Below are positions 1 through 64,000 of a stretch of 64,000 nt of DNA, piece after piece. A program made the translations under genes and the position numbers. The notes under the pieces were generated by a model. The model was not told the DNA's origin. It did not search any database and worked only from the letters and a program-made list of their open reading frames with translations. The DNA is taken from contig CM065651.1 of NCBI GenBank assembly GCA_033220425.1, forward strand, positions 3,162,001 to 3,226,000, read 5' to 3'. Positions within the stretch are counted from its first letter, which is position 1. Every line of letters starts with the position of its first letter. The stretch is from Lepraria neglecta (Eukaryota > Ascomycota > Lecanoromycetes > Lecanorales > Stereocaulaceae).

Positions 1-98
1 TCTATGCAAGGCAACCGTCTCAAGCTATCCTGTCCGCCCAATCAACACTCGCTATCTGTCATATGAACCATCGCTTCTCTATCGTACTGATGCCTATT

Positions 99-826
99 CT
101 AGCGCGTCCCTTTGCTAATGTCCTTCAGGATCGTTGCGTATTCGATCTCATCGTCTCGGTTGGCTTGTACTTCAGCGCCGAGACCGTTCAGTGCGTTCTT
201 CAGAGACTCTTTTGATGATGCGTATGTCATTTTTGGCTGTGTAATCGGCGTAGTCAGTAAGCCGTGGGTGATCGAAGCGGTTTTGGTAGACTTACGAAGA
301 CCAACGTTCCCTCATCGGGGCTCCATGAGATAAACACAATCTTCTTCCTACGTCGGGCATCAGGTCCTGACCTCACCCTTTCTTGGGGTTGACATCACAA
401 ACCTCTTTCCCTCTCCACTCTCCATCTCCCACTCAAAATCATAAACCGCATATCGTGGCCCCTTGCCCTCCTTGCCCTTATGCGGGGCTTTTGCACTCAG
501 GAGCTTGTTTTGGAAGGACTCCCAGTCCGGGTCGCTGGATGAGTCTTCAACGACGATCTCTTTGTAGTCGTCGGAGAGCTTGTAGATGATGTATTTGATT
601 GATTTGCCGAGCTTAAGCTCGTTGAATTTGGAGACGCACTCGGGCGCTACGGAGACCCTGATTGCAAGTGGTCAGAAACTGCTGTGGCCAAGATTGGAGG
701 TACTGTTTTTGCAGTATTTTGGGAGGAGAGAGGGGATTGGTCTCGCATACCCTGATTTACTCTGCAAGCCATGTTGTTAGCACGTGCACACTCCTCGCCA
801 TAATGCAGTGGGAGCGAGCTTACCAT
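99..826 (-). CDS. cof1: Cofilin (actin-depolymerising factor)
   Basis: Cofilin severs and depolymerises ADP-actin filaments in the cytoplasm. Spliced exons are 826-824, 761-751, 657-403, 347-296 and 236-99, giving 152 residues, the usual fungal length. The protein starts MSKSGVSVAPECV and keeps the ADF-fold signatures YIIYKLSDD, DPDWESF, RYAVYDFEWE, RKKIVFISWSPD and KMTYASSKESL. Exon 1 is only the ATG and exon 2 is 11 nt (AGTAAATCAGG). This pair is the only combination I found that restores the conserved SGVSVAPE start in frame; the introns are 62, 93, 55 and 59 nt with normal GT-AG ends. The N-terminal Ser after Met, the regulatory phosphosite in animal cofilins, is present. It lies downstream of HSP60 on the same strand. 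A single-gene origin is very likely; only the splice model of the two tiny exons needs transcript support. Confidence 0.96.
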
Positions 827-1488
827 GACTGCGTGGATTCGATGATATGGAGCGAGCGAGGGTAGCTAGGAGGATCAAGGAGCTGTAGATTCAACGGAGT
901 GTCAGCGTTAGGGTAAGGAAAGTTTGTAGCCTGGCGCTGTTGATAACGGCGGCTGGGCGTTGCGCAGCAGATGACGTGGAGAGTGGGAAGGGAGGGAAAA
1001 GATATCATACCGAGCTTGACTAGCAACCAGTAACCAATCGATGAGGTGTTCTGAGCGGCGGAGTAGACAATGGGGTTTGTATGGTAAGGGAGAAGCTTCT
1101 GTGTAGCGTGTAGCAAATAGCAACAACTTTTTGGTGGGGGGCAACAAGCAACGTTCGTCGCTTGGCGGGGCCATCACTTCCGCATCCCTGCTAGTGCCTC
1201 GAGTCCTCCATGGACTCGCACCATGGGATTGAGGAGTACGATGTCAGAAATGTCTTCTATGAAAGCTATTTCTTCAATGTTTTGCATTATGATAGAAGCT
1301 ATGGACGCTCTGTACATATGTATTTTACAAGAAAAGGACCGCTTTTGCCATGCTAATACATAAAATGGGGAAATAGTCTGAGTGGAGTGACTCAAGGTGG
1401 GAGATAACGGCGTCTGATCAGAAATGAGAAGACATCCCATACGCCGGCTGGTGGTATCGAAGGCGAGAGACGAAGACGGTGAGTGTGC
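827..1488. other. Spacer: cofilin 5' flank and HSP60 3' flank
   Basis: This 0.66 kb stretch lies between two minus-strand genes. It should hold the cofilin promoter and leader and the HSP60 3' untranslated region. I see no supported reading frame in it. Confidence 0.6.
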
Positions 1489-3450
<1,962 letters not shown>

Positions 3451-3556
3451 AGCTTTGACAGAAAACTAAAGCTAACGAAGGATTCAAAAGGTATGGAGAG
3501 GGAAGTGGGTTTGAAGTGGAGGATAAAGACTGAACGCAAAAAAAACAGCGGAATAT

Positions 3557-3575
3557 GGAAATTTCGAGATGTTCC
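3557..3575. promoter_or_regulatory. Candidate heat-shock element upstream of HSP60
   Basis: The sequence GGAAATTTCGAGATGTTCC contains a perfect GAAnnTTC pair followed by GAT in the position of a third GAA and a nearby TTC. Heat-shock factor binds alternating nGAAn units. It sits about 110 bp upstream of the HSP60 ATG, a sensible promoter distance. The third unit is imperfect, so this is a candidate only. Confidence 0.4.
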
Positions 3576-4828
3576 ATCCGAGCCATCCAATGCAGTTTAG
3601 CTTCCGAATGCTAGCGCCGCTAAGTTCCTGCCACTTTAATCACGGGACCTCTCACTCTTCTCCGTTCTCTCCTTCTTCATTTGCATCCTTTTGAAATAGA
3701 TACTACAACTTTACAGCGAGAGTTTCTGTTTTATGATGTTGCCTTAGGTCAGATGTTACCCGAGAAGTGTTTGGAAGACTCTTTTGGGCCTTAGAGCCTG
3801 TTCAAGGCACCGAAAGCGAAAGGATCTGACCGAGAAATCTGAAATGTGTATTGATCAGATGCATATCCTCCCTCTGAGCAGTGTTAGAACTTTAGTGGAG
3901 CCTCTAATATTGATGTCTAGCATGCTGCTTCTGAGAAGGTGTCCGTTGAACCCAACTAATAGAGTATTGCATGTATCCTATGTCTCCTAGCTATAAAAGA
4001 AATTATCTGCATCGCGTATCAAGGAAGGTCATGTCATTTGCCATGATCAAGCTTGCTCTGCTCTGGGGTACCAAAGCATACTTCTAGACACCCATGTTTT
4101 GACCAAAATATGTCTTAGGAATCGACAGTATGCTCATACATGTGAAGGAACCTTGGTAATAGTGACGCGGCCTTGGTCACAAGCTCCACCATCAAAGGAA
4201 ATTGAGACCGGCGGCAAATTGCCTTCACGAGATAGACTAAAAAGTATTGATGTCAGTGACCGGTCTCTGTGAAGGATGTCAATGCTTAGTGACGGCCACC
4301 TTCCTTCCTTACCTATATCCTCCCTCCGCCCTCCCCAAAACTTCCTTGATGCAACTTGCCAGAGAATACAATGACTCCTTCCACCGTGGCTCGATCCTGA
4401 AGCTGTCCAGTATAGCAGGGCTTGGTTCCTATAGAGGAAGTAGTATTCTGGGAGAGACACCATGGCAGCTATCGCACGAGTGACCGTTGGGCATGATATT
4501 CCGGTAAATCAGCCAGTGACCGCAACACACAGGCCAAAAAAAGGGGAATTCTCTCTATCCAGTCTCAACTTTGATGACTATACCACAGCAAGGCGCATAT
4601 GAACGTTCCATAACCCGATGTTTAGGTGAGCTCAGGGGCTTGCACCCTTAATTCTGACCCTAGCATGAGAAAGTTAGCAGACGACTTACTTGCTGCTATA
4701 GGTCGAATCTAAGTCTTTGCCACTATCAGGAAGCAATTGTTTGTGTCACATTCGTTTGAAAAAGCATGCATGTATTTGAATCTGTCTAGTCTGCCGTTAA
4801 GTCTACCGTTAAGTTGTGTCGCTCATCC
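3576..4828. other. Intergenic, no gene seen
   Basis: The first part is presumably the remaining HSP60 promoter. The rest is frequently interrupted in all frames; the longest open frames, near 4134-4483, overlap on opposite strands and show no recognisable domain. I see no repeat or RNA gene. Confidence 0.5.
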
Positions 4829-5340
4829 ATGTCGTCGTATACTGACGCAGAACTAGAGTATTTTTCGACGTGTAAGACCGGAGTCGAACATGCCATCCAG
4901 CTTCCGCCTGCTGGAGAAAATAGAAAATCACCGACGCATTATTGATGCTGCGCCTCGAAGCCGCCTATTCCACCTTGAATAAGGATCTCAGTCAGGCCAC
5001 TGAAATAAGAGTATCCTTGGACATGAAGGACCGAAGCCCAACGCGCCAGTAAGATACCACCTGCCTCAAGAAGAATATTACTGAGAAATTAGAGATGCTG
5101 CAGCTCGAAACCCGCCATTGTGTCTCGAGAAAAAAGGAAATTCGTTATGCCAGGAGCCTCTCGAAAGAAAGCCCTGAGTATCACAACTGCCACCTTTTGA
5201 AGAAATTGTCGAAGGAATCAGGCAAGAAGAGGGCCATCGTTCCGAAACCTTCTCGACCTCTTCGGTTCTTCGCCTTCGAAGATTGCTCGAAGTTCGAAAT
5301 CAAGCGTTGTATCCATTGCTGTGTTCGCCTCGAGTACTAA
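4829..5340 (+). pseudogene. Possible decayed coiled-coil gene
   Basis: A Lys/Glu/Arg-rich frame runs from an ATG at 4945 to a TAA at 5338-5340, interrupted once by an in-frame TAA at 5050-5052. Two segments begin alike (MLRLEAAYST at 4945 and MLQLETRHCV at 5095, exactly 150 nt apart), suggesting an old internal duplication of a helical repeat. A different frame from ATG 4829 encodes an acidic start (MSSYTDAELEYFST). The last 41 nt overlap the 3' end of paralog 1 on the other strand. I do not recognise a family. It could be a dead gene or chance; a short intron removing the stop is not evident. Confidence 0.3.
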
Positions 5341-8013
5341 TGGCGGCGAACACCTCATCGATATCATCATTCGTTCCAAAGCTCCCTCCGGGCATACCGT
5401 CATGCACAGGCCAAGAAGCGTGGGCGTAGGCTGCTTCGTCGGACGATGGAGTTATATTGACAGTGGATGTACCTGCAGAGGAGTAGTCGCCACCCGCCGG
5501 AGTCGAGTGTGGAGCGACGATGCCAGGGACTGATGTCATAATGTGAGGACGATTTGCCGTCGAGTGCCCTTGGAATGAGGTCGGGATATGAGGACTTGAT
5601 ACTGAATGCCCATGGAATGAGGCCTGAATATGAGAACTTGGTGCTGAATGCGCATAGACATTGTCAAAGTGGGCGGAAAGATGATTGTCATTGTAGATGT
5701 CGAATCCGGAGTTTTGCCAATGATTGGGGGTATTCGGTAGGCCACCGTGCCCATAATCCATACCGCCGAAGGTTTCGAATCCGGTTGAATACTGCATATC
5801 CTGGTCATGCATCATGCTGCCAAATTGACTATGGCCGGAACGAGGACCAGGCGAAAAAAAATCTGCGCCGTCATGCGTGTTGTCTGATTGGGAGCGCTGG
5901 TGAGCGTTTGGCGAGAACATGCCAAAGCCAACGCGATAACCACCATAATATGAAGCGGCGTTATGACGGGCAGCCTGGTGACCAAAGGCCATATTTGTCT
6001 GGACAGGGAGCCCTCCCATTTGAACCATATCATAGTCTGAGCCTGCTCCATTAGGGTCGTCTTCGGTGGCTTCGCTATCATCATCCTTGGTGGTGTTGGC
6101 CTCCTCGCTCTTGATCGTGTCTTTAATCTGCCCAGTAAATAGCAATTTAACGATCAAGCTCTTGGCTTTGTTGACAGTCTTGCGTCCAGTCTGGCCTTTT
6201 CTGGGGGAATCATCAACCAAAGACAAGAATGGAGCCCCCGCAGCCACGATCTCCTCTCCATCCTGCTGAACATCGTCCTCCGAATCGGTCTCATCATCAG
6301 ATCCCTCCCCAAACATCTTGCTCTTTCCACGGGATCCTTGACGCAAATCACCGTGCTTGGTCGGAGTATTGACCTCGTCATCAGAGTCTTCAACCTTCAT
6401 ACGACCCTTGTTCTTGGGCGTTGTCTTGACGCGCTTGGCGCTGGGCTTGCCGTAGTCGGCTTCCGAATCGGAAGAGTATTCATCTTTGTCTGATGTCTCG
6501 CTCACGGCTTTCTTTGCCCTGCCTGACTTGGCTGTGGCTGTGCGAGCAGTGGTACGCTTGCTGGGAGTGATCTTGCTTGGAGTCTTAGGCCCGGTGGGAA
6601 TCGTATAGCCGCCGCCGCGACGAAGAGGAGGCGGAACATCAAGGCCTTGGTTTACCATACCTAACAACAATCAACAACGAACATCTTGGAGCTACTACCC
6701 ATATTCACACCATGGGTATGTTCAGTGGACTTACGAGTGCGCAGCTTTGCTAGATGCTGGATCACCGCGCCGCCTGATATGTGCTCTCCCATGGTCTTTC
6801 CGATCGCGTCCCACGGGAGTTGAATGCTATGCTTATTGCATTCAGATTGGATGGTCAAGAGTAGCTTCTTGTCTAGCTCCTCTGTAAGGCTATTAGCGAT
6901 GATCGGGGTCAGGCAGCAGCATATGACCTCAACGAGGATTGGGACCTACCATTCCAACGGATAAGATGACGCTTTTCTGTACGTGGTGCACGCTGTTTAG
7001 CCATGTTTTGTGTTGATGGCGTTTTCTTGACTGTTACTGCCTTTTTGCCTCGTGTAGTGGGGTTCTTCGCAGGAGTCTTTGACTTCAGTAAGTGTCAGCA
7101 ATGCACGCAAACAACCGGGAATCAAGGAGCCTACCGAAACTACGATATCTTGAGAGCTGGTGCTGTTTGGCGCAGTCAAATCCACCAGAGGTGTCTGTAG
7201 CTTTGGCGGTGGTCAGCAGAACTCATGATTAACACGACGGAGAAAGGGGCCTACCGCAATTGCAGCTTGTTCGAGGCTAATATTGCTCAGTACAGCAGAT
7301 TCCTGCACAGGGCTGCGTGGCTTCAGCAAAGTTCAGCAAAGTTCTTGATCAACTACGAGCGGGGACTGTACCGAAAATAGAATATCGTTGGAGTTTGTGT
7401 CGTTTGGATCAGTGAAGTTCGTCACGAAAGTGGGGTCCTTCAAGAAGGGTTCAGTAAAATCCGCGATCAACAAGAAGGAAACTGCCAACCGCAAAAGAAT
7501 CCCTTAGAGACCTAGTGTTTGGATCTGACAGGAATAGATCGTTTGGGTCAACGAACTCCTCTGGAGTACCGAATTGCTCAGAAGCTGGTGTCTTCAAATG
7601 AGGTCAGTAAGATCAACGATCAACAAGGCAGGGAATCAACAACTGTAATCGAAACGTCTGGAAAGCTGCTGCTGTTTGGGCCTGAGAGAACAAGATCGTT
7701 GGGATTGACGGCTTCCTCTGGAACGCCAAGCTCTACACAAGTCTGGTCCTTCAGACGGGTCAGCAAAAGCCACGATTGCCCAGGAAAGAAATCGCCGACC
7801 GTGTTCAAAGTCTCTGGGAAGCTGGCACTCGGGTCTATCGGAAAAAGGTCGTTGAGATCAGTCGTCTCATTCAAGACCGGGGACTGTTATGCAAATCAGC
7901 AAGCTACTCTGGCACAGATGAGAGCAGATATCAAACAGGAGGGGGAGATGTGTCGCCTCCACAGGTACAGCCCATAGAGCGTTCCAGAACCACTCAATAG
8001 GGTAAGATGCCAT
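5300..8013 (-). CDS. SANT-like paralog 1, with duplicated-exon N-terminus
   Basis: Function unknown; probably nuclear. Ten exons: 8013-7969, 7883-7800, 7748-7644, 7591-7490, 7437-7372, 7320-7255, 7200-7135, 7082-6950, 6881-6735 and 6660-5300, giving 724 residues with every junction in frame. Residues 1-178 come from exons 1-7, all phase 0; exons 2-7 look like copies of one unit (for example VNPNDLVLSGPNS, VDPNDLFLSDPNT, FTDPNDTNSND). A basic stretch follows, then a SANT/Myb-like helical domain at about 218-272 (IRWNEELDKKLLLTIQ ... LPWDAIGKTMG ... VIQHLAKLR). The long tail is Lys-rich and acidic with MKVED and IKSEE motifs, then Gly/His/Ser-rich with a 45-nt repeat (SSPHI-type units, near 5574-5660). 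The ATG at 8013 is the first in frame after the upstream exon frame; an internal start (ATG 7004-7002, MAKQRAPR) would drop the duplicated part. The intron after TGGAATG is shared with paralog 2. Confidence 0.8.
7083..7883 (-). repeat. Serially duplicated exon-plus-intron units inside paralog 1
   Basis: Six consecutive introns (7799-7749, 7643-7592, 7489-7438, 7371-7321, 7254-7201, 7134-7083) are 51-54 nt long and visibly homologous. They share a start like GTNGGC, a central GTTGATC-like block, a TTNCTGAC branch region and a GAAG or AAAG end. The exons between them are 84, 105, 102, 66, 66 and 66 nt, all multiples of three and phase 0-0. The unit is about 117-157 bp. Copies are diverged, so the duplications are not recent. 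This is a way of lengthening the protein without disturbing the frame. Confidence 0.8.
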
Positions 8014-10127
8014 ACAACTGGGGCCGCAATGCGATCTTTGCCAATGATATACAGTACAGCAGCACGAGAAGGGGTTGGGAGGTGGGCCGGTGTGATGGTG
8101 TGTTAGGAGGATCGCAACAACGGGCCGGCTGCGTAGCATCCTTGCAGTCCTCGTTCAAGGTCCTCTGCACATCACCGCCGGGCTGCGATGACCACCTCGC
8201 CCAAAAAAGTGAGAGCATGGGTGAACCCCCAACTTCGCAGGATCATTACTACAAACTGAAATCCTTTGGTACGTACCTTGTGACCAATTGACTGACTCCG
8301 ATTCTGAAGCTAATGCTTGATATACTGTATTGATGTAGGAGTGAATTGAAAGAATCGAGCTATGTTCCAAAGATGTGAGATATGTAAGATGGAGGAAAGA
8401 TTGAGGTCCAAAAAAAGTTCGGTCTGTATATGTACTCGAGCTGCGCAACTCAATGGGTGGAGTTCTCTCTATGAAAAAGTGAAGGTTCAGACGGGAAGGG
8501 AAGGTCTGACGAAAAGACTTCCTCATTCACAGGGTATATAACCCGCAGAATCAAGATCGTGGCGGTGAAGGACCAGGGCCAAGCCTGGGTATTAGGATCG
8601 TAAAGAGGGGCAAAGATGGGGGCTTGGTATTTGCGATCTTGATCCTGCTGCTACGATACGAGGTGGCTTTTATTAAACGTAACACAAAGTAAGAGCGGCG
8701 ATACGGATCGGCATTCACAAGGCTGAGATGCATAAAATATTCCTGGCAAGGTGCCTAGCTGGCTTCAAGGCTTTCCTTCAGGATCACGCAAAAGCTCCCG
8801 TGTCTGCATTAAGCCATGACAGTAATTTATGGTGAAGAACGGGAGTCTTCTATTTCCGGCAAAAGCTTCCAGTCCCCACATTTTTGTGCTCCTTTGGATT
8901 CTTCTTATCATAGGAAGCAGAAGTGATAGTACCAAGAAGAACGGCGTCTTCCATTCCCGAAGGCCAAAAGGTTCCACAAGGCAGCAGTCGTGAAGTGACA
9001 GCGTCAGGCAAGACGAACCTTAAGTTTCAGTTCCCGCGGAACGATCGGGGCGCAGCAGCAGACGAGTGAAGGAGATTATAGCCGATGATCCCAGGAATGA
9101 GGACCGCTAGGCAGACAGATAAGATCGAATAATTCAAGTGGTTGCAAAGGGAGGAGGTATGCCCGATCACGGATGCTGCTCTATTGGTTGGTCTACTATC
9201 TACTTCGGGCGAGAGAGCTTGACCAACGGCATTGTCGTAGTACGGCGATCCAATTGGGCATGGATGAAGCATATGCGAATGGATGGACACGTAAGCCATG
9301 GAGAGTGTTTCAATATCTGGGCTTCTTTGGGTGGATTTGCGGTCAGTGTTGTGCAATAGCCGAAAGGGTAAAGATCTAGTTCCTCCAAATTGGAGGGGCA
9401 ATCGTATGCGCGATAACATGATTCGCTATAGGGAAAAGGCTGTGAAGCTAAGGTTAGAAAGTTAAAATAGGCATTTTCTAGAGCATGTATTAAGGGTTTC
9501 AAGTGTGGCAGACATAAAAGAATTGAGTTGGTTGCTAGAGCACAGCAGAGTACAATGGCTTACTATAGGTAGAAGACTGCCATGTCTGTTTGAAACTTTA
9601 AGGCCAACTCGCTCTTAGGTATGTGTTGACGGCTAAAGAAAGGCATAACCTGAAGTGTCGTCAGGGGAGCAGGCAGAAGGTGAAAATGGTGCACCAATAG
9701 GCATACAGCCAGGCCAGCACAGGAAGTTCTAACAGCCCATTGAGGAGTCAGAAGTGCAGAGCAAAGGGTGGAGACACAATAGCTTTCGGAGATCAGATGC
9801 AGCAGCAAGCACCAGCAATGTCACGATGAAGGCACAAGGCAATTGCAAAGACGAATCTATTGTATTTCGAGCTATCAAGATAGCTATCAGAATTCAGCGC
9901 TTCGCCATCATTGCGCAACCAGCACCTCATCCTGTCATATCTTGTCTTATCGAAACCACATCCACCACATATCCATCCTTTCCTAACCACCATGAACGCA
10001 CCAATGCACCATTGCTAGAGCCCAAAAGTCAATATCCAAAGCTTCAATGCTGTCCAGAGAGAAAGGCGAGCGCATAGGTTGTTGACTGTTGTGAGTGATG
10101 AAGCCTGATATCGAACGTGAGGAGCTT
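8014..10127. other. Intergenic, no gene seen
   Basis: This 2.1 kb block includes the upstream region of paralog 1 and the 3' flank of paralog 2. The longest frames (about 130 codons minus near 9027-9419) have no domain, no codon pattern like the neighbours and no splice partners I could support. No RNA gene was recognised. Confidence 0.5.
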
Positions 10128-11100
10128 CTAGTTTAGGAAGGCGCCGTTGCCGACGGTCTTCTCGGCCTCGCGGGCGAGCTTTTTGCTGAAGGTAGCGTCG
10201 TCGGACTCAGCGTCCTCGGTGTCGTCATTGGCCGGGTGTGCGAATTTACGCTTCTGTGTTGATGTTGTCAGTGTGTGTCAGACGTGAAAGATTCATGATT
10301 GCAGCGTACCTTGGTGCTAGACATAGCAGCGTTAGACGCTTCGGCCATGGATTCATATTCGTCAGCTACCTCCGTGACTTTACCCTTTCCTTTCTTGATG
10401 GGGGTGGCGGTGCCCTTCTTGGCGCGTGAGGCAGGAGTAGCTTTAGCGGAAGCTGGAGTAGCCTTCGGGGCTTTAGTCGGAGTGTTCTGGGCGGCAGCGG
10501 CGACAGCAGCTTGGGTGGCTGCTTTTTTCTCTGCCGAGTAATTATGAAAAGCTTCGATAGCGGCAGCGCGCTCGGCCTGCATCTTTGCTTCTGTTTTGGT
10601 TGACTGACCTGGCGCAAGGGGGGAGGTTGGGTGGTTTTCAGCTTTGGCTTGCTTCTTGAGCTTCTTTGCACGCTCTTCCACAGCACGCGGAGTGCACCAC
10701 GGTCCGAACTAATGAACGTTGCTTAGTGGATTGTAAACGAAGGTAGAGAGCCCAGGACCTACCTTCGAGGCAACAATGGCAGAATCGTACTTGTAGTCGA
10801 ATTGAGCCATGATTGCCATGATGAGCTGCTTGTCGGTTTCCTCTGTGCAGATGACGTTTTTAGCAAATAGAGGGCCTTGCAGTTGAAGTCTAAGATGGAA
10901 CGGTGTATTATGGAATGAAAGCAGTCCCAGAAAGGTTATGGAATGCTGAAGATATGTGATCTTTCCAATGAAGGCGAAGCTTTCAGAAGGGATGAGGGAG
11001 AATTGTAGACCGAATGCAGTCTGGGTTTAAAGGAGATACACTTACCATTCCAGGTCATGGTCTTCTTGACCGGAGTGGTATTGGGAGTGGTTGCCGACAT
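10128..11100 (-). CDS. SANT-like paralog 2
   Basis: Function unknown. Exons 11100-11046, 10842-10763, 10708-10310 and 10253-10128 give 219 residues. The N-terminal domain reads MTWNEETDKQLIMAIMA ... SAIVASKFG ... CTPRAVEERAKKLKKQA, the clearest example of the family pattern: Trp, a hydrophobic helix, a second helix, then T-P-x-A-[IV] and a basic recognition-like helix. The middle is Ala/Thr/Pro/Lys-rich (repeated KATPAS) and the end is acidic (NDDTEDAESDDATF). The first intron (203 nt) interrupts TGGAATG|AGGA exactly as in paralog 1, phase 1. Branch and splice sites are ordinary. It is transcribed toward paralog 1. A nuclear DNA- or chromatin-binding role is inference from domain shape only. 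Confidence 0.85.
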
Positions 11101-13190
11101 CTTGACGAGTCTACGTTGGTCGTAGTTAGAGTTGTGGTTATTTCAATGTTCTGTTCGATAGGAGGGTGGTCAGTATCATCAAAATCTCTTTTGTTTGGCC
11201 GGCACGTGGACTCAAGAACGACAAGGATTGCTGGTGTATGTATATGAAAGAGGAGGTTAAGTCTTAGGAGGTTGGTGTGTTGAGCCTGAAGGAAGAGGGT
11301 GGAAGGGGTGGGTAGCTGAGATTCAAGCTCACGATCGGGCGAGAGGCTCTCTCAAGCCTCCGTTTGGCTTGGTTTGAGCAGCTGCAATGATTTTCACTGC
11401 TGCATGTAGATGGCCAGAGGCCAGTCTAGTGCGGTGCCAAAGCGTTGGAGGTGGAAGGAAGAGGAATGCAGAAGGGTAAGAGCCAAATCCTTGCTTGAGC
11501 TCACATTCCAAGTAAGAAATTTCCTCCGAACAACCTCTTTGCTGTTGCACGCAAGAGCTCCTTGAAGACTCTTGGTGATGCAGGTAAGTAGAGCTGTTGA
11601 GCTGGTGCTGTGCAGTGTGTTGAGGTTGGAGGGAAGGGAGAATGTAGAGGGTGAGAGCTGACAACCAAGCTCACGGTCGGAGCGAGGAGCCACCTCACGC
11701 ATTCTGCCTGCCCGTCGGAAGTAGTGACCTGCTGAGAGGTCTTGCTGAAGCAGCTAGATGGAGTTTGAAACTTGTCCAGTGCTTTTGCGTGGGTGCTCTT
11801 GCGTGGGTGGAGGGGAGGGAGGACTGCAGAGGTGGAGGATCTCGAGCTCACCCTCAAGCTCAAGCTCAAAATTGAGCTGAGAAATCACCCTCACAGATGC
11901 TATGGGCTTGTTGTCCTGGCTTATCGCGTAGCAGGGACCAATGACGGCTATGGATAGGGGATGGAAGAGGAAGTAGTGAACTTACTGGAGTTGTTGAGGT
12001 TCGAAAGGGAAGTGAAGGAGGATGTAGGAGGGAAGGTGTTGAAAGGAAGAAGAGGAAGGATTGTTTGTACTTCGCCCCGGAAGTGAATGGTAGGACTTTG
12101 AGCACCCGTCTAGTCTTGCCCCTGTGGTCGCCTAGTAAACAAATGGAACTCCACTCCTGGCGTTGCTGGGAGTGACGACGCGGCTTTCTTTAGGCTTACA
12201 ACCCTCGCCATGATTGTCCCTGTGGCCTTAGTAAATCTGTATGTAGATTAGGGGAAGGCTGTAGAGACTTGTAGCCGCCTGAGACGCATTAGCCGGGCTA
12301 AGCGTAGGCAGACTTTGAGTAAATTCCGGAGATCAACCGGCGACTTCACTTGCATCTCCATCACAATGAAAACACTGTGAAAGATGCACAGCGACATAGA
12401 TAAAGCTAGCTCGAGGGGGTATAGTAGCTATGGACGCTCTTGAGCAAAGATACGCCAGAATCCATGGCCTGAGGTATGGGTGTTTTCCGCTGACCCAAGC
12501 TACGTACAAGGGCCCTGGAGCTCGAGGCAGAGTTTCCATGGCAGGGGGTAAGATCGAGCTCATAGTGTGACTTCTGCAATAATAATAAATTCTTTGGGAA
12601 GGCTGTCTTCTGCCGGGCAAGAGAGAACGAGAGGAAGTATTAGGAGAATACTTTGCCTGGCGCAGCTTGCTATGTTGAATTGCGCTCTTTACATCTGAGG
12701 GCAAACAAAAGAAAATGAAGAAGCGCCCATAGCTACACCATCCTAACGATAGGCAGTAGGGGTTAAAATCCCTAACCGACTTGGAAAAGACCAGGTTTGT
12801 ACATCATCATGTGCCAGAAGGTCGTCCGCTATCAGTGCTGATCGTGTTTGTGCTCTTGACGAGCCCTTGTATTTATGTCCTTGAGCGTCATTGTTGTTTT
12901 CCTTTAGAAAGAAAAGGCGGGCAGGAGCTCGTGGTGTGCAAAATTCATGTTTGCAAAATATATTGTTCATCTCAACTTAGGGGAAAAGGACCATGCGGAA
13001 GGAACGACCCGCACGTGGCAAGCCCAGTCTAGCACACGCCATCGGTAATACTAGAACCACCATAGGAAATACAATGAAAAGGTAAACCGATGTTGTAACG
13101 GATGCGAGGGATTCTAGCCGACGTTGGAACAGACCGCAGTGTACACCACCAGCGCTTTCTGGAACATCCACCAGTAATTATCCACCACAT
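11101..13190. other. Intergenic with weak diverged repeats
   Basis: This is the upstream region of paralog 2 and the 3' flank of paralog 3. Segments near 11259-11345 and 11601-11690 resemble each other (GTGTTGAG ... GGAAG ... CAAGCTCACG-TCGG-GCGAG), suggesting an old duplication of promoter DNA. No supported gene was seen, although minus-strand frames of about 120 codons occur. Confidence 0.35.
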
Positions 13191-13925
13191 CTACTCATTA
13201 ATTACAATGCTTTCCGGCACAACGCCCTTGACAGGCTTCACGTCCAGACCAGCAGTCGGCCCAAACATGTCCCTGGATCCAACATCTTGCCCATCAGACG
13301 CACCGAATGAAAGAAAATCGCGGAATATTGCTGAGTCATCGGCATCATCCAGGCCTATGGTGTACTTGCTGGGGTCCTTTTCCTTCGCAGACGTCAAAGC
13401 CTGAGGAGAAGCTTGGTTGTCCGTGGACTCCTCTTTGACCGCCTCGCCCTTGATCTTTTTCTTGGGAGGCTCAGGCTTGACCTTGCTAAGGCCCTCGTCA
13501 TCATCCGTGTTTGTATTCGTTTCCACAAACTGTGCATGCTTCCGCTTTTTGCTGGACGCGGGGTTCGTGGGGTTCGTAGCCGTGGCTGAGGACGAGGTCT
13601 TGGGTTTGGTAGAGGGAATTGGAGTGTCGGCAATGGTAGAGTTGGTTTGATATATCCCGTGCGCCTTCATCATACGTTCATAGCGTTTCGCGCTATAACC
13701 ACTATTAGAATCTCTAGTTGGAGAGGATTGTTCCAGGTGTGAGACGTACGCGGCGCCCTTGGAGCAGATATCACATTCCATCCGAACAGCTTCGAAATCG
13801 ACCTAAGTCCGAGTCAGCTAAGCAAGAGAGATGATGAGGTGAGTTGTACTTACTTTGCCATTGTTGGAATAACGGATGCAGCTAATTAGGAATTTAAACT
13901 GTTCTTCGTTACTGGCCGGAGCCAT
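13191..13925 (-). CDS. SANT-like paralog 3 (VDF / KRYERMMK type)
   Basis: Function unknown. Exons 13925-13854, 13802-13750 and 13692-13191 give 208 residues. The domain is MAPASNEEQFKFLISCIRY ... NGKVDFEAVRMEC ... SKGAAAKRYERMMKAHG. It lacks the leading Trp of other members but has the same helix-[VLI]-[DN]-[FYW]-helix-basic-helix layout. Intron 1 falls in phase 0 just before VDF, the position used by paralogs 4, 5 and 7. Intron 2 (13749-13693) is 57 nt and has no stop, so an unspliced reading stays open and hides it; splicing restores GAAAKRYERM. The tail is Thr/Pro-rich, then basic/acidic with VKPEP, IKGEA and VKEES motifs. An upstream in-frame ATG at 14042 would add 39 Thr/Lys-rich residues; I prefer 13925 because the domain starts there. 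Confidence 0.82.
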
Positions 13926-14301
13926 TTGGGAGAACGGTGCTGGGGTGGCTCTGGGTTTCAAGGTCGTCACTGAGATTCTTGTCTTCTTCAAGGTCGTCGC
14001 CGAGAGTCTTGTCGCCTTCAACGTAAACACGAAAGTGACCAAGGAGCTCTTGCTGCTGACGGTTGATGGCTTGGAGGGTTGCGAATTACTCGTTGAGGTC
14101 TTTAATGAAGGCTTCTTGGCGAGCTGAAAGAGCTTGAAGGGAAGTAATGACGGCTTGCTGGTCAGCGATGATGTCTCTGAGGTTGGCGATGATGCGATTT
14201 GCTCCTTGACAGGTGGGTAAGTGGAGGGGATCTTCTAGGTCAGAAGGGGAGGTGGTGAGGTGACAGGTACTGACTACGAAGTAAGTTGACCATTGTCGCA
14301 T
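13909..14301 (-). pseudogene. Small coiled-coil reading frame broken by one stop
   Basis: From ATG 14301 a frame of 71 codons ends at TAA 14088-14086, and the same frame then stays open for 58 more codons to TAA 13911-13909. Both parts look helical and Gln/Glu-rich (IIANLRDIIADQQAVITS, LSARQEAFIKDLNE, then ATLQAINRQQQELLGHFRV), with an acidic end (GDKTLGDDLEED). A possible intron (GTAGTC...CAAG) could replace the Ser/Thr-rich start. It may be a recently broken small gene or one that truly ends at 14086. Its end overlaps the paralog 3 start region. Family unknown. Confidence 0.35.
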
Positions 14302-15049
14302 AATATGTATGCTGAGGACTGCTAAAGAAGCTAGGAATGCAGGTTTGTCAAAGCTGGTCGTGCCAATGGTGTGTCAATAAGTGGTTATGCGAGAGCAAAC
14401 TTGTTAGGGACAAAGACGAGTGAAAGAGGTGAGGGTGTTTACCTCCCGCAGCTTTCAGGGCTCGGAGCTCCGCAGCGCCTAGCCGCATTTAGATCCTTTA
14501 CTACTATGGGGCGTACGGCAATTGGCATAGCTATGCACGCTTGGTTATGGATGGGATTCTGTGCTGTGTACTACCCTTTACAGCTGTGATCGTACTGGGC
14601 TGTTGTTCTGTGATGCAAGGCCTGGCACGGGAGTATCGACGACTAAATCACCAGGGCTTTGGGATAAGTACCTCTTTCAATTAGAATACGAGCATGGGAT
14701 GCAAACAGCAATTGCGTTGGACGTCTTCTCTTCTACCTAGACCACCAATGTTCCACCGCAACAAGCACGACCTCAAGGCCACAAGGGCAAGACACAACGC
14801 AAGATTTCCAGCCACACCAATAGTTCGCTACACCAAAGTGACCCTCCTGTCCGATGTGTGGAGAGCGTTTAAGCGTATTCGTCGACTTCGCCGGCTAGTA
14901 ACCCGTTAGTGTGTATTTTGCCGAAGTCAGGTTGAAAAGAACTGACACTCTGGCTGCTCCTACTTGACACCAATCGCAGCATCATCCGACCCCAATCCAT
15001 TATCTTTCTGCTCCAAAACGGCCTTCTTGGAGCTGGCATCTGTAGACTG
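14302..15049. other. Spacer between paralogs 3 and 4
   Basis: I see no independent gene. Near 15010-14965 the minus strand reads DASSKKAVLEQKDNG and an acidic end to a TAG. This looks like the original last exon of paralog 4 (see that entry). Confidence 0.4.
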
Positions 15050-15593
15050 TTAGCTTGGATGTCTCCCCTCATCATCATTGACTGCGGCGAATCCACGCTT
15101 CTTTAGAGTTGACTTGGTCATGGCGCCGGCTCCTTCAGCACCAGAGATCTTCTGAATCAGACGACGAAAGCAGGTGCGGGCGTTGGATTTGTCCGTATAG
15201 CCGTATTCTTTGGCGACATTTTCGAAGTTGACCTGGGTTGTTTGGTCAGACAAAGTCTTGAGAAGAGCAGGATATGTGGCCGAGAACGGGCAAACAGCCC
15301 AGAGTTGGTGCAGAAGAAGACATGGGAGGAGTAGGATAAGGAGCCAACCCCCGGGAAACAGCGCAGAGTTGGAGCAGAAGAAGACATGAGTAGAGCAGAA
15401 TAAGGGGCCGAGTCCCAGAAAAGAGCCCAGATTTAAGCTACAAGACGTTGTGGTAGGAGCAGGCGGAGGGGATCAATCCAAGAAGAGCGCGCCAGCTGAT
15501 TCTGGAGGCGGTTAGGTGAAGACCAACTTAAAGAGAGCTTGTGCTTACCAGATCGCCAATATCGCCCGTGAGTTTCTTAAGGACGACGTGCAT
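15050..15593 (-). CDS. SANT-like paralog 4 (VNF type), probably truncated
   Basis: Function unknown. Exons 15593-15549 and 15232-15050 give 75 residues: MHVVLKKLTGDIGDL, then VNFENVAKEYGYTDKSNART-CFRRLIQKISG. The phase-0 intron just before VNF matches paralogs 3, 5 and 7. Two oddities suggest decay. First, the frame upstream of the chosen ATG continues the domain (TTLSDRDLAL) but the natural start ATG (about 15648-15646) is one base out of frame. Second, the expected donor for a last exon at about 15010 reads GAGGGGAGAC instead of a GT, so the frame runs to a TAA at 15050. It may be a pseudogene or a short functional domain protein. The 316-nt intron carries a 64-bp tandem repeat. Confidence 0.5.
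15259..15427. repeat. 64-bp tandem repeat inside paralog 4 intron
   Basis: CAGAGTTGG-(T/A)-GCAGAAGAAGACATG recurs at 15300 and 15364 with an exact 64-bp period, and a third partial copy lies at 15259-15299. The copies differ by scattered substitutions. The repeat accounts for over half of the unusually long 316-nt intron. Confidence 0.75.
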
Positions 15594-16160
15594 CAGGGCA
15601 AGGTCGCGGTCGCTGAGAGTAGTAATTGTGGGTAGTGGAATCGGTCATCGTCGGTAAGTGAGGTTTCGGCTACATATGTTGTGAGCAGCTGTGCAATTGT
15701 GATGAGGACTCGGGGTGATACTTACGATTGATGTATGTTTGCTTGAGCAAGCGATTCTGGGTAGCGAGCGCTGTAAGTGGAATCCTCGAAGGGAGGGAGG
15801 TTAGAAGGTGGATGGTGATGAAGGAAAGTGAGAGGGCGATTGTGAAGTATTTGATATCACCCGATTTCCACTAGCCAAGGCTAAACCTATTACAGTCAGG
15901 TCTTCGCCTCTCATCAGGACGTTTCGAAAGGTCTCGCAGCAATGAATGCTATCTGATCGAGGGTGGCAAGCCGGCTAGGCTTCCCTGCTGAGAGGCAAAC
16001 TCCCCCTATGCTGTATGCCTGACCCGCTTTCAAGATAGCACTTCAAGCAATGGTATAATATGGACCAGTACATCTCGTAGGAACATCAGATCGCAGGAAG
16101 CCTCCCTTGTTCAATGTAGTATAAGCTCTATCTAATTCTAACAACGGCGGCGTACAGTGC
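15594..16160. other. Upstream region of paralog 4
   Basis: This spacer includes a candidate 5' leader intron for paralog 4 (GTAAGTATCACC at about 15726 to ATATGTAG at about 15673, minus strand). No gene was seen in the remainder. Confidence 0.4.
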
Positions 16161-16905
16161 TTAGTCCTCCCACGCAGGTTCTGGCTTTACAATTGGCTCT
16201 TTGATGTCTTCGGCATCCTCCTTTGCAACGGACAGCTCCGGAGAGAGCTGAGGAGCTGCCTTGTCTGCTGGGAAAGGAGCCTCAAAAGCCTGCTGATTGT
16301 GGGAAGGCGCCTCTGGAGACATATCCTGCGTCGCTCCGATATTTGTATCTCCTGCGTTCGCCCAAGATACCTCGTCTTCCTTCGTCTCCTCTTTGACAAT
16401 TGGCTCTGGCTTCGCCTCCAGCTCAACATCCTGCATGATCTCATCCTCCAATCCTGGCTCGGCCTTGACGACCGATTCCCCCTTGATGATATCCTCCGCC
16501 TTGACCCCAGGCTCTCCCTTGACCATCGACTCCCCTTTTATACCAGACTCTTCCTGTCCGTTGGCGTTGGTGTTAGCGGTCTCGGATGAAGGGGGTTTGG
16601 CAGGCTTGGTCTTCTTGTGATGAGGAGCGGTAGGTCTGGGCTTGCGAGGCTGAGAGGCAGTGCCTTCCATTTGCTGTTTGAAACGAGAAAACCGCATGCG
16701 GGCAGCGTGGCCGTTCGTGATGTCTAGGCCGTTCGCGACCTCCTGCCAGTCAATCTATCTGGAGCATTAGCTGGCCATGTTGACGTGGGCTAGTCACGAA
16801 GGTCAAGCTTACAGATTTCAGGTCCAGCTGCTTCAGGATTGTGTAGAGGAACTTGGCTATCGCGCCATCTGTGGGCATGGTGCGGTTTCTTCGAAGGCTT
16901 GCCAT
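16161..16905 (-). CDS. SANT-like paralog 5, tail with many SUMO-type motifs
   Basis: Function unknown. Exons 16905-16813 and 16754-16161 give 228 residues. The domain is PTDGAIAKFLYTILKQLDLK ... IDWQEVANGLDI ... AARMRFSRFKQQMEG, split by a phase-0 intron just before IDW as in paralogs 3, 4 and 7. A basic linker (RKPRPTAPHHKKTKPAK) follows. The tail then holds at least seven psi-K-x-E motifs in about 120 residues (IKGE, VKGE, VKAE, IKGE, VKAE, VKEE, VKPE), the consensus for SUMO attachment, in an acidic Ser/Pro-rich setting. An upstream in-frame ATG at 16998 exists, but 16905 places the domain at the N-terminus like its relatives. Nuclear location is inferred. Confidence 0.83.
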
Positions 16906-18062
16906 TGCGGAAGGATTTTGCTTGATGTGAGGGTGTAGTGCGTGTCTTCTCTGAGGGAGTAGGGAACCAAGAGGAGCTGCACAGCTGAGTATATTCAAGG
17001 TGTACGGAGGATGTTAGGATTAATGATGGAGTGAAAAGGAGTGACAGGGGCCTAGAAATATGTGAGCTTCACGAACGCTAGCCCAGACACACTTAGCTGA
17101 ACGCTCTACAGTCCTCTGAGTCGCGGAAAGCAGCATCAAAGCGGTTCGATCTCCTTTCGGATGGATGCCTTGGCCTTTGTCGGTCGGGTTGTCGCATGAA
17201 GGGTGCACAGGGCTGTATGCAGATTTTCAAAGGAAAAAGACAAGATATCATCTGGAACAGCATCGTGCACTTGGAGACATTTGACTGGATATGAAGAAGC
17301 TTTGTAATAGTGCCTACGAGCCCGCACCAAGTCATGGATTCAAACATGTGCCAAAGACCAGGTCTTGTGAGTCATGAATCAAAACAAAACTATGATTGGG
17401 AGTAAGCACGCGCCTCAGAAGCACGTCTCCTGGTAGAAGAGGCAAAGATTGTATAGACTGATAGACTCGAGGAGCAGTACGTAGAGCTGCCTCCAAGGGC
17501 CTTTGGAGCCGGATTGTTGCTACAAGGGAGGTTCAATGAGTACACGTTCAGCCACAAATTAGGCCATGCGAATCATGAATTGGGACTACATGGGCATTTG
17601 GCCGCTGGTTAAGAGCCACTGGTAGATAAGGTCTTCGCGGTGAAAATGACTTAGAACAGTGCAAAACATGCTCCTCAAGCGCATAATAATTACGATGGAC
17701 CAGCCCATAGAACCGATCATCGCATGATCTCAGCTCCCATCTCTCCAAAGGCCTGATCTTACTACTCGAGGCCGATCGTAAGATTACAGGATAGCAACTG
17801 ATAAAGGAGCCAATCAGCGTTCAAGGCTGATATCAGATTCACTTAGAAGGTGATCTTTCCCGCAACTCCGGCATTCAAATCTTACCGAACCCATTTTTCT
17901 ACATTCACTTTCTTCCTCCAACTGAAACTTTTTCTATTTACTAGACCTATCAACAACATCAGCGCTCCGTCTTTCAACTACACATTTGACAACTTCGCAA
18001 CTCTAGTCATACGTCCAACTATCCTTTCAACGCTCATGTCCAATTGAATCTACGCCGCAAAC
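16906..18062. other. Divergent spacer between paralogs 5 and 6
   Basis: Paralogs 5 (minus) and 6 (plus) diverge from this 1.16 kb region. The right 200 bp is pyrimidine-rich (TTTCTACATTCACTTTCTTCC), typical of fungal core promoters. No gene was seen. Confidence 0.5.
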
Positions 18063-18590
18063 ATGGTCGGGAAAGTTTGGGATACTGAGAATAAGTTCAA
18101 GTTATTGCTCACTATCATCGAAATCTTGGACCCTAAGGCTTTGCCTTGGGGCGAGATTGCCGCTGCCATGGGAGAGGGTTACACTGTTGAGTCAGTCAAG
18201 TAAGTACCATGCAATCCTTAGTCTGTGCTCATTTTGCTGACAATGCATAGACAACAGTACAGCAAGGGTATCAAGAAGGGCTTCAAGTCTGGCGGAGCTA
18301 CTGATGCCAACGGCAACAGGAACGGCACTCCTACCTCCGCCAAGTCCACCAAGACTCCTGCTACCAAGGGTACTGGTAAAGGCCGCAAACGCAAGGCCGT
18401 AACCCCTGCTGTCGCTGAAGATGATGACGAGGAAGCTACCGTCCTGCTCGCCAAGAAATCTCGCAAGATAAAGCATGAGGACGCTGCGGAGGGTGAGGGT
18501 ATTGACCCCGCTGTTGACACTCTTGGTGCGGAAGTCTTCAAGGCTGATGAGGACTGCGAAGGAGGCGTGGGCCTCAAGCATAATAAGTAA
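18063..18590 (+). CDS. SANT-like paralog 6
   Basis: Function unknown. Exons 18063-18199 and 18251-18590 give 158 residues. The domain is VWDTENKFKLLLTIIEIL ... ALPWGEIAAAMGEG-YTVESVKQQYSKGIKKG. It closely follows paralog 1 in the LPW-[DG]-x-I block. Its intron, phase 2 after ESVK, is not shared with the others. The linker is Thr/Lys/Gly-rich (TKTPATKGTGKGRKRKA), followed by acidic residues and an IKHED motif. At the 3' end a perfect donor (AA|GTAAGT) overlaps the stop; splicing to CACCACAG would change only the last residues (HNK to HNNL). It is one of two members on the plus strand. Confidence 0.83.
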
Positions 18591-19684
18591 GTCACTTCAC
18601 ATCTATCTTCACTCCTCATTCACTGATACACCACAGTCTTTAAGGCGCCTAGGGTATCGCGCGGGCGACATGCTTCCACGCCGGCGACTAGACCTGAGAT
18701 CAATCACAAGCCTTTTTGTCACCATATGGATACGTTGTGCTTTTCCTGCTTGTATGAAGGATCGGGGGAGATAGGGGAAGTTATGTCTTATCGCTATTGA
18801 GCGACGCTGGTGACTTGAATGGTGGCGGAGGAACTGAGCGGCATTGGTTACATAGATAGCCACCACAAAGCAATTTCTGACATTTCCACTGCTCTCAAAT
18901 CTCCACTCTCCAGGTTTAGCCGTTTGCCAGCTTCCTCACAACTCAAAGTGCAACATGTTATTACTCGGCTAGACTCGTAATCGGCTGATTTCCTTGGTAT
19001 GTTGTCCACATGAATATGACACTTCCAATGCCCCTAACTTCTATCTTTGCATTTTGTCAGCTCTATGGAGCCCCAAAGCACCCATTCTTTCGCTGAGCGA
19101 GACTTGAGAATGACCGATATCCCCGGTATGTTGCATCTTGTTTTGAAGTCGTGTTGGAGATTCTGTCCTTTCCCCACAGCGCTAGTTCTTAGCGGGCGGG
19201 TTTCAAATGTCTGACTGTCGGGCGTCCTTGGATTTTTTTTCGGCTTTCGGCATTTGCAAATAGAACTAGTACTATTTGATCGGTACTGAGAACTCTGGCG
19301 GTTGGGCGACGGTAGCGGAGATATAGAGAGTCTTGCCAAAAAGCGCTAGTCTTGATTGAGGTTTTGAGGACTATGGCTGTCGGATTGCGTTGTGCTTTTT
19401 TAGTGCCTCCTAGCGTCTTCTAGTAGCTTTTTTCTGTGTGTTGAGGTTCTTCGGGAAGTCTTGCTGGGGGCGTTGACGAACCATTATTCGAGGTGGGAAA
19501 TAGTAGAGTTCATCATGTGTTGCATTGCGTCTACCACCAGCTAAGAGAGCTAGCTACCCATCATCATTTCAACGTCGCCATCTCCATTTCATCTGCTCAA
19601 GTCAGAGCATAATATTGCATGCATGATCTCAACGACGCTACTTCCAAATCCATCAAGCGTAGCATCAACCCCACATCCGTCCCC
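18591..19684. other. Convergent spacer between paralogs 6 and 7
   Basis: 3' flanks of a plus-strand and a minus-strand gene. All frames are short and no domain is visible. Confidence 0.5.
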
Positions 19685-20523
19685 TCAAACACCCTCATCC
19701 ATCCCAAAATACCCATTCCCATCCATCATCCCCGCAGCCATCCAGTACCCATCCCCATCCGCCACAACCTCTCCCTCTTCCAAGCCAGTGCCGCTCAAGA
19801 AGCTGCTCGTGCTGCTCTCGGACTCTTCCTTGATTCCCTTGACGGTGTTACCGCCTTTCTTGGTAGGAGTATTGTTCGTAGATTTGCTGACGCGGCCAGA
19901 GACGGTTTTGTCTTTCTTGGGAGTGGTGGTGGTGGTTTTTGCTTTCTTGGGGGTGCTGGTGGTGTCTTTGCCGCGGAAGGGGGCCTCAGGACGAGCACCG
20001 GAGTCGATTTCTTCTTTGAGGACGGCGGCTTCCTTTTTGATTATGCGGAAGCGGCCTTCGATGCTGTCGTAGGTGGCACCTAGGGAGGCGTTAGAGTTTG
20101 CTAGGAGGAGGAGGAGGAGGAAGAGCATAGTTGGCATTGGATTACTAAAAATGAAGGGAGGGGGAAACGTACCGTTGCCGTACATGGTGGCGATCTTGCG
20201 GTAGTCAAGCTAAAGGGGAATTTCTGTCAGTGATATACTTGGAAAAGGTGCATAGCGTTGAGCGGTGGCGGAGTGTGCATTCTTTCTGAATCCAAGCAAG
20301 GCAGGCGAGACGAGCGAGGAGAAGGTGGCTGCAAGGAGAGTGGTAGAAAGTACGAAGTACAGAGTATAACTCTCAGATGTTAGACGGTGAGACGCAGAGC
20401 AGACAATGCATTCAATTGGCTTGGACGTTAAGCAGAGTCATGACTTACCTTCATGTCCTGAGCTGCGACCATGGCAGCGAGGAGGCGAGTGAACGCATCG
20501 GGCTCCTTCCAGTTGACAGGCAT
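19685..20523 (-). CDS. SANT-like paralog 7
   Basis: Function unknown. Exons 20523-20449, 20209-20173 and 20079-19685 give 168 residues. The domain is MPVNWKEPDAFTRLLAAM ... MKLDYRKIATMYGNGATYDS-IEGRFRIIKKEAAVLK. It carries two shared introns: phase 0 before LDY (as in 3, 4, 5) and phase 1 at the Gly before ATY (as in 8, 10, 11), so it links the two intron classes. The middle exon is only 37 nt. The tail is Thr/Lys-rich (PKKAKTTTTTPKKDK) with an IKEES motif and a Met/Gly-rich acidic end. Intron 2 contains a short GGA/TCC run. This version of the domain seems the least diverged of the set. Confidence 0.87.
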
Positions 20524-21985
20524 GTTGAAAGACTAGTTGCGGGATTGATTGCGTCTTGTTTATAGGCTGATGATGTTATGAAAGGTTGTGGTTGTGCTCG
20601 ATGAGTAAGGTTTGTGAGGATCTGTGGTGAGGTAAGTGAGTTGGGGTCCGGGTGCAGAAGGTGAAGCTCTATGGGATGACGATTAGGAGACAGTGATAGT
20701 AGGAGAGAAATCGATCTCGAGGCCAGGCTCTTGACAGGAGTAATATGGAATAGACTCACTGTAGTGTAATTGATTGATGGAGATGTGTTTCAAGTTGTTG
20801 AGCCTTCAGTTGAGATGGGGGCCGCAGAATATGTGGCAAAATTTGCTATGAGATCACTGGATAAAAGTGAATTGTCTCCAGTTGTGCTCCAAGAGCAGCA
20901 CAGCAACTCTACCCGGGTTTGCACAAGCCAATGAAACATACGTAGCACAGCAAACGTAAGACACAGTACCTAGTATCTTGACCTGTTTGCTCGAGAAGTA
21001 CAGCAATTATTCGATCGAAGAGCACAGCAACGGAATGACAACAGACTCAGGGCAAGGAGGCAACACTTATACACAGCCCACCCTCCTCCCCACCAAGCCA
21101 CTAACATCCAACCAGAGGCCATGATGGTTTCTGGCACACTCGCCCAAATGCCGACATTCTCCTTTCCTTCTCCGCAGTACAACTCAGCTCGCAAACTGCC
21201 CAACTTGTCACAATGCCCCACGCTATCATCGCTATGACTCACACTCCTTCCTCGAAACTTGACGCATCACAATTTGAGGGGCATTCTAGGGTGTTTCCAG
21301 GAGCAACGTTACCTATCACATTCTAGAAGATTGGGCGTCGTCGAGTTTGGACTCGATCGGCATCACGCTAATGCAGGCGCCATGCTTCCCCGGAAAGCAA
21401 ACGTGAGCCGCGTTCTAGCGTGCTGAGCGACCAGGGATCGATTGGGCAGGAACGTGAACTGCCAGCAGAACGACACGGGGGGTCCCGGGAACTGGGGAAG
21501 CTAGGTGCCAGATTGGACCTGACGTTCGGTTGGGAAGGATTGCGACAGGAGATGTCGAGCTTGAAGATGCTGCTAAGTGTTAGGGAAGCGAGAGAAGTAG
21601 TTCTTCATGCAGGCATGACGAGCTTTGGAATCACTGATCGGGGAGAACTGTTTGCTCTTTGCAGCAAGCCGTCATGTAGCAAACAATCACATTGTGATGC
21701 AGTCTTCGAGTCCGCCCCTGCAGAGATTGGCGTTCTGCAGCTCTACAGATCTAGCGTCAACAGGGAACAGGGATGCTCGAACGCGTGAAACCGCGTAAAT
21801 CGGGTTCGCACTGCTGCAAGCACTTTACACGTAGACCCTTGTAGAAAGTGGGCTTAATCTAGCAACTTCGAGTCATAAGTGCAGGATTTAGATGGCCAAG
21901 GAAAGAGACTGCGAGACTTTGGTTGGGCTATCTGCAGAGCACGAGCATTGAGCTAAATTACATGTTGGAAAAGATCCACCACTGT
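20524..21985. other. Upstream region of paralog 7, no gene seen
   Basis: The only long frame (plus 21420-21788, 122 codons) has no domain and no supported splice sites. No RNA gene was recognised. Confidence 0.45.
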
Positions 21986-22320
21986 GATCTCGAAGCGTTG
22001 GAAACTTCCACCTTTCCGCCATTATTGCGCTGATAACGCTGAGAATGCGCATGAGCACATGCTAGAGATACATGAGATTGGCCCAGATCAATGGATCTTG
22101 AGCCTTTGAAACGTCCACTTCTGTCCATTACCGCCTTGAAAACGCCGAACATGCGTATGTGTACCACGTAAGAAAGCCGCAAATGTGGTAACGATCCATT
22201 ACCATGGCCTTGAATCGTGGAAAATGTCCACCTTTTCGTCAATTACCGCCTTGAGAACGCCAATGATATGCATGAAAACGTGGAAGAAAGCCACAACAAT
22301 GTCTCGTCACCATGAATCCA
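21986..22320. repeat. Degenerate tandem repeat, about 110 bp x 3
   Basis: Three successive units begin near 21986, 22094 and 22206. Each contains a gaatc/gatct-like start, GAAA-(A/C)-GTCCAC or CTTCCACC, CCATTA-CGC-TTGA-AACGCC, an ATGCGTATG-like block and CGTGGAAGAAAGCC or ACGTAAGAAAGCC. Units are about 108-112 bp and well diverged. The array ends about 20 bp from the stop codon of paralog 8, so it forms or abuts its 3' untranslated region. Confidence 0.65.
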
Positions 22321-22342
22321 TCTCGCAGTTGCCGGTAGTAGC

Positions 22343-23172
22343 TTAAGCTGCCACCTCAGTCTTGACAGCGTCAATCTTCTTTGCAACACCGAACTCCTCG
22401 TCGCTAGCGTAAGGGTCCTCGCTGTCGGACTTGTCGGTCCCAAAGACCTTCTCCCCATCAACATCAATGGCATTTACCCCAACGAAAGGATCCTCTAGAG
22501 CTTTATAGTCCTTTTTGGCGGTCTTACGTGGGGAGATACGAGCCTTCGTGACGCGACCACCGATAGTCTTCTCGCGCTTTGCTGATGGAGTCGGGCTGGT
22601 ATGAGCGGCGGCAGCGTCGTTTCTCAGTGTCCACGCCCTCAGCATCGGTTTCAATGGAATCCATGGTCTCATCATCGCTGCAGATATGTCAGTATTTGAG
22701 CCAAAAGTAGTATGTTCTTCGTCATACCTGGCATCATCCCTCAACATTCCGCCACGCTTTTTACCCTTGCCTTTGCCCTTTTCGCTGGGTACTATTCCTG
22801 CACGCTTGCCGATCTTCGGGGTATAGGCCTTTGCAGGAGAGGACTTTGACTCGGAAAGTCCCAACGCTGCGCCCTCTTTGCGGAGGACTCCTAAGCGGTA
22901 TTGGATAGCCGCGACGGGAACATTAGGACCTGGAAGTCACATTAGTGGGCAAATTTCCATTAAGTGTGAGCAAAAAATTGGGAAAACGCGCCCAACTAGT
23001 GCGGTCGTAGGTGTATCTTCCAAGTAATATGACAAACTACACGGGCAAACTTACCAAAAATAGCGGCGAGCTTTTTGTAGTCGAGCACCCCAGCGTGCAT
23101 AATCACCAAGGCTTGCAGCAATTTGGCATTGTTCTCCGGGGTCCATTTTACGGCCGGAAGTCCTTGAACCAT
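22343..23172 (-). CDS. SANT-like paralog 8, ambiguous internal splice
   Basis: Function unknown. Exon 1 is 23172-23055, exon 2 is 22929-22728, and exon 3 ends at 22343. The domain is AVKWTPENNAKLLQALVIM ... GVLDYKKLAAIFGPNVPVAA-IQYRLGVLRKEGA, with the phase-1 intron at the Gly shared with 7, 10 and 11. The linker is basic (KGKGKGKKRGG). The last intron has a good donor (22727), a TACTGAC branch site and acceptor CTGCAG (exon from 22677). That choice gives a plausible acidic stretch (SDDETMDSIETDAEG) but leaves the conserved-looking tail (GGRVTKARISPRK ... VKTEVAA) out of frame. Using a GAG acceptor 10 nt later (exon from 22667) gives an intact 214-residue protein. Either the later site is used or a one-base indel has occurred. 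The tail ends in a VKTE motif. Confidence 0.75.
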
Positions 23173-24932
23173 TTTGACGGTGCTAGAGAATGACCACGGT
23201 TAGATCGAGGATCGCGATAGGCCCAAGACAAGTGGAGTGTGATTGTTTTTGTGAAGCAATACAGAGCATTTGTGAAAGATCGGAAGGGTGGATCTTGGAT
23301 CAAACTGAGGTGGACGAAGCGGCTATGCATGGATCGATAGAGAATGCAAGCACTTACTTTGTTGTTGAGTAGTTGAATATATGTGACTGCTGTGTTAGAC
23401 CAAGAGTAGAGTTCGAGAGTCAAGTTGAAGCGGGCGATGGAGTGTAAGAGTTGAAAGAGGTTGTGAGTTATAAGAAAATACGTTGGCTTGAGATTCACTT
23501 TCAAGGTGTTTGTACGAACCAAAAAGAGGCCGTCAGCTTCCAACAGGCCGAGGCTGACAAAATTCAGGCTCGAAGTCAAGTGAGGGGCTGATTTAATAGG
23601 ACAGACAGATTTGTCAAGAGGCAAATATTAGAAAGGTCCGGAAGCCTGCGAGCACTTTGCTGGACCAGACAACCTTGTCAAATGTTCAAAACCCCGAAGG
23701 ATAGTTGTTTGCCACAAGCTCCTTGGCTTGAAAAAGTGAATACTTGAGGGTATTCCAATCGGCCTATCAAGGGCTAAGAGACAATTGCTACAATAAAAGT
23801 CGGGCAAGGCTGAGGAATTGCGGACAATGCGTCATCTTCCTTGGGAGGCAACCGCCAGTTCCTGTATCCATCGCATAAGATAGCCTAAGGGAAGCCCAGA
23901 GGATGGGAAGCCGAACATCTGGTCCGATTTCTTTGGCTGTGCTAACAAAGGGACTCGATACTAAAACGAACGGGTTCGACACTTGGACCGTCCAGCCCCT
24001 ATCTACCTGACCGCTCTCTGGGCCTGAGCGTCCTGCAATCTCCTCCCCTCGGCTATAATAGCTGGCGAGTGACTCATACATGCAGTTGTGTACGCAATCC
24101 TGTAGAAATATGCATGAGGTTCAAGCAAAGTTTCCCAGACAACTGTAGCGCCATTAATCGCCCTAACATAATTGAGTTTGCTCAGGGGCCGCACGCTATT
24201 TTAGCGCAGCGGATCTCGTGAAACGCGTTATTGTTTCTTGGCATAGCGACGACATATCGTCGCGTCACTTGCAGTATGGGGTATCGTACGCAATGTGATT
24301 GATAGCGATTTGGCTTGCAAATGCCCGCTATGATGTAACGGAATACGAGTCTGGGCTTTGCCTCCCAAAGTGGGGATGAGCGGTTTTCGGATCTGGAACT
24401 TGGGAGCAGATCCATGGGTACTCGTTGAGTCTAGGTGGGTCCATCGAGGATGTTCCAAAGCCAGTGTCAATTTCAAGCATGCACAACTAGCAATATCAAA
24501 GCGGTTCTATCCTGACATGCTTTCTACTGCAATTGCCAAAGGAGACAAGTACAGTTGCACTTTTCATGTAATCACAGCTTTTTCATCCTGCTCTATCATC
24601 CACAAGAAAAGAACTTCTGCAATTCACTTCAAGGGCCTAGTGGCTTTGGATCGCCCCAACTGGTTCTTCGACTTCACAACCCCCCTCCTGCCTCTTAACT
24701 CTCACATCCACTCTTCAGACCCCCAAATTTCTTAACAAACCATCCAACTTAGCTGGAGCACCTTACACTTAGACACATCATCGCTCTACCTCATCTCCTC
24801 CACTCTTAGCCTCCATCATCTAGACTGTCCTTAGATCTCAAGTCCGCTCTCACTTCCAATAACTCAATCCCACAAAGTCAAGACCCAACTTCCGACTTTC
24901 CACTCCAAGTCTCACGCACAACGACATCCAAG
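23173..24932. other. Divergent spacer between paralogs 8 and 9
   Basis: A 1.76 kb region between divergent genes. The right 350 bp is strongly pyrimidine-rich on the plus strand (CTCACATCCACTCTTCAGAC), marking the paralog 9 promoter or leader. Minus frames up to 158 codons (23148-23624) show no domain and are treated as chance. Confidence 0.5.
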
Positions 24933-25666
24933 ATGCCTATTAAGTGGACCCCCGAAATTGACCAAATCGTAAGTCTCCTCCAACATTCCATCCTATTCTC
25001 CTCACTTCCACCCTCTCCTCCGCATCACCACCCTCACTAACATCCGCCCACCCAAGCTCCTCCTCAAAATCCTCGAAACCTCCAACGTCAACGCCGACGT
25101 CAAAGCCATCTCAGCCGCCTGGCCCGACAACTTCGAAAAGCCCACCCCCCGCGCCATCACCGAGCGTCTCGTCAAAATCCGCGGCACAGCCAAATCCGCC
25201 GGTGCAGCCAGCCACTTCAGCGTCTCCGGAGCCAAGACTACGAGCCAGGGCGGTACGCCTCGCAAACCACGTGCGCAGAAACCGAATGGGGTGAAGAAGA
25301 ATACTACACCGAAGAAGGATAGAGGTAAGGCGGGTGCTGGGAAGCGTAAGCGTGTGGGGAGGATGAGCGATGAGTACGTCTCTCTGTGCTCGTGTGTATA
25401 GTGGGAGATGGTCGTGCTGACTGCTGGGTGCTAGGGATGCGAGCGATGATTCTGAGGCTGAGGGGGACTTCAAGTCTGAGTATAATGATATCAATGCCTC
25501 TGATGATGCGGAGTCTCCGAGCAAGAAGACTAAGACTGGTGGCCAGGGGAAGGTCAAGGTTGAGGTAGATGATGTTGAGGAGGATGGACAGTTTCATGAT
25601 AGCGGATTCGAGACTGGGTTTGGTGGTGATGGTACTGGGGAGATGGAGGAGGGGATGTTTGCCTAG
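24933..25666 (+). CDS. SANT-like paralog 9
   Basis: Function unknown. Exons 24933-24968, 25057-25373 and 25435-25666 give 194 residues. The domain is MPIKWTPEIDQI, then LLLKILETSNV ... VKAISAAWPDNFEKPTPRAI-TERLVKIRGTAK. Intron 1 is phase 0, eight residues from the Trp, exactly as in paralogs 10 and 11. The tail has a basic linker (GKAGAGKRKRVGR), acidic blocks (DASDDSEAEGD), a KVKVEVDD motif and a Gly/Glu-rich end. Third-position base use is C-rich in the first half and G/T-rich in the second. It shares the divergent region with paralog 8 and converges with paralog 10. Confidence 0.87.
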
Positions 25667-26335
25667 AGGGGTGGGGAGGAATTCGGAGGACGCTTGAGGG
25701 GAATTAAGATGGAGAATTTTATGGTGGCATGAAGGAGCGGAGCTGCGTTGTGTATCTTATGCATGCATTGCAATTTTTCTTATTACCGCAGAGGAGGAAA
25801 AGCGGATAGGAAAGGCAGCGCATGCATGACTTGACTTGGCGGTAATGGCAGTCGTTCATGCAACATGGATTTTAGCACAGATCAAATACAATCGCATGCA
25901 ATCAAATCAATCAATCACAAGCACACAATGTCCTCATGATCATTTGTCCGTTTCATTGGATTTCATTATATTTCCTGTATTTCCTTCCCTTGCGCTGTCA
26001 TTGCTACCAACCGACCATCCTAGCTGCCATCCTTAAAGTTGAATAGTAACGACAGTGACCAGGGTCACTCTCCTTACTGGCGAGCCAGAACGGTAGCCAC
26101 GACCACCGTATGACTGCCTCAAGAGAACGATCGTCGCATCGATAAGAAACATCCATCGCATCAAGAAAACCATCCACCGCATCATGAAACCGCCATCGCA
26201 TCACAGAACCACCTTGCGCAAAATAGAATCCACGTCCACCTAGAAACCGAGCGAAAGATCCAACGAGGCCAAGCTAAACAATTGACATTGAGAGGGTTCC
26301 AGCCAGCAAGATCATCGCTCTGACAGTGAAGGCCC
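25667..26335. other. Convergent spacer between paralogs 9 and 10
   Basis: 3' flanks only. Around 26120-26215 there is a short run of similar units (CATC-GCATCA-GAAACCATC). No gene was seen. Confidence 0.45.
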
Positions 26336-27227
26336 TCAAGCGTAATCAGCCTGAGTATCCTCCAGCCCCTCCTCATCCTGATGAGCACGGACGCCCTCCA
26401 CAGCGTTACCCTTAACCTTCTTGCTCGGAGATTCATCATGCTCATCATGCTCTTTCTCCCCACCCTCACCCTCCTCAACAGGTTGACATCCATGAGCAAC
26501 AAAATTGGCATAAGTGGCCTCAGCGCTCTCAGCGGTATCGAATTGACCTGGGACGACGGGCGCAGCCTTGCGCTTGGTTCTAGCTCCAGCGCTAAGAAGA
26601 GTAGTTTTTACTTTAGTGCCTGGAGTGGTTTTGGCGGTAGTGGCAGGGGCACGAGGACGCTTGTTCGGAGCACGTGTGCGTGGGACGGGAAGACCGAGGC
26701 CTGGGGAGGCGGAGGCGGTGGGGAAACAGTGCTTGTCGGCGACTTGGCGGAGTCTGGCGATGCGGTGGGTAATTGCTTTGGGGGTTACGTCTGGAGGGTG
26801 CGTTAGTGTGCTGGAAGAGAAAGATGAAAGCTTGTGAAATGAAAGGTAGAAAACTTTGAAGGAATTGAGAAAAGATGGGTAGCAACGAGGACGTTGGAAG
26901 ACAAGTAGGGATGGGAATGATAGTTGTTAAAGACAAAGAGCAAAGAGCGGTAGAGTATTTGTTGACGCGGGCATCGAGCCAAGAGTGAGGTAAAGAGGTT
27001 GGCAGCTTACCGTTACCCATAGCTAAAGCAAGAGCCTGGTAATCAAGCTTGACGTTATGAATCTTTAAGACGTACATGAAGAGCTAGATATGAAGTTAGC
27101 ACGTTGTTGCAAGTGAGCAAACATCAACCAGAAGTGGATGTCAAGACTGAGGTAAATAGCCCGAGGACTGAGATTTGAGATCGGAATCAATATATACCTT
27201 CGCGTCAACCTCTGGGCCCCACTGCAT
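26336..27227 (-). CDS. SANT-like paralog 10
   Basis: Function unknown. Exons 27227-27198, 27083-27011 and 26790-26336 give 185 residues. The domain is MQWGPEVDAK, then LFMYVLKIHNVKLDYQALALAMGN-DVTPKAITHRIARLRQVADK. Both introns are shared: phase 0 eight residues after the Trp (9, 11) and phase 1 before VTPKAI (7, 8, 11). The tail is Pro/Ala/Lys-rich (RAPNKRPRAPATTAKT), then acidic with a KKVKGN segment. Unlike most members I see no psi-K-x-E motif. This is the right-hand end of the main cluster. Exon 1 is only 30 nt. Confidence 0.86.
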
Positions 27228-28163
27228 GATGGCGGTGATTTGAATTGGTTAATTGAGTTGCTGGTATGTAGGAAGGAAGGTTGATTGCGTTGAGTGTTGC
27301 TGATGTTAAGGGATTGTTGTTGGTTGAGGGTGAATGAGGAAGGGTTGGTTTTTGGAAGAAGTGAGAAGAAAGAAGCGTGGGAGACCGAAGGTTTTATAGA
27401 TGGGCGGGTTGTTTACACGCTAGGCGTTGTAAAGCGATGAGGTGACAACCGCGCCAAACTTGCAGTGGTAAGGGACTTTAACCCAAGATTATGAAGAATA
27501 ATGGTGATTTGCCCGAATTTCTTCCTTAATGCTTGGGACCATTCCAGATTTATACCTAGACGGTATCAAGATGTTGCATTTTGCTTAGTGCTGGGTCAAA
27601 GTTGATGTTGGACGGCAATATCTCGGGGTTCTTGTATTCACTTGCTGGTGGACAGATTAGGCACTGAAGATGGTGAACAATCACCCGAAGGCCCAGATAG
27701 TGCAGAAGCTTTTAGTCAATAGCAAGCGTACAAGATGCTCATAAGGTTTCTGGGCTTTGAACGCATGCCTGCCTGAGATGGTGTCAATTGCACTTGTATT
27801 GGGCGTGGTAACATTGGAGTCACGACGCAGAAGTAAGGGCACACCGTTCTCAAGGCTATCATGGGATAGAAGAGTGTCAGCGTGGACTCTTGATACAGCC
27901 ATTGAGGCCTATTTCTTCGGGATCTTACCTTAGTAGTGGCCAATGGAACTCAAGACGAGATATCACAAGTCACAATCAATTAGCATATGCATTTTTTATT
28001 CTGTACACATACATCTCCTTACCATTTTTCAAGCCTCCTCTATACTCAAACAAAAGAAAATAACACTCACGACTTGCCAGAAATCTAATAAAAGACTCCA
28101 GCATCCTAAAATCGGCACCCACAAGGAACAAGAACACTCACAAAAGTCCCCCTACAACCGCAC
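27228..28163. other. Paralog 10 promoter and kinase 3' flank
   Basis: No supported gene. Two overlapping minus frames of about 75 codons (27681-27943) lack any recognisable feature. Confidence 0.5.
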
Positions 28164-29504
28164 TCACTCGCACATCAAAAACCAGTCAATCGGTACGACG
28201 AACTTCGGCGCCTCATCCGGCAAGACGAACCTCGGAGTCTGGTCCTCAGGAGCAGTATAATAACCGCTAGACCCCGAATCCACATCCTCCGGAGCGGTAA
28301 AATACCCACTCTCAGTCTCTGCACCACCCGCCAGCTCCATAGCCTCAGCCATCTCCGCCTCAAGGACGTTCAACTTAATGAAGTCCCCGGTATTCATCGT
28401 ACACCCGTTCTCATCAAACATCTTACCTTCATAATCCTTTGGAAGGAGAGGCACAATCACATACTCAGGATATGGCAAGATTCTAGTCTTAAATACGTCC
28501 AGCACCTTGCCGAAAAGGGACAAGCTGTCGATACGGCCACGTGGGTCGGGCGTAAATGCTTCGAAGACGACATCGTGGAGCTCGTGGGAGTAGATGTCGC
28601 AAAGCGGCTGTGGATCGCGCGCTTCAGGCTTGGCGTACCATATCATGAGGTTGTCGAGCGTTTTGGGCCAGCTTTGTGGTGGGTCCGAAACGGGTGCGTC
28701 GAAAAAAGTCATACAATGCATGACTGCGCCAACGGCCCAAACGTCTGCTTTGACGCTGCTTGAGGGTGTCTCTGGCGGCTGGTACTTGAGGGTCCCAACG
28801 GAGGGTTTTGCTTTAAGGTCGGCTAGGCCAAAGTCGCCCAGAACAAGCGACGGGTAATCGCGGCACAGTGGGTCCAGTGCATTTGGATCTGGTGGCGAGA
28901 GGAATATGTTGGCGGGCTTGATGTCACCATGGATGACGGCTGTCCAGTCTGCGGGTCCCAAGCAGCCGCTGTTCCGGTTGAAGCCTGTGTGGAGGTAGGC
29001 TAGAGCCTCTGTTAGTTGAAGATATATGTGCCACATGAATGCCTCGGGGATGACTTCCCAATTCTTCTTGTAGCTCTTGATGAGATGGGATAAATCCCCT
29101 TCGGCGTAGTAATCGAAGTATAGCTGGACGGTCCTGGGCTGGATAATCGCCTCATGCAGACGCGAGATCCGATCATGGGGTGGTAGGATGTCGAGGAGGA
29201 TTGTGACTTCTAGAGGCTCCTCTTCGTATTCGCCCTTGTAGTTGGAGATGCGTCTTGTGGTCTTGCACACGCGCAAAGCTTGATCTGATCGACGCTTTAG
29301 CAAGACACAGCTACCGTTGGAACCAGCACCCACATGCTCTAGCTTCTCGAATTTGTCGACTTCACCGAAACGAGAGCGCTTCAAGTCCTTGACGCCTGAG
29401 TAAAAATCGGACATTAGGTATGTTTGCGGTGTGCTATAGATTCCCCCATCATACACCCTTGAGACGTCCATCAGTGTAGACCCCGAGCTCGAGTCGATAT
29501 ACAT
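28164..29504 (-). CDS. Serine/threonine protein kinase, intronless
   Basis: A protein kinase of 446 residues without a visible intron. The Gly-rich loop is at 59-66 (GAGSNGSC), the ATP-binding Lys is probably K81 (RVCK), the catalytic loop is HGDIKPAN at 192-199 (D194, K196, N199), DFG is at 224-226, the substrate-positioning segment is GTLKYQPPE at 237-245, and the F-helix is DVWAVG at 254-259. The usual HRD Arg is Gly, so it is a non-RD kinase, a common state in fungus-specific kinases. The C-terminal 70 residues are acidic with YFTAPEDVDSG / YYTAPEDQT repeats. A TATATATATA run lies only about 16-25 bp before the first ATG, so translation may start at a later Met (12 or 31). Substrate unknown. 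Confidence 0.9.
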   Translation of the reverse strand: MYIDSSSGSTLMDVSRVYDGGIYSTPQTYLMSDFYSGVKDLKRSRFGEVDKFEKLEHVGAGSNGSCVLLKRRSDQALRVCKTTRRISNYKGEYEEEPLEVTILLDILPPHDRISRLHEAIIQPRTVQLYFDYYAEGDLSHLIKSYKKNWEVIPEAFMWHIYLQLTEALAYLHTGFNRNSGCLGPADWTAVIHGDIKPANIFLSPPDPNALDPLCRDYPSLVLGDFGLADLKAKPSVGTLKYQPPETPSSSVKADVWAVGAVMHCMTFFDAPVSDPPQSWPKTLDNLMIWYAKPEARDPQPLCDIYSHELHDVVFEAFTPDPRGRIDSLSLFGKVLDVFKTRILPYPEYVIVPLLPKDYEGKMFDENGCTMNTGDFIKLNVLEAEMAEAMELAGGAETESGYFTAPEDVDSGSSGYYTAPEDQTPRFVLPDEAPKFVVPIDWFLMCE

Positions 29505-30177
29505 GGCGACGAGCGTTTCTTATATATATACCGAATTGATTGCCAACGAGCGTCTATAGATGAGACCTATGGCTCTGGGCTCTGCTGATATAGGGGTCGA
29601 AGGAACTTGTGAAGAGCGAGCACGACTATGCCTCCAAAAAAAGTGTCAAAGGATGGTGTCACAGTATTTGTAGGTGCGACAAAGACCACTGTACACAAAG
29701 AGCTCGGCTGGCACACAATGACAACGATAATGTGCCAACAGACAAACCAACAAAGAAGCTTAACCAATGAGCAATGTACGCACAACGGTATTCTAGCTAT
29801 TCAAAATCCTGGGTTCGTCACGGCTGAAGAGCCCACAATGCCTTTGTCTCATACTTGGCATGAGCTTATCGTGGTGACGAGCCAGTCTTAGCAAGTGTCG
29901 AAGTGACTCTACACAGATACAAAGCGTCACAAAGATCCTCTATATACTGTTAGCCTCCCTCAAGTTACATCGTATCCCCAAAGACCTGCAGTATTGAGCG
30001 CAATAGCAATCAATAATCCGAACCCAATTCGACGTAAGCATGGCTTCAAAGCAAGAGGTAACACGTCCGAATTAGATCAAAAGCAAGCGAACTCCCGACG
30101 TTCCAGACATTGTCCGCAATCTCGACATCGAAGATATTGGGAAGCTCGCCTCGCCTTGTGGGCCTACTCAGCACGAA
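29505..30177. other. Kinase upstream region with weak plus-strand frames
   Basis: An 87-codon plus frame at 29628-29891 (start MPPKKVSKDGVTVFVG) is possible but has no domain. From 30041 the frame MASKQEVTRPN meets a TAG, after which the same frame continues into the next entry. Confidence 0.3.
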
Positions 30178-30486
30178 ATGTCGGACTACAATACATGTGC
30201 TCTCAAAGACGCGTGTGGAAAGCCAACAGAAAGTACAGGCAAGGTCGCTATGTCAACAATGTCAGCATCACGAGCTAAAGGGGACAAAGAATATTTTCAA
30301 GGCCGAGGTATGGCGAAAGATAAGTACGTACCAGTGTATCAACAGCCAAGAGTCCGCTTGCCAGCTTGGAAGCTGAAAGCCGAGACTAAGAAGTCCAGAT
30401 CGTCGAAAGAGATCTGTTGTATGCTATTTGCCATTTTCCTTTATCACCATTTCTTTGTCAACATTCTAGCGTCTTCTACTGTTTGA
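30178..30486 (+). CDS. Hypothetical Lys-rich small protein
   Basis: The first ATG gives 102 residues, starting MSDYNTCALKDACGK, basic overall (KAETKKSRSSKE). Read unspliced it ends in a hydrophobic segment (CCMLFAIFLYHHFF). A donor at 30419 (GTATGC) with acceptor ATTCTAG would instead end it as CSSSTV. The open frame continues upstream of the ATG to a TAG near 30074, so the true start may lie in a lost or missed exon. No family recognised. Confidence 0.3.
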   Translation: MSDYNTCALKDACGKPTESTGKVAMSTMSASRAKGDKEYFQGRGMAKDKYVPVYQQPRVRLPAWKLKAETKKSRSSKEICCMLFAIFLYHHFFVNILASSTV

Positions 30487-30568
30487 CACTCCATCATGTA
30501 TATTAGGAGCCTCATTCCATAGATTCTGGCTCCTCAGGCTGTTCACATTCATAGATCTCATTGATATC

Positions 30569-30913
30569 TTGCAACGCTTGCACCATAGCGACAAGATCTC
30601 AGGTACTGTCGTTGAGAAGCCTGCCACCAAAGAAACGACGTTTACCACGAAACCATCTACATCCGACACCGGCGACGAAGTCATCGACTGTTCAAACAGC
30701 AACACTCTCACAAATGCTAAGGCCCTCTTTGACAACCTCGTCGCTGGTGCTTGTTCCAGCGTACCAACATTGCCTTCAACCATTGACTTGGCCTGGTCTG
30801 GTGGCCATAGTATCAAAGATTTCCTGATTGAATCTGCCGATGAAACCGCTGTAGACTCGACTAATGCAGAGGAGAGCCTCCTGCACGTTGGTGGCGAGAT
30901 TGCAGAGACATAA
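30569..30913 (+). CDS. Hypothetical Ser/Thr/Asp-rich frame
   Basis: A 114-codon plus frame beginning MQRLHHSDKISGTV, rich in Thr, Ser, Asp and Ala, with no membrane segment or domain. Composition looks protein-like, and it may be a later exon of the gene whose earlier exon is at 30178-30486, but I cannot find a clean splice. Antisense frames of 209 and 102 codons overlap it. Confidence 0.25.
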   Translation: MQRLHHSDKISGTVVEKPATKETTFTTKPSTSDTGDEVIDCSNSNTLTNAKALFDNLVAGACSSVPTLPSTIDLAWSGGHSIKDFLIESADETAVDSTNAEESLLHVGGEIAET

Positions 30914-31402
30914 GCACCTAGCGCGACCGAAGAGTCCAATTTGGAAGTGTGAAACCTGGCATCGGTAGCACAATGGGCGGGTAATACCAGGTGATGCTTT
31001 TTGTGCTGTCTGCGACGAGAGATGATTTTTTCTTGATATAGCTGTGCTTTGAAATGAAACATGGAGAATCCTGAACGTTCGCACATGATAGGCACAGGGT
31101 TTGAGATCTAGCAGGCGTGTCTTGTGAGCACCTCTGTAATGTAAATAATTTCATCTCCCTCTGTGTAACCCTTTCAGGATCATGCGACAATGAGTCATCA
31201 TTACCTCCATAGAATAAGCGCTCATGGTCAACTAGTATATATGGTTGAGTCATTGAGCATTCAATTGCCACAATTCAAGTACTTGTAACCCGCGTGCTCT
31301 TCTCCGTCGTTACCTCCTCAAATCTCTACTTCAATATTAATAAGCTCTTTTCTCCGAATCTGCGAACTTCTTCACAAAGATACTGCCATATTTTGAAGCG
31401 AA
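30914..31402. other. Intergenic, no gene seen
   Basis: No domain-bearing frame and no repeat recognised. Confidence 0.4.
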
Positions 31403-32348
31403 ATGCCCACTACTGCGGACTGGGATTGGTCGCGGGTGTTCGAGAACATGGGTGGGCTAACGTTGGACGACCACATTCGAACGTCTCGCGTTCTCCATTA
31501 CTGGAATAGTCTCAGCCATAGCGAGTGAAACGCCGAGAAACAGCAGTACTCGGAAGAGCCATGCTCAGCCCAAATGGATTGGAAGCATTTCTATGCCAAA
31601 TGCCATTTTTTTCAGATTCGGGACATGGAGCCTTCGTCTTTGACACGAGATGGAGAGAACTTCTGCAAGGCATACTGGAACTTGGATGCGAGAATAACTG
31701 CTGCCCTCACCAACACTGATCGTCCCCGGGGCTCAGTGAATCGTACTGCAGGCAACCGAGCTTCGTCTTCGCGCCAGCCGACTCGGCAATCACGTGCGCC
31801 TGTCTCTCGGACTGTTGCTCCTCGTCAGGATGGAGGTTCCGATGACCCGCCCCCATATACGAGTTCGCAGTCCAATCGCGCTGCCGACCGTCCGCCCCCC
31901 ATACGTACTGCCTCAACAAGAACGGCCTCGACAAGAACAGCAACAACATGAACAGCCTTCGGGCTGGATGCGTTATCTTGGTTATCTTCCAGCCGCATCA
32001 GTAGGCGGATACTTCATACCTGCACTTCCAGATGTAGCGAGGCAAAGGCCAATGACGAGCGCGGCTAGACAAGAACAGCGACGGCATGAACAGCCTTCGA
32101 GCTCGGACCGATTTTTTGAGTCTATCCAAGCCGCAACACAAAGCGGCTCCTTCGTACCTCCACTTCCCAACAATGTAATGAGGAATGAGCGAAGGGCGAG
32201 CCCGGCTGGTCAGGGTGCTTCCGCGACCCCGGATAGGCAGAGTGACACTCGCCAACGGTCAAGATCAACGAGGCGATCGGTATGCCAATTTTCCAACCCG
32301 AATTCCCCTACGTTCCAAGCTGACCAGGCTCGATCTCCAGGTCGGTGA
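31403..32348 (+). pseudogene. Decayed unknown gene with Pro/Arg-rich repeats
   Basis: Starting at ATG 31403 the frame reads MPTTADWDWSRVFENMG and 41 codons later meets TGA (31526-31528). The same frame then continues (DWKHFYAKCHFFQIRD, ENFCKAYWNLDARI) into a Pro/Arg/Ser-rich part. Between about 31900 and 31930 the coding signal switches frame and continues to TGA near 32348 as two similar blocks (QEQQQHEQPSGW ... GGYFIPALPDVARQR and QEQRRHEQPSSS ... SGSFVPPLPNNV). One nonsense and one frameshift, with no intron able to remove both, point to a pseudogene. The W-rich N-terminus does not match a family I know. Confidence 0.45.
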
Positions 32349-33157
32349 GGCCTTTTTAGCAGGGTTGGGTCAGATGGGAACGAGATAAGAAGGGTTAGGT
32401 TGGGGAACGAATGAAGATCTTGGAAATTGCTTGCGAATAGAAAGTGGCTCTTTGGTGGAAATTGGTTGTGTTTGGAATTTGCTTGCGAATCGAGGGTGAT
32501 TTTGTTATCGGAAATGACTGCAGTCTGGCATAATTTTACCAAGTCACACAGTTAGAATGTATTTCAACCATGCAATGCTATTCTATTTTCTCCGTACGAC
32601 GTGACATCTGTCTCTCATGAAGGCCCAAGGGAAAACTTTCGAGTGGCCGTTCTGGATGCCTGCAACTTGTTAGTTCACTTCAATAACGCCAGAGCAGGAT
32701 GACTGCTGGTTCATTGGGAAGTTATTAATGATGGAAATAAAGAGCATTATTTAGGTTGGAGAAATTGCGACCTAAACGCGCCAAGAAAACGCGATTGCGG
32801 TTGACTATATTAACTGCCAACTTTTCGGTAACCCACAAGCAACCATGTCCAATTCTCCAATCATAGATCAAAAAGCAACCTCAAAACACTCAAATTTTCG
32901 AGGAGAGTCCTCATGGCAGTTGTTCCGGCGTTTTCAGGCTTCAGGGGGAGCTGGCGTCCCGTTCGCTATGCTGTAGGCTGCTATTGGCCGGTACAACATG
33001 CAGGTTCGGTCCAGCCAAGAAGCGGAAGGGGAGAAGGATAGTCAGGCTGCGAATTACTTCAGTCTTCCTTTCCTTTCCATTCCATGAATGGTGCCTGAGA
33101 GTCTGCAGGCCTTGATATTATCTTTCTCTCTCTCTCTTATTTTAATGCATCTCCGTC
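32349..33157. other. Intergenic, short CT microsatellite
   Basis: Contains a CTCTCTCTCT run at about 33126-33136 just before the next pseudogene, probably its old promoter or leader. No gene was seen. Confidence 0.45.
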
Positions 33158-35281
33158 ATGTCCGCAGGCTTTGGTTGGTCACTGGCGGACGTCCTGACAC
33201 TCGCCCGATTTGCCAGCAAAATCCATCAAGCATTGAAAGAAGAACGCGGCTCATCCTCGGAATACCAGCAAGCCATGTCTACTTTTCTGTTGTTGCCGTT
33301 TACTCTCGAGCAAATAAAGCATGGCTTGGGTAGCACCAATCCAAGCTTTGGCAATGCACTTCGGGGGCCAACTGGATGATCCGACAAGCTCCATTGCTGA
33401 ATTCAATGCCAGGCTACAAGAAAGATATGGAAACACGTTGGGTTGTGCTGCTATATCAGGTCGACACCACGGCACGTGGCGAAAGATCAAGTGGGCTTTT
33501 TCGGCTACGAAAGACCTGGAAGAATTCTTGATTGGTCTCTCATGGCAATTGGAGATAGTAAAGTTGCTGATAGTTTCGGAGACAAAAAGTGACGTGGCAG
33601 CAAGCGATGGCAAATTGACCGCATCTCAATAGGCTTCGCACAACATCGAGCGGCAGCTGCCTTTAGCTATATCAGCAACACGAGAATCTCACAAGTCACT
33701 GAGCGGGTCTATTGGGAAAATAGGAGACTTTTGTCGTACTAACAACATGCTTCTGCGCGGCCTTCAGAATGGCTACCATAGCCATACAAAAGGCCTTGCA
33801 CTACACATCGGAGCTTTGCAGGCTCAGCAAACTTAAAGTGACGGTGTGCTATCCGACTTGGCTAGGACCAAGTCTTCACTCAGCATGCAAGTTGGAAATA
33901 GCTCTTCTGCGATTCTTGAGACACAGAAGAAGAGGCACTCAATTCTGATGCCGCAATGTAGTCCCTCCGTGAATTGCAGAGCTTGACGAGCGATCTCAAG
34001 TATCAGTACGAAACGTCTCACCAGGCCAGCCAATACGCAACAATGAAGCGCCAGATAGATGGTGTTCGCCGAGCCATAGACAGTTAAGTCATGCACCGTA
34101 GCGAATCATCAGTGAGCAGAGAATCACTACTTCTAAGAAGCCGCAATAACATGACGTGGGTGTTGATTGGGGCCGCGGACAATACTGGAGCAAAAATTGA
34201 AGTCAGGTTCTGTTTTTGCCTACGGCTATGATTGAATTGATACTGATCGTCATGGTATGTCCAAATCAATTTGGGCTTTGCAAGTGTGCTACAATCGACT
34301 ACTGTTAGCGGCCAGTCCATCCTTCATGGTAGATTCCGAGCTAAAGGATCAAGATCTTTCTGTCCGCACGTTCAACGGAATTTACGCTGCATACAACAAA
34401 ACGTCTATTAGAATCTAAAGGGAAATCATATACGCTTTGAAGACTTTTTAGGCGATGTGATCTGGCCTGACTCGTTTTGTTTCTTGCATTTGCACGTACG
34501 TCAACGGCATTCATTGTCAGCCTGCTGACGTAATGAGATCTCTGACAGCCCCTATAGGTTCTCAATGCCTTCACTTCTCACAAGTACGAGTCTGGAGTAG
34601 CCCACTACAAGGTCACGAGGAGCGAGTACAGGATCTACGTTGATGGGGATCCAAGCCAAATTATCACCGAGGCAAATTGGAGCGACATTATGTCAACAAA
34701 GGCACGCTTGATCATGTCCGCTATTGCAAAGTCAACAACATTGAAGCGATGTCCAACATGCTCGCACCCTTTCTCCGAAGGATAGGAGAGAACGTCATTT
34801 TTCTGGTGCGTGTCCTTCTCTTTCATCTTTTGCTGCTAAGGTATGTATGTTGATGTATCACAGTACAAATTGCTCGCGGAAGTGTCACTTCTATAATGCC
34901 AACGCTGAGAGCAGCATCGACAAACCATCGACCAGGAACGCACCGATTGTCGGCCCTCCATCTGGGGCTTCAAGCCAAGCCAACCTCGAAGCCACTTGTG
35001 ACATGGATCTCAGTGTCTTCAAGCACTTATCGGTAACACTCCACCCAAAGCCTAGGCGCAACAAAAATGCCAAGCGTCCAAAGGACGCGACCCTGTTGGG
35101 CACTCGCAAATTGAAAGTGGCCCCGCGCGCGCAAAGAAAAACCTATGTGGCCCAACCCTGCGTAAACCACCACAAAAAGCAACGCAAGCCACTGACGGAA
35201 AGGATGTTCCGCATGGCTTCATCGGGCGATTGGGAGGCTATGGATGAAAGTAGTAGTGACAGCGAGGGGCGGGAATGGTAA
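33158..35281 (+). pseudogene. Decayed ubiquitin-like-domain protein with fungal N-terminal domain
   Basis: Pieces of one long gene lie in order on the plus strand but in different frames with many stops. They are: a start MSAGFGWSLADVLTLARF (fungal N-terminal domain found before ubiquitin-like or NACHT modules); then, shifted, DPTSSIAEFNARLQERYG, ISGRHHGTWRKIKWAFSA and KDLEEFLIGLSWQLEIVK at 33321-33632; further fragments to about 34080; then YRIYVDGDPSQIITEANW and RLIMSAIAKSTTLKRC near 34560-34790, resembling the ubiquitin-like domain; and a basic C-terminal segment at 34847-35281 (KPRRNKNAKRPKDA). At least one frameshift (33290-33380) and several nonsense codons are present. Family assignment is from remembered motif patterns; inactivation is clear. 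Confidence 0.6.
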
Positions 35282-36362
35282 GGTTGATGGAACGGAGTAA
35301 GAGAGTATGGTTTGGGAGGAAGACAAACGGTGGCTGCTGAGCACCATGCTGACAGATGTGTAAGGCAGTTCGGAAACTAAGGTTCATGTCTTTCTGTACT
35401 TCGTCTGATTTGCTTTTCGGGATAGTCAATTGGTTTGTTCTATGTGTAGTATGGATTGCTTTCTGGATAATACATGATCTTGCTCTGCTCTTTGAACCTT
35501 GCAATTTCCTTGCCCAGTGGCCAACTTGAATTTGCAGCACGCATCCTCCGTAGCCTGTCAGACTTCACTTGTTGCTATTGGAAATTCGACTCCAACCCAA
35601 TCCTTTGAACACAAAATTTGAATCAATCAGAGTCCTGTAGTCTCTTCCCACTCTCGCGCACCAATCCACTGTCCAATTCTAGGCACCTATACCTCCGAGG
35701 CCTCTAGGCGGTGTTAGTACGCTCCTGGTGGCTCAACGGTGGCTTTGCGAGCACCATGCACAACCGCGCAGCAAATTCGTTCCGCCTAAACGCGGCTCAG
35801 GGTATGGCATGTATTGGCCATACTCGCGATCCTGGGTCGCGGGTCTTGAATTGGCAGTCTAGAGGCCGATCGCTATTCAAAGTGTTGATGAAATGAAGCT
35901 TACGCGTCTGTCATAGCGTGCCATAGTCTTGCCTAATTGCTATTGGTTACAAGGCTTATCAACATATGAATACCTAGCTTCGTAGCGTAAAGACTTCGTG
36001 GTGCGAAGGATTTGTTGAAGGAGCAAGGCAACCAGGTGTTCCTCTGTCATTGGCGAAGGTACCATGGGCAAATATGTCTCAGATGACAGCCTATGGGGCG
36101 AGGGACGAGTTGCATCGTGGAATAATTGTTGAGTCTATAGATTTGTATTATTTAGAATATGTAGTGTAATTATTCAACATCTCCAACATTCCTCAAGTCC
36201 CTGCCTGTATACTGAGCCAATATGCTGGCCAGTAGATTATTGCCCACTAATCTCCTCCGGCGAATAAGTATGCCGAGCTCGCAGTCGTTATTTCGTGAAA
36301 TGAAGCGCCAGCCCGAAGACGCCGCTTCGAGGCTTCGATCGACATGCCGCCCAACGTACATA
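35282..36362. other. Intergenic, no gene seen
   Basis: Only short frames. It contains the 3' flank of the protease gene and the end of the decayed gene. No tRNA or repeat recognised. Confidence 0.5.
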
Positions 36363-37776
36363 TCAATCTGAATACTCCCTCGCAGCAAACCTCATCTGAC
36401 TAGCCCCAACATCAAAAACAGCAACCACATTCTTCAAAAACGTATGCCCGAGTATAGAATTCCCACCCGGCCCCGTAGCCGCAATACCAGTAATACACAA
36501 ATTCGTCCCAATATTCAGTATATTATCCACAGGGTTAACATAGAAGATCTCCGGCCCAATCCTCACCCCAAACTCTGGCGCTTTCGCATTGCAATCAACG
36601 ACGTAGTAGCCTATCTGCGCATTATATGTAGCCGGAGGAACGAAGAGGTAGTTGACTTGATCTGCGATTGTTTGGGGGAGGTAGTTCACAGTTGTGCCGC
36701 TGTCGATTATCACTTGGACTTGAGAGGGATCGTTCGGGTTGCCGAAGTAGGTGAGCCAGGAGCCGAGGTTCCAGTTCGACTGGGCGGATTTATATTCGAA
36801 ACCGTTGACTGTTATTGTGTAGAATGTGTAGTCAGGGTTTCCAGTGTTTGAGCTGGTGGCTGACGCAGTGAGCATCTCGAAGGGCGTGCTGGCGAAGATG
36901 GGAACGTAGGAGACGGGTGGGAGACCGCCGATTGCGAGCATGCCGCCGTTTACATCGCGGGAGAGGGCGAGGGAGAAGAGAGGCGCGACGTTTCCTTCTG
37001 TGTAGGCGGAGGTGAAGAAAGGATTGTAGTCGACTTGGGTTGCGAGGGAGTTTGTGCCTGGGTTGTTTCCACTGTAGGCTTTTGTATCGGCTGGGAAGCA
37101 GAGGCCAAGCACGCCGCTTGAGTAGCCGTCGCCGTTCCAGTTCGCGGAGGTGACGACGGCTACTTGTTGGTCATTGACTGTTACGCCTGCGACTGTGACC
37201 ATCTCTTTTCCAAATGAACCTGTCAGGTATTCTCCGTCTGTGTAGGATATTGCGAAGTTCTCGTTGGCGACGGGCTGGAAGGTATTGGTCTTGTTGTAGG
37301 TATCGCCGAACTTGCAGGCGGCTTGCGAGCCTTTCGCGCAGGTGAAGCCGGTCTCTACCAGCCAGGTGTCGCTGCTGCCGGTGTCGACGACGGCTGTGAA
37401 GGTCTCGCCGCCGACTTGGATCTCTGTCACGAAGACAAGACCTGTAGCTGCGCGTCAGCAAAAGGTGCAGATGGTCAATTGAGGCTCGGGCCGGCATACC
37501 TGATTCAACGGACGTCACTTTGCTGTTGCCGTACACGCCATTGACCTGCGTGCCCTTGCGCAGGGACTGCACATAGCCTGCACTGGTTGCTGTGCCGGCC
37601 GATTGCCGCGACAGAGGCAGGACGTGAACGGCTTGGTTATTGGGGCTGGCTTCGTGGAATTGGGTCGGCTTGTATTTCCCAGTCGTGAAGGTCTGATTAT
37701 TCTTCGAAGGTGCCGCGAGAGAGCATGAAGCACACAGGGCGCAGAGAACTGTAGCAAAGGAAAGGAGATTATACAT
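36363..37776 (-). CDS. Secreted pepsin-like aspartic protease (A1 family)
   Basis: Exons 37776-37500 and 37441-36363 (58-nt intron) give 451 residues. Residues 1-22 form a signal peptide (MYNLLSFATVLCALCASC...), followed by a pro-region with an unusual basic-poor composition. The two catalytic motifs are DTGSSDTWL (Asp112) and DSGTTVNYL (Asp339), and the flap lies around ISYTDGEYLTGSFG. A late SILGHTFLKNVVAVFD is the conserved C-lobe strand. There is no GPI-type hydrophobic tail, so the enzyme is probably secreted freely or vacuolar. It hydrolyses proteins at acid pH, preferring hydrophobic sites, by family knowledge. The splice restores GLVFVTEIQVGGETF in frame. It sits alone between pseudogene-rich DNA and a surface-protein gene. 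Confidence 0.94.
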
Positions 37777-38935
37777 TATGAGTAACGAGGGGAAGGAGCT
37801 CGTCGCGAGTACAGCGAGCTTATAACGAGCGTGTAGATATCACGAACCAGTGTGAGAAGCAGGCAATGGCAGAGAGCAAGATTTTTTGAATTGGAGATCC
37901 AAGGAAGCGAGCGGGGGGCATGATCTTTCTTACTTGCGGTAATCAAACCAAGAATAGCGTTTCTCTAACTGCTTGGCGGAACAGGGGGCCCAACAAATCA
38001 TCATGCACATGGTATCCACAACAACCAACCCCGACTCTGCGAAACTCGTTGGAATTGCAATAGGAAGACGCAGTGAGCTCTGGACACTTGTCGCGACAAT
38101 CCTTCATACTCCTCCACGATGAGACCAGACTGTCGTAGAGTTCTGAGGCAGTGTTTGTTGTTCGTCTGACGTACTTAGGGCCGGGTGTTCCTGGATGATC
38201 TGCAGGTGGCATTATCCCTGGCAACCAATCTCTTGGCGCGTTTGGCTCTTCGTTACACCAATGAGCAAGATTCGCAATAGATTCCATTTGCAGTATCATT
38301 CCTCGGCTTCAACAACCAGTCTTTGATCATGAATTGAGAGCTGTGGGGCTACAGAGGAAGCGAATTTGGGCTCTGGGCGAGCATGTGCTTTGGCAATGGT
38401 GGAACAGCTATCTGCCTTGCTCCTCAAACAATCATACTGCCATACTTCAGGGACATAATTTCGCAACGCAACGCGCTTTACCTCATTATCATTTCGCTTT
38501 GGGGATCAAATCTTTCGGCGATGGGCATGCGACGGCAATATCAGGAGGTAAGAATCTTGCTACTTCAGACACGTAAGCCTCATTTCATCAAAGTTTTGAG
38601 TAACAATCAGCCTCCAAGACTGTCAAACCAAGGCCTCTCTAAGCGAATGAGAGTGCTGAGGTTAGTTCTCCGGGTACCCATGCACGTTAGATATCATTGC
38701 CCGCTAAAGTGTTTTGCCTTGAGTCAATTCCAAAGTGTCTTAAGACCCATAATCCAACCCTCTCACAGCACTGCCAGCTGGTGTTCCAATCCCAAATCCC
38801 TCTTACAAGCATCGTACATTATCTTGTCATATCTAATGAGTCGTATATACGTTAATAATATTCGAGTCGTTGTATCAAACGTCTCCAAACTCCACAAGCA
38901 AAATCTCCAAAAGTCAAAAATTCCATCTATCAAGG
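37777..38935. other. Protease promoter and surface-protein 3' flank
   Basis: A 1.16 kb spacer. A 210-codon plus frame (38383-39015) spans it but has no domain and runs antisense into the next gene, so I do not call it. A 118-codon minus frame at 37943-38299 is likewise featureless. Confidence 0.45.
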
Positions 38936-39859
38936 TCATGAGGGCATCTCATAAGGACGCTGAGACGTATCGCTCATGTGCACATGGTCCAAGTCCGTCC
39001 GCCCCGACTGTTTAACGTCGGATAACATATGTGCCAGCTCCCTGTGTCCATCTCCTTGCCCGTGCTGTCCCCTGCTGTTCTGTTTGTGTCTGTAGAAAAG
39101 GTACAATAGTGCAGCAGCGACGGCGACGGCGCCTAACGCTACTCCAATGCCGATCCCAGCTTTTGAGCCACCGCTAAGACCAGAAGCCGAAGAAGACGAG
39201 GGATTTGCAGAGTGTGACGCTTTCGATGATGGCGAGGCGGAGGATGGCGAGGCGGAGGATGAAGAGGTAGAGCTAGAGCTGGAAGAAGTCGAAATGTAAT
39301 CGCCAGCGGCGTAATATGAACTTAGAGCAGCTAGATTGGTTGAGACAGTGGGGATGGCGTCTTGATTATAATAATTGATCTCGGTTATTCCTTGGTGATT
39401 ATCGCAGCAACTTTGGTTGTTCGGACCAGGACAGATAGTCTTATCGCTATCGCCACATATTGTAGTGTTGAGGGAATAATCGAAGTATGAGTTTGCACTC
39501 TGGTCTAGAGGACGCATTTGTTAGTATCTGCAATGTTTATTAAGGCAAGGCGTCAAGCAGACGCTGAAAGGGGACCAACTCAGTTTCAAGGGACAAGCAG
39601 GATCGTTCCAGGACTTATCGGTACATGATCCAACTACTTTCTGGCCTTGTTGTACATAGTCGCCTTGTTGTTGCTGCTCGCACCAGAGGTTCGTGCCGCA
39701 TGACCATCCTGGTCCGCAACATGCGCTCACTTCACTATCTGGATCACACGGTATATCGCTGGCATTGCCTGGAGGATCGTTGTAGTAGCACTGTTTGATC
39801 TGAGCGGAGCAGTATTGAGCCATGCCGAGTAGGGCAACAATGATTGATTTGCGCATCAT
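38936..39859 (-). CDS. Cys-rich single-pass surface protein
   Basis: Exons 39859-39580 and 39504-38936 give 282 residues. A signal peptide (about residues 1-19, ending CSA) is followed by a Cys-rich ectodomain with paired cysteines (ACCGPGWSCG, QSCCDN) and Asn-glycosylation sites, then a long Ser/Thr/Pro stalk, one membrane span at about 209-231 (Gly/Ala/Val-rich, ending LLYLFY) and a short cytoplasmic tail starting RHKQ. This layout is common for fungal wall-sensor-like or effector-like surface proteins; the ectodomain belongs to an uncharacterised fungal family with CYY/CCGP motifs. The intron (39579-39505) has a weak donor, GTTGGT, but a perfect TACTAAC branch site; its removal joins CPLKLNQSANSYF. 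Function unknown. Confidence 0.88.
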
Positions 39860-40525
39860 GGAGCTAGCAATGACTGTTTCAACAATAACGAGAATGACGA
39901 GAGATGCAATCGAAAGTAGAGGGCGCCCATGGATCTTTTAAGGGATAGCTCGAGTTGCCGAGGCACAGCCTTGCCCAGAAGGGTTCGAGACCGAAAAGAT
40001 TAAGGCTATCGGTAAGAGTCGCTTAATCTTGAGAACTGAGAGAAACTCGGGTGCGAAGGCACAATTGTGCCGTCATTGGACATAGATTGTTTCCCGCATC
40101 ACAAGTTTTCGATAGCGTGTATGCACCGTGTTTGAAAAGGTATGGATGCCAGCCACGGACCCCACCCCGACGATCATCATGCATACTTTGATTTCAGTCC
40201 CAAGCCAAAACTCCAGCCATTGCCTCTATTTTCGCGAATTAACTTTACCCAGTCTCGATCCGTATGGAGCCGTAGAAGATCGACACATTCCAGAAGATTA
40301 ATAGACAAGGCTGTAGGAATTGATTATATGAAGGCCTTAAACACGGGTAGACCCCGGACTAGGCGCAAACCAAAGAAGGTGGCGTTTCTGCAACGCCAGC
40401 GCATCGCTTCTCGACGATCGTGCCAATGCATTGATATGCTCCCAAAGGCCTAACCGAGTAGAAGTCATTTATTGGTGTTCTGATGACTCGTGCTGCCTTC
40501 TCGGCATACTCAAAGAGTAGAATCA
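39860..40525. other. Intergenic with one doubtful ORF
   Basis: A plus frame at 40142-40453 (103 codons, MDASHGPHPDDHHAY, Arg-rich end) has no domain. The rest is the promoter side of the surface-protein gene. Confidence 0.35.
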
Positions 40526-41801
40526 CTAGACAATGGACAAAAGATATTGGAAAATGTTGTCCTCAATGCCTTGACCAATGTCTTCCTCAAAGTCGGTGGA
40601 TGGTAAGCGGACCCTAAGGACCTTAAAGAAGTTATCAGTGTAGTATTTGGAACGAGAGATTGAGAAATACCCTCGTCGATAGTACTTCCCTTGTGCTTTG
40701 CAGGTTGGTTCCAGGAGAATCCCAGATACCTCAGGAGGCTTTTTATGAGAACGGTGAATAGGCAAGCAATAGATCTGGCTTCCGTCTTGGAAACCTTCAA
40801 CATCGGACACAGCATCTGCACGGCTAAGACCCAACCAGTATCTATCATTGCCTCTCTCGTCTTTCGTGGCGAGCCTTACTGTTTTTCTGGCGAGGGTCCT
40901 TCGATTGTGACGCATCCGCCTTTGACTTGTCCGAATGGGTCCTGGCTCACAAATTCCAGACATACCTTCATTAACTTGATCATGGATGCGTAAATGGTGT
41001 TCTCGAACGACATTTGGAACCAGACTGGCGCGGAAATAGAGGCCCATGTCCACGAAGGTGCTTAATATCGCTGCCTCCACAGCCCGGCGCAATAATCGGC
41101 CCCTGATCCTATTCTTTTCGCAAGACCAGAAATCGCGACCAGTTTGTCTTTCTTTGGTAGAGTCAAATCACCCCGAGTGTATGCGTCCACGAAGCCTTGC
41201 CACAAGCAGAAGCGTTGGAACTTGGGATCTTGTTACAGGATTGGATTATTTCGTAATGAATACGGATCAAGGCTTACTTTAGTTCTAGGGTTGCTAATGT
41301 TGTCTGGTATACCCGAAGGAAATGTTTCGCATGCCCTGAGATGTGAACATTCCCCAGAACATTTGATGGTTCGAGAAATGAAGCACTCTTTTTGATAGGA
41401 TAGTCTCTTGCAGGACCCATGACCGGAGTATCAGAGGTTTATTGTCGATGTTATTTGTCCAAGTATTTGGAGCCCAGCATATGTATCTCTCCCGAGTGCG
41501 GATCCCACTTCGTTTCGACGGTGCATTATCCAACATCGAGCAAGGTTCGTTGAGCAAAATAGTCGTCTGTTGCATCTCGTGCTTTGGTCGCTGCAATGTT
41601 ACACCAAGAGTTCGAGTAAACGTCGCCCATCAACTTCGACTCGTGCTGCCAATCTTCTGTCGAATCTTGAATTATGCAGAGGCTATCAACCCACAGGTAC
41701 CAGACACCCATCTTTGCCGTGACTTTTTAGGCATCTCTGAATGTCGCCGGCAACTGCGAAGGGTGGATTCCCCGCATGAAGAGGTAGATAGTATCTGTAA
41801 G
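40526..41801 (-). pseudogene. Broken HET-domain (heterokaryon incompatibility) gene
   Basis: Reading the minus strand, successive frames give the HET core in order: LFMRGIHPSQLPATFRDA, a frame break, then YLWVDSLCIIQDSTEDW and YSNSWCNIAATKARD (41526-41711), a stop, then RSWVLQETILSKRVLHFSNH at 41294-41596, then fragments to 40526 with EGISGILLEPT-type C-terminal features. HET proteins trigger cell death when incompatible fungi fuse. At least three frameshifts or stops separate the blocks, and the part upstream of the core is missing where the foldback element begins, so the gene is dead and truncated. HET families are usually large and rapidly lost. Confidence 0.75.
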
Positions 41802-42018
41802 TGTTGCAATCCGGTTGCCTGATTGCTCTTTATGCCATTCCATTGTCTATAACCTGTTGCAATGGCAGAAAGCACTCAATTGACTGACTGGCTAAGAGAT
41901 AGGAATCTATGGAGTACTAATAGACATCTCCGTCTATTTGCTAGCAAAATCTGCCTGTAGACAATGGGGCTAGACAATAGAACCGCATAAAGAGCAATCA
42001 GGCAACCAGATTGCAACA
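41802..42018. mobile_element. Short foldback (MITE-like) element
   Basis: 34-bp terminal inverted repeats (41802-41835 and 41985-42018, starting TGTTGCAATC) match at 33 of 34 positions, and the pairing continues imperfectly inward (TAGACAAT on both arms). About 150 bp of non-coding DNA lies between them. Total length is 217 bp with no reading frame. It sits exactly where the HET homology stops. I could not find a convincing target-site duplication, so the superfamily is open, and other copies were not recognised in this window. Confidence 0.6.
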
Positions 42019-42916
42019 AGGAGACCAAATCACAACCCAAAGCCTAGGCGTTCATTTGCCCACCATCGTGACCCTTGGGTTCCTATCTTGAGCTAAATTC
42101 TTTACAATAACGAGTGGGCGGAATCCCAAAAGTCGCTAGTATCACATTTCTGCAAAGTCGAACGAGCTGTCGATAGCAAATTTCATCGTCGTTCCATGGC
42201 AAGAAACCTCCCCACAAAACCCCTCGATTCAAGCACTAGCGACTCCGACCTAGCTCCGCTCTTGACATACTACCTAGCCAGCGGGTTATCCACGGCCAGA
42301 AATGATGCAATATCCGCGGATCTCCGACAAATCAGACTCCTGTCGGGATGGGAGCTTTCGCCTGATCGTGCTCACTCACTCCAACAATTTGAGGTTAAAG
42401 GAGGTCGTGGAGGAAAGTCGCTGCAGTGTGCAGTGGGAGCCAGCCCATCATTAATGCTTCCAAGGAGCCGTTCTGAGCGCCATGAGCACGGAACCAGTGG
42501 TAGTAGTTGGGGGTGGTTATGTCCTGTGAACATGGGCCGGCGAGTGGAGAACATATAGATGGTGTATCTGCCCATAAATCCAATATGATACTGTAATTAG
42601 AGCGCAATTCAACATTGCTGACTGGCATCAAACACGTTACTGTCATTTGCATACTGGCTCGGAACTTAGACACTATTTCAATCAGGCATAATAAGCGCAT
42701 GCTCAACTGTTATGCTGAGTCATACTCCAATTCTTTGTTGGTGCACGCTTTGCTAATTCCCCCAGCTTCACATGAATACAATAGAGAACAACATTTAATG
42801 TTCAATAAGTTTCTGGCAGCGTACCTCTTAGATCTCACATCTTCAATTCATCTACTTCAAGGTCTTTACCGTAATCAACAGTCCATTTACCATTTGTACG
42901 ACAGCCAAACGCCATC
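42019..42916. other. Intergenic, no supported gene
   Basis: A plus frame of 120 codons (42196-42558) starting MARNLPTKPLDSSTSDSD could be a small gene but has no domain or splice support. Confidence 0.35.
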
Positions 42917-43063
42917 ATGCCAGCCTGCATGACGGTTGCTAACATCACCAACAACCACATCCGACAGGCACACGCATACGAAGCATATTGGAAAGAGCAG
43001 CAAGAACTTAAGCAAAAGCGTACGAGGGAAGTAGAGAGAGAGTGCGCCAAACCCCAAGAATAG
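42917..43063 (+). CDS. Possible micro-protein (48 aa) with charged helix
   Basis: MPACMTVANITNNHIRQAHA is followed by a highly charged Gln/Lys/Glu helix (WKEQQELKQKRTREVERE), 48 residues in total. Its outline resembles the start of the minus-strand ORF at 43217-43792: a short MPC/MPAC hydrophobic start, RQA, then a charged helix. Small size makes chance possible. Confidence 0.25.
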   Translation: MPACMTVANITNNHIRQAHAYEAYWKEQQELKQKRTREVERECAKPQE

Positions 43064-43216
43064 AATCCTTAATTATGTCAGTACTGCATAAACTACATAA
43101 TCACCCACTCGGCCCAAACGCCAAATCGACACTCGGACAGATATCCCGTCGAAGCAGCAAGGCCAAGACATACAGCTTGGTCATAGCGATGGAAGTCTAA
43201 TTTAGCTGCGGGGGCC

Positions 43217-43792
43217 TCACCGGGAAAGCGCTTTTATATACCGAAGTTGCAATATAAGGACTCTCATGAGCTTTGGATACAAGAGACTTTGCGAGTGAGA
43301 TAGGAATGGCGATACGAGATGTTCGTTCATAGAGACAAGGACTCTTTCAGCGCTTCTGATGCTGCGAACGACATTTGGTATGTGATGTGATTCTCCAGCA
43401 GTTGACGATAAGGGATGGCAGCAGAAATGTGGTATGGAACGTTGGTCTTTTCGCGTCTGGTTGGAGAAGAATGTTTGGACTGGGTTTGGAATTAGTCTTG
43501 GGCATGTCACGAACAGCGAACCGCTTTCCAGGAGCGCTAGGAAGTTCGACGTAGGGTTCCACCGCCAATCTTTGTGTCTTATCCACTTCCGTGGGAGGGC
43601 GAGGAATCTATCGTTGTCTAGCTCTCGGATCTCATTGACTCCTTGCTGGCGCATAAACTCGAGAATTTCATCTCGTCGCTCAGCGCGCTGTTCTTCGATG
43701 AATTGTGCGTTCCGTTGCTCGAGCTCCCGCTGGGCGCGGGCTTGTCGAGCAACGAAGTCGACGAGGCATGGGACAATCACTATGCATGGCAT
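43217..43792 (-). CDS. Hypothetical protein, N-terminal anchor plus charged helix
   Basis: An open frame of 191 codons starting MPCIVIVPCLVDFVARQA. A short hydrophobic segment is followed by a charged helix (QRELEQRNAQFIEEQRAERR, then EILEFMRQQG) that could form a coiled coil. The second half looks less protein-like and may be beyond an unrecognised intron. The ATG has an A three bases before it, as is common in fungi. No family recognised; I infer at most a small membrane-associated protein. Confidence 0.4.
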   Translation of the reverse strand: MPCIVIVPCLVDFVARQARAQRELEQRNAQFIEEQRAERRDEILEFMRQQGVNEIRELDNDRFLALPRKWIRHKDWRWNPTSNFLALLESGSLFVTCPRLIPNPVQTFFSNQTRKDQRSIPHFCCHPLSSTAGESHHIPNVVRSIRSAERVLVSMNEHLVSPFLSHSQSLLYPKLMRVLILQLRYIKALSR

Positions 43793-44318
43793 AATTGCTA
43801 CTTCTTGATGTTAATGTGTGTAGATCACTGTCAGGTGGTCCTCGAGGAGATGGATTGTGGATGTGGTATGCCTGCTATGTAGTGTCTTTAGAGAAAAGAT
43901 CACAAATACTGGTGACAGGTGCTGATGTGGCCTCGACCAAGGATGAAGATACCTGCCATCTGTGACCACACTAGCGAGGTATGTCAGTCATTCTGAACCT
44001 ATGTTTGAAATTGAACAGGACAGCCTAATCCAGCACACGAGTTTGGAAGAGCGGGCGAAGAAGGCAATTGGCATGGGAGTTGTACAGCAAACTGGGCTAA
44101 ACTGAGTACACGAGAGGGCTATAGCAGGTAGAGCAGCCCCCAAGGAAGTGTTGTTTTCTAAGGAAAAATCCGAACTGAGCCCCCATGCCAGTCTTAACAA
44201 TCCAACCTTCCACCACCTGAGTTCGGACCAGTACAGAATACATATCCACTCCTCAGTGCATCCCTCCTGCTAAAGCATTTATTTCACAGCATCATGACAT
44301 CGGACCTCCCAAAGCCCC
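43793..44318. other. Spacer before H2A.Z, no gene seen
   Basis: Probably the upstream region of the ORF at 43217-43792 and the H2A.Z 3' untranslated region. Confidence 0.5.
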
Positions 44319-45103
44319 TCAAGCCTCCTTGCCCTTCTTCTTCTGCTCCACCTTCAACAACAGAGCGCGATTGATGTGGGGCAGCACACCGCCGAAGGCG
44401 ATGGTGGCGCGGATCAAGGTGTCCAACTCTTCATCACCACGGATAGCGAGCTGCAAGTGACGAGGGGTGATACGCTTGACTTTGAGATCCTTTGCAGCGT
44501 TACCGGCAAGCTCGAGGACTTCGGCTGTAAGGTATTCGAGGACGGCAGTGACGTAGACGGCGGCTAAATGAAAAGAACCGAGTCAGTGCATGATCCTCAG
44601 ATAGGGTAATTTGGACTCGGAAAGGGGGGAGTAATAGCAGTGAGGAGACCAAGCATACCTTTGGCACCGACGCGCATCTTGTTTTGCGTGTTGTTCTTGA
44701 GGAAACGCTTAACACGACCACATGGGAACTGGATCGAATCACAACGTGTTAGCAAAGGTACTGGATATAGTCGTTGGAAGTAGCGGTCACGAGAAGACGT
44801 AGGCGTGACGCAAAGTCGACGCGCGATGCCAGTGATCGGCTAGTGCGCGCTCCTAGGAAGCTGATCGTGCAGCATTTGACCTATCTGAGACGCGACCTCC
44901 CTCGTACCGCCAATCTTGACATTTCGAGGTGAGACTCAGGACTCGAATGGACATTGGACACGCGACCACACGCCAAAGTGAGCACACAGAGAGGTGACGC
45001 TAACCTGTAGACCAGCTTTGGCGGAATGTGACTTCTGGCTCTTTGCTGCTGCCTCCTTCGGCCCTGCCTTCCCACCAGTAGATTTCCCTTTTCCTCCAGG
45101 CAT
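44319..45103 (-). CDS. Histone variant H2A.Z
   Basis: H2A.Z replaces H2A in nucleosomes flanking promoters and is exchanged by SWR1 and INO80. Exons 45103-45005, 44728-44659 and 44563-44319 give 137 residues, standard length. The Lys/Gly-rich tail [14 protein letters not shown] is followed by [20 protein letters not shown], the histone fold, and the H2A.Z-type segments [29 protein letters not shown] and [17 protein letters not shown], with the tail [10 protein letters not shown]. Introns are 276 nt and 95 nt. Canonical H2A lacks this docking segment, so the variant call is firm. It is transcribed away from RVB2, whose product works in the complexes that handle this histone. Confidence 0.97.
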
Positions 45104-45805
45104 TTTGCGCGTGACGCTTTGTGAAGACTTGGATTGGTTTGAGGGTTGTTACGCGACTTTGCTGGCGTATCGATGAGGTTGGGTCCGGAAGATGGTGAAG
45201 TAGTTGAAAAATAAGTGGAATGTTGATAGTGTGAAGGTCGGAAAAGCAGCGAGGCGCGAATGTTGTGATTTCAGTTTGCGAAGGAAAAAGTCTAGCCCAA
45301 TCGGGTCTAGCTCGGGATAATACGGCACGTGATGCAAAATATTGCTGTCGCTGCTCCCGAAAAGACGCCAGCATCGCAGCGGCTGAGAAATCATTTGAGT
45401 AGTCTTCCAAAGGAAGAGAGCATGAGCATCAAACATTCTGATACTTACCTCTCGTCTCCCACTTCTAGGGAGGGAACAGCCCATTAAAAGCTGCCATCTT
45501 GGCAGAGCTTTGAGCGACAGATTTTGGGTTAGCTGCCCTGCATTTAATTTTGCCCTCGGGGATGATTTCCTGGATTGAAAGAGACTCAGAGGACACTTGC
45601 AGTTTCGTTAAGCTGTGAAGAGGTCAATAAGACACATTTTTTGAATGTAAGTAGGTTTATGAACAACAATGTTTGAGCTTGTTGATACAATGGATACCGG
45701 GTGATCGACCACTAATATAGTGGTGCATAAATTACAAAAGCATATCCTCCAGCTTCACATTGAAAGACAAGCAGCACTGTCCTGAAACCAGCAATACTTT
45801 TCACC
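45104..45805. promoter_or_regulatory. Shared divergent promoter, H2A.Z and RVB2
   Basis: The two start codons face away from each other with 702 bp between them. No other gene is seen, so both promoters must lie here. I found no specific factor site that I would defend. Confidence 0.6.
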
Positions 45806-47311
<1,506 letters not shown>

Positions 47312-47475
47312 TACACCTAGCAACATAGCACTGGCGTTTGGTGGAAAAGCACCTATAGATCTTTTATACTAATACCCAGTGGATGAGCATTTCGCACATG
47401 GGTACCTTCCATGAATGGCATAGAGCAATGCATAGATGCGATGGGTATCATTAGCTTTGCAGCGGTCATATCTCG

Positions 47476-48867
47476 TCATACAAAATCCACAGATCTGCAC
47501 CACCCTTCTTTCCCTGCTTCTCTGAACTCGACGCCTTCTCCGAAGTATCCTGCATCATTCCATGAAACCATCATAGCCCCATCGTAAGGACCATTAGCTT
47601 GACCACCATCTCGTCCGTCTTCCCACCGATACTCCCACTGCTTCGCCTCTCTGACTCCATCCGCAGACTCTTCTGCGTCTTCATCCTTGGGAGCATCCAC
47701 CCAGTCCTCGCCTGTCTCCCGCGAATATTGCCGCATCAGCATCTCTCGTTCAGCATTATAGATCTCCACCTGGCCCCTCGTCAGAAGCTGATCCGCGGCC
47801 CCAGTAATAGCTTCAACAGCCTCCCTTCGTTTCGTCTCCGCCGGGTCCTCAGCAGCTTTCTCTTGATCAACATCCATAGCGTCTTCCGCTTTCCTCCTTC
47901 CCTTATTCTGCCGCTTCGGCTTCTCCTTCTTCTTTCCTCTTCCCAGTCTCGCTAACGCCTCCAGCACCGTCTCCCCTCGCTCAAGATACGGAATCAGAAC
48001 CTTCAGTATGTCGCTCGTAAGCACCGAATCATCTTCAATTCTCTTCCGCCTCCTCTCCTCATCTCTCTTATCTGCAGCTTCTTTGGCTTTCTTCATATCC
48101 TTCTTAGATACCCCCTCCAACCACGAATCATGCACCGCGTCCGGATCCGCGGCCTTCCTCACGAAATTCCCCTGCGCATCAAACCGCCCTTCTTCCTGCT
48201 CATTCTTCATATTAAACGCGTCCAGCTTCGGCGCATGTGCTTTCTTCCCGCCAGCACCAAGCTCCTCATCCATTCCTTCCACAATCTCTGCCCTTTCCTC
48301 TTCACCAACATCGCTCTCACTACTACTCTCCACCTCCTCATCCTTCTCTTTCCACTTTCCCTTCCCATGCCCATTTATAAGTAAATCAGCACTAACATGC
48401 CCCCCACTCTTACTACTCCCAACCTGCCCCTCAATCTCCTCTTCCCCAAGAAACTTAACCTCCTTCCTCTTCTTCTTCCCCTCCGCCGAAACCTCCTCAT
48501 CTTCATCTCCATCCTTTAAATCTCCCTCTAAATCTGCAAACATATCATTCTCCTGCTCATCCTTACTCTTGGATACAGCCTTCCCCTGCTTCGCCTTCGC
48601 ATCGGCTCTAGCATCGAATCCCTCGTTTGAAGAGTCGGATTCATAGCCGTCTATGTTTACGGCATTCCGTTTTGTCTGCTGCCCGCGCTTGCCGATCTCG
48701 TCGGCCTCGAGTATTGCGTCTTCTTCGGGAGCGTCTGGAGCGAGGGCGGATGGATTACGGACATCGAAGCGAGGTTTCTTGGACTCAGGCCCAGAATTGT
48801 CATAGTGGTTGCGGGCGAATTCCTCGCCGGCGCGTTTGGGGCGGGGAGCTGGCCGGCGGTTGGACAT
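47476..48867 (-). CDS. lin1: Lin1/CD2BP2-like GYF-domain U5 snRNP protein
   Basis: Homologues bind Prp8/Prp6 in the U5 snRNP and act in tri-snRNP assembly. Single exon, 463 residues. The N-terminus is basic (RRPAPRPKRAGEEFARN, then KKPRFDVRNPS), a mid region is strongly acidic and Lys-rich (VKFLGEEEIEG), a conserved helical part includes EEGRFDAQGNFVRK and DSWLEGVSKKDMKKAKE, and the C-terminal GYF domain spans about 411-463 (WEYRW ... GPYDGAMMVSWNDAGYF). Position two of the usual GPF is GPY here, which is tolerated. It starts 233 bp from the UFD1 start on the opposite strand. Antisense frames over it are shadows of its Glu/Lys codons. Confidence 0.93.
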   Translation of the reverse strand: MSNRRPAPRPKRAGEEFARNHYDNSGPESKKPRFDVRNPSALAPDAPEEDAILEADEIGKRGQQTKRNAVNIDGYESDSSNEGFDARADAKAKQGKAVSKSKDEQENDMFADLEGDLKDGDEDEEVSAEGKKKRKEVKFLGEEEIEGQVGSSKSGGHVSADLLINGHGKGKWKEKDEEVESSSESDVGEEERAEIVEGMDEELGAGGKKAHAPKLDAFNMKNEQEEGRFDAQGNFVRKAADPDAVHDSWLEGVSKKDMKKAKEAADKRDEERRRKRIEDDSVLTSDILKVLIPYLERGETVLEALARLGRGKKKEKPKRQNKGRRKAEDAMDVDQEKAAEDPAETKRREAVEAITGAADQLLTRGQVEIYNAEREMLMRQYSRETGEDWVDAPKDEDAEESADGVREAKQWEYRWEDGRDGGQANGPYDGAMMVSWNDAGYFGEGVEFREAGKEGWCRSVDFV

Positions 48868-49100
48868 TGTGTGAGGGTCAGGAGGAGTGGGATACAGCAG
48901 ACATCAATGGTAGATAGCCAACATGTATGGAAATTGGACGGTTAAAGTCCAAAGTTTCGTAGATGTAGGAGGGGATCTGGTAGAATGACGTTGAAGCTCG
49001 AATCGCCCGAACTTTTGCCGGCTGAACAACATCTCGCCATCACTGCCTTCAAGTATCTAACCTCGACACAATCACCTTTACAGTACTCTAACCATTTAAA
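48868..49100. promoter_or_regulatory. Short divergent promoter, LIN1 and UFD1
   Basis: Only 233 bp separate the two start codons, so the two genes must share regulatory DNA. No specific factor site is claimed. Confidence 0.55.
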
Positions 49101-50432
49101 ATGGTACGTATTATGGGCTCATAACCCTTGTAAAGCTCAGACTAAATGGCTATAGTTCAACCCTCGTTACTACGAAGACGACGCCATGATGGGAGGGATG
49201 TTCCCCCCAGGCATGATGGGCAGAGGGGGAGCTCCCCAACGTTTCGACGAGTATTACCGGTGCTACCCCGTCGCTATGCTACCAGGCCCAGAACGAGAGA
49301 ACGTAAATCACGGCGGAAAAGTCATCATGCCACCTAGTGCTCTCGACAAGCTCACACGACTACACATCACTTATCCTATGCTCTTTGAGCTTATTAATGG
49401 CGCCAAAGATACCATGACGCATGCTGGTGTACTGGAGTTCATAGCAGAGGAGGGAAAGATCTATCTGCCTTATTGGGTACGTCGTTAAACCCCATCACCA
49501 CCTCGCTCCCAACACCAGGCAGCCAGCTAATATCACTTTTTGTGGCTAAAAAGATGCTCCAAACCCTCCACCTCGACCCAGGCGACCTCCTCCAAATTAA
49601 ATCCACCGACCTCCCTCCCGGCACCTTCATAAAAATCCAAGCCCAATCCCCCTCCTTCCTCGAAATCTCCGACCCCAAAGCCGTCCTCGAAAACGCCTTC
49701 CGAAACTTCGCCTGCCTCACAAAAGGCGACACCTTTACCTTCGCATACAACGACGATGTTTATGAAATGGCGGTGCTGGAAACGAAACCGGACGTTGCGA
49801 TGAAGGGCGCTATTAGTGTGTTGGAGACGGATTTGGAGGTGGATTTTGCTACGCCGGTGGGGTATGAAGAGCCGAAGAGAGTTAGCGGGACGAGTACGCC
49901 TAATAGTATGGGAGGGAGGGGAGGGTTGCCGGCGGGCGGGATGCTACACAATCAGGGCACGATGGCACAGGCGATCAACTACGAGGCCATCGCACCCAAC
50001 TCGAACTCGGCCGCCGCAGGCGCGAAAGCCGTATCCTCCAACTTCCTTCTTGGTGGTCAGAAACTCAATGCACGCAAAGGCGCCAAAGTACCAACACCCA
50101 AAGCTTCAACACCCGTCGCTGGCGCTTCTACAAATACCCCGCCTACAGTATTGAGGAGGACAAATGGACCGCAGCCCCTACGCCTACCGCCAGGGAAGTT
50201 GTTCTTCGGATATGAAGTCAAGCCGGTGCGGAAGAGTGGAGAAAAGAAAGTAGAGGAGGATGACACAAAGCCCAAGTTCACGGGACAGGGGCAGACGCTG
50301 AGAGGGGGAACGAAGCGTAAGGGTGCTGACCCGACGGAAGAGAAGAAGGAAGAGAAGAAGGACGCTACGCCTGCGCCTGATGGGGGACAGAGACTAGGTG
50401 GTGGGCGGACATTGAGGGATACGCCGAAGTAA
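49101..50432 (+). CDS. ufd1: Ufd1, Cdc48/p97 cofactor for ubiquitinated substrates
   Basis: Ufd1 with Npl4 recruits polyubiquitinated proteins to Cdc48 for extraction from ER, chromatin and complexes. Exons 49101-49103, 49156-49476 and 49554-50432 give 400 residues. Exon 1 is only the ATG, directly followed by donor GTACGT; exon 2 begins FNPRYYEDD. The Ufd1 double-psi/barrel domain is clear: [88 protein letters not shown] and [18 protein letters not shown]. The C-terminal half is Gly/Lys-rich with the [14 protein letters not shown] segment. Intron 2 removal joins LPYW to MLQTL. It converges on paralog 11. Confidence 0.97.
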
Positions 50433-50767
50433 TTTGCATGCATTGGACGGGCAGATGCCATGGTAATACCTGCATTAGCGGGGCGTTGAGGGGTCATAAT
50501 GGTAGCATAGCGTGGACAATTTGGTAGGAAATCTCATTCATGAAGTCATTTAATCCATTGCATGCTTTCTTAATAAGACTGCGAGCCGCCGTTTTGAACC
50601 ATTTGATTGGCATCGAACCACGCGAACGACCATGCCCGCGCTCTCATTGCGTAAAGAAACAGGCGGCCGCACGGTCATTTCCCCTCCCACCAACCACTCC
50701 AGCGCTCTCCTTGCATTAAAAGAAAAAATAGTCGCATGATATCTTCCCCATTCCTCCCCACGCCCCC
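50433..50767. other. Convergent 3' spacer, UFD1 and paralog 11
   Basis: Holds the 3' ends of both genes; no feature recognised. Confidence 0.5.
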
Positions 50768-51714
50768 TCAAACATCAACACCATCCCTCTTTCCCCCAGC
50801 CTCCCCCTCCTCCCCATCCCTTTCAACCTTAATCTTCTTCATATCACGCTTCTCGTCGTCATCATCATCAGCCTCAATCTCAAACCCCTTAACATCCCCA
50901 TTGATATCCTCCTCCTCAGCCCCATCCCCAGCACCATGCTTACGCTTCCCCCCCACCACCTTCCCCGCCGCCTTCGCTGCCTCCTTCTTAAACGCCTCCT
51001 CGCCAGGACTCTCAGCGGAAATGGCATTCTTGCGAGGACGGCCGCGCGGCTTGCCTTTCTTCCCTAGCTTTGGGCCGGGGGATTGATTATGCTCGCCATT
51101 TGTAGTAGTGGTAGCGGTTGAAGGGTCGTCGCCGGGCATGGGCATGGCTTTGGCTTCGCGACGGAGTTTGGCTACGTGCTCGAGGACGGCTTTGGGTGTT
51201 GCGCCTGGGTTGGGTGTTAGATGGCTTGACGGGGATGTGGGCATTGGGGTTGTGGGGATGGTAAGGGATGGAGGAAGTGATTTGAGGTAAGGAGAGGAAG
51301 GTAAGGTTTCGAGGGGAAAGTAGGAGCGTTGTGAAAGGGAAATGAGGTGTGGTGTTGAGGTGTGGGAGAAGGTCTTACCATCGATGATTGAAGCGAGGAA
51401 GTCGAAGTCAAAGCTGCTGGATGGGACCCTCTTGAGGAGGTAGTGCAGGATCTGTTGTAGGGACGCGTTAGCATAAAGGTTTTTGGTTATGCATATTGAG
51501 GGGGAAGGATTGACCTTCTGATCATTCTCGCCTTCCCATTTCTGTGAGAGAAATTGTCAGTACTTGAGGCAAACGCGAGGGAATGGAGTGATGTGAGGGA
51601 AGTAGCGAGTGAGGATTTCTAGAGTTTAATTGGACCGTTCTTTTGGTGAAGATGTCTGAAGGCAACATCTTGAATGGAAGGTGCGATGAGGGCAAATGTG
51701 CTTACCACAGGCAT
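50768..51714 (-). CDS. SANT-like paralog 11 (outside the cluster)
   Basis: Function unknown. Exons 51714-51706, 51541-51515, 51451-51379 and 51204-50768 give 181 residues. The domain is MPV-KWEGENDQK-ILHYLLKRVPS ... FDFDFLASIIDG-ATPKAVLEHVAKLRREAK. Introns 2 and 3 coincide in position and phase with those of paralog 10 (phase 0 eight residues after Trp; phase 1 before ATPKA). Exon 1 is 9 nt and exon 2 is 27 nt. The tail has an AT-hook-like segment (GKKGKPRGRPRK), then acidic residues and IKVERD. It lies 23.5 kb from the cluster among housekeeping genes, next to UFD1. Confidence 0.86.
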
Positions 51715-53441
51715 ATTGGCGGTGATTTGAACTGTATTGAGAGTTTTGGTTGTTGTCTGTGGATTGAGTTGGGTTTCGTGTGCGTTGTTATGTCTCAGGC
51801 GAAGCAAGTGGATGGTGTTGAGGATTGCAAGTGTGATGGAGGGATGGCGATGAAGAAGTGTCAAAGTTTGGCGAAGAACCTTGGATGTGGTTGATCGTGG
51901 GGGAAGATAAGAAGAAAGGAGGAGGAAGGCAGGGAATGTATCGTCTTGAGTAGACAAAATCACAACAAGTGAATGAAGAAGATCAACGCTTGCTAGGGCT
52001 TGGGGACATTCACATCTGGAAGGATTTTGGGCAACAGACGAGAAATGCCCCTGAACGAAGGGCATATTGGCGGCGTGCTGCTTCTTGAAGTGGCAAATGT
52101 TCATACGAAACTTGCAATCCATATGTATACCCAACCAAGAAGTGAGGTGCAGACAAGCCAATACGCTTGAAATTCACACGCGAAGAAAGGGGTCTGTGCC
52201 GCCAGCCCTTCCCAGTCTTGTCTTCTTGATAAGGGATCAGGGACCGCTTCGTCGTCTATAGTCACTAGACTCGAATAGATACGAGGCACAAGGACTTCGA
52301 TGTGTCTCAGCACTCAAGCCCTGCAAGGCCCTACATCAGTGTCCTCAGCGATCCATGCTGCCAAACATTTAGCAGAGTATTCTCAAGCGCCTGGCCATGC
52401 ACGAAAAAAAGTATTTCTGATCACGGATTAAGAGACTACCCCCTCTCTAGTCCAATGTTTCAAGAGAATTGTTTGCAAGCTTGCTTCTCCATAGGTGGGA
52501 GCAAGAAACTCTAACAGGTGACATATCTACCGAGGACCCAGCCCAGAGGCGGATTGTGAGTGTGGAGTATGGGGCTATCATGGAACGTTCCTAGAGCCGC
52601 TGTAAAGCCACAGCCAGCGTAGAATTGTTGTAGCCAGCGCAGAGCCAAGGGACAGTGAATGTAGAGGCAAGACGAGTGGAGAGCCATGATAGAGCCCCTG
52701 TGCGGTCAAAGCCAATCCCGAGCGAGTTTGGAGAGCAGGAAGAATTGAATACTGACAGCTGTTCGACCAGTGCAGTAGGAGTAATTCGAAATGGTGTGCT
52801 GCAAGAAAGTAGCACCTGTAATTAGTAGCATACGAAATGTAGAGAGTAATCACGATACACGCAAGCGTGGTTCCCTGACATTAAGGTCAAGCGTCACAGG
52901 AGGCGACTGAGGGTAGAACTTGGTATTAAATCTATTAAAGCTGATACTGGCATCGAACAGTAATTTGAATGCATCGAAGGTACACGAGTAGGATTATCTG
53001 ATTGCTTAACGGGTAAATGCACAAGACCAATGCCACCACCAAAGCCTCATTTATCCTGATCCTGCAGGCTCGTTAAGAACCTGAACACATGACTGTACTG
53101 AACAGGGCTAGCGTGAATGAAGTATAACATATTCTTTTCGCGGTCGAACGAGGGTGCTTTTTCTGTATCGTCTGGTTGGCGTATTCTGTAGCTCGACTGA
53201 CCAAGCTCCAGCAGTGGGGGACGGAGAGGAGTGCCGCTTGGGATTAAAAGAGTGTAAAAAGCACATTTGCGGAAATGGCGAGTAAATGCATAAGAATTCG
53301 AAATCGAAATCGTTGACCAATTTCTGAGACCACGCCCACTAAAATAAAGTATGGGAACATAGGGTGGCCCCTGTTTCTGTTGTCTAGGTGTCATATCATC
53401 ATCCGTCGTGATTCGTGGCCGAACTTCTTCCAAGCCTTTTC
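51715..53441. other. Paralog 11 promoter and PIN4 3' flank
   Basis: 1.7 kb without a supported gene. A minus frame of 128 codons (53047-53433) begins right after the PIN4-like stop and is best read as its 3' untranslated region. Confidence 0.5.
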
Positions 53442-55409
53442 TTACTCAACAATGATCTCCACCTGGCTCGATTGCTGTCTCAGCTCATCGCTGCCTCGAC
53501 CTTGGTGGCCGTTTTGTCGTCCTCTGGAGAAAGCTGGGGGTCCACGCTCGGAAGGTCCTCGTGGCTGCCTCAATGGCAAGCCTCGATCCTGCGATGAGTT
53601 GTCGTAATTCATGCTGAACGATCTATTGCTCCCGATAGCTCCAGCGCTAGCTGGTCCACTAGTCAATTGCTGATCGTCTTGATTGAACGAGCTAGACGAG
53701 AATGCGCCTCGCAGGCGTCGAGGACTCCCATTCGGCCCTGCGTTGCCTCCAAGAGACATGGTACCAAAGCCATTGATCAGACCGTCATCGCGATATTGCC
53801 CAAGTTGGGAGCCAGACGCCGTGGGTGTCAGCGTAGGTGTAGCGGAAGCACCATTGCCAGGACCATAGTCTTGGAATCGAGCAATATTTGATTGTAGATT
53901 AGGTGGGAAGCTGGCTGTGGATGGAACGGGCGAAGGCGTGAAAGTGCGTAGGTCTGCAACGGATTTGGCTGCGCGGAGATTCTGCTGATTGCCAAAGCTG
54001 CTCGGGGAGTCTGGAATGCCCAGGAAGCCTGAAGATTGTTGGCCTCGGAGAGTATTGTACATTCCTGGTTCCGAACTCCTAGCCTCGTTGAAGTCGATCG
54101 TAGCTGCTCGATTGAGACCTCGTCGTGAAGGATCTCCACCTTGAAGAGCAGAAAATTGTGGCAGTGGAGGACTGATGCCCTGTCCGCCTTGATTTGCGCG
54201 GAAGACATGCACCTGCCGCTGGTCGCCGTCACCACGCGAGACATGGCCCAGTGACATGTGATGCGCTAATGTATGTACCACGCGTCGTTGTGGTGGAGTC
54301 AAGGTTGATGGGAATATCAAAGCCTCTCGAGATGGGTCTTCTCTGAACAGCATAAGCTGGGTGTAGAAGCCTAGGTGCTGTGGGTCGTTCAGATCTACAT
54401 CTTGACAATCCTCGGTTAGCTCGATTTTGAAAGTCTCGAAGGACTGGCTTGTACCTGGCATCTCATTACGAGTCCCAATAGGCGATGGAGTGTTAGCAGG
54501 TCTATGTGATGACATTGATGACATCGATGGCTGATTCTGCAACTGGGGTCCGCCTACTGGACGGTGTTGCTCTTCCAGCTGCCCGCGGCGTTCCCTCTTC
54601 TCTCTCTCGATCCGTTCTCTTTCTTGCAAAGGCAGCATTTTCTTATATTCGACACGCAACTTTCGGCCTTGTAGCTCATAATGATTGAGATGATCGATGA
54701 CTTGCGCGGTCTCGTCTGCTGATGTAAAGTTGGCGAATGCGAGTCCACGGAAGACGCCATTGTCGAAATGATAATTGAAGGCATATGGAAGTGGGAGGTT
54801 CATCTGCGTCATGAGCTCGACCAGCTGCTCCTTCTTTACAGCAAATGGAATGTTCTTGATGACGATGGCGGTCGGGATGAGCTCCTCGTCAGGATCGGTC
54901 TGAAATTGATCGGAGCGTAGATGCGACAGTCCCAGAGGCGAAGGGCCGATCCCCCCATATGGATTCGATGAAGACATCTGCTGCTGATCCATCCATGTCT
55001 ACACAACCCGTTGTTAGCAAATAGGACGAAAGGGAAGCTTGAGTGATATTGCGCGTACAGTTGGTAGAGCACTTCGGCCTCGTGTCTGTGACTTCATCCT
55101 AGCCGGGGCACCGAACGGTGAAAAATTGTTGTTGGTATTGAAAGCATTAGGATTCCATGTCTGAGCCTGAGGAAGCTCGTAGCCATACCCGCCACCTTGA
55201 ACAGGTCCATTCATCCTGTCAAATCTATTGGTCTCGTATCTCAGAGCTTGATCGTCAGGTGTATATACATTGTTGGGCATTGTGCCGTAGGCATCGAAAT
55301 GGCGTGACGGTTGGCGGTGGAGCATTTGCTGCTGATGTCGTTGAGCGCCTGGGGAGCGTGAGGAGGGTTGATCGTAATACATGTCGTTATGATGATGATG
55401 GTTGTTCAT
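53442..55409 (-). CDS. RRM and R3H RNA-binding protein, Pin4/Cip1-like
   Basis: Relatives (budding yeast Pin4/Mdt1, fission yeast Cip1/Cip2) bind mRNA and act in cell-cycle and stress control, often as checkpoint-kinase targets. Exons 55409-55059 and 54998-53442 (60-nt intron) give 635 residues. The N-terminus is His/Gln/Asn-rich. The RRM is at about 160-235 (IPTAIVIKNIPFAVKKEQL, GLAFANFTSADETAQVIDHL, GRKLRVEYKK), followed by a charged helix (QERERIEREKRERRGQLEEQ) and an R3H-like part at about 325-385 (QLMLFREDPSREALIFPSTL, RRVVHTLAHHMSLGH). The C-terminal third is disordered, Ser/Gly/Asn-rich, ending with RGG-like repeats. I am sure of the domains, less of the exact orthologue. Confidence 0.92.
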
Positions 55410-57812
55410 CTTGTCGAAGCTGCTGTGCGTAAGATTCGTGCTGGATCACGTGGAAGCCGTTGGAGACTCGTGGCTTTGGGGGATGTTGGGGCGAAAGCTT
55501 CGAATGAGCGATGGCCGTATAGTTCGTATGATTCCTGTATTATGCAACTGCAGCAAGGCGATGATCAGATGTCGCGGTGCTGGTTCCTTAGACTGGGGTA
55601 ATTATTAGGTTAGGATATGTGGTTATCGATCTATTGGGAGGTCTTGAAGGTCGTGGATCGTTTCTTCAGCACTCGTGGATCGTCATAGAGTCGTAAGAGG
55701 AGCAGTTTGAACGAGTGTCAGGAGCCAAAGCAGGCCTGTGATGTAGCGATAGTGGTAGAACGCGGGTAGTGGCAGTCGAGCAGCAGTCAAGAGCTCTCCA
55801 TGCAGGTTTGATCCTCGTCACGAGCTCCCTTCAAGGATCCTCACCCCGGCCGGGACGCGCATATACCGGTGTTTCGCTGTTGAGAGGACTTGTATTAGAA
55901 AGTCGTTGAGATGGGTAGAGACAATTAGCAAGGAATGCAGTCGTCAAAAGGTCTGCGCAGCTGGAGATGGGGTTGTGAGGTAATCATGGAAGAGGTGGTG
56001 AAGGAACGAGCGTTGGAGTTCATGACCGGAAGTCGTAGAATTATGGGACCAGTAGTCCAATTTCCTCGCTTAATCCCTGTCGGCCCCCGAAACAAGTGCA
56101 CAACCTTGTCAAGCAATCAAAGCCGCGTTTTATATAATGACAAAAAGGGGCCCTTGAAATTGTAAATTGCTCCAAGGGAATACGAGAGCTATTACTTTCG
56201 GAGTTCAATAATGTCATGGGCTTTGTGAATTGTGTGGCTATTGCTCTATGCAGCTTGTGCTTGCGACATGCCTCGTACTCCGATCCCAGCGCCTGAGTGC
56301 CGCGAGGCGTAAGCTACTGCTCGTCCATACGGAGCATTCAGAAGCATGTCTACAACTTTGATTGGAGTTTTCCTTGCGATGCTACCCGCACCTTCGCACA
56401 GCACATCCCCATATCAATCGAGATGACTGGCCCTTCTAGCAGCTTTCCAGATTTTCCAAGTTACTTTAAGCTAGGCCTTTAGGGGCCGACTAGAAAGGGT
56501 ATCCCACGCCCTGACAGATCCGTTGGAGTAAGTGGTAACTCGTCGCCGACACGCCGTGGACGACGAGTCATTGCAATACGAAAGTAGCGTACAGTAGTCA
56601 AACATCGCCGACTCGATCGCCATCGAACGGTCATTGAGGAGCTAGGGAAGGTGCTCATTATCACTCTTTGACAATTGTGGCGACTCGCAGATGAGACTAT
56701 GATAGCGTTCCTGCGAACCCCTCTTCTCTTGTCATGAGATGCTTCTATGGCGTAAGAGATCCCGCTTTCTGGATGAGAATGGATGAAAATGGCATCAAGG
56801 TGTTCAACTGTTTCACATGATTCTATAGAGTCATAAGGCATGCAAAGAACCGGGTTTTAAATTGTGAAGCATGCTGATCAAAGTGTGATGCAATCCCCTA
56901 TAGGAGAAAAAAGGAGGTCATGAAACGCCCCCAAATTGCTGTGTGGATGGGTGGGCGATGGATCTTCTAAGCTCGCTCTAGCCTGTGACCAGTGCTCTCT
57001 TCCGGGGAAATGACTGGCCCAAAGAAGACGATGGCTTGGAGAGTTGGCGGGCCTTCCCAAGCGCGAAACCACAACGTCGGTACCATTTTGGTCATGTGAT
57101 CAGTACGTCAGATTTGATGCAGGACAACGATGAGAATCTAGAAATGCCATTCTTGTTGATAGCTACTTACGGCCACAATTGATGATAAAGCGAAAGTCGG
57201 CCAGCGAACCTGTGTATTTGTCATTCTGCATGAGATCCGAGCCTGTCCATGCAGGTGTTGTCCTCGACTTGTGGAACCGCAGAGTAGAAAAGTTGGGGTG
57301 GAGAGGGTTACACTGGAGACTTTCAAGAGGATTTGAACAAGAAATGCGATTGCTCAACTCAGGATGGGTGCCCGGACCCCACGATGCTCGACGGTCGAAA
57401 ATTGAAAACCTCTGTCAGGATTAGCACTTTTGAAAAAGATATGGAATGCTTTATGGGCCAGACAAAAAAGACATTGGCTTGTTGATAGTGGCTTACGATC
57501 GATGAATGTTGGCGCCATTTTGCAAGAGATTTGAGCACGAATTGGCAGATTCTCAATTCAAAGGTAGGACTTCAGACCAAATATGGTCGGGTGGGAGCCT
57601 TCAAAGTTTGACAATTTTCAAGATGTTTGAGCAGCAACTTCGACGTACTCTACTTCAATTCCCGGCAGAAGAACCACGACGTCCAACAATCCGACTTTGT
57701 AAAATCCGATTCAGTGGACTAGGTAGACGGAGCATGCAGCACCTTACGCATTGATTCAATCAACATGAGTATGCTTTTTGTTCATTTTTGTTATGTTCGT
57801 AAACTTCATCCA
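55410..57812. other. PIN4-like upstream region and TRM6 3' flank
   Basis: 2.4 kb without a supported gene. The proximal 500-600 bp may be a long leader, common for this gene family. Frames up to 120 codons (56479-56841 minus) show no domain. Confidence 0.5.
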
Positions 57813-59637
57813 TTATCCATCCGTCTCCATCAGATCTCTTTCTGCTTTTGCCGGAGTCTCCGCTAGGGACGAAGACGCTCTCGTAGTGCCATCTACCTCT
57901 ACTTTCCGCCGCTTGAACTTTCCTCTCGCCTCAACCTTTCCTTCTGCAGGCAGCACTCTCGTAGCAGTGAAGATATATTCTTCTGACCCGCCTCGCCCCG
58001 TCATGAGCGGATGCGTTCTTCCAGGCAGCACTTGCCAGTTTCTACATCGCGCCGTTTGTATCGTTGGTGCCAGTAAGAGTGTAGGATTAAGAGGGAAGTC
58101 TTCTGTAGGCATCGCCTCTGTGTCCAGTGGATTTTGGACAAACGCTGTTCTTCGTCCCGTTGAGTAGTAGTCCGCTAATTCCACTAATGGCTCGATGGTC
58201 GGTGAGTATACAACGACCTGAGCCGCACCGCGGAGGAGAGGAACAGTATGCCGTAGAATGGAGACAGGATTCATGACCGAAGCGACAATGAGCCCATCAA
58301 AACCTCCCGCACGGGTCTCGTCCACAATAAATTTGATACGCTCCCACCGCCGTCGTTTGCGGAAATAGTTGCTTCGCTTCCCACTTTTCCAGTTTGGGAG
58401 CACTTCTTCTGAGGCGAGCTCCGGCTCAGTGTAGCCGGAGTCGTCTTCTGGCGCGAGGAGTTGGAGCCATGAAAGCATTTTGAGGTGGCTTTCGAGAGGA
58501 TGAGATGCGGAAGGATTGAAGGGATCGAAGTGAAAGTACTTCAAGAGGGAGAGGTTGGGTTGTTCTTTTGCGTGGACGAGTGTGATTGTGTTTGTAGTGG
58601 CTGGCGTTGAACTTTTGCGTGGGCGGGGGTTATGCTGGAATGTCGTGTTTGAGTTATTGGGTCTCAGATCTTCCTGTATTCTTTTTTCATTGACAGCCTC
58701 AGGCGCCCGATTTAAGACCGTCTCTTTCTCCATTTGCCGATCATCCTGATCCGGAGGATGCAGTATTCCCATCTTTTCTGCCATGTAGGCAACCAGTAGT
58801 CCTGCTGTCTCGTCGATCACGAGCCATCTTCCACCTCCTTTCATGGGTTCCTCGCTCAGTGGTGGCAATGGAGCTGATGGCGTGCAATGTATGTTCGACC
58901 AACTACCAATCAATGCCAGTATCTCCTCTCTCATCTCCATGATCTTCATAGGCTCTTTCTCAACGAACATCCACCTCGCCAAAGTCGACACATCCAAAGG
59001 CAATAGCGTAAATCTCTTCAAGTATTTTTTGGTCTTTCGCAGAGTATATTTGGCAAGCGCAAAAGCAGTCTTCTGATCAAGCGCCGAGTGTGATTCGAGG
59101 ATTTTGGCGACCAAATCCTTCCCTGAACCTGTGTTCTGTGCCTTCATTTCCTCAATCTCTTCCATTGTCATGATCTGGCTGTTTGGATCGTCAATGATCT
59201 TGCGGTTGGTCCGCATGACGATCTCTCCATCTTCGCCTACTACATCGTACTCCACGCCATCGTAGCTCGTGCTCGTGTTCCCATTTTCAACTTCTAGCGG
59301 TGTAGCAGCATCTTCGTCCTTGACATCCGCATATAGCTCTTTTGCAGGTACTACCTGGAGACCTGTCCGACTCGTTCCTTCATTATTGGCCTTGTCAAGG
59401 ATCTTGAAGGTCAGATAATACGGTCGTCCAATAATGTAATTTGCCTGGAAGTTCCCATACTTCCCAATAGAGATCGTTCTTTGCTACGCTGTCAGCGACG
59501 AAAGATCAATGGCATGGTGCGACTGCTCACTCCAGCTATATCACGTACGTATTTGGCAGGATCTGTGTGACTATGAGCGCATCTGATGGTAAGCGGAGCG
59601 CAACATATGCATTGGGCCGAACGATTTCAGGCTTCAT
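57813..59637 (-). CDS. trm6: tRNA m1A58 methyltransferase subunit Trm6
   Basis: Trm6 (Gcd10) is the non-catalytic, tRNA-binding partner of Trm61, which methylates A58 of tRNAs, including the initiator. Exons 59637-59549 and 59478-57813 (70-nt intron) give 584 residues. The start MKPEIVRPNAYVALRLPSD and the join NTTISIGKYGNFQANYIIGR are characteristic, followed by MTMEEIEEMKAQNTGS, KYTLRKTKKYLKRFT, DETAGLLVAYMAEKMG, FDGLIVASVMNPVSILRH and VVVYSPTIEPLVELADYY. It lacks the SAM-binding motif of Trm61, as expected. The C-terminus is basic (KFKRRKVEVDG). It diverges from the MINDY gene with 536 bp between start codons. Confidence 0.94.
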
Positions 59638-60173
59638 CCTTTTCGCTTTCCACGAGGTTTCCGAGTCTCCAGCTCCTTCTCACGGCGACTTGGACTTCAG
59701 TTTGCTGATCATGTGTATGATGCTGGTCTTTCGGGCGCTCCAAAAATTGAGTCGCACAACTTGTGGAGGATCCTGCCGGGGGACCTCTTCAGACAAGTCT
59801 TAGCGCGACGGGTATTTATCGATTCGTCCGCATCCACGTCGCCTCTATTCGTCATTCTGCAAGAAGCAGTGTTGCCGTTAATAGAATTCGCCAAAATCTT
59901 GCATACAAGCTGCTCTACCAAAGGTACCACCGTTTCAGACTTCTTCCTTCTTCCTGCGCTTCTTCAGCGATGAGTGTCGCGCCTTTCATGCCTCCCAACG
60001 TGCACCGCCTCTCAGAAAACGTCTGCCTACGAAGCTCCATTGAGAATCAGCACTGCTATCAATTGTCCCACCACGAATCCTTGTCATACATACAAGATTC
60101 TTTGCCTTATCCACGAATCTCGTTCTCACAAAACAAGTCGGTAATTGTCTGAAGAGAACAGAAAGAACAAAGC
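59638..60173. promoter_or_regulatory. Divergent promoter, TRM6 and MINDY gene
   Basis: Opposed start codons with no gene between them. Open frames here are short shadows. Confidence 0.5.
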
Positions 60174-63095
60174 ATGATGGTCCGCAAGCCAGTTGCAAAA
60201 CCCCGAGGGCAGGCAGCACAAGGAACACCTTATCCTGCCACACCTACGTCGCCGAAGGAGGGGAAGGTAAAGATACCAATACCAATAAATAGCACGAGCT
60301 TGGAGCGTTACACAGCTGGAAAAAATCAGGTTGATGGGGCATCGGATCCTAATCACTCGCCTGGCTGGCAAGAAGCAAACGAAAGAACAAGAAATCAGGA
60401 ATTAACGCCGTCACTGGCTGTAAGTAGAGGAAGGCAAGATGCTGAAAGCAGGAGAACTGAAGAAACACCAGCTGTGCTGAAGGTTGGATCTGCGGAGGTG
60501 ACTCCACGTTCTTCATGGGAAAGTCAGAGGTCTGCAGGCTCTATCACCAATGACACCTCTTCTGGACCTCCGCAATCTCTTCGTGCCGCATCAGAGCAAC
60601 CCCAAGAACCAAGGTCAAGATCAACTTCCAATAATCCCTACCGTCGCATGCACAACAGCAATGGAAAAGCCCCGGAGCGACCTGAATATGGTGGGGATAG
60701 TAGCGCTGAAATTTGGGCAGGGGGCTCCCTTTCAAGCCGGCCATATACGGGTTCAACGCCGACACGGCACCCTTTTGCAGAACCGTGGATGCAATTTGGA
60801 ACCTCCCCGGGGGAAGAAGTACCCGAACAGGAAGCAGGACTTCGTTGGGCAGACAATACGCCACAATATGACGCTAAAACAGGCCAAATAACGAGTTTAA
60901 TTGACCAAAAGGCTTCCGAGGCACCAGGAGTGCGTGTACAGTCGCCAAGATCTCCACGATATCAAAATCCGCAACCTGATAGTCTTTGGCAAGGCCCTGT
61001 TCATTCTTCAGATGATGTCCGTCAGAGCCCATTGAATTCTAGCACAAATGTCGGCTACAGCTCCCCTTATTCCTCCGACGATGTCTGGGATAGCTTCCAG
61101 ACAGCTTCCAGCGGTACTGGAAATTTGCCTACCCAGGGTGCCAATGGGAACGGTCAAAATGATGATGTACCATCGAGAGACATGGCCAAAGTTCCCATCC
61201 TTCCTCCGTACAACCAGGACATATCACCGGCACTACCGCCCAGGAGCTCAGGAGAACAGCAGGGAATACCCCCGCCACAGCCTCCTAGGCCACCAAAGAC
61301 TAACGACACATCCAGCGAACCCGCTCTGTCAGGGCCGGAAACGCAAACGCAGCCGGAGGAGGCTGCAAAGATGAGAAGAGCCAGGGAAACCTACCAGATT
61401 AGGCTTGTCAATTGGTACGATACTTCGTCTCCGACGAATCCTCGAAGATCGCCAATCATGGTGCAGAATGCCAATGGTCCATGTCCATTGCTTGCCCTGG
61501 TCAATGCGCTTGTGCTCTCCACTCCATCTGGCATCACCACTGTGTTAGTGGAGACCCTTCGAGTACGGGAACAAGTTAGTCTTGGCCTTCTACTGGATGC
61601 TGTTATAGACGAACTCATGTCCGGCCGAAGGAGTGATGAAGGCAAATTACCCGACGTTACTGATCTCTACACTTTTCTCGTCACTCTGCATACAGGAATG
61701 AACGTCAACCCGCGATTTGTCCCAGTAGAAGAGGCGGTTAACTTAATGGACGCTCCAATCGAAGGGGATCTACCTACCAATTTGCACGCTGCTCGAAAGG
61801 CTGGCGGCTTTGAGGACACCCGGGAAATGAAGCTTTATAGTACCTTTGCAATTCCACTTATCCACGGCTGGATTCCTCCGAGGAACCATCCCGCATTCGC
61901 AGCCTTGAAGCGTACGGCTAAAACCTACGAAGACGCTCAGAACGTAATGTTCAGGGAAGAGGAACTGGAAGAGAGGCTTCAGCGACAAGGTTTGACACAA
62001 GAAGAGCAATTGATCCTGGAGGATATTGCCAGTGTCAAATACTTCTTGTCTACCACAGCCACCCAATTGACCGGCTACGGTCTCGACACTATGACAGAGA
62101 CAATGGCACCCGGCTCGATAGCTATCCTTTTCCGCAACGACCATTTTAGTACACTGTACCGACATCCACGGTCGGGTCAGCTTTTGACCCTGGTGACCGA
62201 CATGGGCTACGCAGGGCACGATGAAGTGGTCTGGGAAAGCCTAGTTGACGTCAGCGGAGAAGGCTGCGAGTTCTTCTCTGGCGACTTCCGACCCGTTGGG
62301 AATGTTGCCGGCGACACCCAGCAGCCGCCGCCACCAAGGGACGAAGGAGAATGGACCACTGTAGGCCGAAAGCCCCGACGAGCGCCTCGATCAGACGCAT
62401 CAATCAGCCACTCAAATCTGCCACCCTTATCAACCCTAAACCTCAGCGACAATGCCCCGCCCCGGTCCCCGAATACCGTGCAAGAAGATCACGACCTAGC
62501 ATTAGCAATGCAGCTCCAGGAAGAGGAAGAAGAGCGTGACCGACAAGAAGCAGCCGCACGTCGACGAGAAGATGAGCTGTCTCAAGCCTACCTCAACTCC
62601 TCCGACGCCCAAGGTCGACGAACCTTCCCAGGCTTCGGACGAGGAGCAACTGGAGCAAGAGGCGGCCCTTCCCCTCCACCGCGAGGAGCCGGAAGCGGAA
62701 GGCATCCTCCAGCAAGACAGACGCCACGAAAGTCCACCTTCACCGAATCAGAAGATGCACCCCCACCTAGCTATGAGCAAGCCGCGAAAGGCCCAGCTTA
62801 CATCCCTCCTGCCAATCCTCCCGCCCATCCGTATACATCTCCTGGTCCGACTAACAGTACGCCGAGACCGACTGGGCAAAGACCAAGACAGCCGACTGCG
62901 TATAGCGAACACGCTGCTTCGTATGCTGGGTCTCCAACTTATGGGAACTCACCCAGACAAGGTCATGTTCCTAGAAGGTCGACAGGCCGAAGAGGAGGCG
63001 GGGAACCGGGCATGAGTCGGAGGCGAAGCGGTGCGCCTGGATCTGCTGTCTCATTAGATGATGAGAAAAAGGAAAAGGATTGCATTGTGATGTAG
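60174..63095 (+). CDS. MINDY-family Lys48-specific deubiquitinase with CaaX end
   Basis: MINDY-1/2 (FAM63) proteases trim Lys48-linked ubiquitin chains. Single exon of 973 residues. Residues 1-400 are disordered and Pro/Ser-rich. The catalytic domain runs from about 405 (YQIRLVNWYD): Gln431 and Cys437 in VQNANGPCPLLALVN, then LLDAVIDELM, VTDLYTFLVTLHTGMNVNPR, EMKLYSTFAIPLIHGW, and His657 in ILFRNDHFSTLYRH. Gln/Cys spacing equals that of human MINDY-1. After it come a Glu-rich helix (DLALAMQLQEEEEERDRQEA), which resembles a ubiquitin-interacting motif, and a long Pro/Arg/Gly-rich tail. The protein ends KDCIVM, a CaaX box with Met, favouring farnesylation and hence membrane attachment. The tandem ATG ATG at 60174 is the first in frame. 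Confidence 0.95.
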   Translation: MMVRKPVAKPRGQAAQGTPYPATPTSPKEGKVKIPIPINSTSLERYTAGKNQVDGASDPNHSPGWQEANERTRNQELTPSLAVSRGRQDAESRRTEETPAVLKVGSAEVTPRSSWESQRSAGSITNDTSSGPPQSLRAASEQPQEPRSRSTSNNPYRRMHNSNGKAPERPEYGGDSSAEIWAGGSLSSRPYTGSTPTRHPFAEPWMQFGTSPGEEVPEQEAGLRWADNTPQYDAKTGQITSLIDQKASEAPGVRVQSPRSPRYQNPQPDSLWQGPVHSSDDVRQSPLNSSTNVGYSSPYSSDDVWDSFQTASSGTGNLPTQGANGNGQNDDVPSRDMAKVPILPPYNQDISPALPPRSSGEQQGIPPPQPPRPPKTNDTSSEPALSGPETQTQPEEAAKMRRARETYQIRLVNWYDTSSPTNPRRSPIMVQNANGPCPLLALVNALVLSTPSGITTVLVETLRVREQVSLGLLLDAVIDELMSGRRSDEGKLPDVTDLYTFLVTLHTGMNVNPRFVPVEEAVNLMDAPIEGDLPTNLHAARKAGGFEDTREMKLYSTFAIPLIHGWIPPRNHPAFAALKRTAKTYEDAQNVMFREEELEERLQRQGLTQEEQLILEDIASVKYFLSTTATQLTGYGLDTMTETMAPGSIAILFRNDHFSTLYRHPRSGQLLTLVTDMGYAGHDEVVWESLVDVSGEGCEFFSGDFRPVGNVAGDTQQPPPPRDEGEWTTVGRKPRRAPRSDASISHSNLPPLSTLNLSDNAPPRSPNTVQEDHDLALAMQLQEEEEERDRQEAAARRREDELSQAYLNSSDAQGRRTFPGFGRGATGARGGPSPPPRGAGSGRHPPARQTPRKSTFTESEDAPPPSYEQAAKGPAYIPPANPPAHPYTSPGPTNSTPRPTGQRPRQPTAYSEHAASYAGSPTYGNSPRQGHVPRRSTGRRGGGEPGMSRRRSGAPGSAVSLDDEKKEKDCIVM

Positions 63096-63387
63096 GATTT
63101 GGGATGGTGGACAAGGACTCTGTTACTTGCATTTGTGGATTTTGAGCGCGGCATTGTCGATGACTGGGGCTAAAGGCCTTACGAGAAGACGGGACTGGCC
63201 TCCTCGAGCCTCACAACGAGGGCGATTACTAGCAACGACACCCTAGACTCTAGCACGCACACGCTTTTGGAGGAGTCGAAATGTTTATCTGAAAGCGGCA
63301 TCTAGCCTAGATGATGATGAATGATGCGGACTGGTTCCCAACAATACAAGACTTCTAACATGAAATTGGAGCTGATACTGTCCTAAT
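63096..63387. other. Convergent 3' spacer at right end
   Basis: 3' flanks of the MINDY gene and of the broken edge gene; nothing else was seen. Confidence 0.5.
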
Positions 63388-64000
63388 CTAACAAATTGAT
63401 GAGCACACATCTTGCCATTGTGTGCTCTGACTTTTTGCAAACCACCAACGAATGAATAGCAAAACGATTAACATCCCAAAACCCCTCCACGGCCCCCTAC
63501 AAACATACTCCCTCCCACAAACCCCCACCAACGCCTCCGCAACCTCACTCGAATCCTCCCAATCAAGCGCCGTAACCGTCTTGATTAGCTGCGCTACATG
63601 CCACGTTTTCTCCGGCTTCTCCCAACTCCCCCACTCGTCTTTCAGTAGCACGTGCAGCAGGATTTTTAGAGAGGGGCGTATCGAGGGGGAGGACTCTAGG
63701 TTTTAGAATGAGGTTGATGAAGCGTTGGGGTTGTGGGAATCGTCGTGTACGGTTCGTAAGACTAAGTCGACGTAGATGAGGCAGGCGAGGTGGAAGTGTG
63801 TTTGCACGGCGTTGTGATTTGGGATAGGGAGGTGAAGGAGTCATCGCATTACTTCTTCTCTGGCGGGTTTTTAGCGTTTTTGCGAAGGAGATTGAGATTA
63901 GGCGGGTGGCGTTGTCGTTGGTAGATGCGACTTTGATGACGGCTGTTAGTTGCTCTAGGTTGTCGAGTACTCGTAGTAGATCCCATAGGAAGGCCCGAGA
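63388..64000 (-). pseudogene. C-terminal part of an unknown gene, broken, cut by window edge
   Basis: The minus strand enters at 64000 in the frame SRAFLWDLLRVLDNLEQLTA and LISISFAKTLKTRQR. The coding signal then shifts by one base near 63840 to LPIPNHNAVQTHFHLACLIY and LRTVHDDSHNPNAS. An in-frame TAA at 63705-63703 follows, after which the same frame continues to the stop at 63388 (SLKILLHVLLKDEWGSW, TWHVAQLIKTVTALDWED, ending in a hydrophobic GMLIVLLFIRWWF). The TAA could be a CAA-to-TAA change (SF-Q-NLESS). Style resembles C-termini of fungal transcription-factor-like proteins, but I cannot name it. Confidence 0.5.

What the first reader, a model, noticed from the sequence alone, without database searches (positions are those of the whole stretch)
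5300..27227. Cluster of ten diverged SANT/Myb-like paralogs
Seen: ten of the eleven supported genes between HSP60 and the kinase (the exception is a broken coiled-coil frame) have one plan: N-terminal helical domain of about 50 residues, Lys/Thr/Pro-rich linker, acidic tail. The domain pattern is W-x2-E...LL-x2-[IL]-L, then [VLIP]-[DNW]-[FYW]-x3-[IVL]-A, then [TS]-x2-[AS]-[IV]-x2-[RHQ]-[FLY]. Identity between copies is low, so genome annotation would list them as unrelated hypotheticals. Known: SANT/Myb folds bind DNA or histone tails. Inference: an old local expansion under fast divergence, perhaps a chromatin-binding family analogous to clustered zinc-finger genes or a self/non-self system.
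Basis: partly seen in the sequence, partly recalled or inferred. Interest (0 to 1): 0.85.

Follow-up and report, generated by a model that had tools for sequence, protein, structure and literature searches.

The report
Cluster of diverged fungal Myb-like genes
A stretch of this fungal chromosome carries ten (and, a little further on, an eleventh) old, much diverged copies of one gene for small Myb-like proteins, probably DNA-binding and perhaps controlled by the SUMO tag; the domain kind is known, the local family appears little studied.

Summary
Ten genes at 5300-27227 splice into frames with one plan: a helical domain of about 50 residues, a K/T/S/P-rich, usually basic linker and usually an acidic tail. 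They are true paralogs. A profile from nine domains scores the held-out tenth above all 2000 shuffles for nine of ten (C barely); D fails but reaches the Pfam cut-off. Thirteen intron pairs coincide in column and phase, against 0.84 expected. C, D and E meet Pfam Myb_DNA-bind_8; the other seven meet no Pfam model. A splice-aware scan found no other in 190 kb of flanks. New: the tails are rich in the SUMO-acceptor consensus Psi-K-x-E (19, against 1.9 in shuffles). Best reading: a locally duplicated family of nuclear single-Myb proteins, probably DNA-binding, possibly SUMO-regulated. Fold comparison did not confirm the Myb fold. Self/non-self has no support. Other fungi could not be searched.

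The parts
5300..7004 (-). gene A: exons 6950-7004, 6735-6881, 5300-6660 (520 aa; start codon chosen, upstream exons not excluded); domain at residues about 12-73, long low-complexity tail
   Evidence: spliced frame; held-out 31.0 bits; AF2 of exon 2 gives three helices, pLDDT 90
10128..11100 (-). gene B: exons 11046-11100, 10763-10842, 10310-10708, 10128-10253 (219 aa)
   Evidence: held-out 34.4 bits
13191..13925 (-). gene C: exons 13854-13925, 13750-13802, 13191-13692 (208 aa); Myb_DNA-bind_8; 3 SUMO-consensus sites
   Evidence: PF22980 80.5 bits
15050..15614 (-). gene or gene remnant D: exons 15549-15614 (5' end unresolved), 15050-15232; Myb_DNA-bind_8 at the cut-off
   Evidence: PF22980 27.2 bits (cut-off 27); fails the held-out test
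16161..16905 (-). gene E: exons 16813-16905, 16161-16754 (228 aa); Myb_DNA-bind_8; 7 SUMO-consensus sites in the tail
   Evidence: PF22980 66.8 bits
18063..18590 (+). gene F: exons 18063-18199, 18251-18590 (158 aa)
   Evidence: held-out 31.3 bits
19685..20523 (-). gene G: exons 20449-20523, 20173-20209, 19685-20079 (168 aa); shares one intron site with C, D, E and another with J, K
   Evidence: held-out 28.7 bits
22343..23172 (-). gene H: exons 23055-23172, 22343-22929 (234 aa)
   Evidence: held-out 30.4 bits
24933..25666 (+). gene I: exons 24933-24968, 25057-25373, 25435-25666 (194 aa)
   Evidence: held-out 22.8 bits
26336..27227 (-). gene J: exons 27198-27227, 27011-27083, 26336-26790 (185 aa)
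   Evidence: held-out 54.9 bits
50768..51714 (-). gene K, an eleventh paralog outside the finding: exons 51706-51714, 51515-51541, 51379-51451, 50768-51204 (181 aa); AT-hook-like PRGRPR in the tail
   Evidence: 41.7 bits against the ten-gene profile; AT_hook 13.1 bits, below its cut-off of 17.4
27230..27244 (-). 15-base leader TTCAAATCACCGCCA just before the start of J
   Evidence: two exact copies found in the genome, here and before K
51717..51731 (-). the same 15-base leader just before the start of K
13926..14205 (-). helical-looking frame broken by an in-frame stop, just upstream of C; not counted as a member of the family
   Evidence: by eye

Best explanation
A locally duplicated family of small nuclear proteins. 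Each has one Myb-like three-helix domain with a basic third helix that probably docks on DNA, a basic linker with nuclear-localisation-like clusters, and a low-complexity, often acidic tail that in 8 of 11 copies carries SUMO-acceptor consensus sites. Shown by sequence: common ancestry, clustering, domain kind for C and E by Pfam (D at the cut-off), shared intron sites, excess of Psi-K-x-E. Inferred: DNA binding through helix 3, nuclear location, disorder of the tails, SUMO conjugation as a switch of activity or partner binding. Copies probably arose by tandem duplication and then diverged in binding specificity.
For: Pfam Myb_DNA-bind_8 over the cut-off for C, D, E. Held-out profile test 9 of 10, C barely; K predicted by a profile that had not seen it, 41.7 bits. 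Profile-profile match between the seven without Pfam names and C, D, E: P 0.00018, probability 48.6%. Thirteen coincident intron pairs against a mean of 0.84 and a maximum of 7 in 10,000 simulations, sites shared by A-B, I-J-K, C-D-E-G and G-J-K. Neighbours more alike than in random order: 34 of 5000 permutations reach the observed value for the ten genes, 9 of 5000 with K. Helix 3 net basic in 11 of 11. Psi-K-x-E 19 in 11 tails, 0 of 3000 shuffles reach it (mean 1.9, maximum 8); without E still 12 against 1.6 (maximum 7); six rearranged motifs show no significant excess; 11.1 per 1000 residues against 1.46 in 37 ORFs of 300 codons or more around. A strict DNA pattern for W-x2-E-[ND]-x2-K-L-[LF] occurs at 4 places in the genome, two of them F and H.
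Against: No Pfam model over its cut-off for A, B, F, G, H, I, J or K. Foldseek and VIA-align 2 listed no Myb chain for the model of A, only weak matches, mostly bacterial sigma factors; the second model (I) was poor, pLDDT 67.7. The seven-domain profile alone gives only E 0.023 to SNAPC4, C, D, E alone no Myb chain, and in the eleven-domain run a tau chain scored 0.01, so summed repeats inflate such E-values. Similarity does not fall with distance in gene order over all pairs (rho -0.06, 1565 of 5000). Psi-K-x-E is absent from the tails of B, D and J. No expression, binding or SUMO data.
Confidence: 0.6

Rival explanations
1. SANT-type chromatin readers: the domain binds histone tails or partner proteins, not DNA, and the acidic tails act as histone contacts.
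For: Acidic second halves in 9 of 11 tails; low similarity to classical Myb repeats.
Against: Helix 3 is net basic in 11 of 11; K carries an AT-hook-like motif, under Pfam's cut-off; Pfam names C, D, E a DNA-binding Myb domain, which is a name, not a test.
Confidence: 0.2
2. An ordinary fungal family whose copies lie apart in most relatives; the cluster is a leftover of old tandem duplication with no shared function. (Not exclusive of the best explanation.)
For: Relatives outside the cluster exist: K 24 kb away, and a PF22980 match on C3. I recall similar short proteins in many filamentous ascomycetes; no call shows this.
Against: SUMO-consensus sites are shared by 8 of 11 tails.
Confidence: 0.45
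3. A self/non-self or genome-defence system in which rapid divergence of binding domains is selected.
For: High divergence (median identity 20%) and clustering.
Against: No incompatibility-type domain (for example HET or NACHT; role recalled) among the Pfam matches of the ten proteins; the neighbours look like housekeeping genes by eye; polymorphism unknown.
Confidence: 0.05
4. Domesticated Myb-like second proteins of Harbinger transposons.
For: Such transposons carry a Myb/SANT-like protein (recalled).
Against: DDE_Tnp_4 matches at E up to 0.01 lie at two places, on C4 and C5, none on C6; the genes have shared introns. Harbinger Myb proteins themselves were not compared.
Confidence: 0.05

Closest known systems
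Pfam PF22980 Myb_DNA-bind_8 (Myb-like DNA-binding domain)
   Same: C, D, E score 80.5, 27.2 and 66.8 bits, cut-off 27; one short domain near the N-terminus
   Different: A, B, F, G, H, I, J and K stay under the cut-off (best J, 15.2 bits, domain alone); they have a W at the start of helix 1, and all but G do not share the C-D-E intron site
SNAPC4 Myb repeats and c-Myb (PDB 7xur, 1guu)
   Same: W-x2-E-x-D in helix 1 and a D/W-x3-I/V pattern in helix 2
   Different: several repeats there, one domain here; single-repeat matches are not significant
Fungal MYB regulators: the ten MoMYB genes of Magnaporthe oryzae (PMC8660761, abstract and passages seen); MYT3 (PMC3983115) and MylA (PMC11199622), listings seen
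   Same: Myb domain in a protein with long disordered parts (MoMYB)
   Different: MoMYBs have one or two repeats and, in the passages seen, do not group closely with each other in a tree; here single-domain copies sit side by side on the chromosome

Membership tests
PF22980 Myb_DNA-bind_8 (genes C, D, E) | score over the curated cut-off of 27 bits | tested here: met
   C 80.5, E 66.8, D 27.2 bits: 3 of 10 proteins scanned
PF22980 Myb_DNA-bind_8 (genes A, B, F, G, H, I, J, K) | score over the curated cut-off of 27 bits | tested here: not met
   filed as diverged relatives, not members
Myb/SANT fold | three-helix bundle with helix-turn-helix-like geometry | tested here: inconclusive
   three helices for A exon 2, pLDDT 90, pTM 0.64, and for I, pLDDT 67.7; no significant fold match for A
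Myb (DNA-binding) rather than SANT | basic third helix (criterion recalled) | tested here: met
   net +1 to +5 in 11 of 11
Myb (DNA-binding) rather than SANT | binds DNA | not testable with these tools
   needs a binding assay
SUMO substrates | Psi-K-x-E sites (consensus recalled) in the tail | tested here: met
   19 sites in 8 of 11 tails, 0 of 3000 shuffles reach it
SUMO substrates | conjugated to SUMO in the cell | not testable with these tools
   PF11976 gives 14 matches in the genome, which the search does not sort into ubiquitin and SUMO

The most novel reading that the evidence does not exclude
A locally amplified set of single-Myb DNA-binding proteins with SUMO-gated tails: a fungal counterpart of clustered zinc-finger genes, in which duplication and divergence of the domain make new DNA specificities while a common SUMO switch links them to one silencing or activation machinery.
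Probability: 0.25. Interest if true: 0.75.

Novelty: new variant of a known kind. Interest (0 to 1): 0.5.

Why it matters
Showing that eleven near neighbours are one family joins three Pfam-named genes to eight that no Pfam model names, gives a seed for a wider profile, and offers concrete tests (DNA specificity, SUMO conjugation) of what they do. If the divergence proves to be in DNA specificity, it would be a fungal case of transcription-factor expansion by tandem duplication.

Tried and rejected
Structure search: Foldseek and VIA-align 2 gave no Myb chain for the model of A exon 2; the absence is not evidence against the fold. The model of I was too poor to search. Single-protein genome searches with H, I, K, J and F found only the query's own gene. 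A first DNA pattern was mis-spaced by one residue, could not match even gene H, and is void; its nine places held no domain in the splice-aware scan. The mended pattern, W-x2-E-[ND]-x2-K-L-[LF], finds 4 places: F, H, one on C6 whose match holds an in-frame stop, and one on C1 that was not followed; the reversed control finds 2. It can see only genes without an intron in helix 1. Side hits of PF22980: C3:1276197 and C5:4498394 scored 21.7 and 13.3 bits with the ten-gene profile and look by eye like other Myb genes; C3:2995306 gave none. Common upstream elements: only J-K (0 of 200 shuffles) and a weak C-I match (1 of 200) scored 26 or more among the 45 pairs of ten starts, D left out. Transposon origin: no support. 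Papers: PF22980 occurs in no full text of the library. The other searches on Myb, tandem duplication, expansion and SUMO listed no paper whose listing describes such a cluster; they cover open PMC papers only and I did not open most of them. From PMC5470089, PMC7179667 and PMC8660761 I saw passages; of the rest, listings.

Limits of the numbers: splice sites were chosen by hand with the domain in view, so the intron test is not blind; it counts D, and columns near gaps are uncertain (H lies two columns from the G-J-K site). In the held-out test hmmsearch reported 1635 to 1867 of the 2000 shuffles per gene; the unreported count as lower. The ten genes match the scan profile by construction; K and the empty flanks are the independent part. 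The scan allows one intron of about 45-350 bases per peptide, so members with other structures could be missed. The tail of I was typed with one residue left out and the last residues of exon 3 missing; the full model has the same two sites. The tail of D is 31 residues. The background ORFs are mechanical; what they encode was not checked.
Full report
The window is G000:C6:3162001-3226000 of a 42-Mb genome in 11 contigs. Introns and gene content look to me like a filamentous ascomycete; no call names the organism.

Gene models. I rebuilt the ten genes with GT..AG introns. Nine run from ATG to stop; D has no clear start and a short tail. Each begins with, or soon reaches, a domain of about 50 residues, followed by a tail whose first half is rich in K, T, S, P (fraction 0.33-0.59) and net basic in 9 of 11, and whose second half is net acidic in 9 of 11, counting K.

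One family. The domains are only 8-34% identical (median 20%), so I tested relatedness four ways. First, a profile from nine domains against the tenth and 2000 shuffles of it: no shuffle reached the real score for nine of ten, though C is marginal (6.6 against 6.5 bits), and D fails. Second, Pfam: C, E and D meet PF22980 Myb_DNA-bind_8 with 80.5, 66.8 and 27.2 bits (cut-off 27); the other seven meet no model's cut-off. Third, a profile-profile comparison of those seven with C, D, E: P 0.00018, probability 48.6%. Fourth, intron sites: of 18 introns in the domains of eleven genes, 13 pairs coincide in column and phase, against 0.84 by chance (maximum 7 in 10,000), in the groups A-B, I-J-K, C-D-E-G and G-J-K. 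G shares one site with the Pfam-named genes and another with J and K, and so links the two halves of the family.

An eleventh member. A splice-aware scan of 254 kb (100 kb left, the window, 90 kb right) with the ten-gene profile gave the ten and one more place, at 51.38 kb, and nothing else at E up to 5; a twelve-sequence profile gave the same eleven at E up to 20. That place is a four-exon gene, K, with the same plan; its spliced domain scores 41.7 bits against the profile that never saw it, best of 2000 shuffles 13.2. J and K also share TTCAAATCACCGCCA at the same distance before the start codon; the exact 15-mer was found at these two places only, its backward reading nowhere. So the family spans at least 46 kb. 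Elsewhere, PF22980 finds one clear relative on C3 (40 bits, 54.5 with neighbours in the frame), whose intron could not be resolved. A strict pattern for helix 1 finds F, H and two other places in the genome, one of them with an in-frame stop. Single-protein searches cannot see relatives this diverged, and control stretches from other contigs could not be fetched, so the genome-wide number is unknown.

Duplication. Genes next to each other are more alike than in random order (34 of 5000 permutations; 9 of 5000 with K), but similarity does not fall steadily with distance (1565 of 5000). Local pairs such as A-B, D-E, G-H and I-J fit tandem duplication; F and I lie on the other strand.

What the domain does. 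Sequence points to Myb: Pfam for three; and the ten-domain profile lists ten distinct PDB sequences, nine of them Myb or SANT proteins (1ug2 and 2yum counted as such from memory), led by SNAPC4 at E 1.8e-7. That value sums weak repeats (best single ones 0.48 and 1.3); the seven-domain profile alone gives 0.023, C, D, E alone nothing of the kind, the eleven-domain one 0.00034, with an unrelated tau chain at 0.01. AlphaFold2 predicts three helices for A exon 2 (pLDDT 90, pTM 0.64, four sequences) and, poorly, for I (67.7); fold comparison was inconclusive. The third helix is net basic in all eleven (+1 to +5), while helices 1-2 are net acidic in nine of eleven (mean -1.6; bounds by hand): the polarity of a DNA-binding Myb repeat rather than a SANT domain (rule recalled). 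K has an AT-hook-like PRGRPR, under Pfam's cut-off.

The tails. Psi-K-x-E, the SUMO-acceptor consensus (recalled), occurs 19 times in the eleven tails: E 7, C 3, A, I, K 2 each, F, G, H 1 each, none in B, D, J. Shuffled tails give 1.9 (maximum 8 in 3000). Six rearranged versions of the motif show no significant excess (the closest, 4 against 2.1, is reached by 431 of 3000 shuffles), and leaving out E still leaves 12 against 1.6. ORFs of 300 codons or more around the cluster have 1.46 per 1000 residues, the tails 11.1. What those ORFs encode was not checked, so the shuffles and rearranged motifs are the better control. I take this as the most telling clue to function: SUMO-regulated nuclear proteins. 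It remains a prediction; the PF11976 search does not separate SUMO from ubiquitin.

Judgement. It is an instance of a known domain kind, partly named in Pfam, in a clustered arrangement and with an excess of SUMO-consensus sites; I found no account of either in the searches made, which do not reach most subscription journals. I put 0.93 on common ancestry, 0.7 on DNA binding, 0.5 on SUMO regulation and 0.05 on a self/non-self role.

Noticed in passing
window 50768-51714 (-): Eleventh family member K with a 9-base first exon and an AT-hook-like motif, between a UFD1-like ORF (49398-50432 +) and an RNA-binding-protein-like ORF (53442-54998 -), both named by eye.
   Followed up: yes
window 27230-27244 and 51717-51731 (-): Identical 15-base leader before J and K, with no third exact copy found in the genome: a kept translational or promoter element, or a trace of duplication.
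   Followed up: partly
L002 1375-1752 (G000:C3, around 2589277-2589480): PF22980 relative on another contig; the intron before its second helix has no canonical donor in frame.
   Followed up: partly
window 13926-14205 (-): Helical, coiled-coil-like frame with an in-frame stop directly upstream of C; origin unknown.
   Followed up: no
window 16161-16560 (-): Tail of E holds seven Psi-K-x-E sites, several as V/I-K-x-E-P.
   Followed up: yes
G000:C1:4942855-4942883 (-): Match to the strict helix-1 pattern outside the cluster; not fetched or tested.
   Followed up: no
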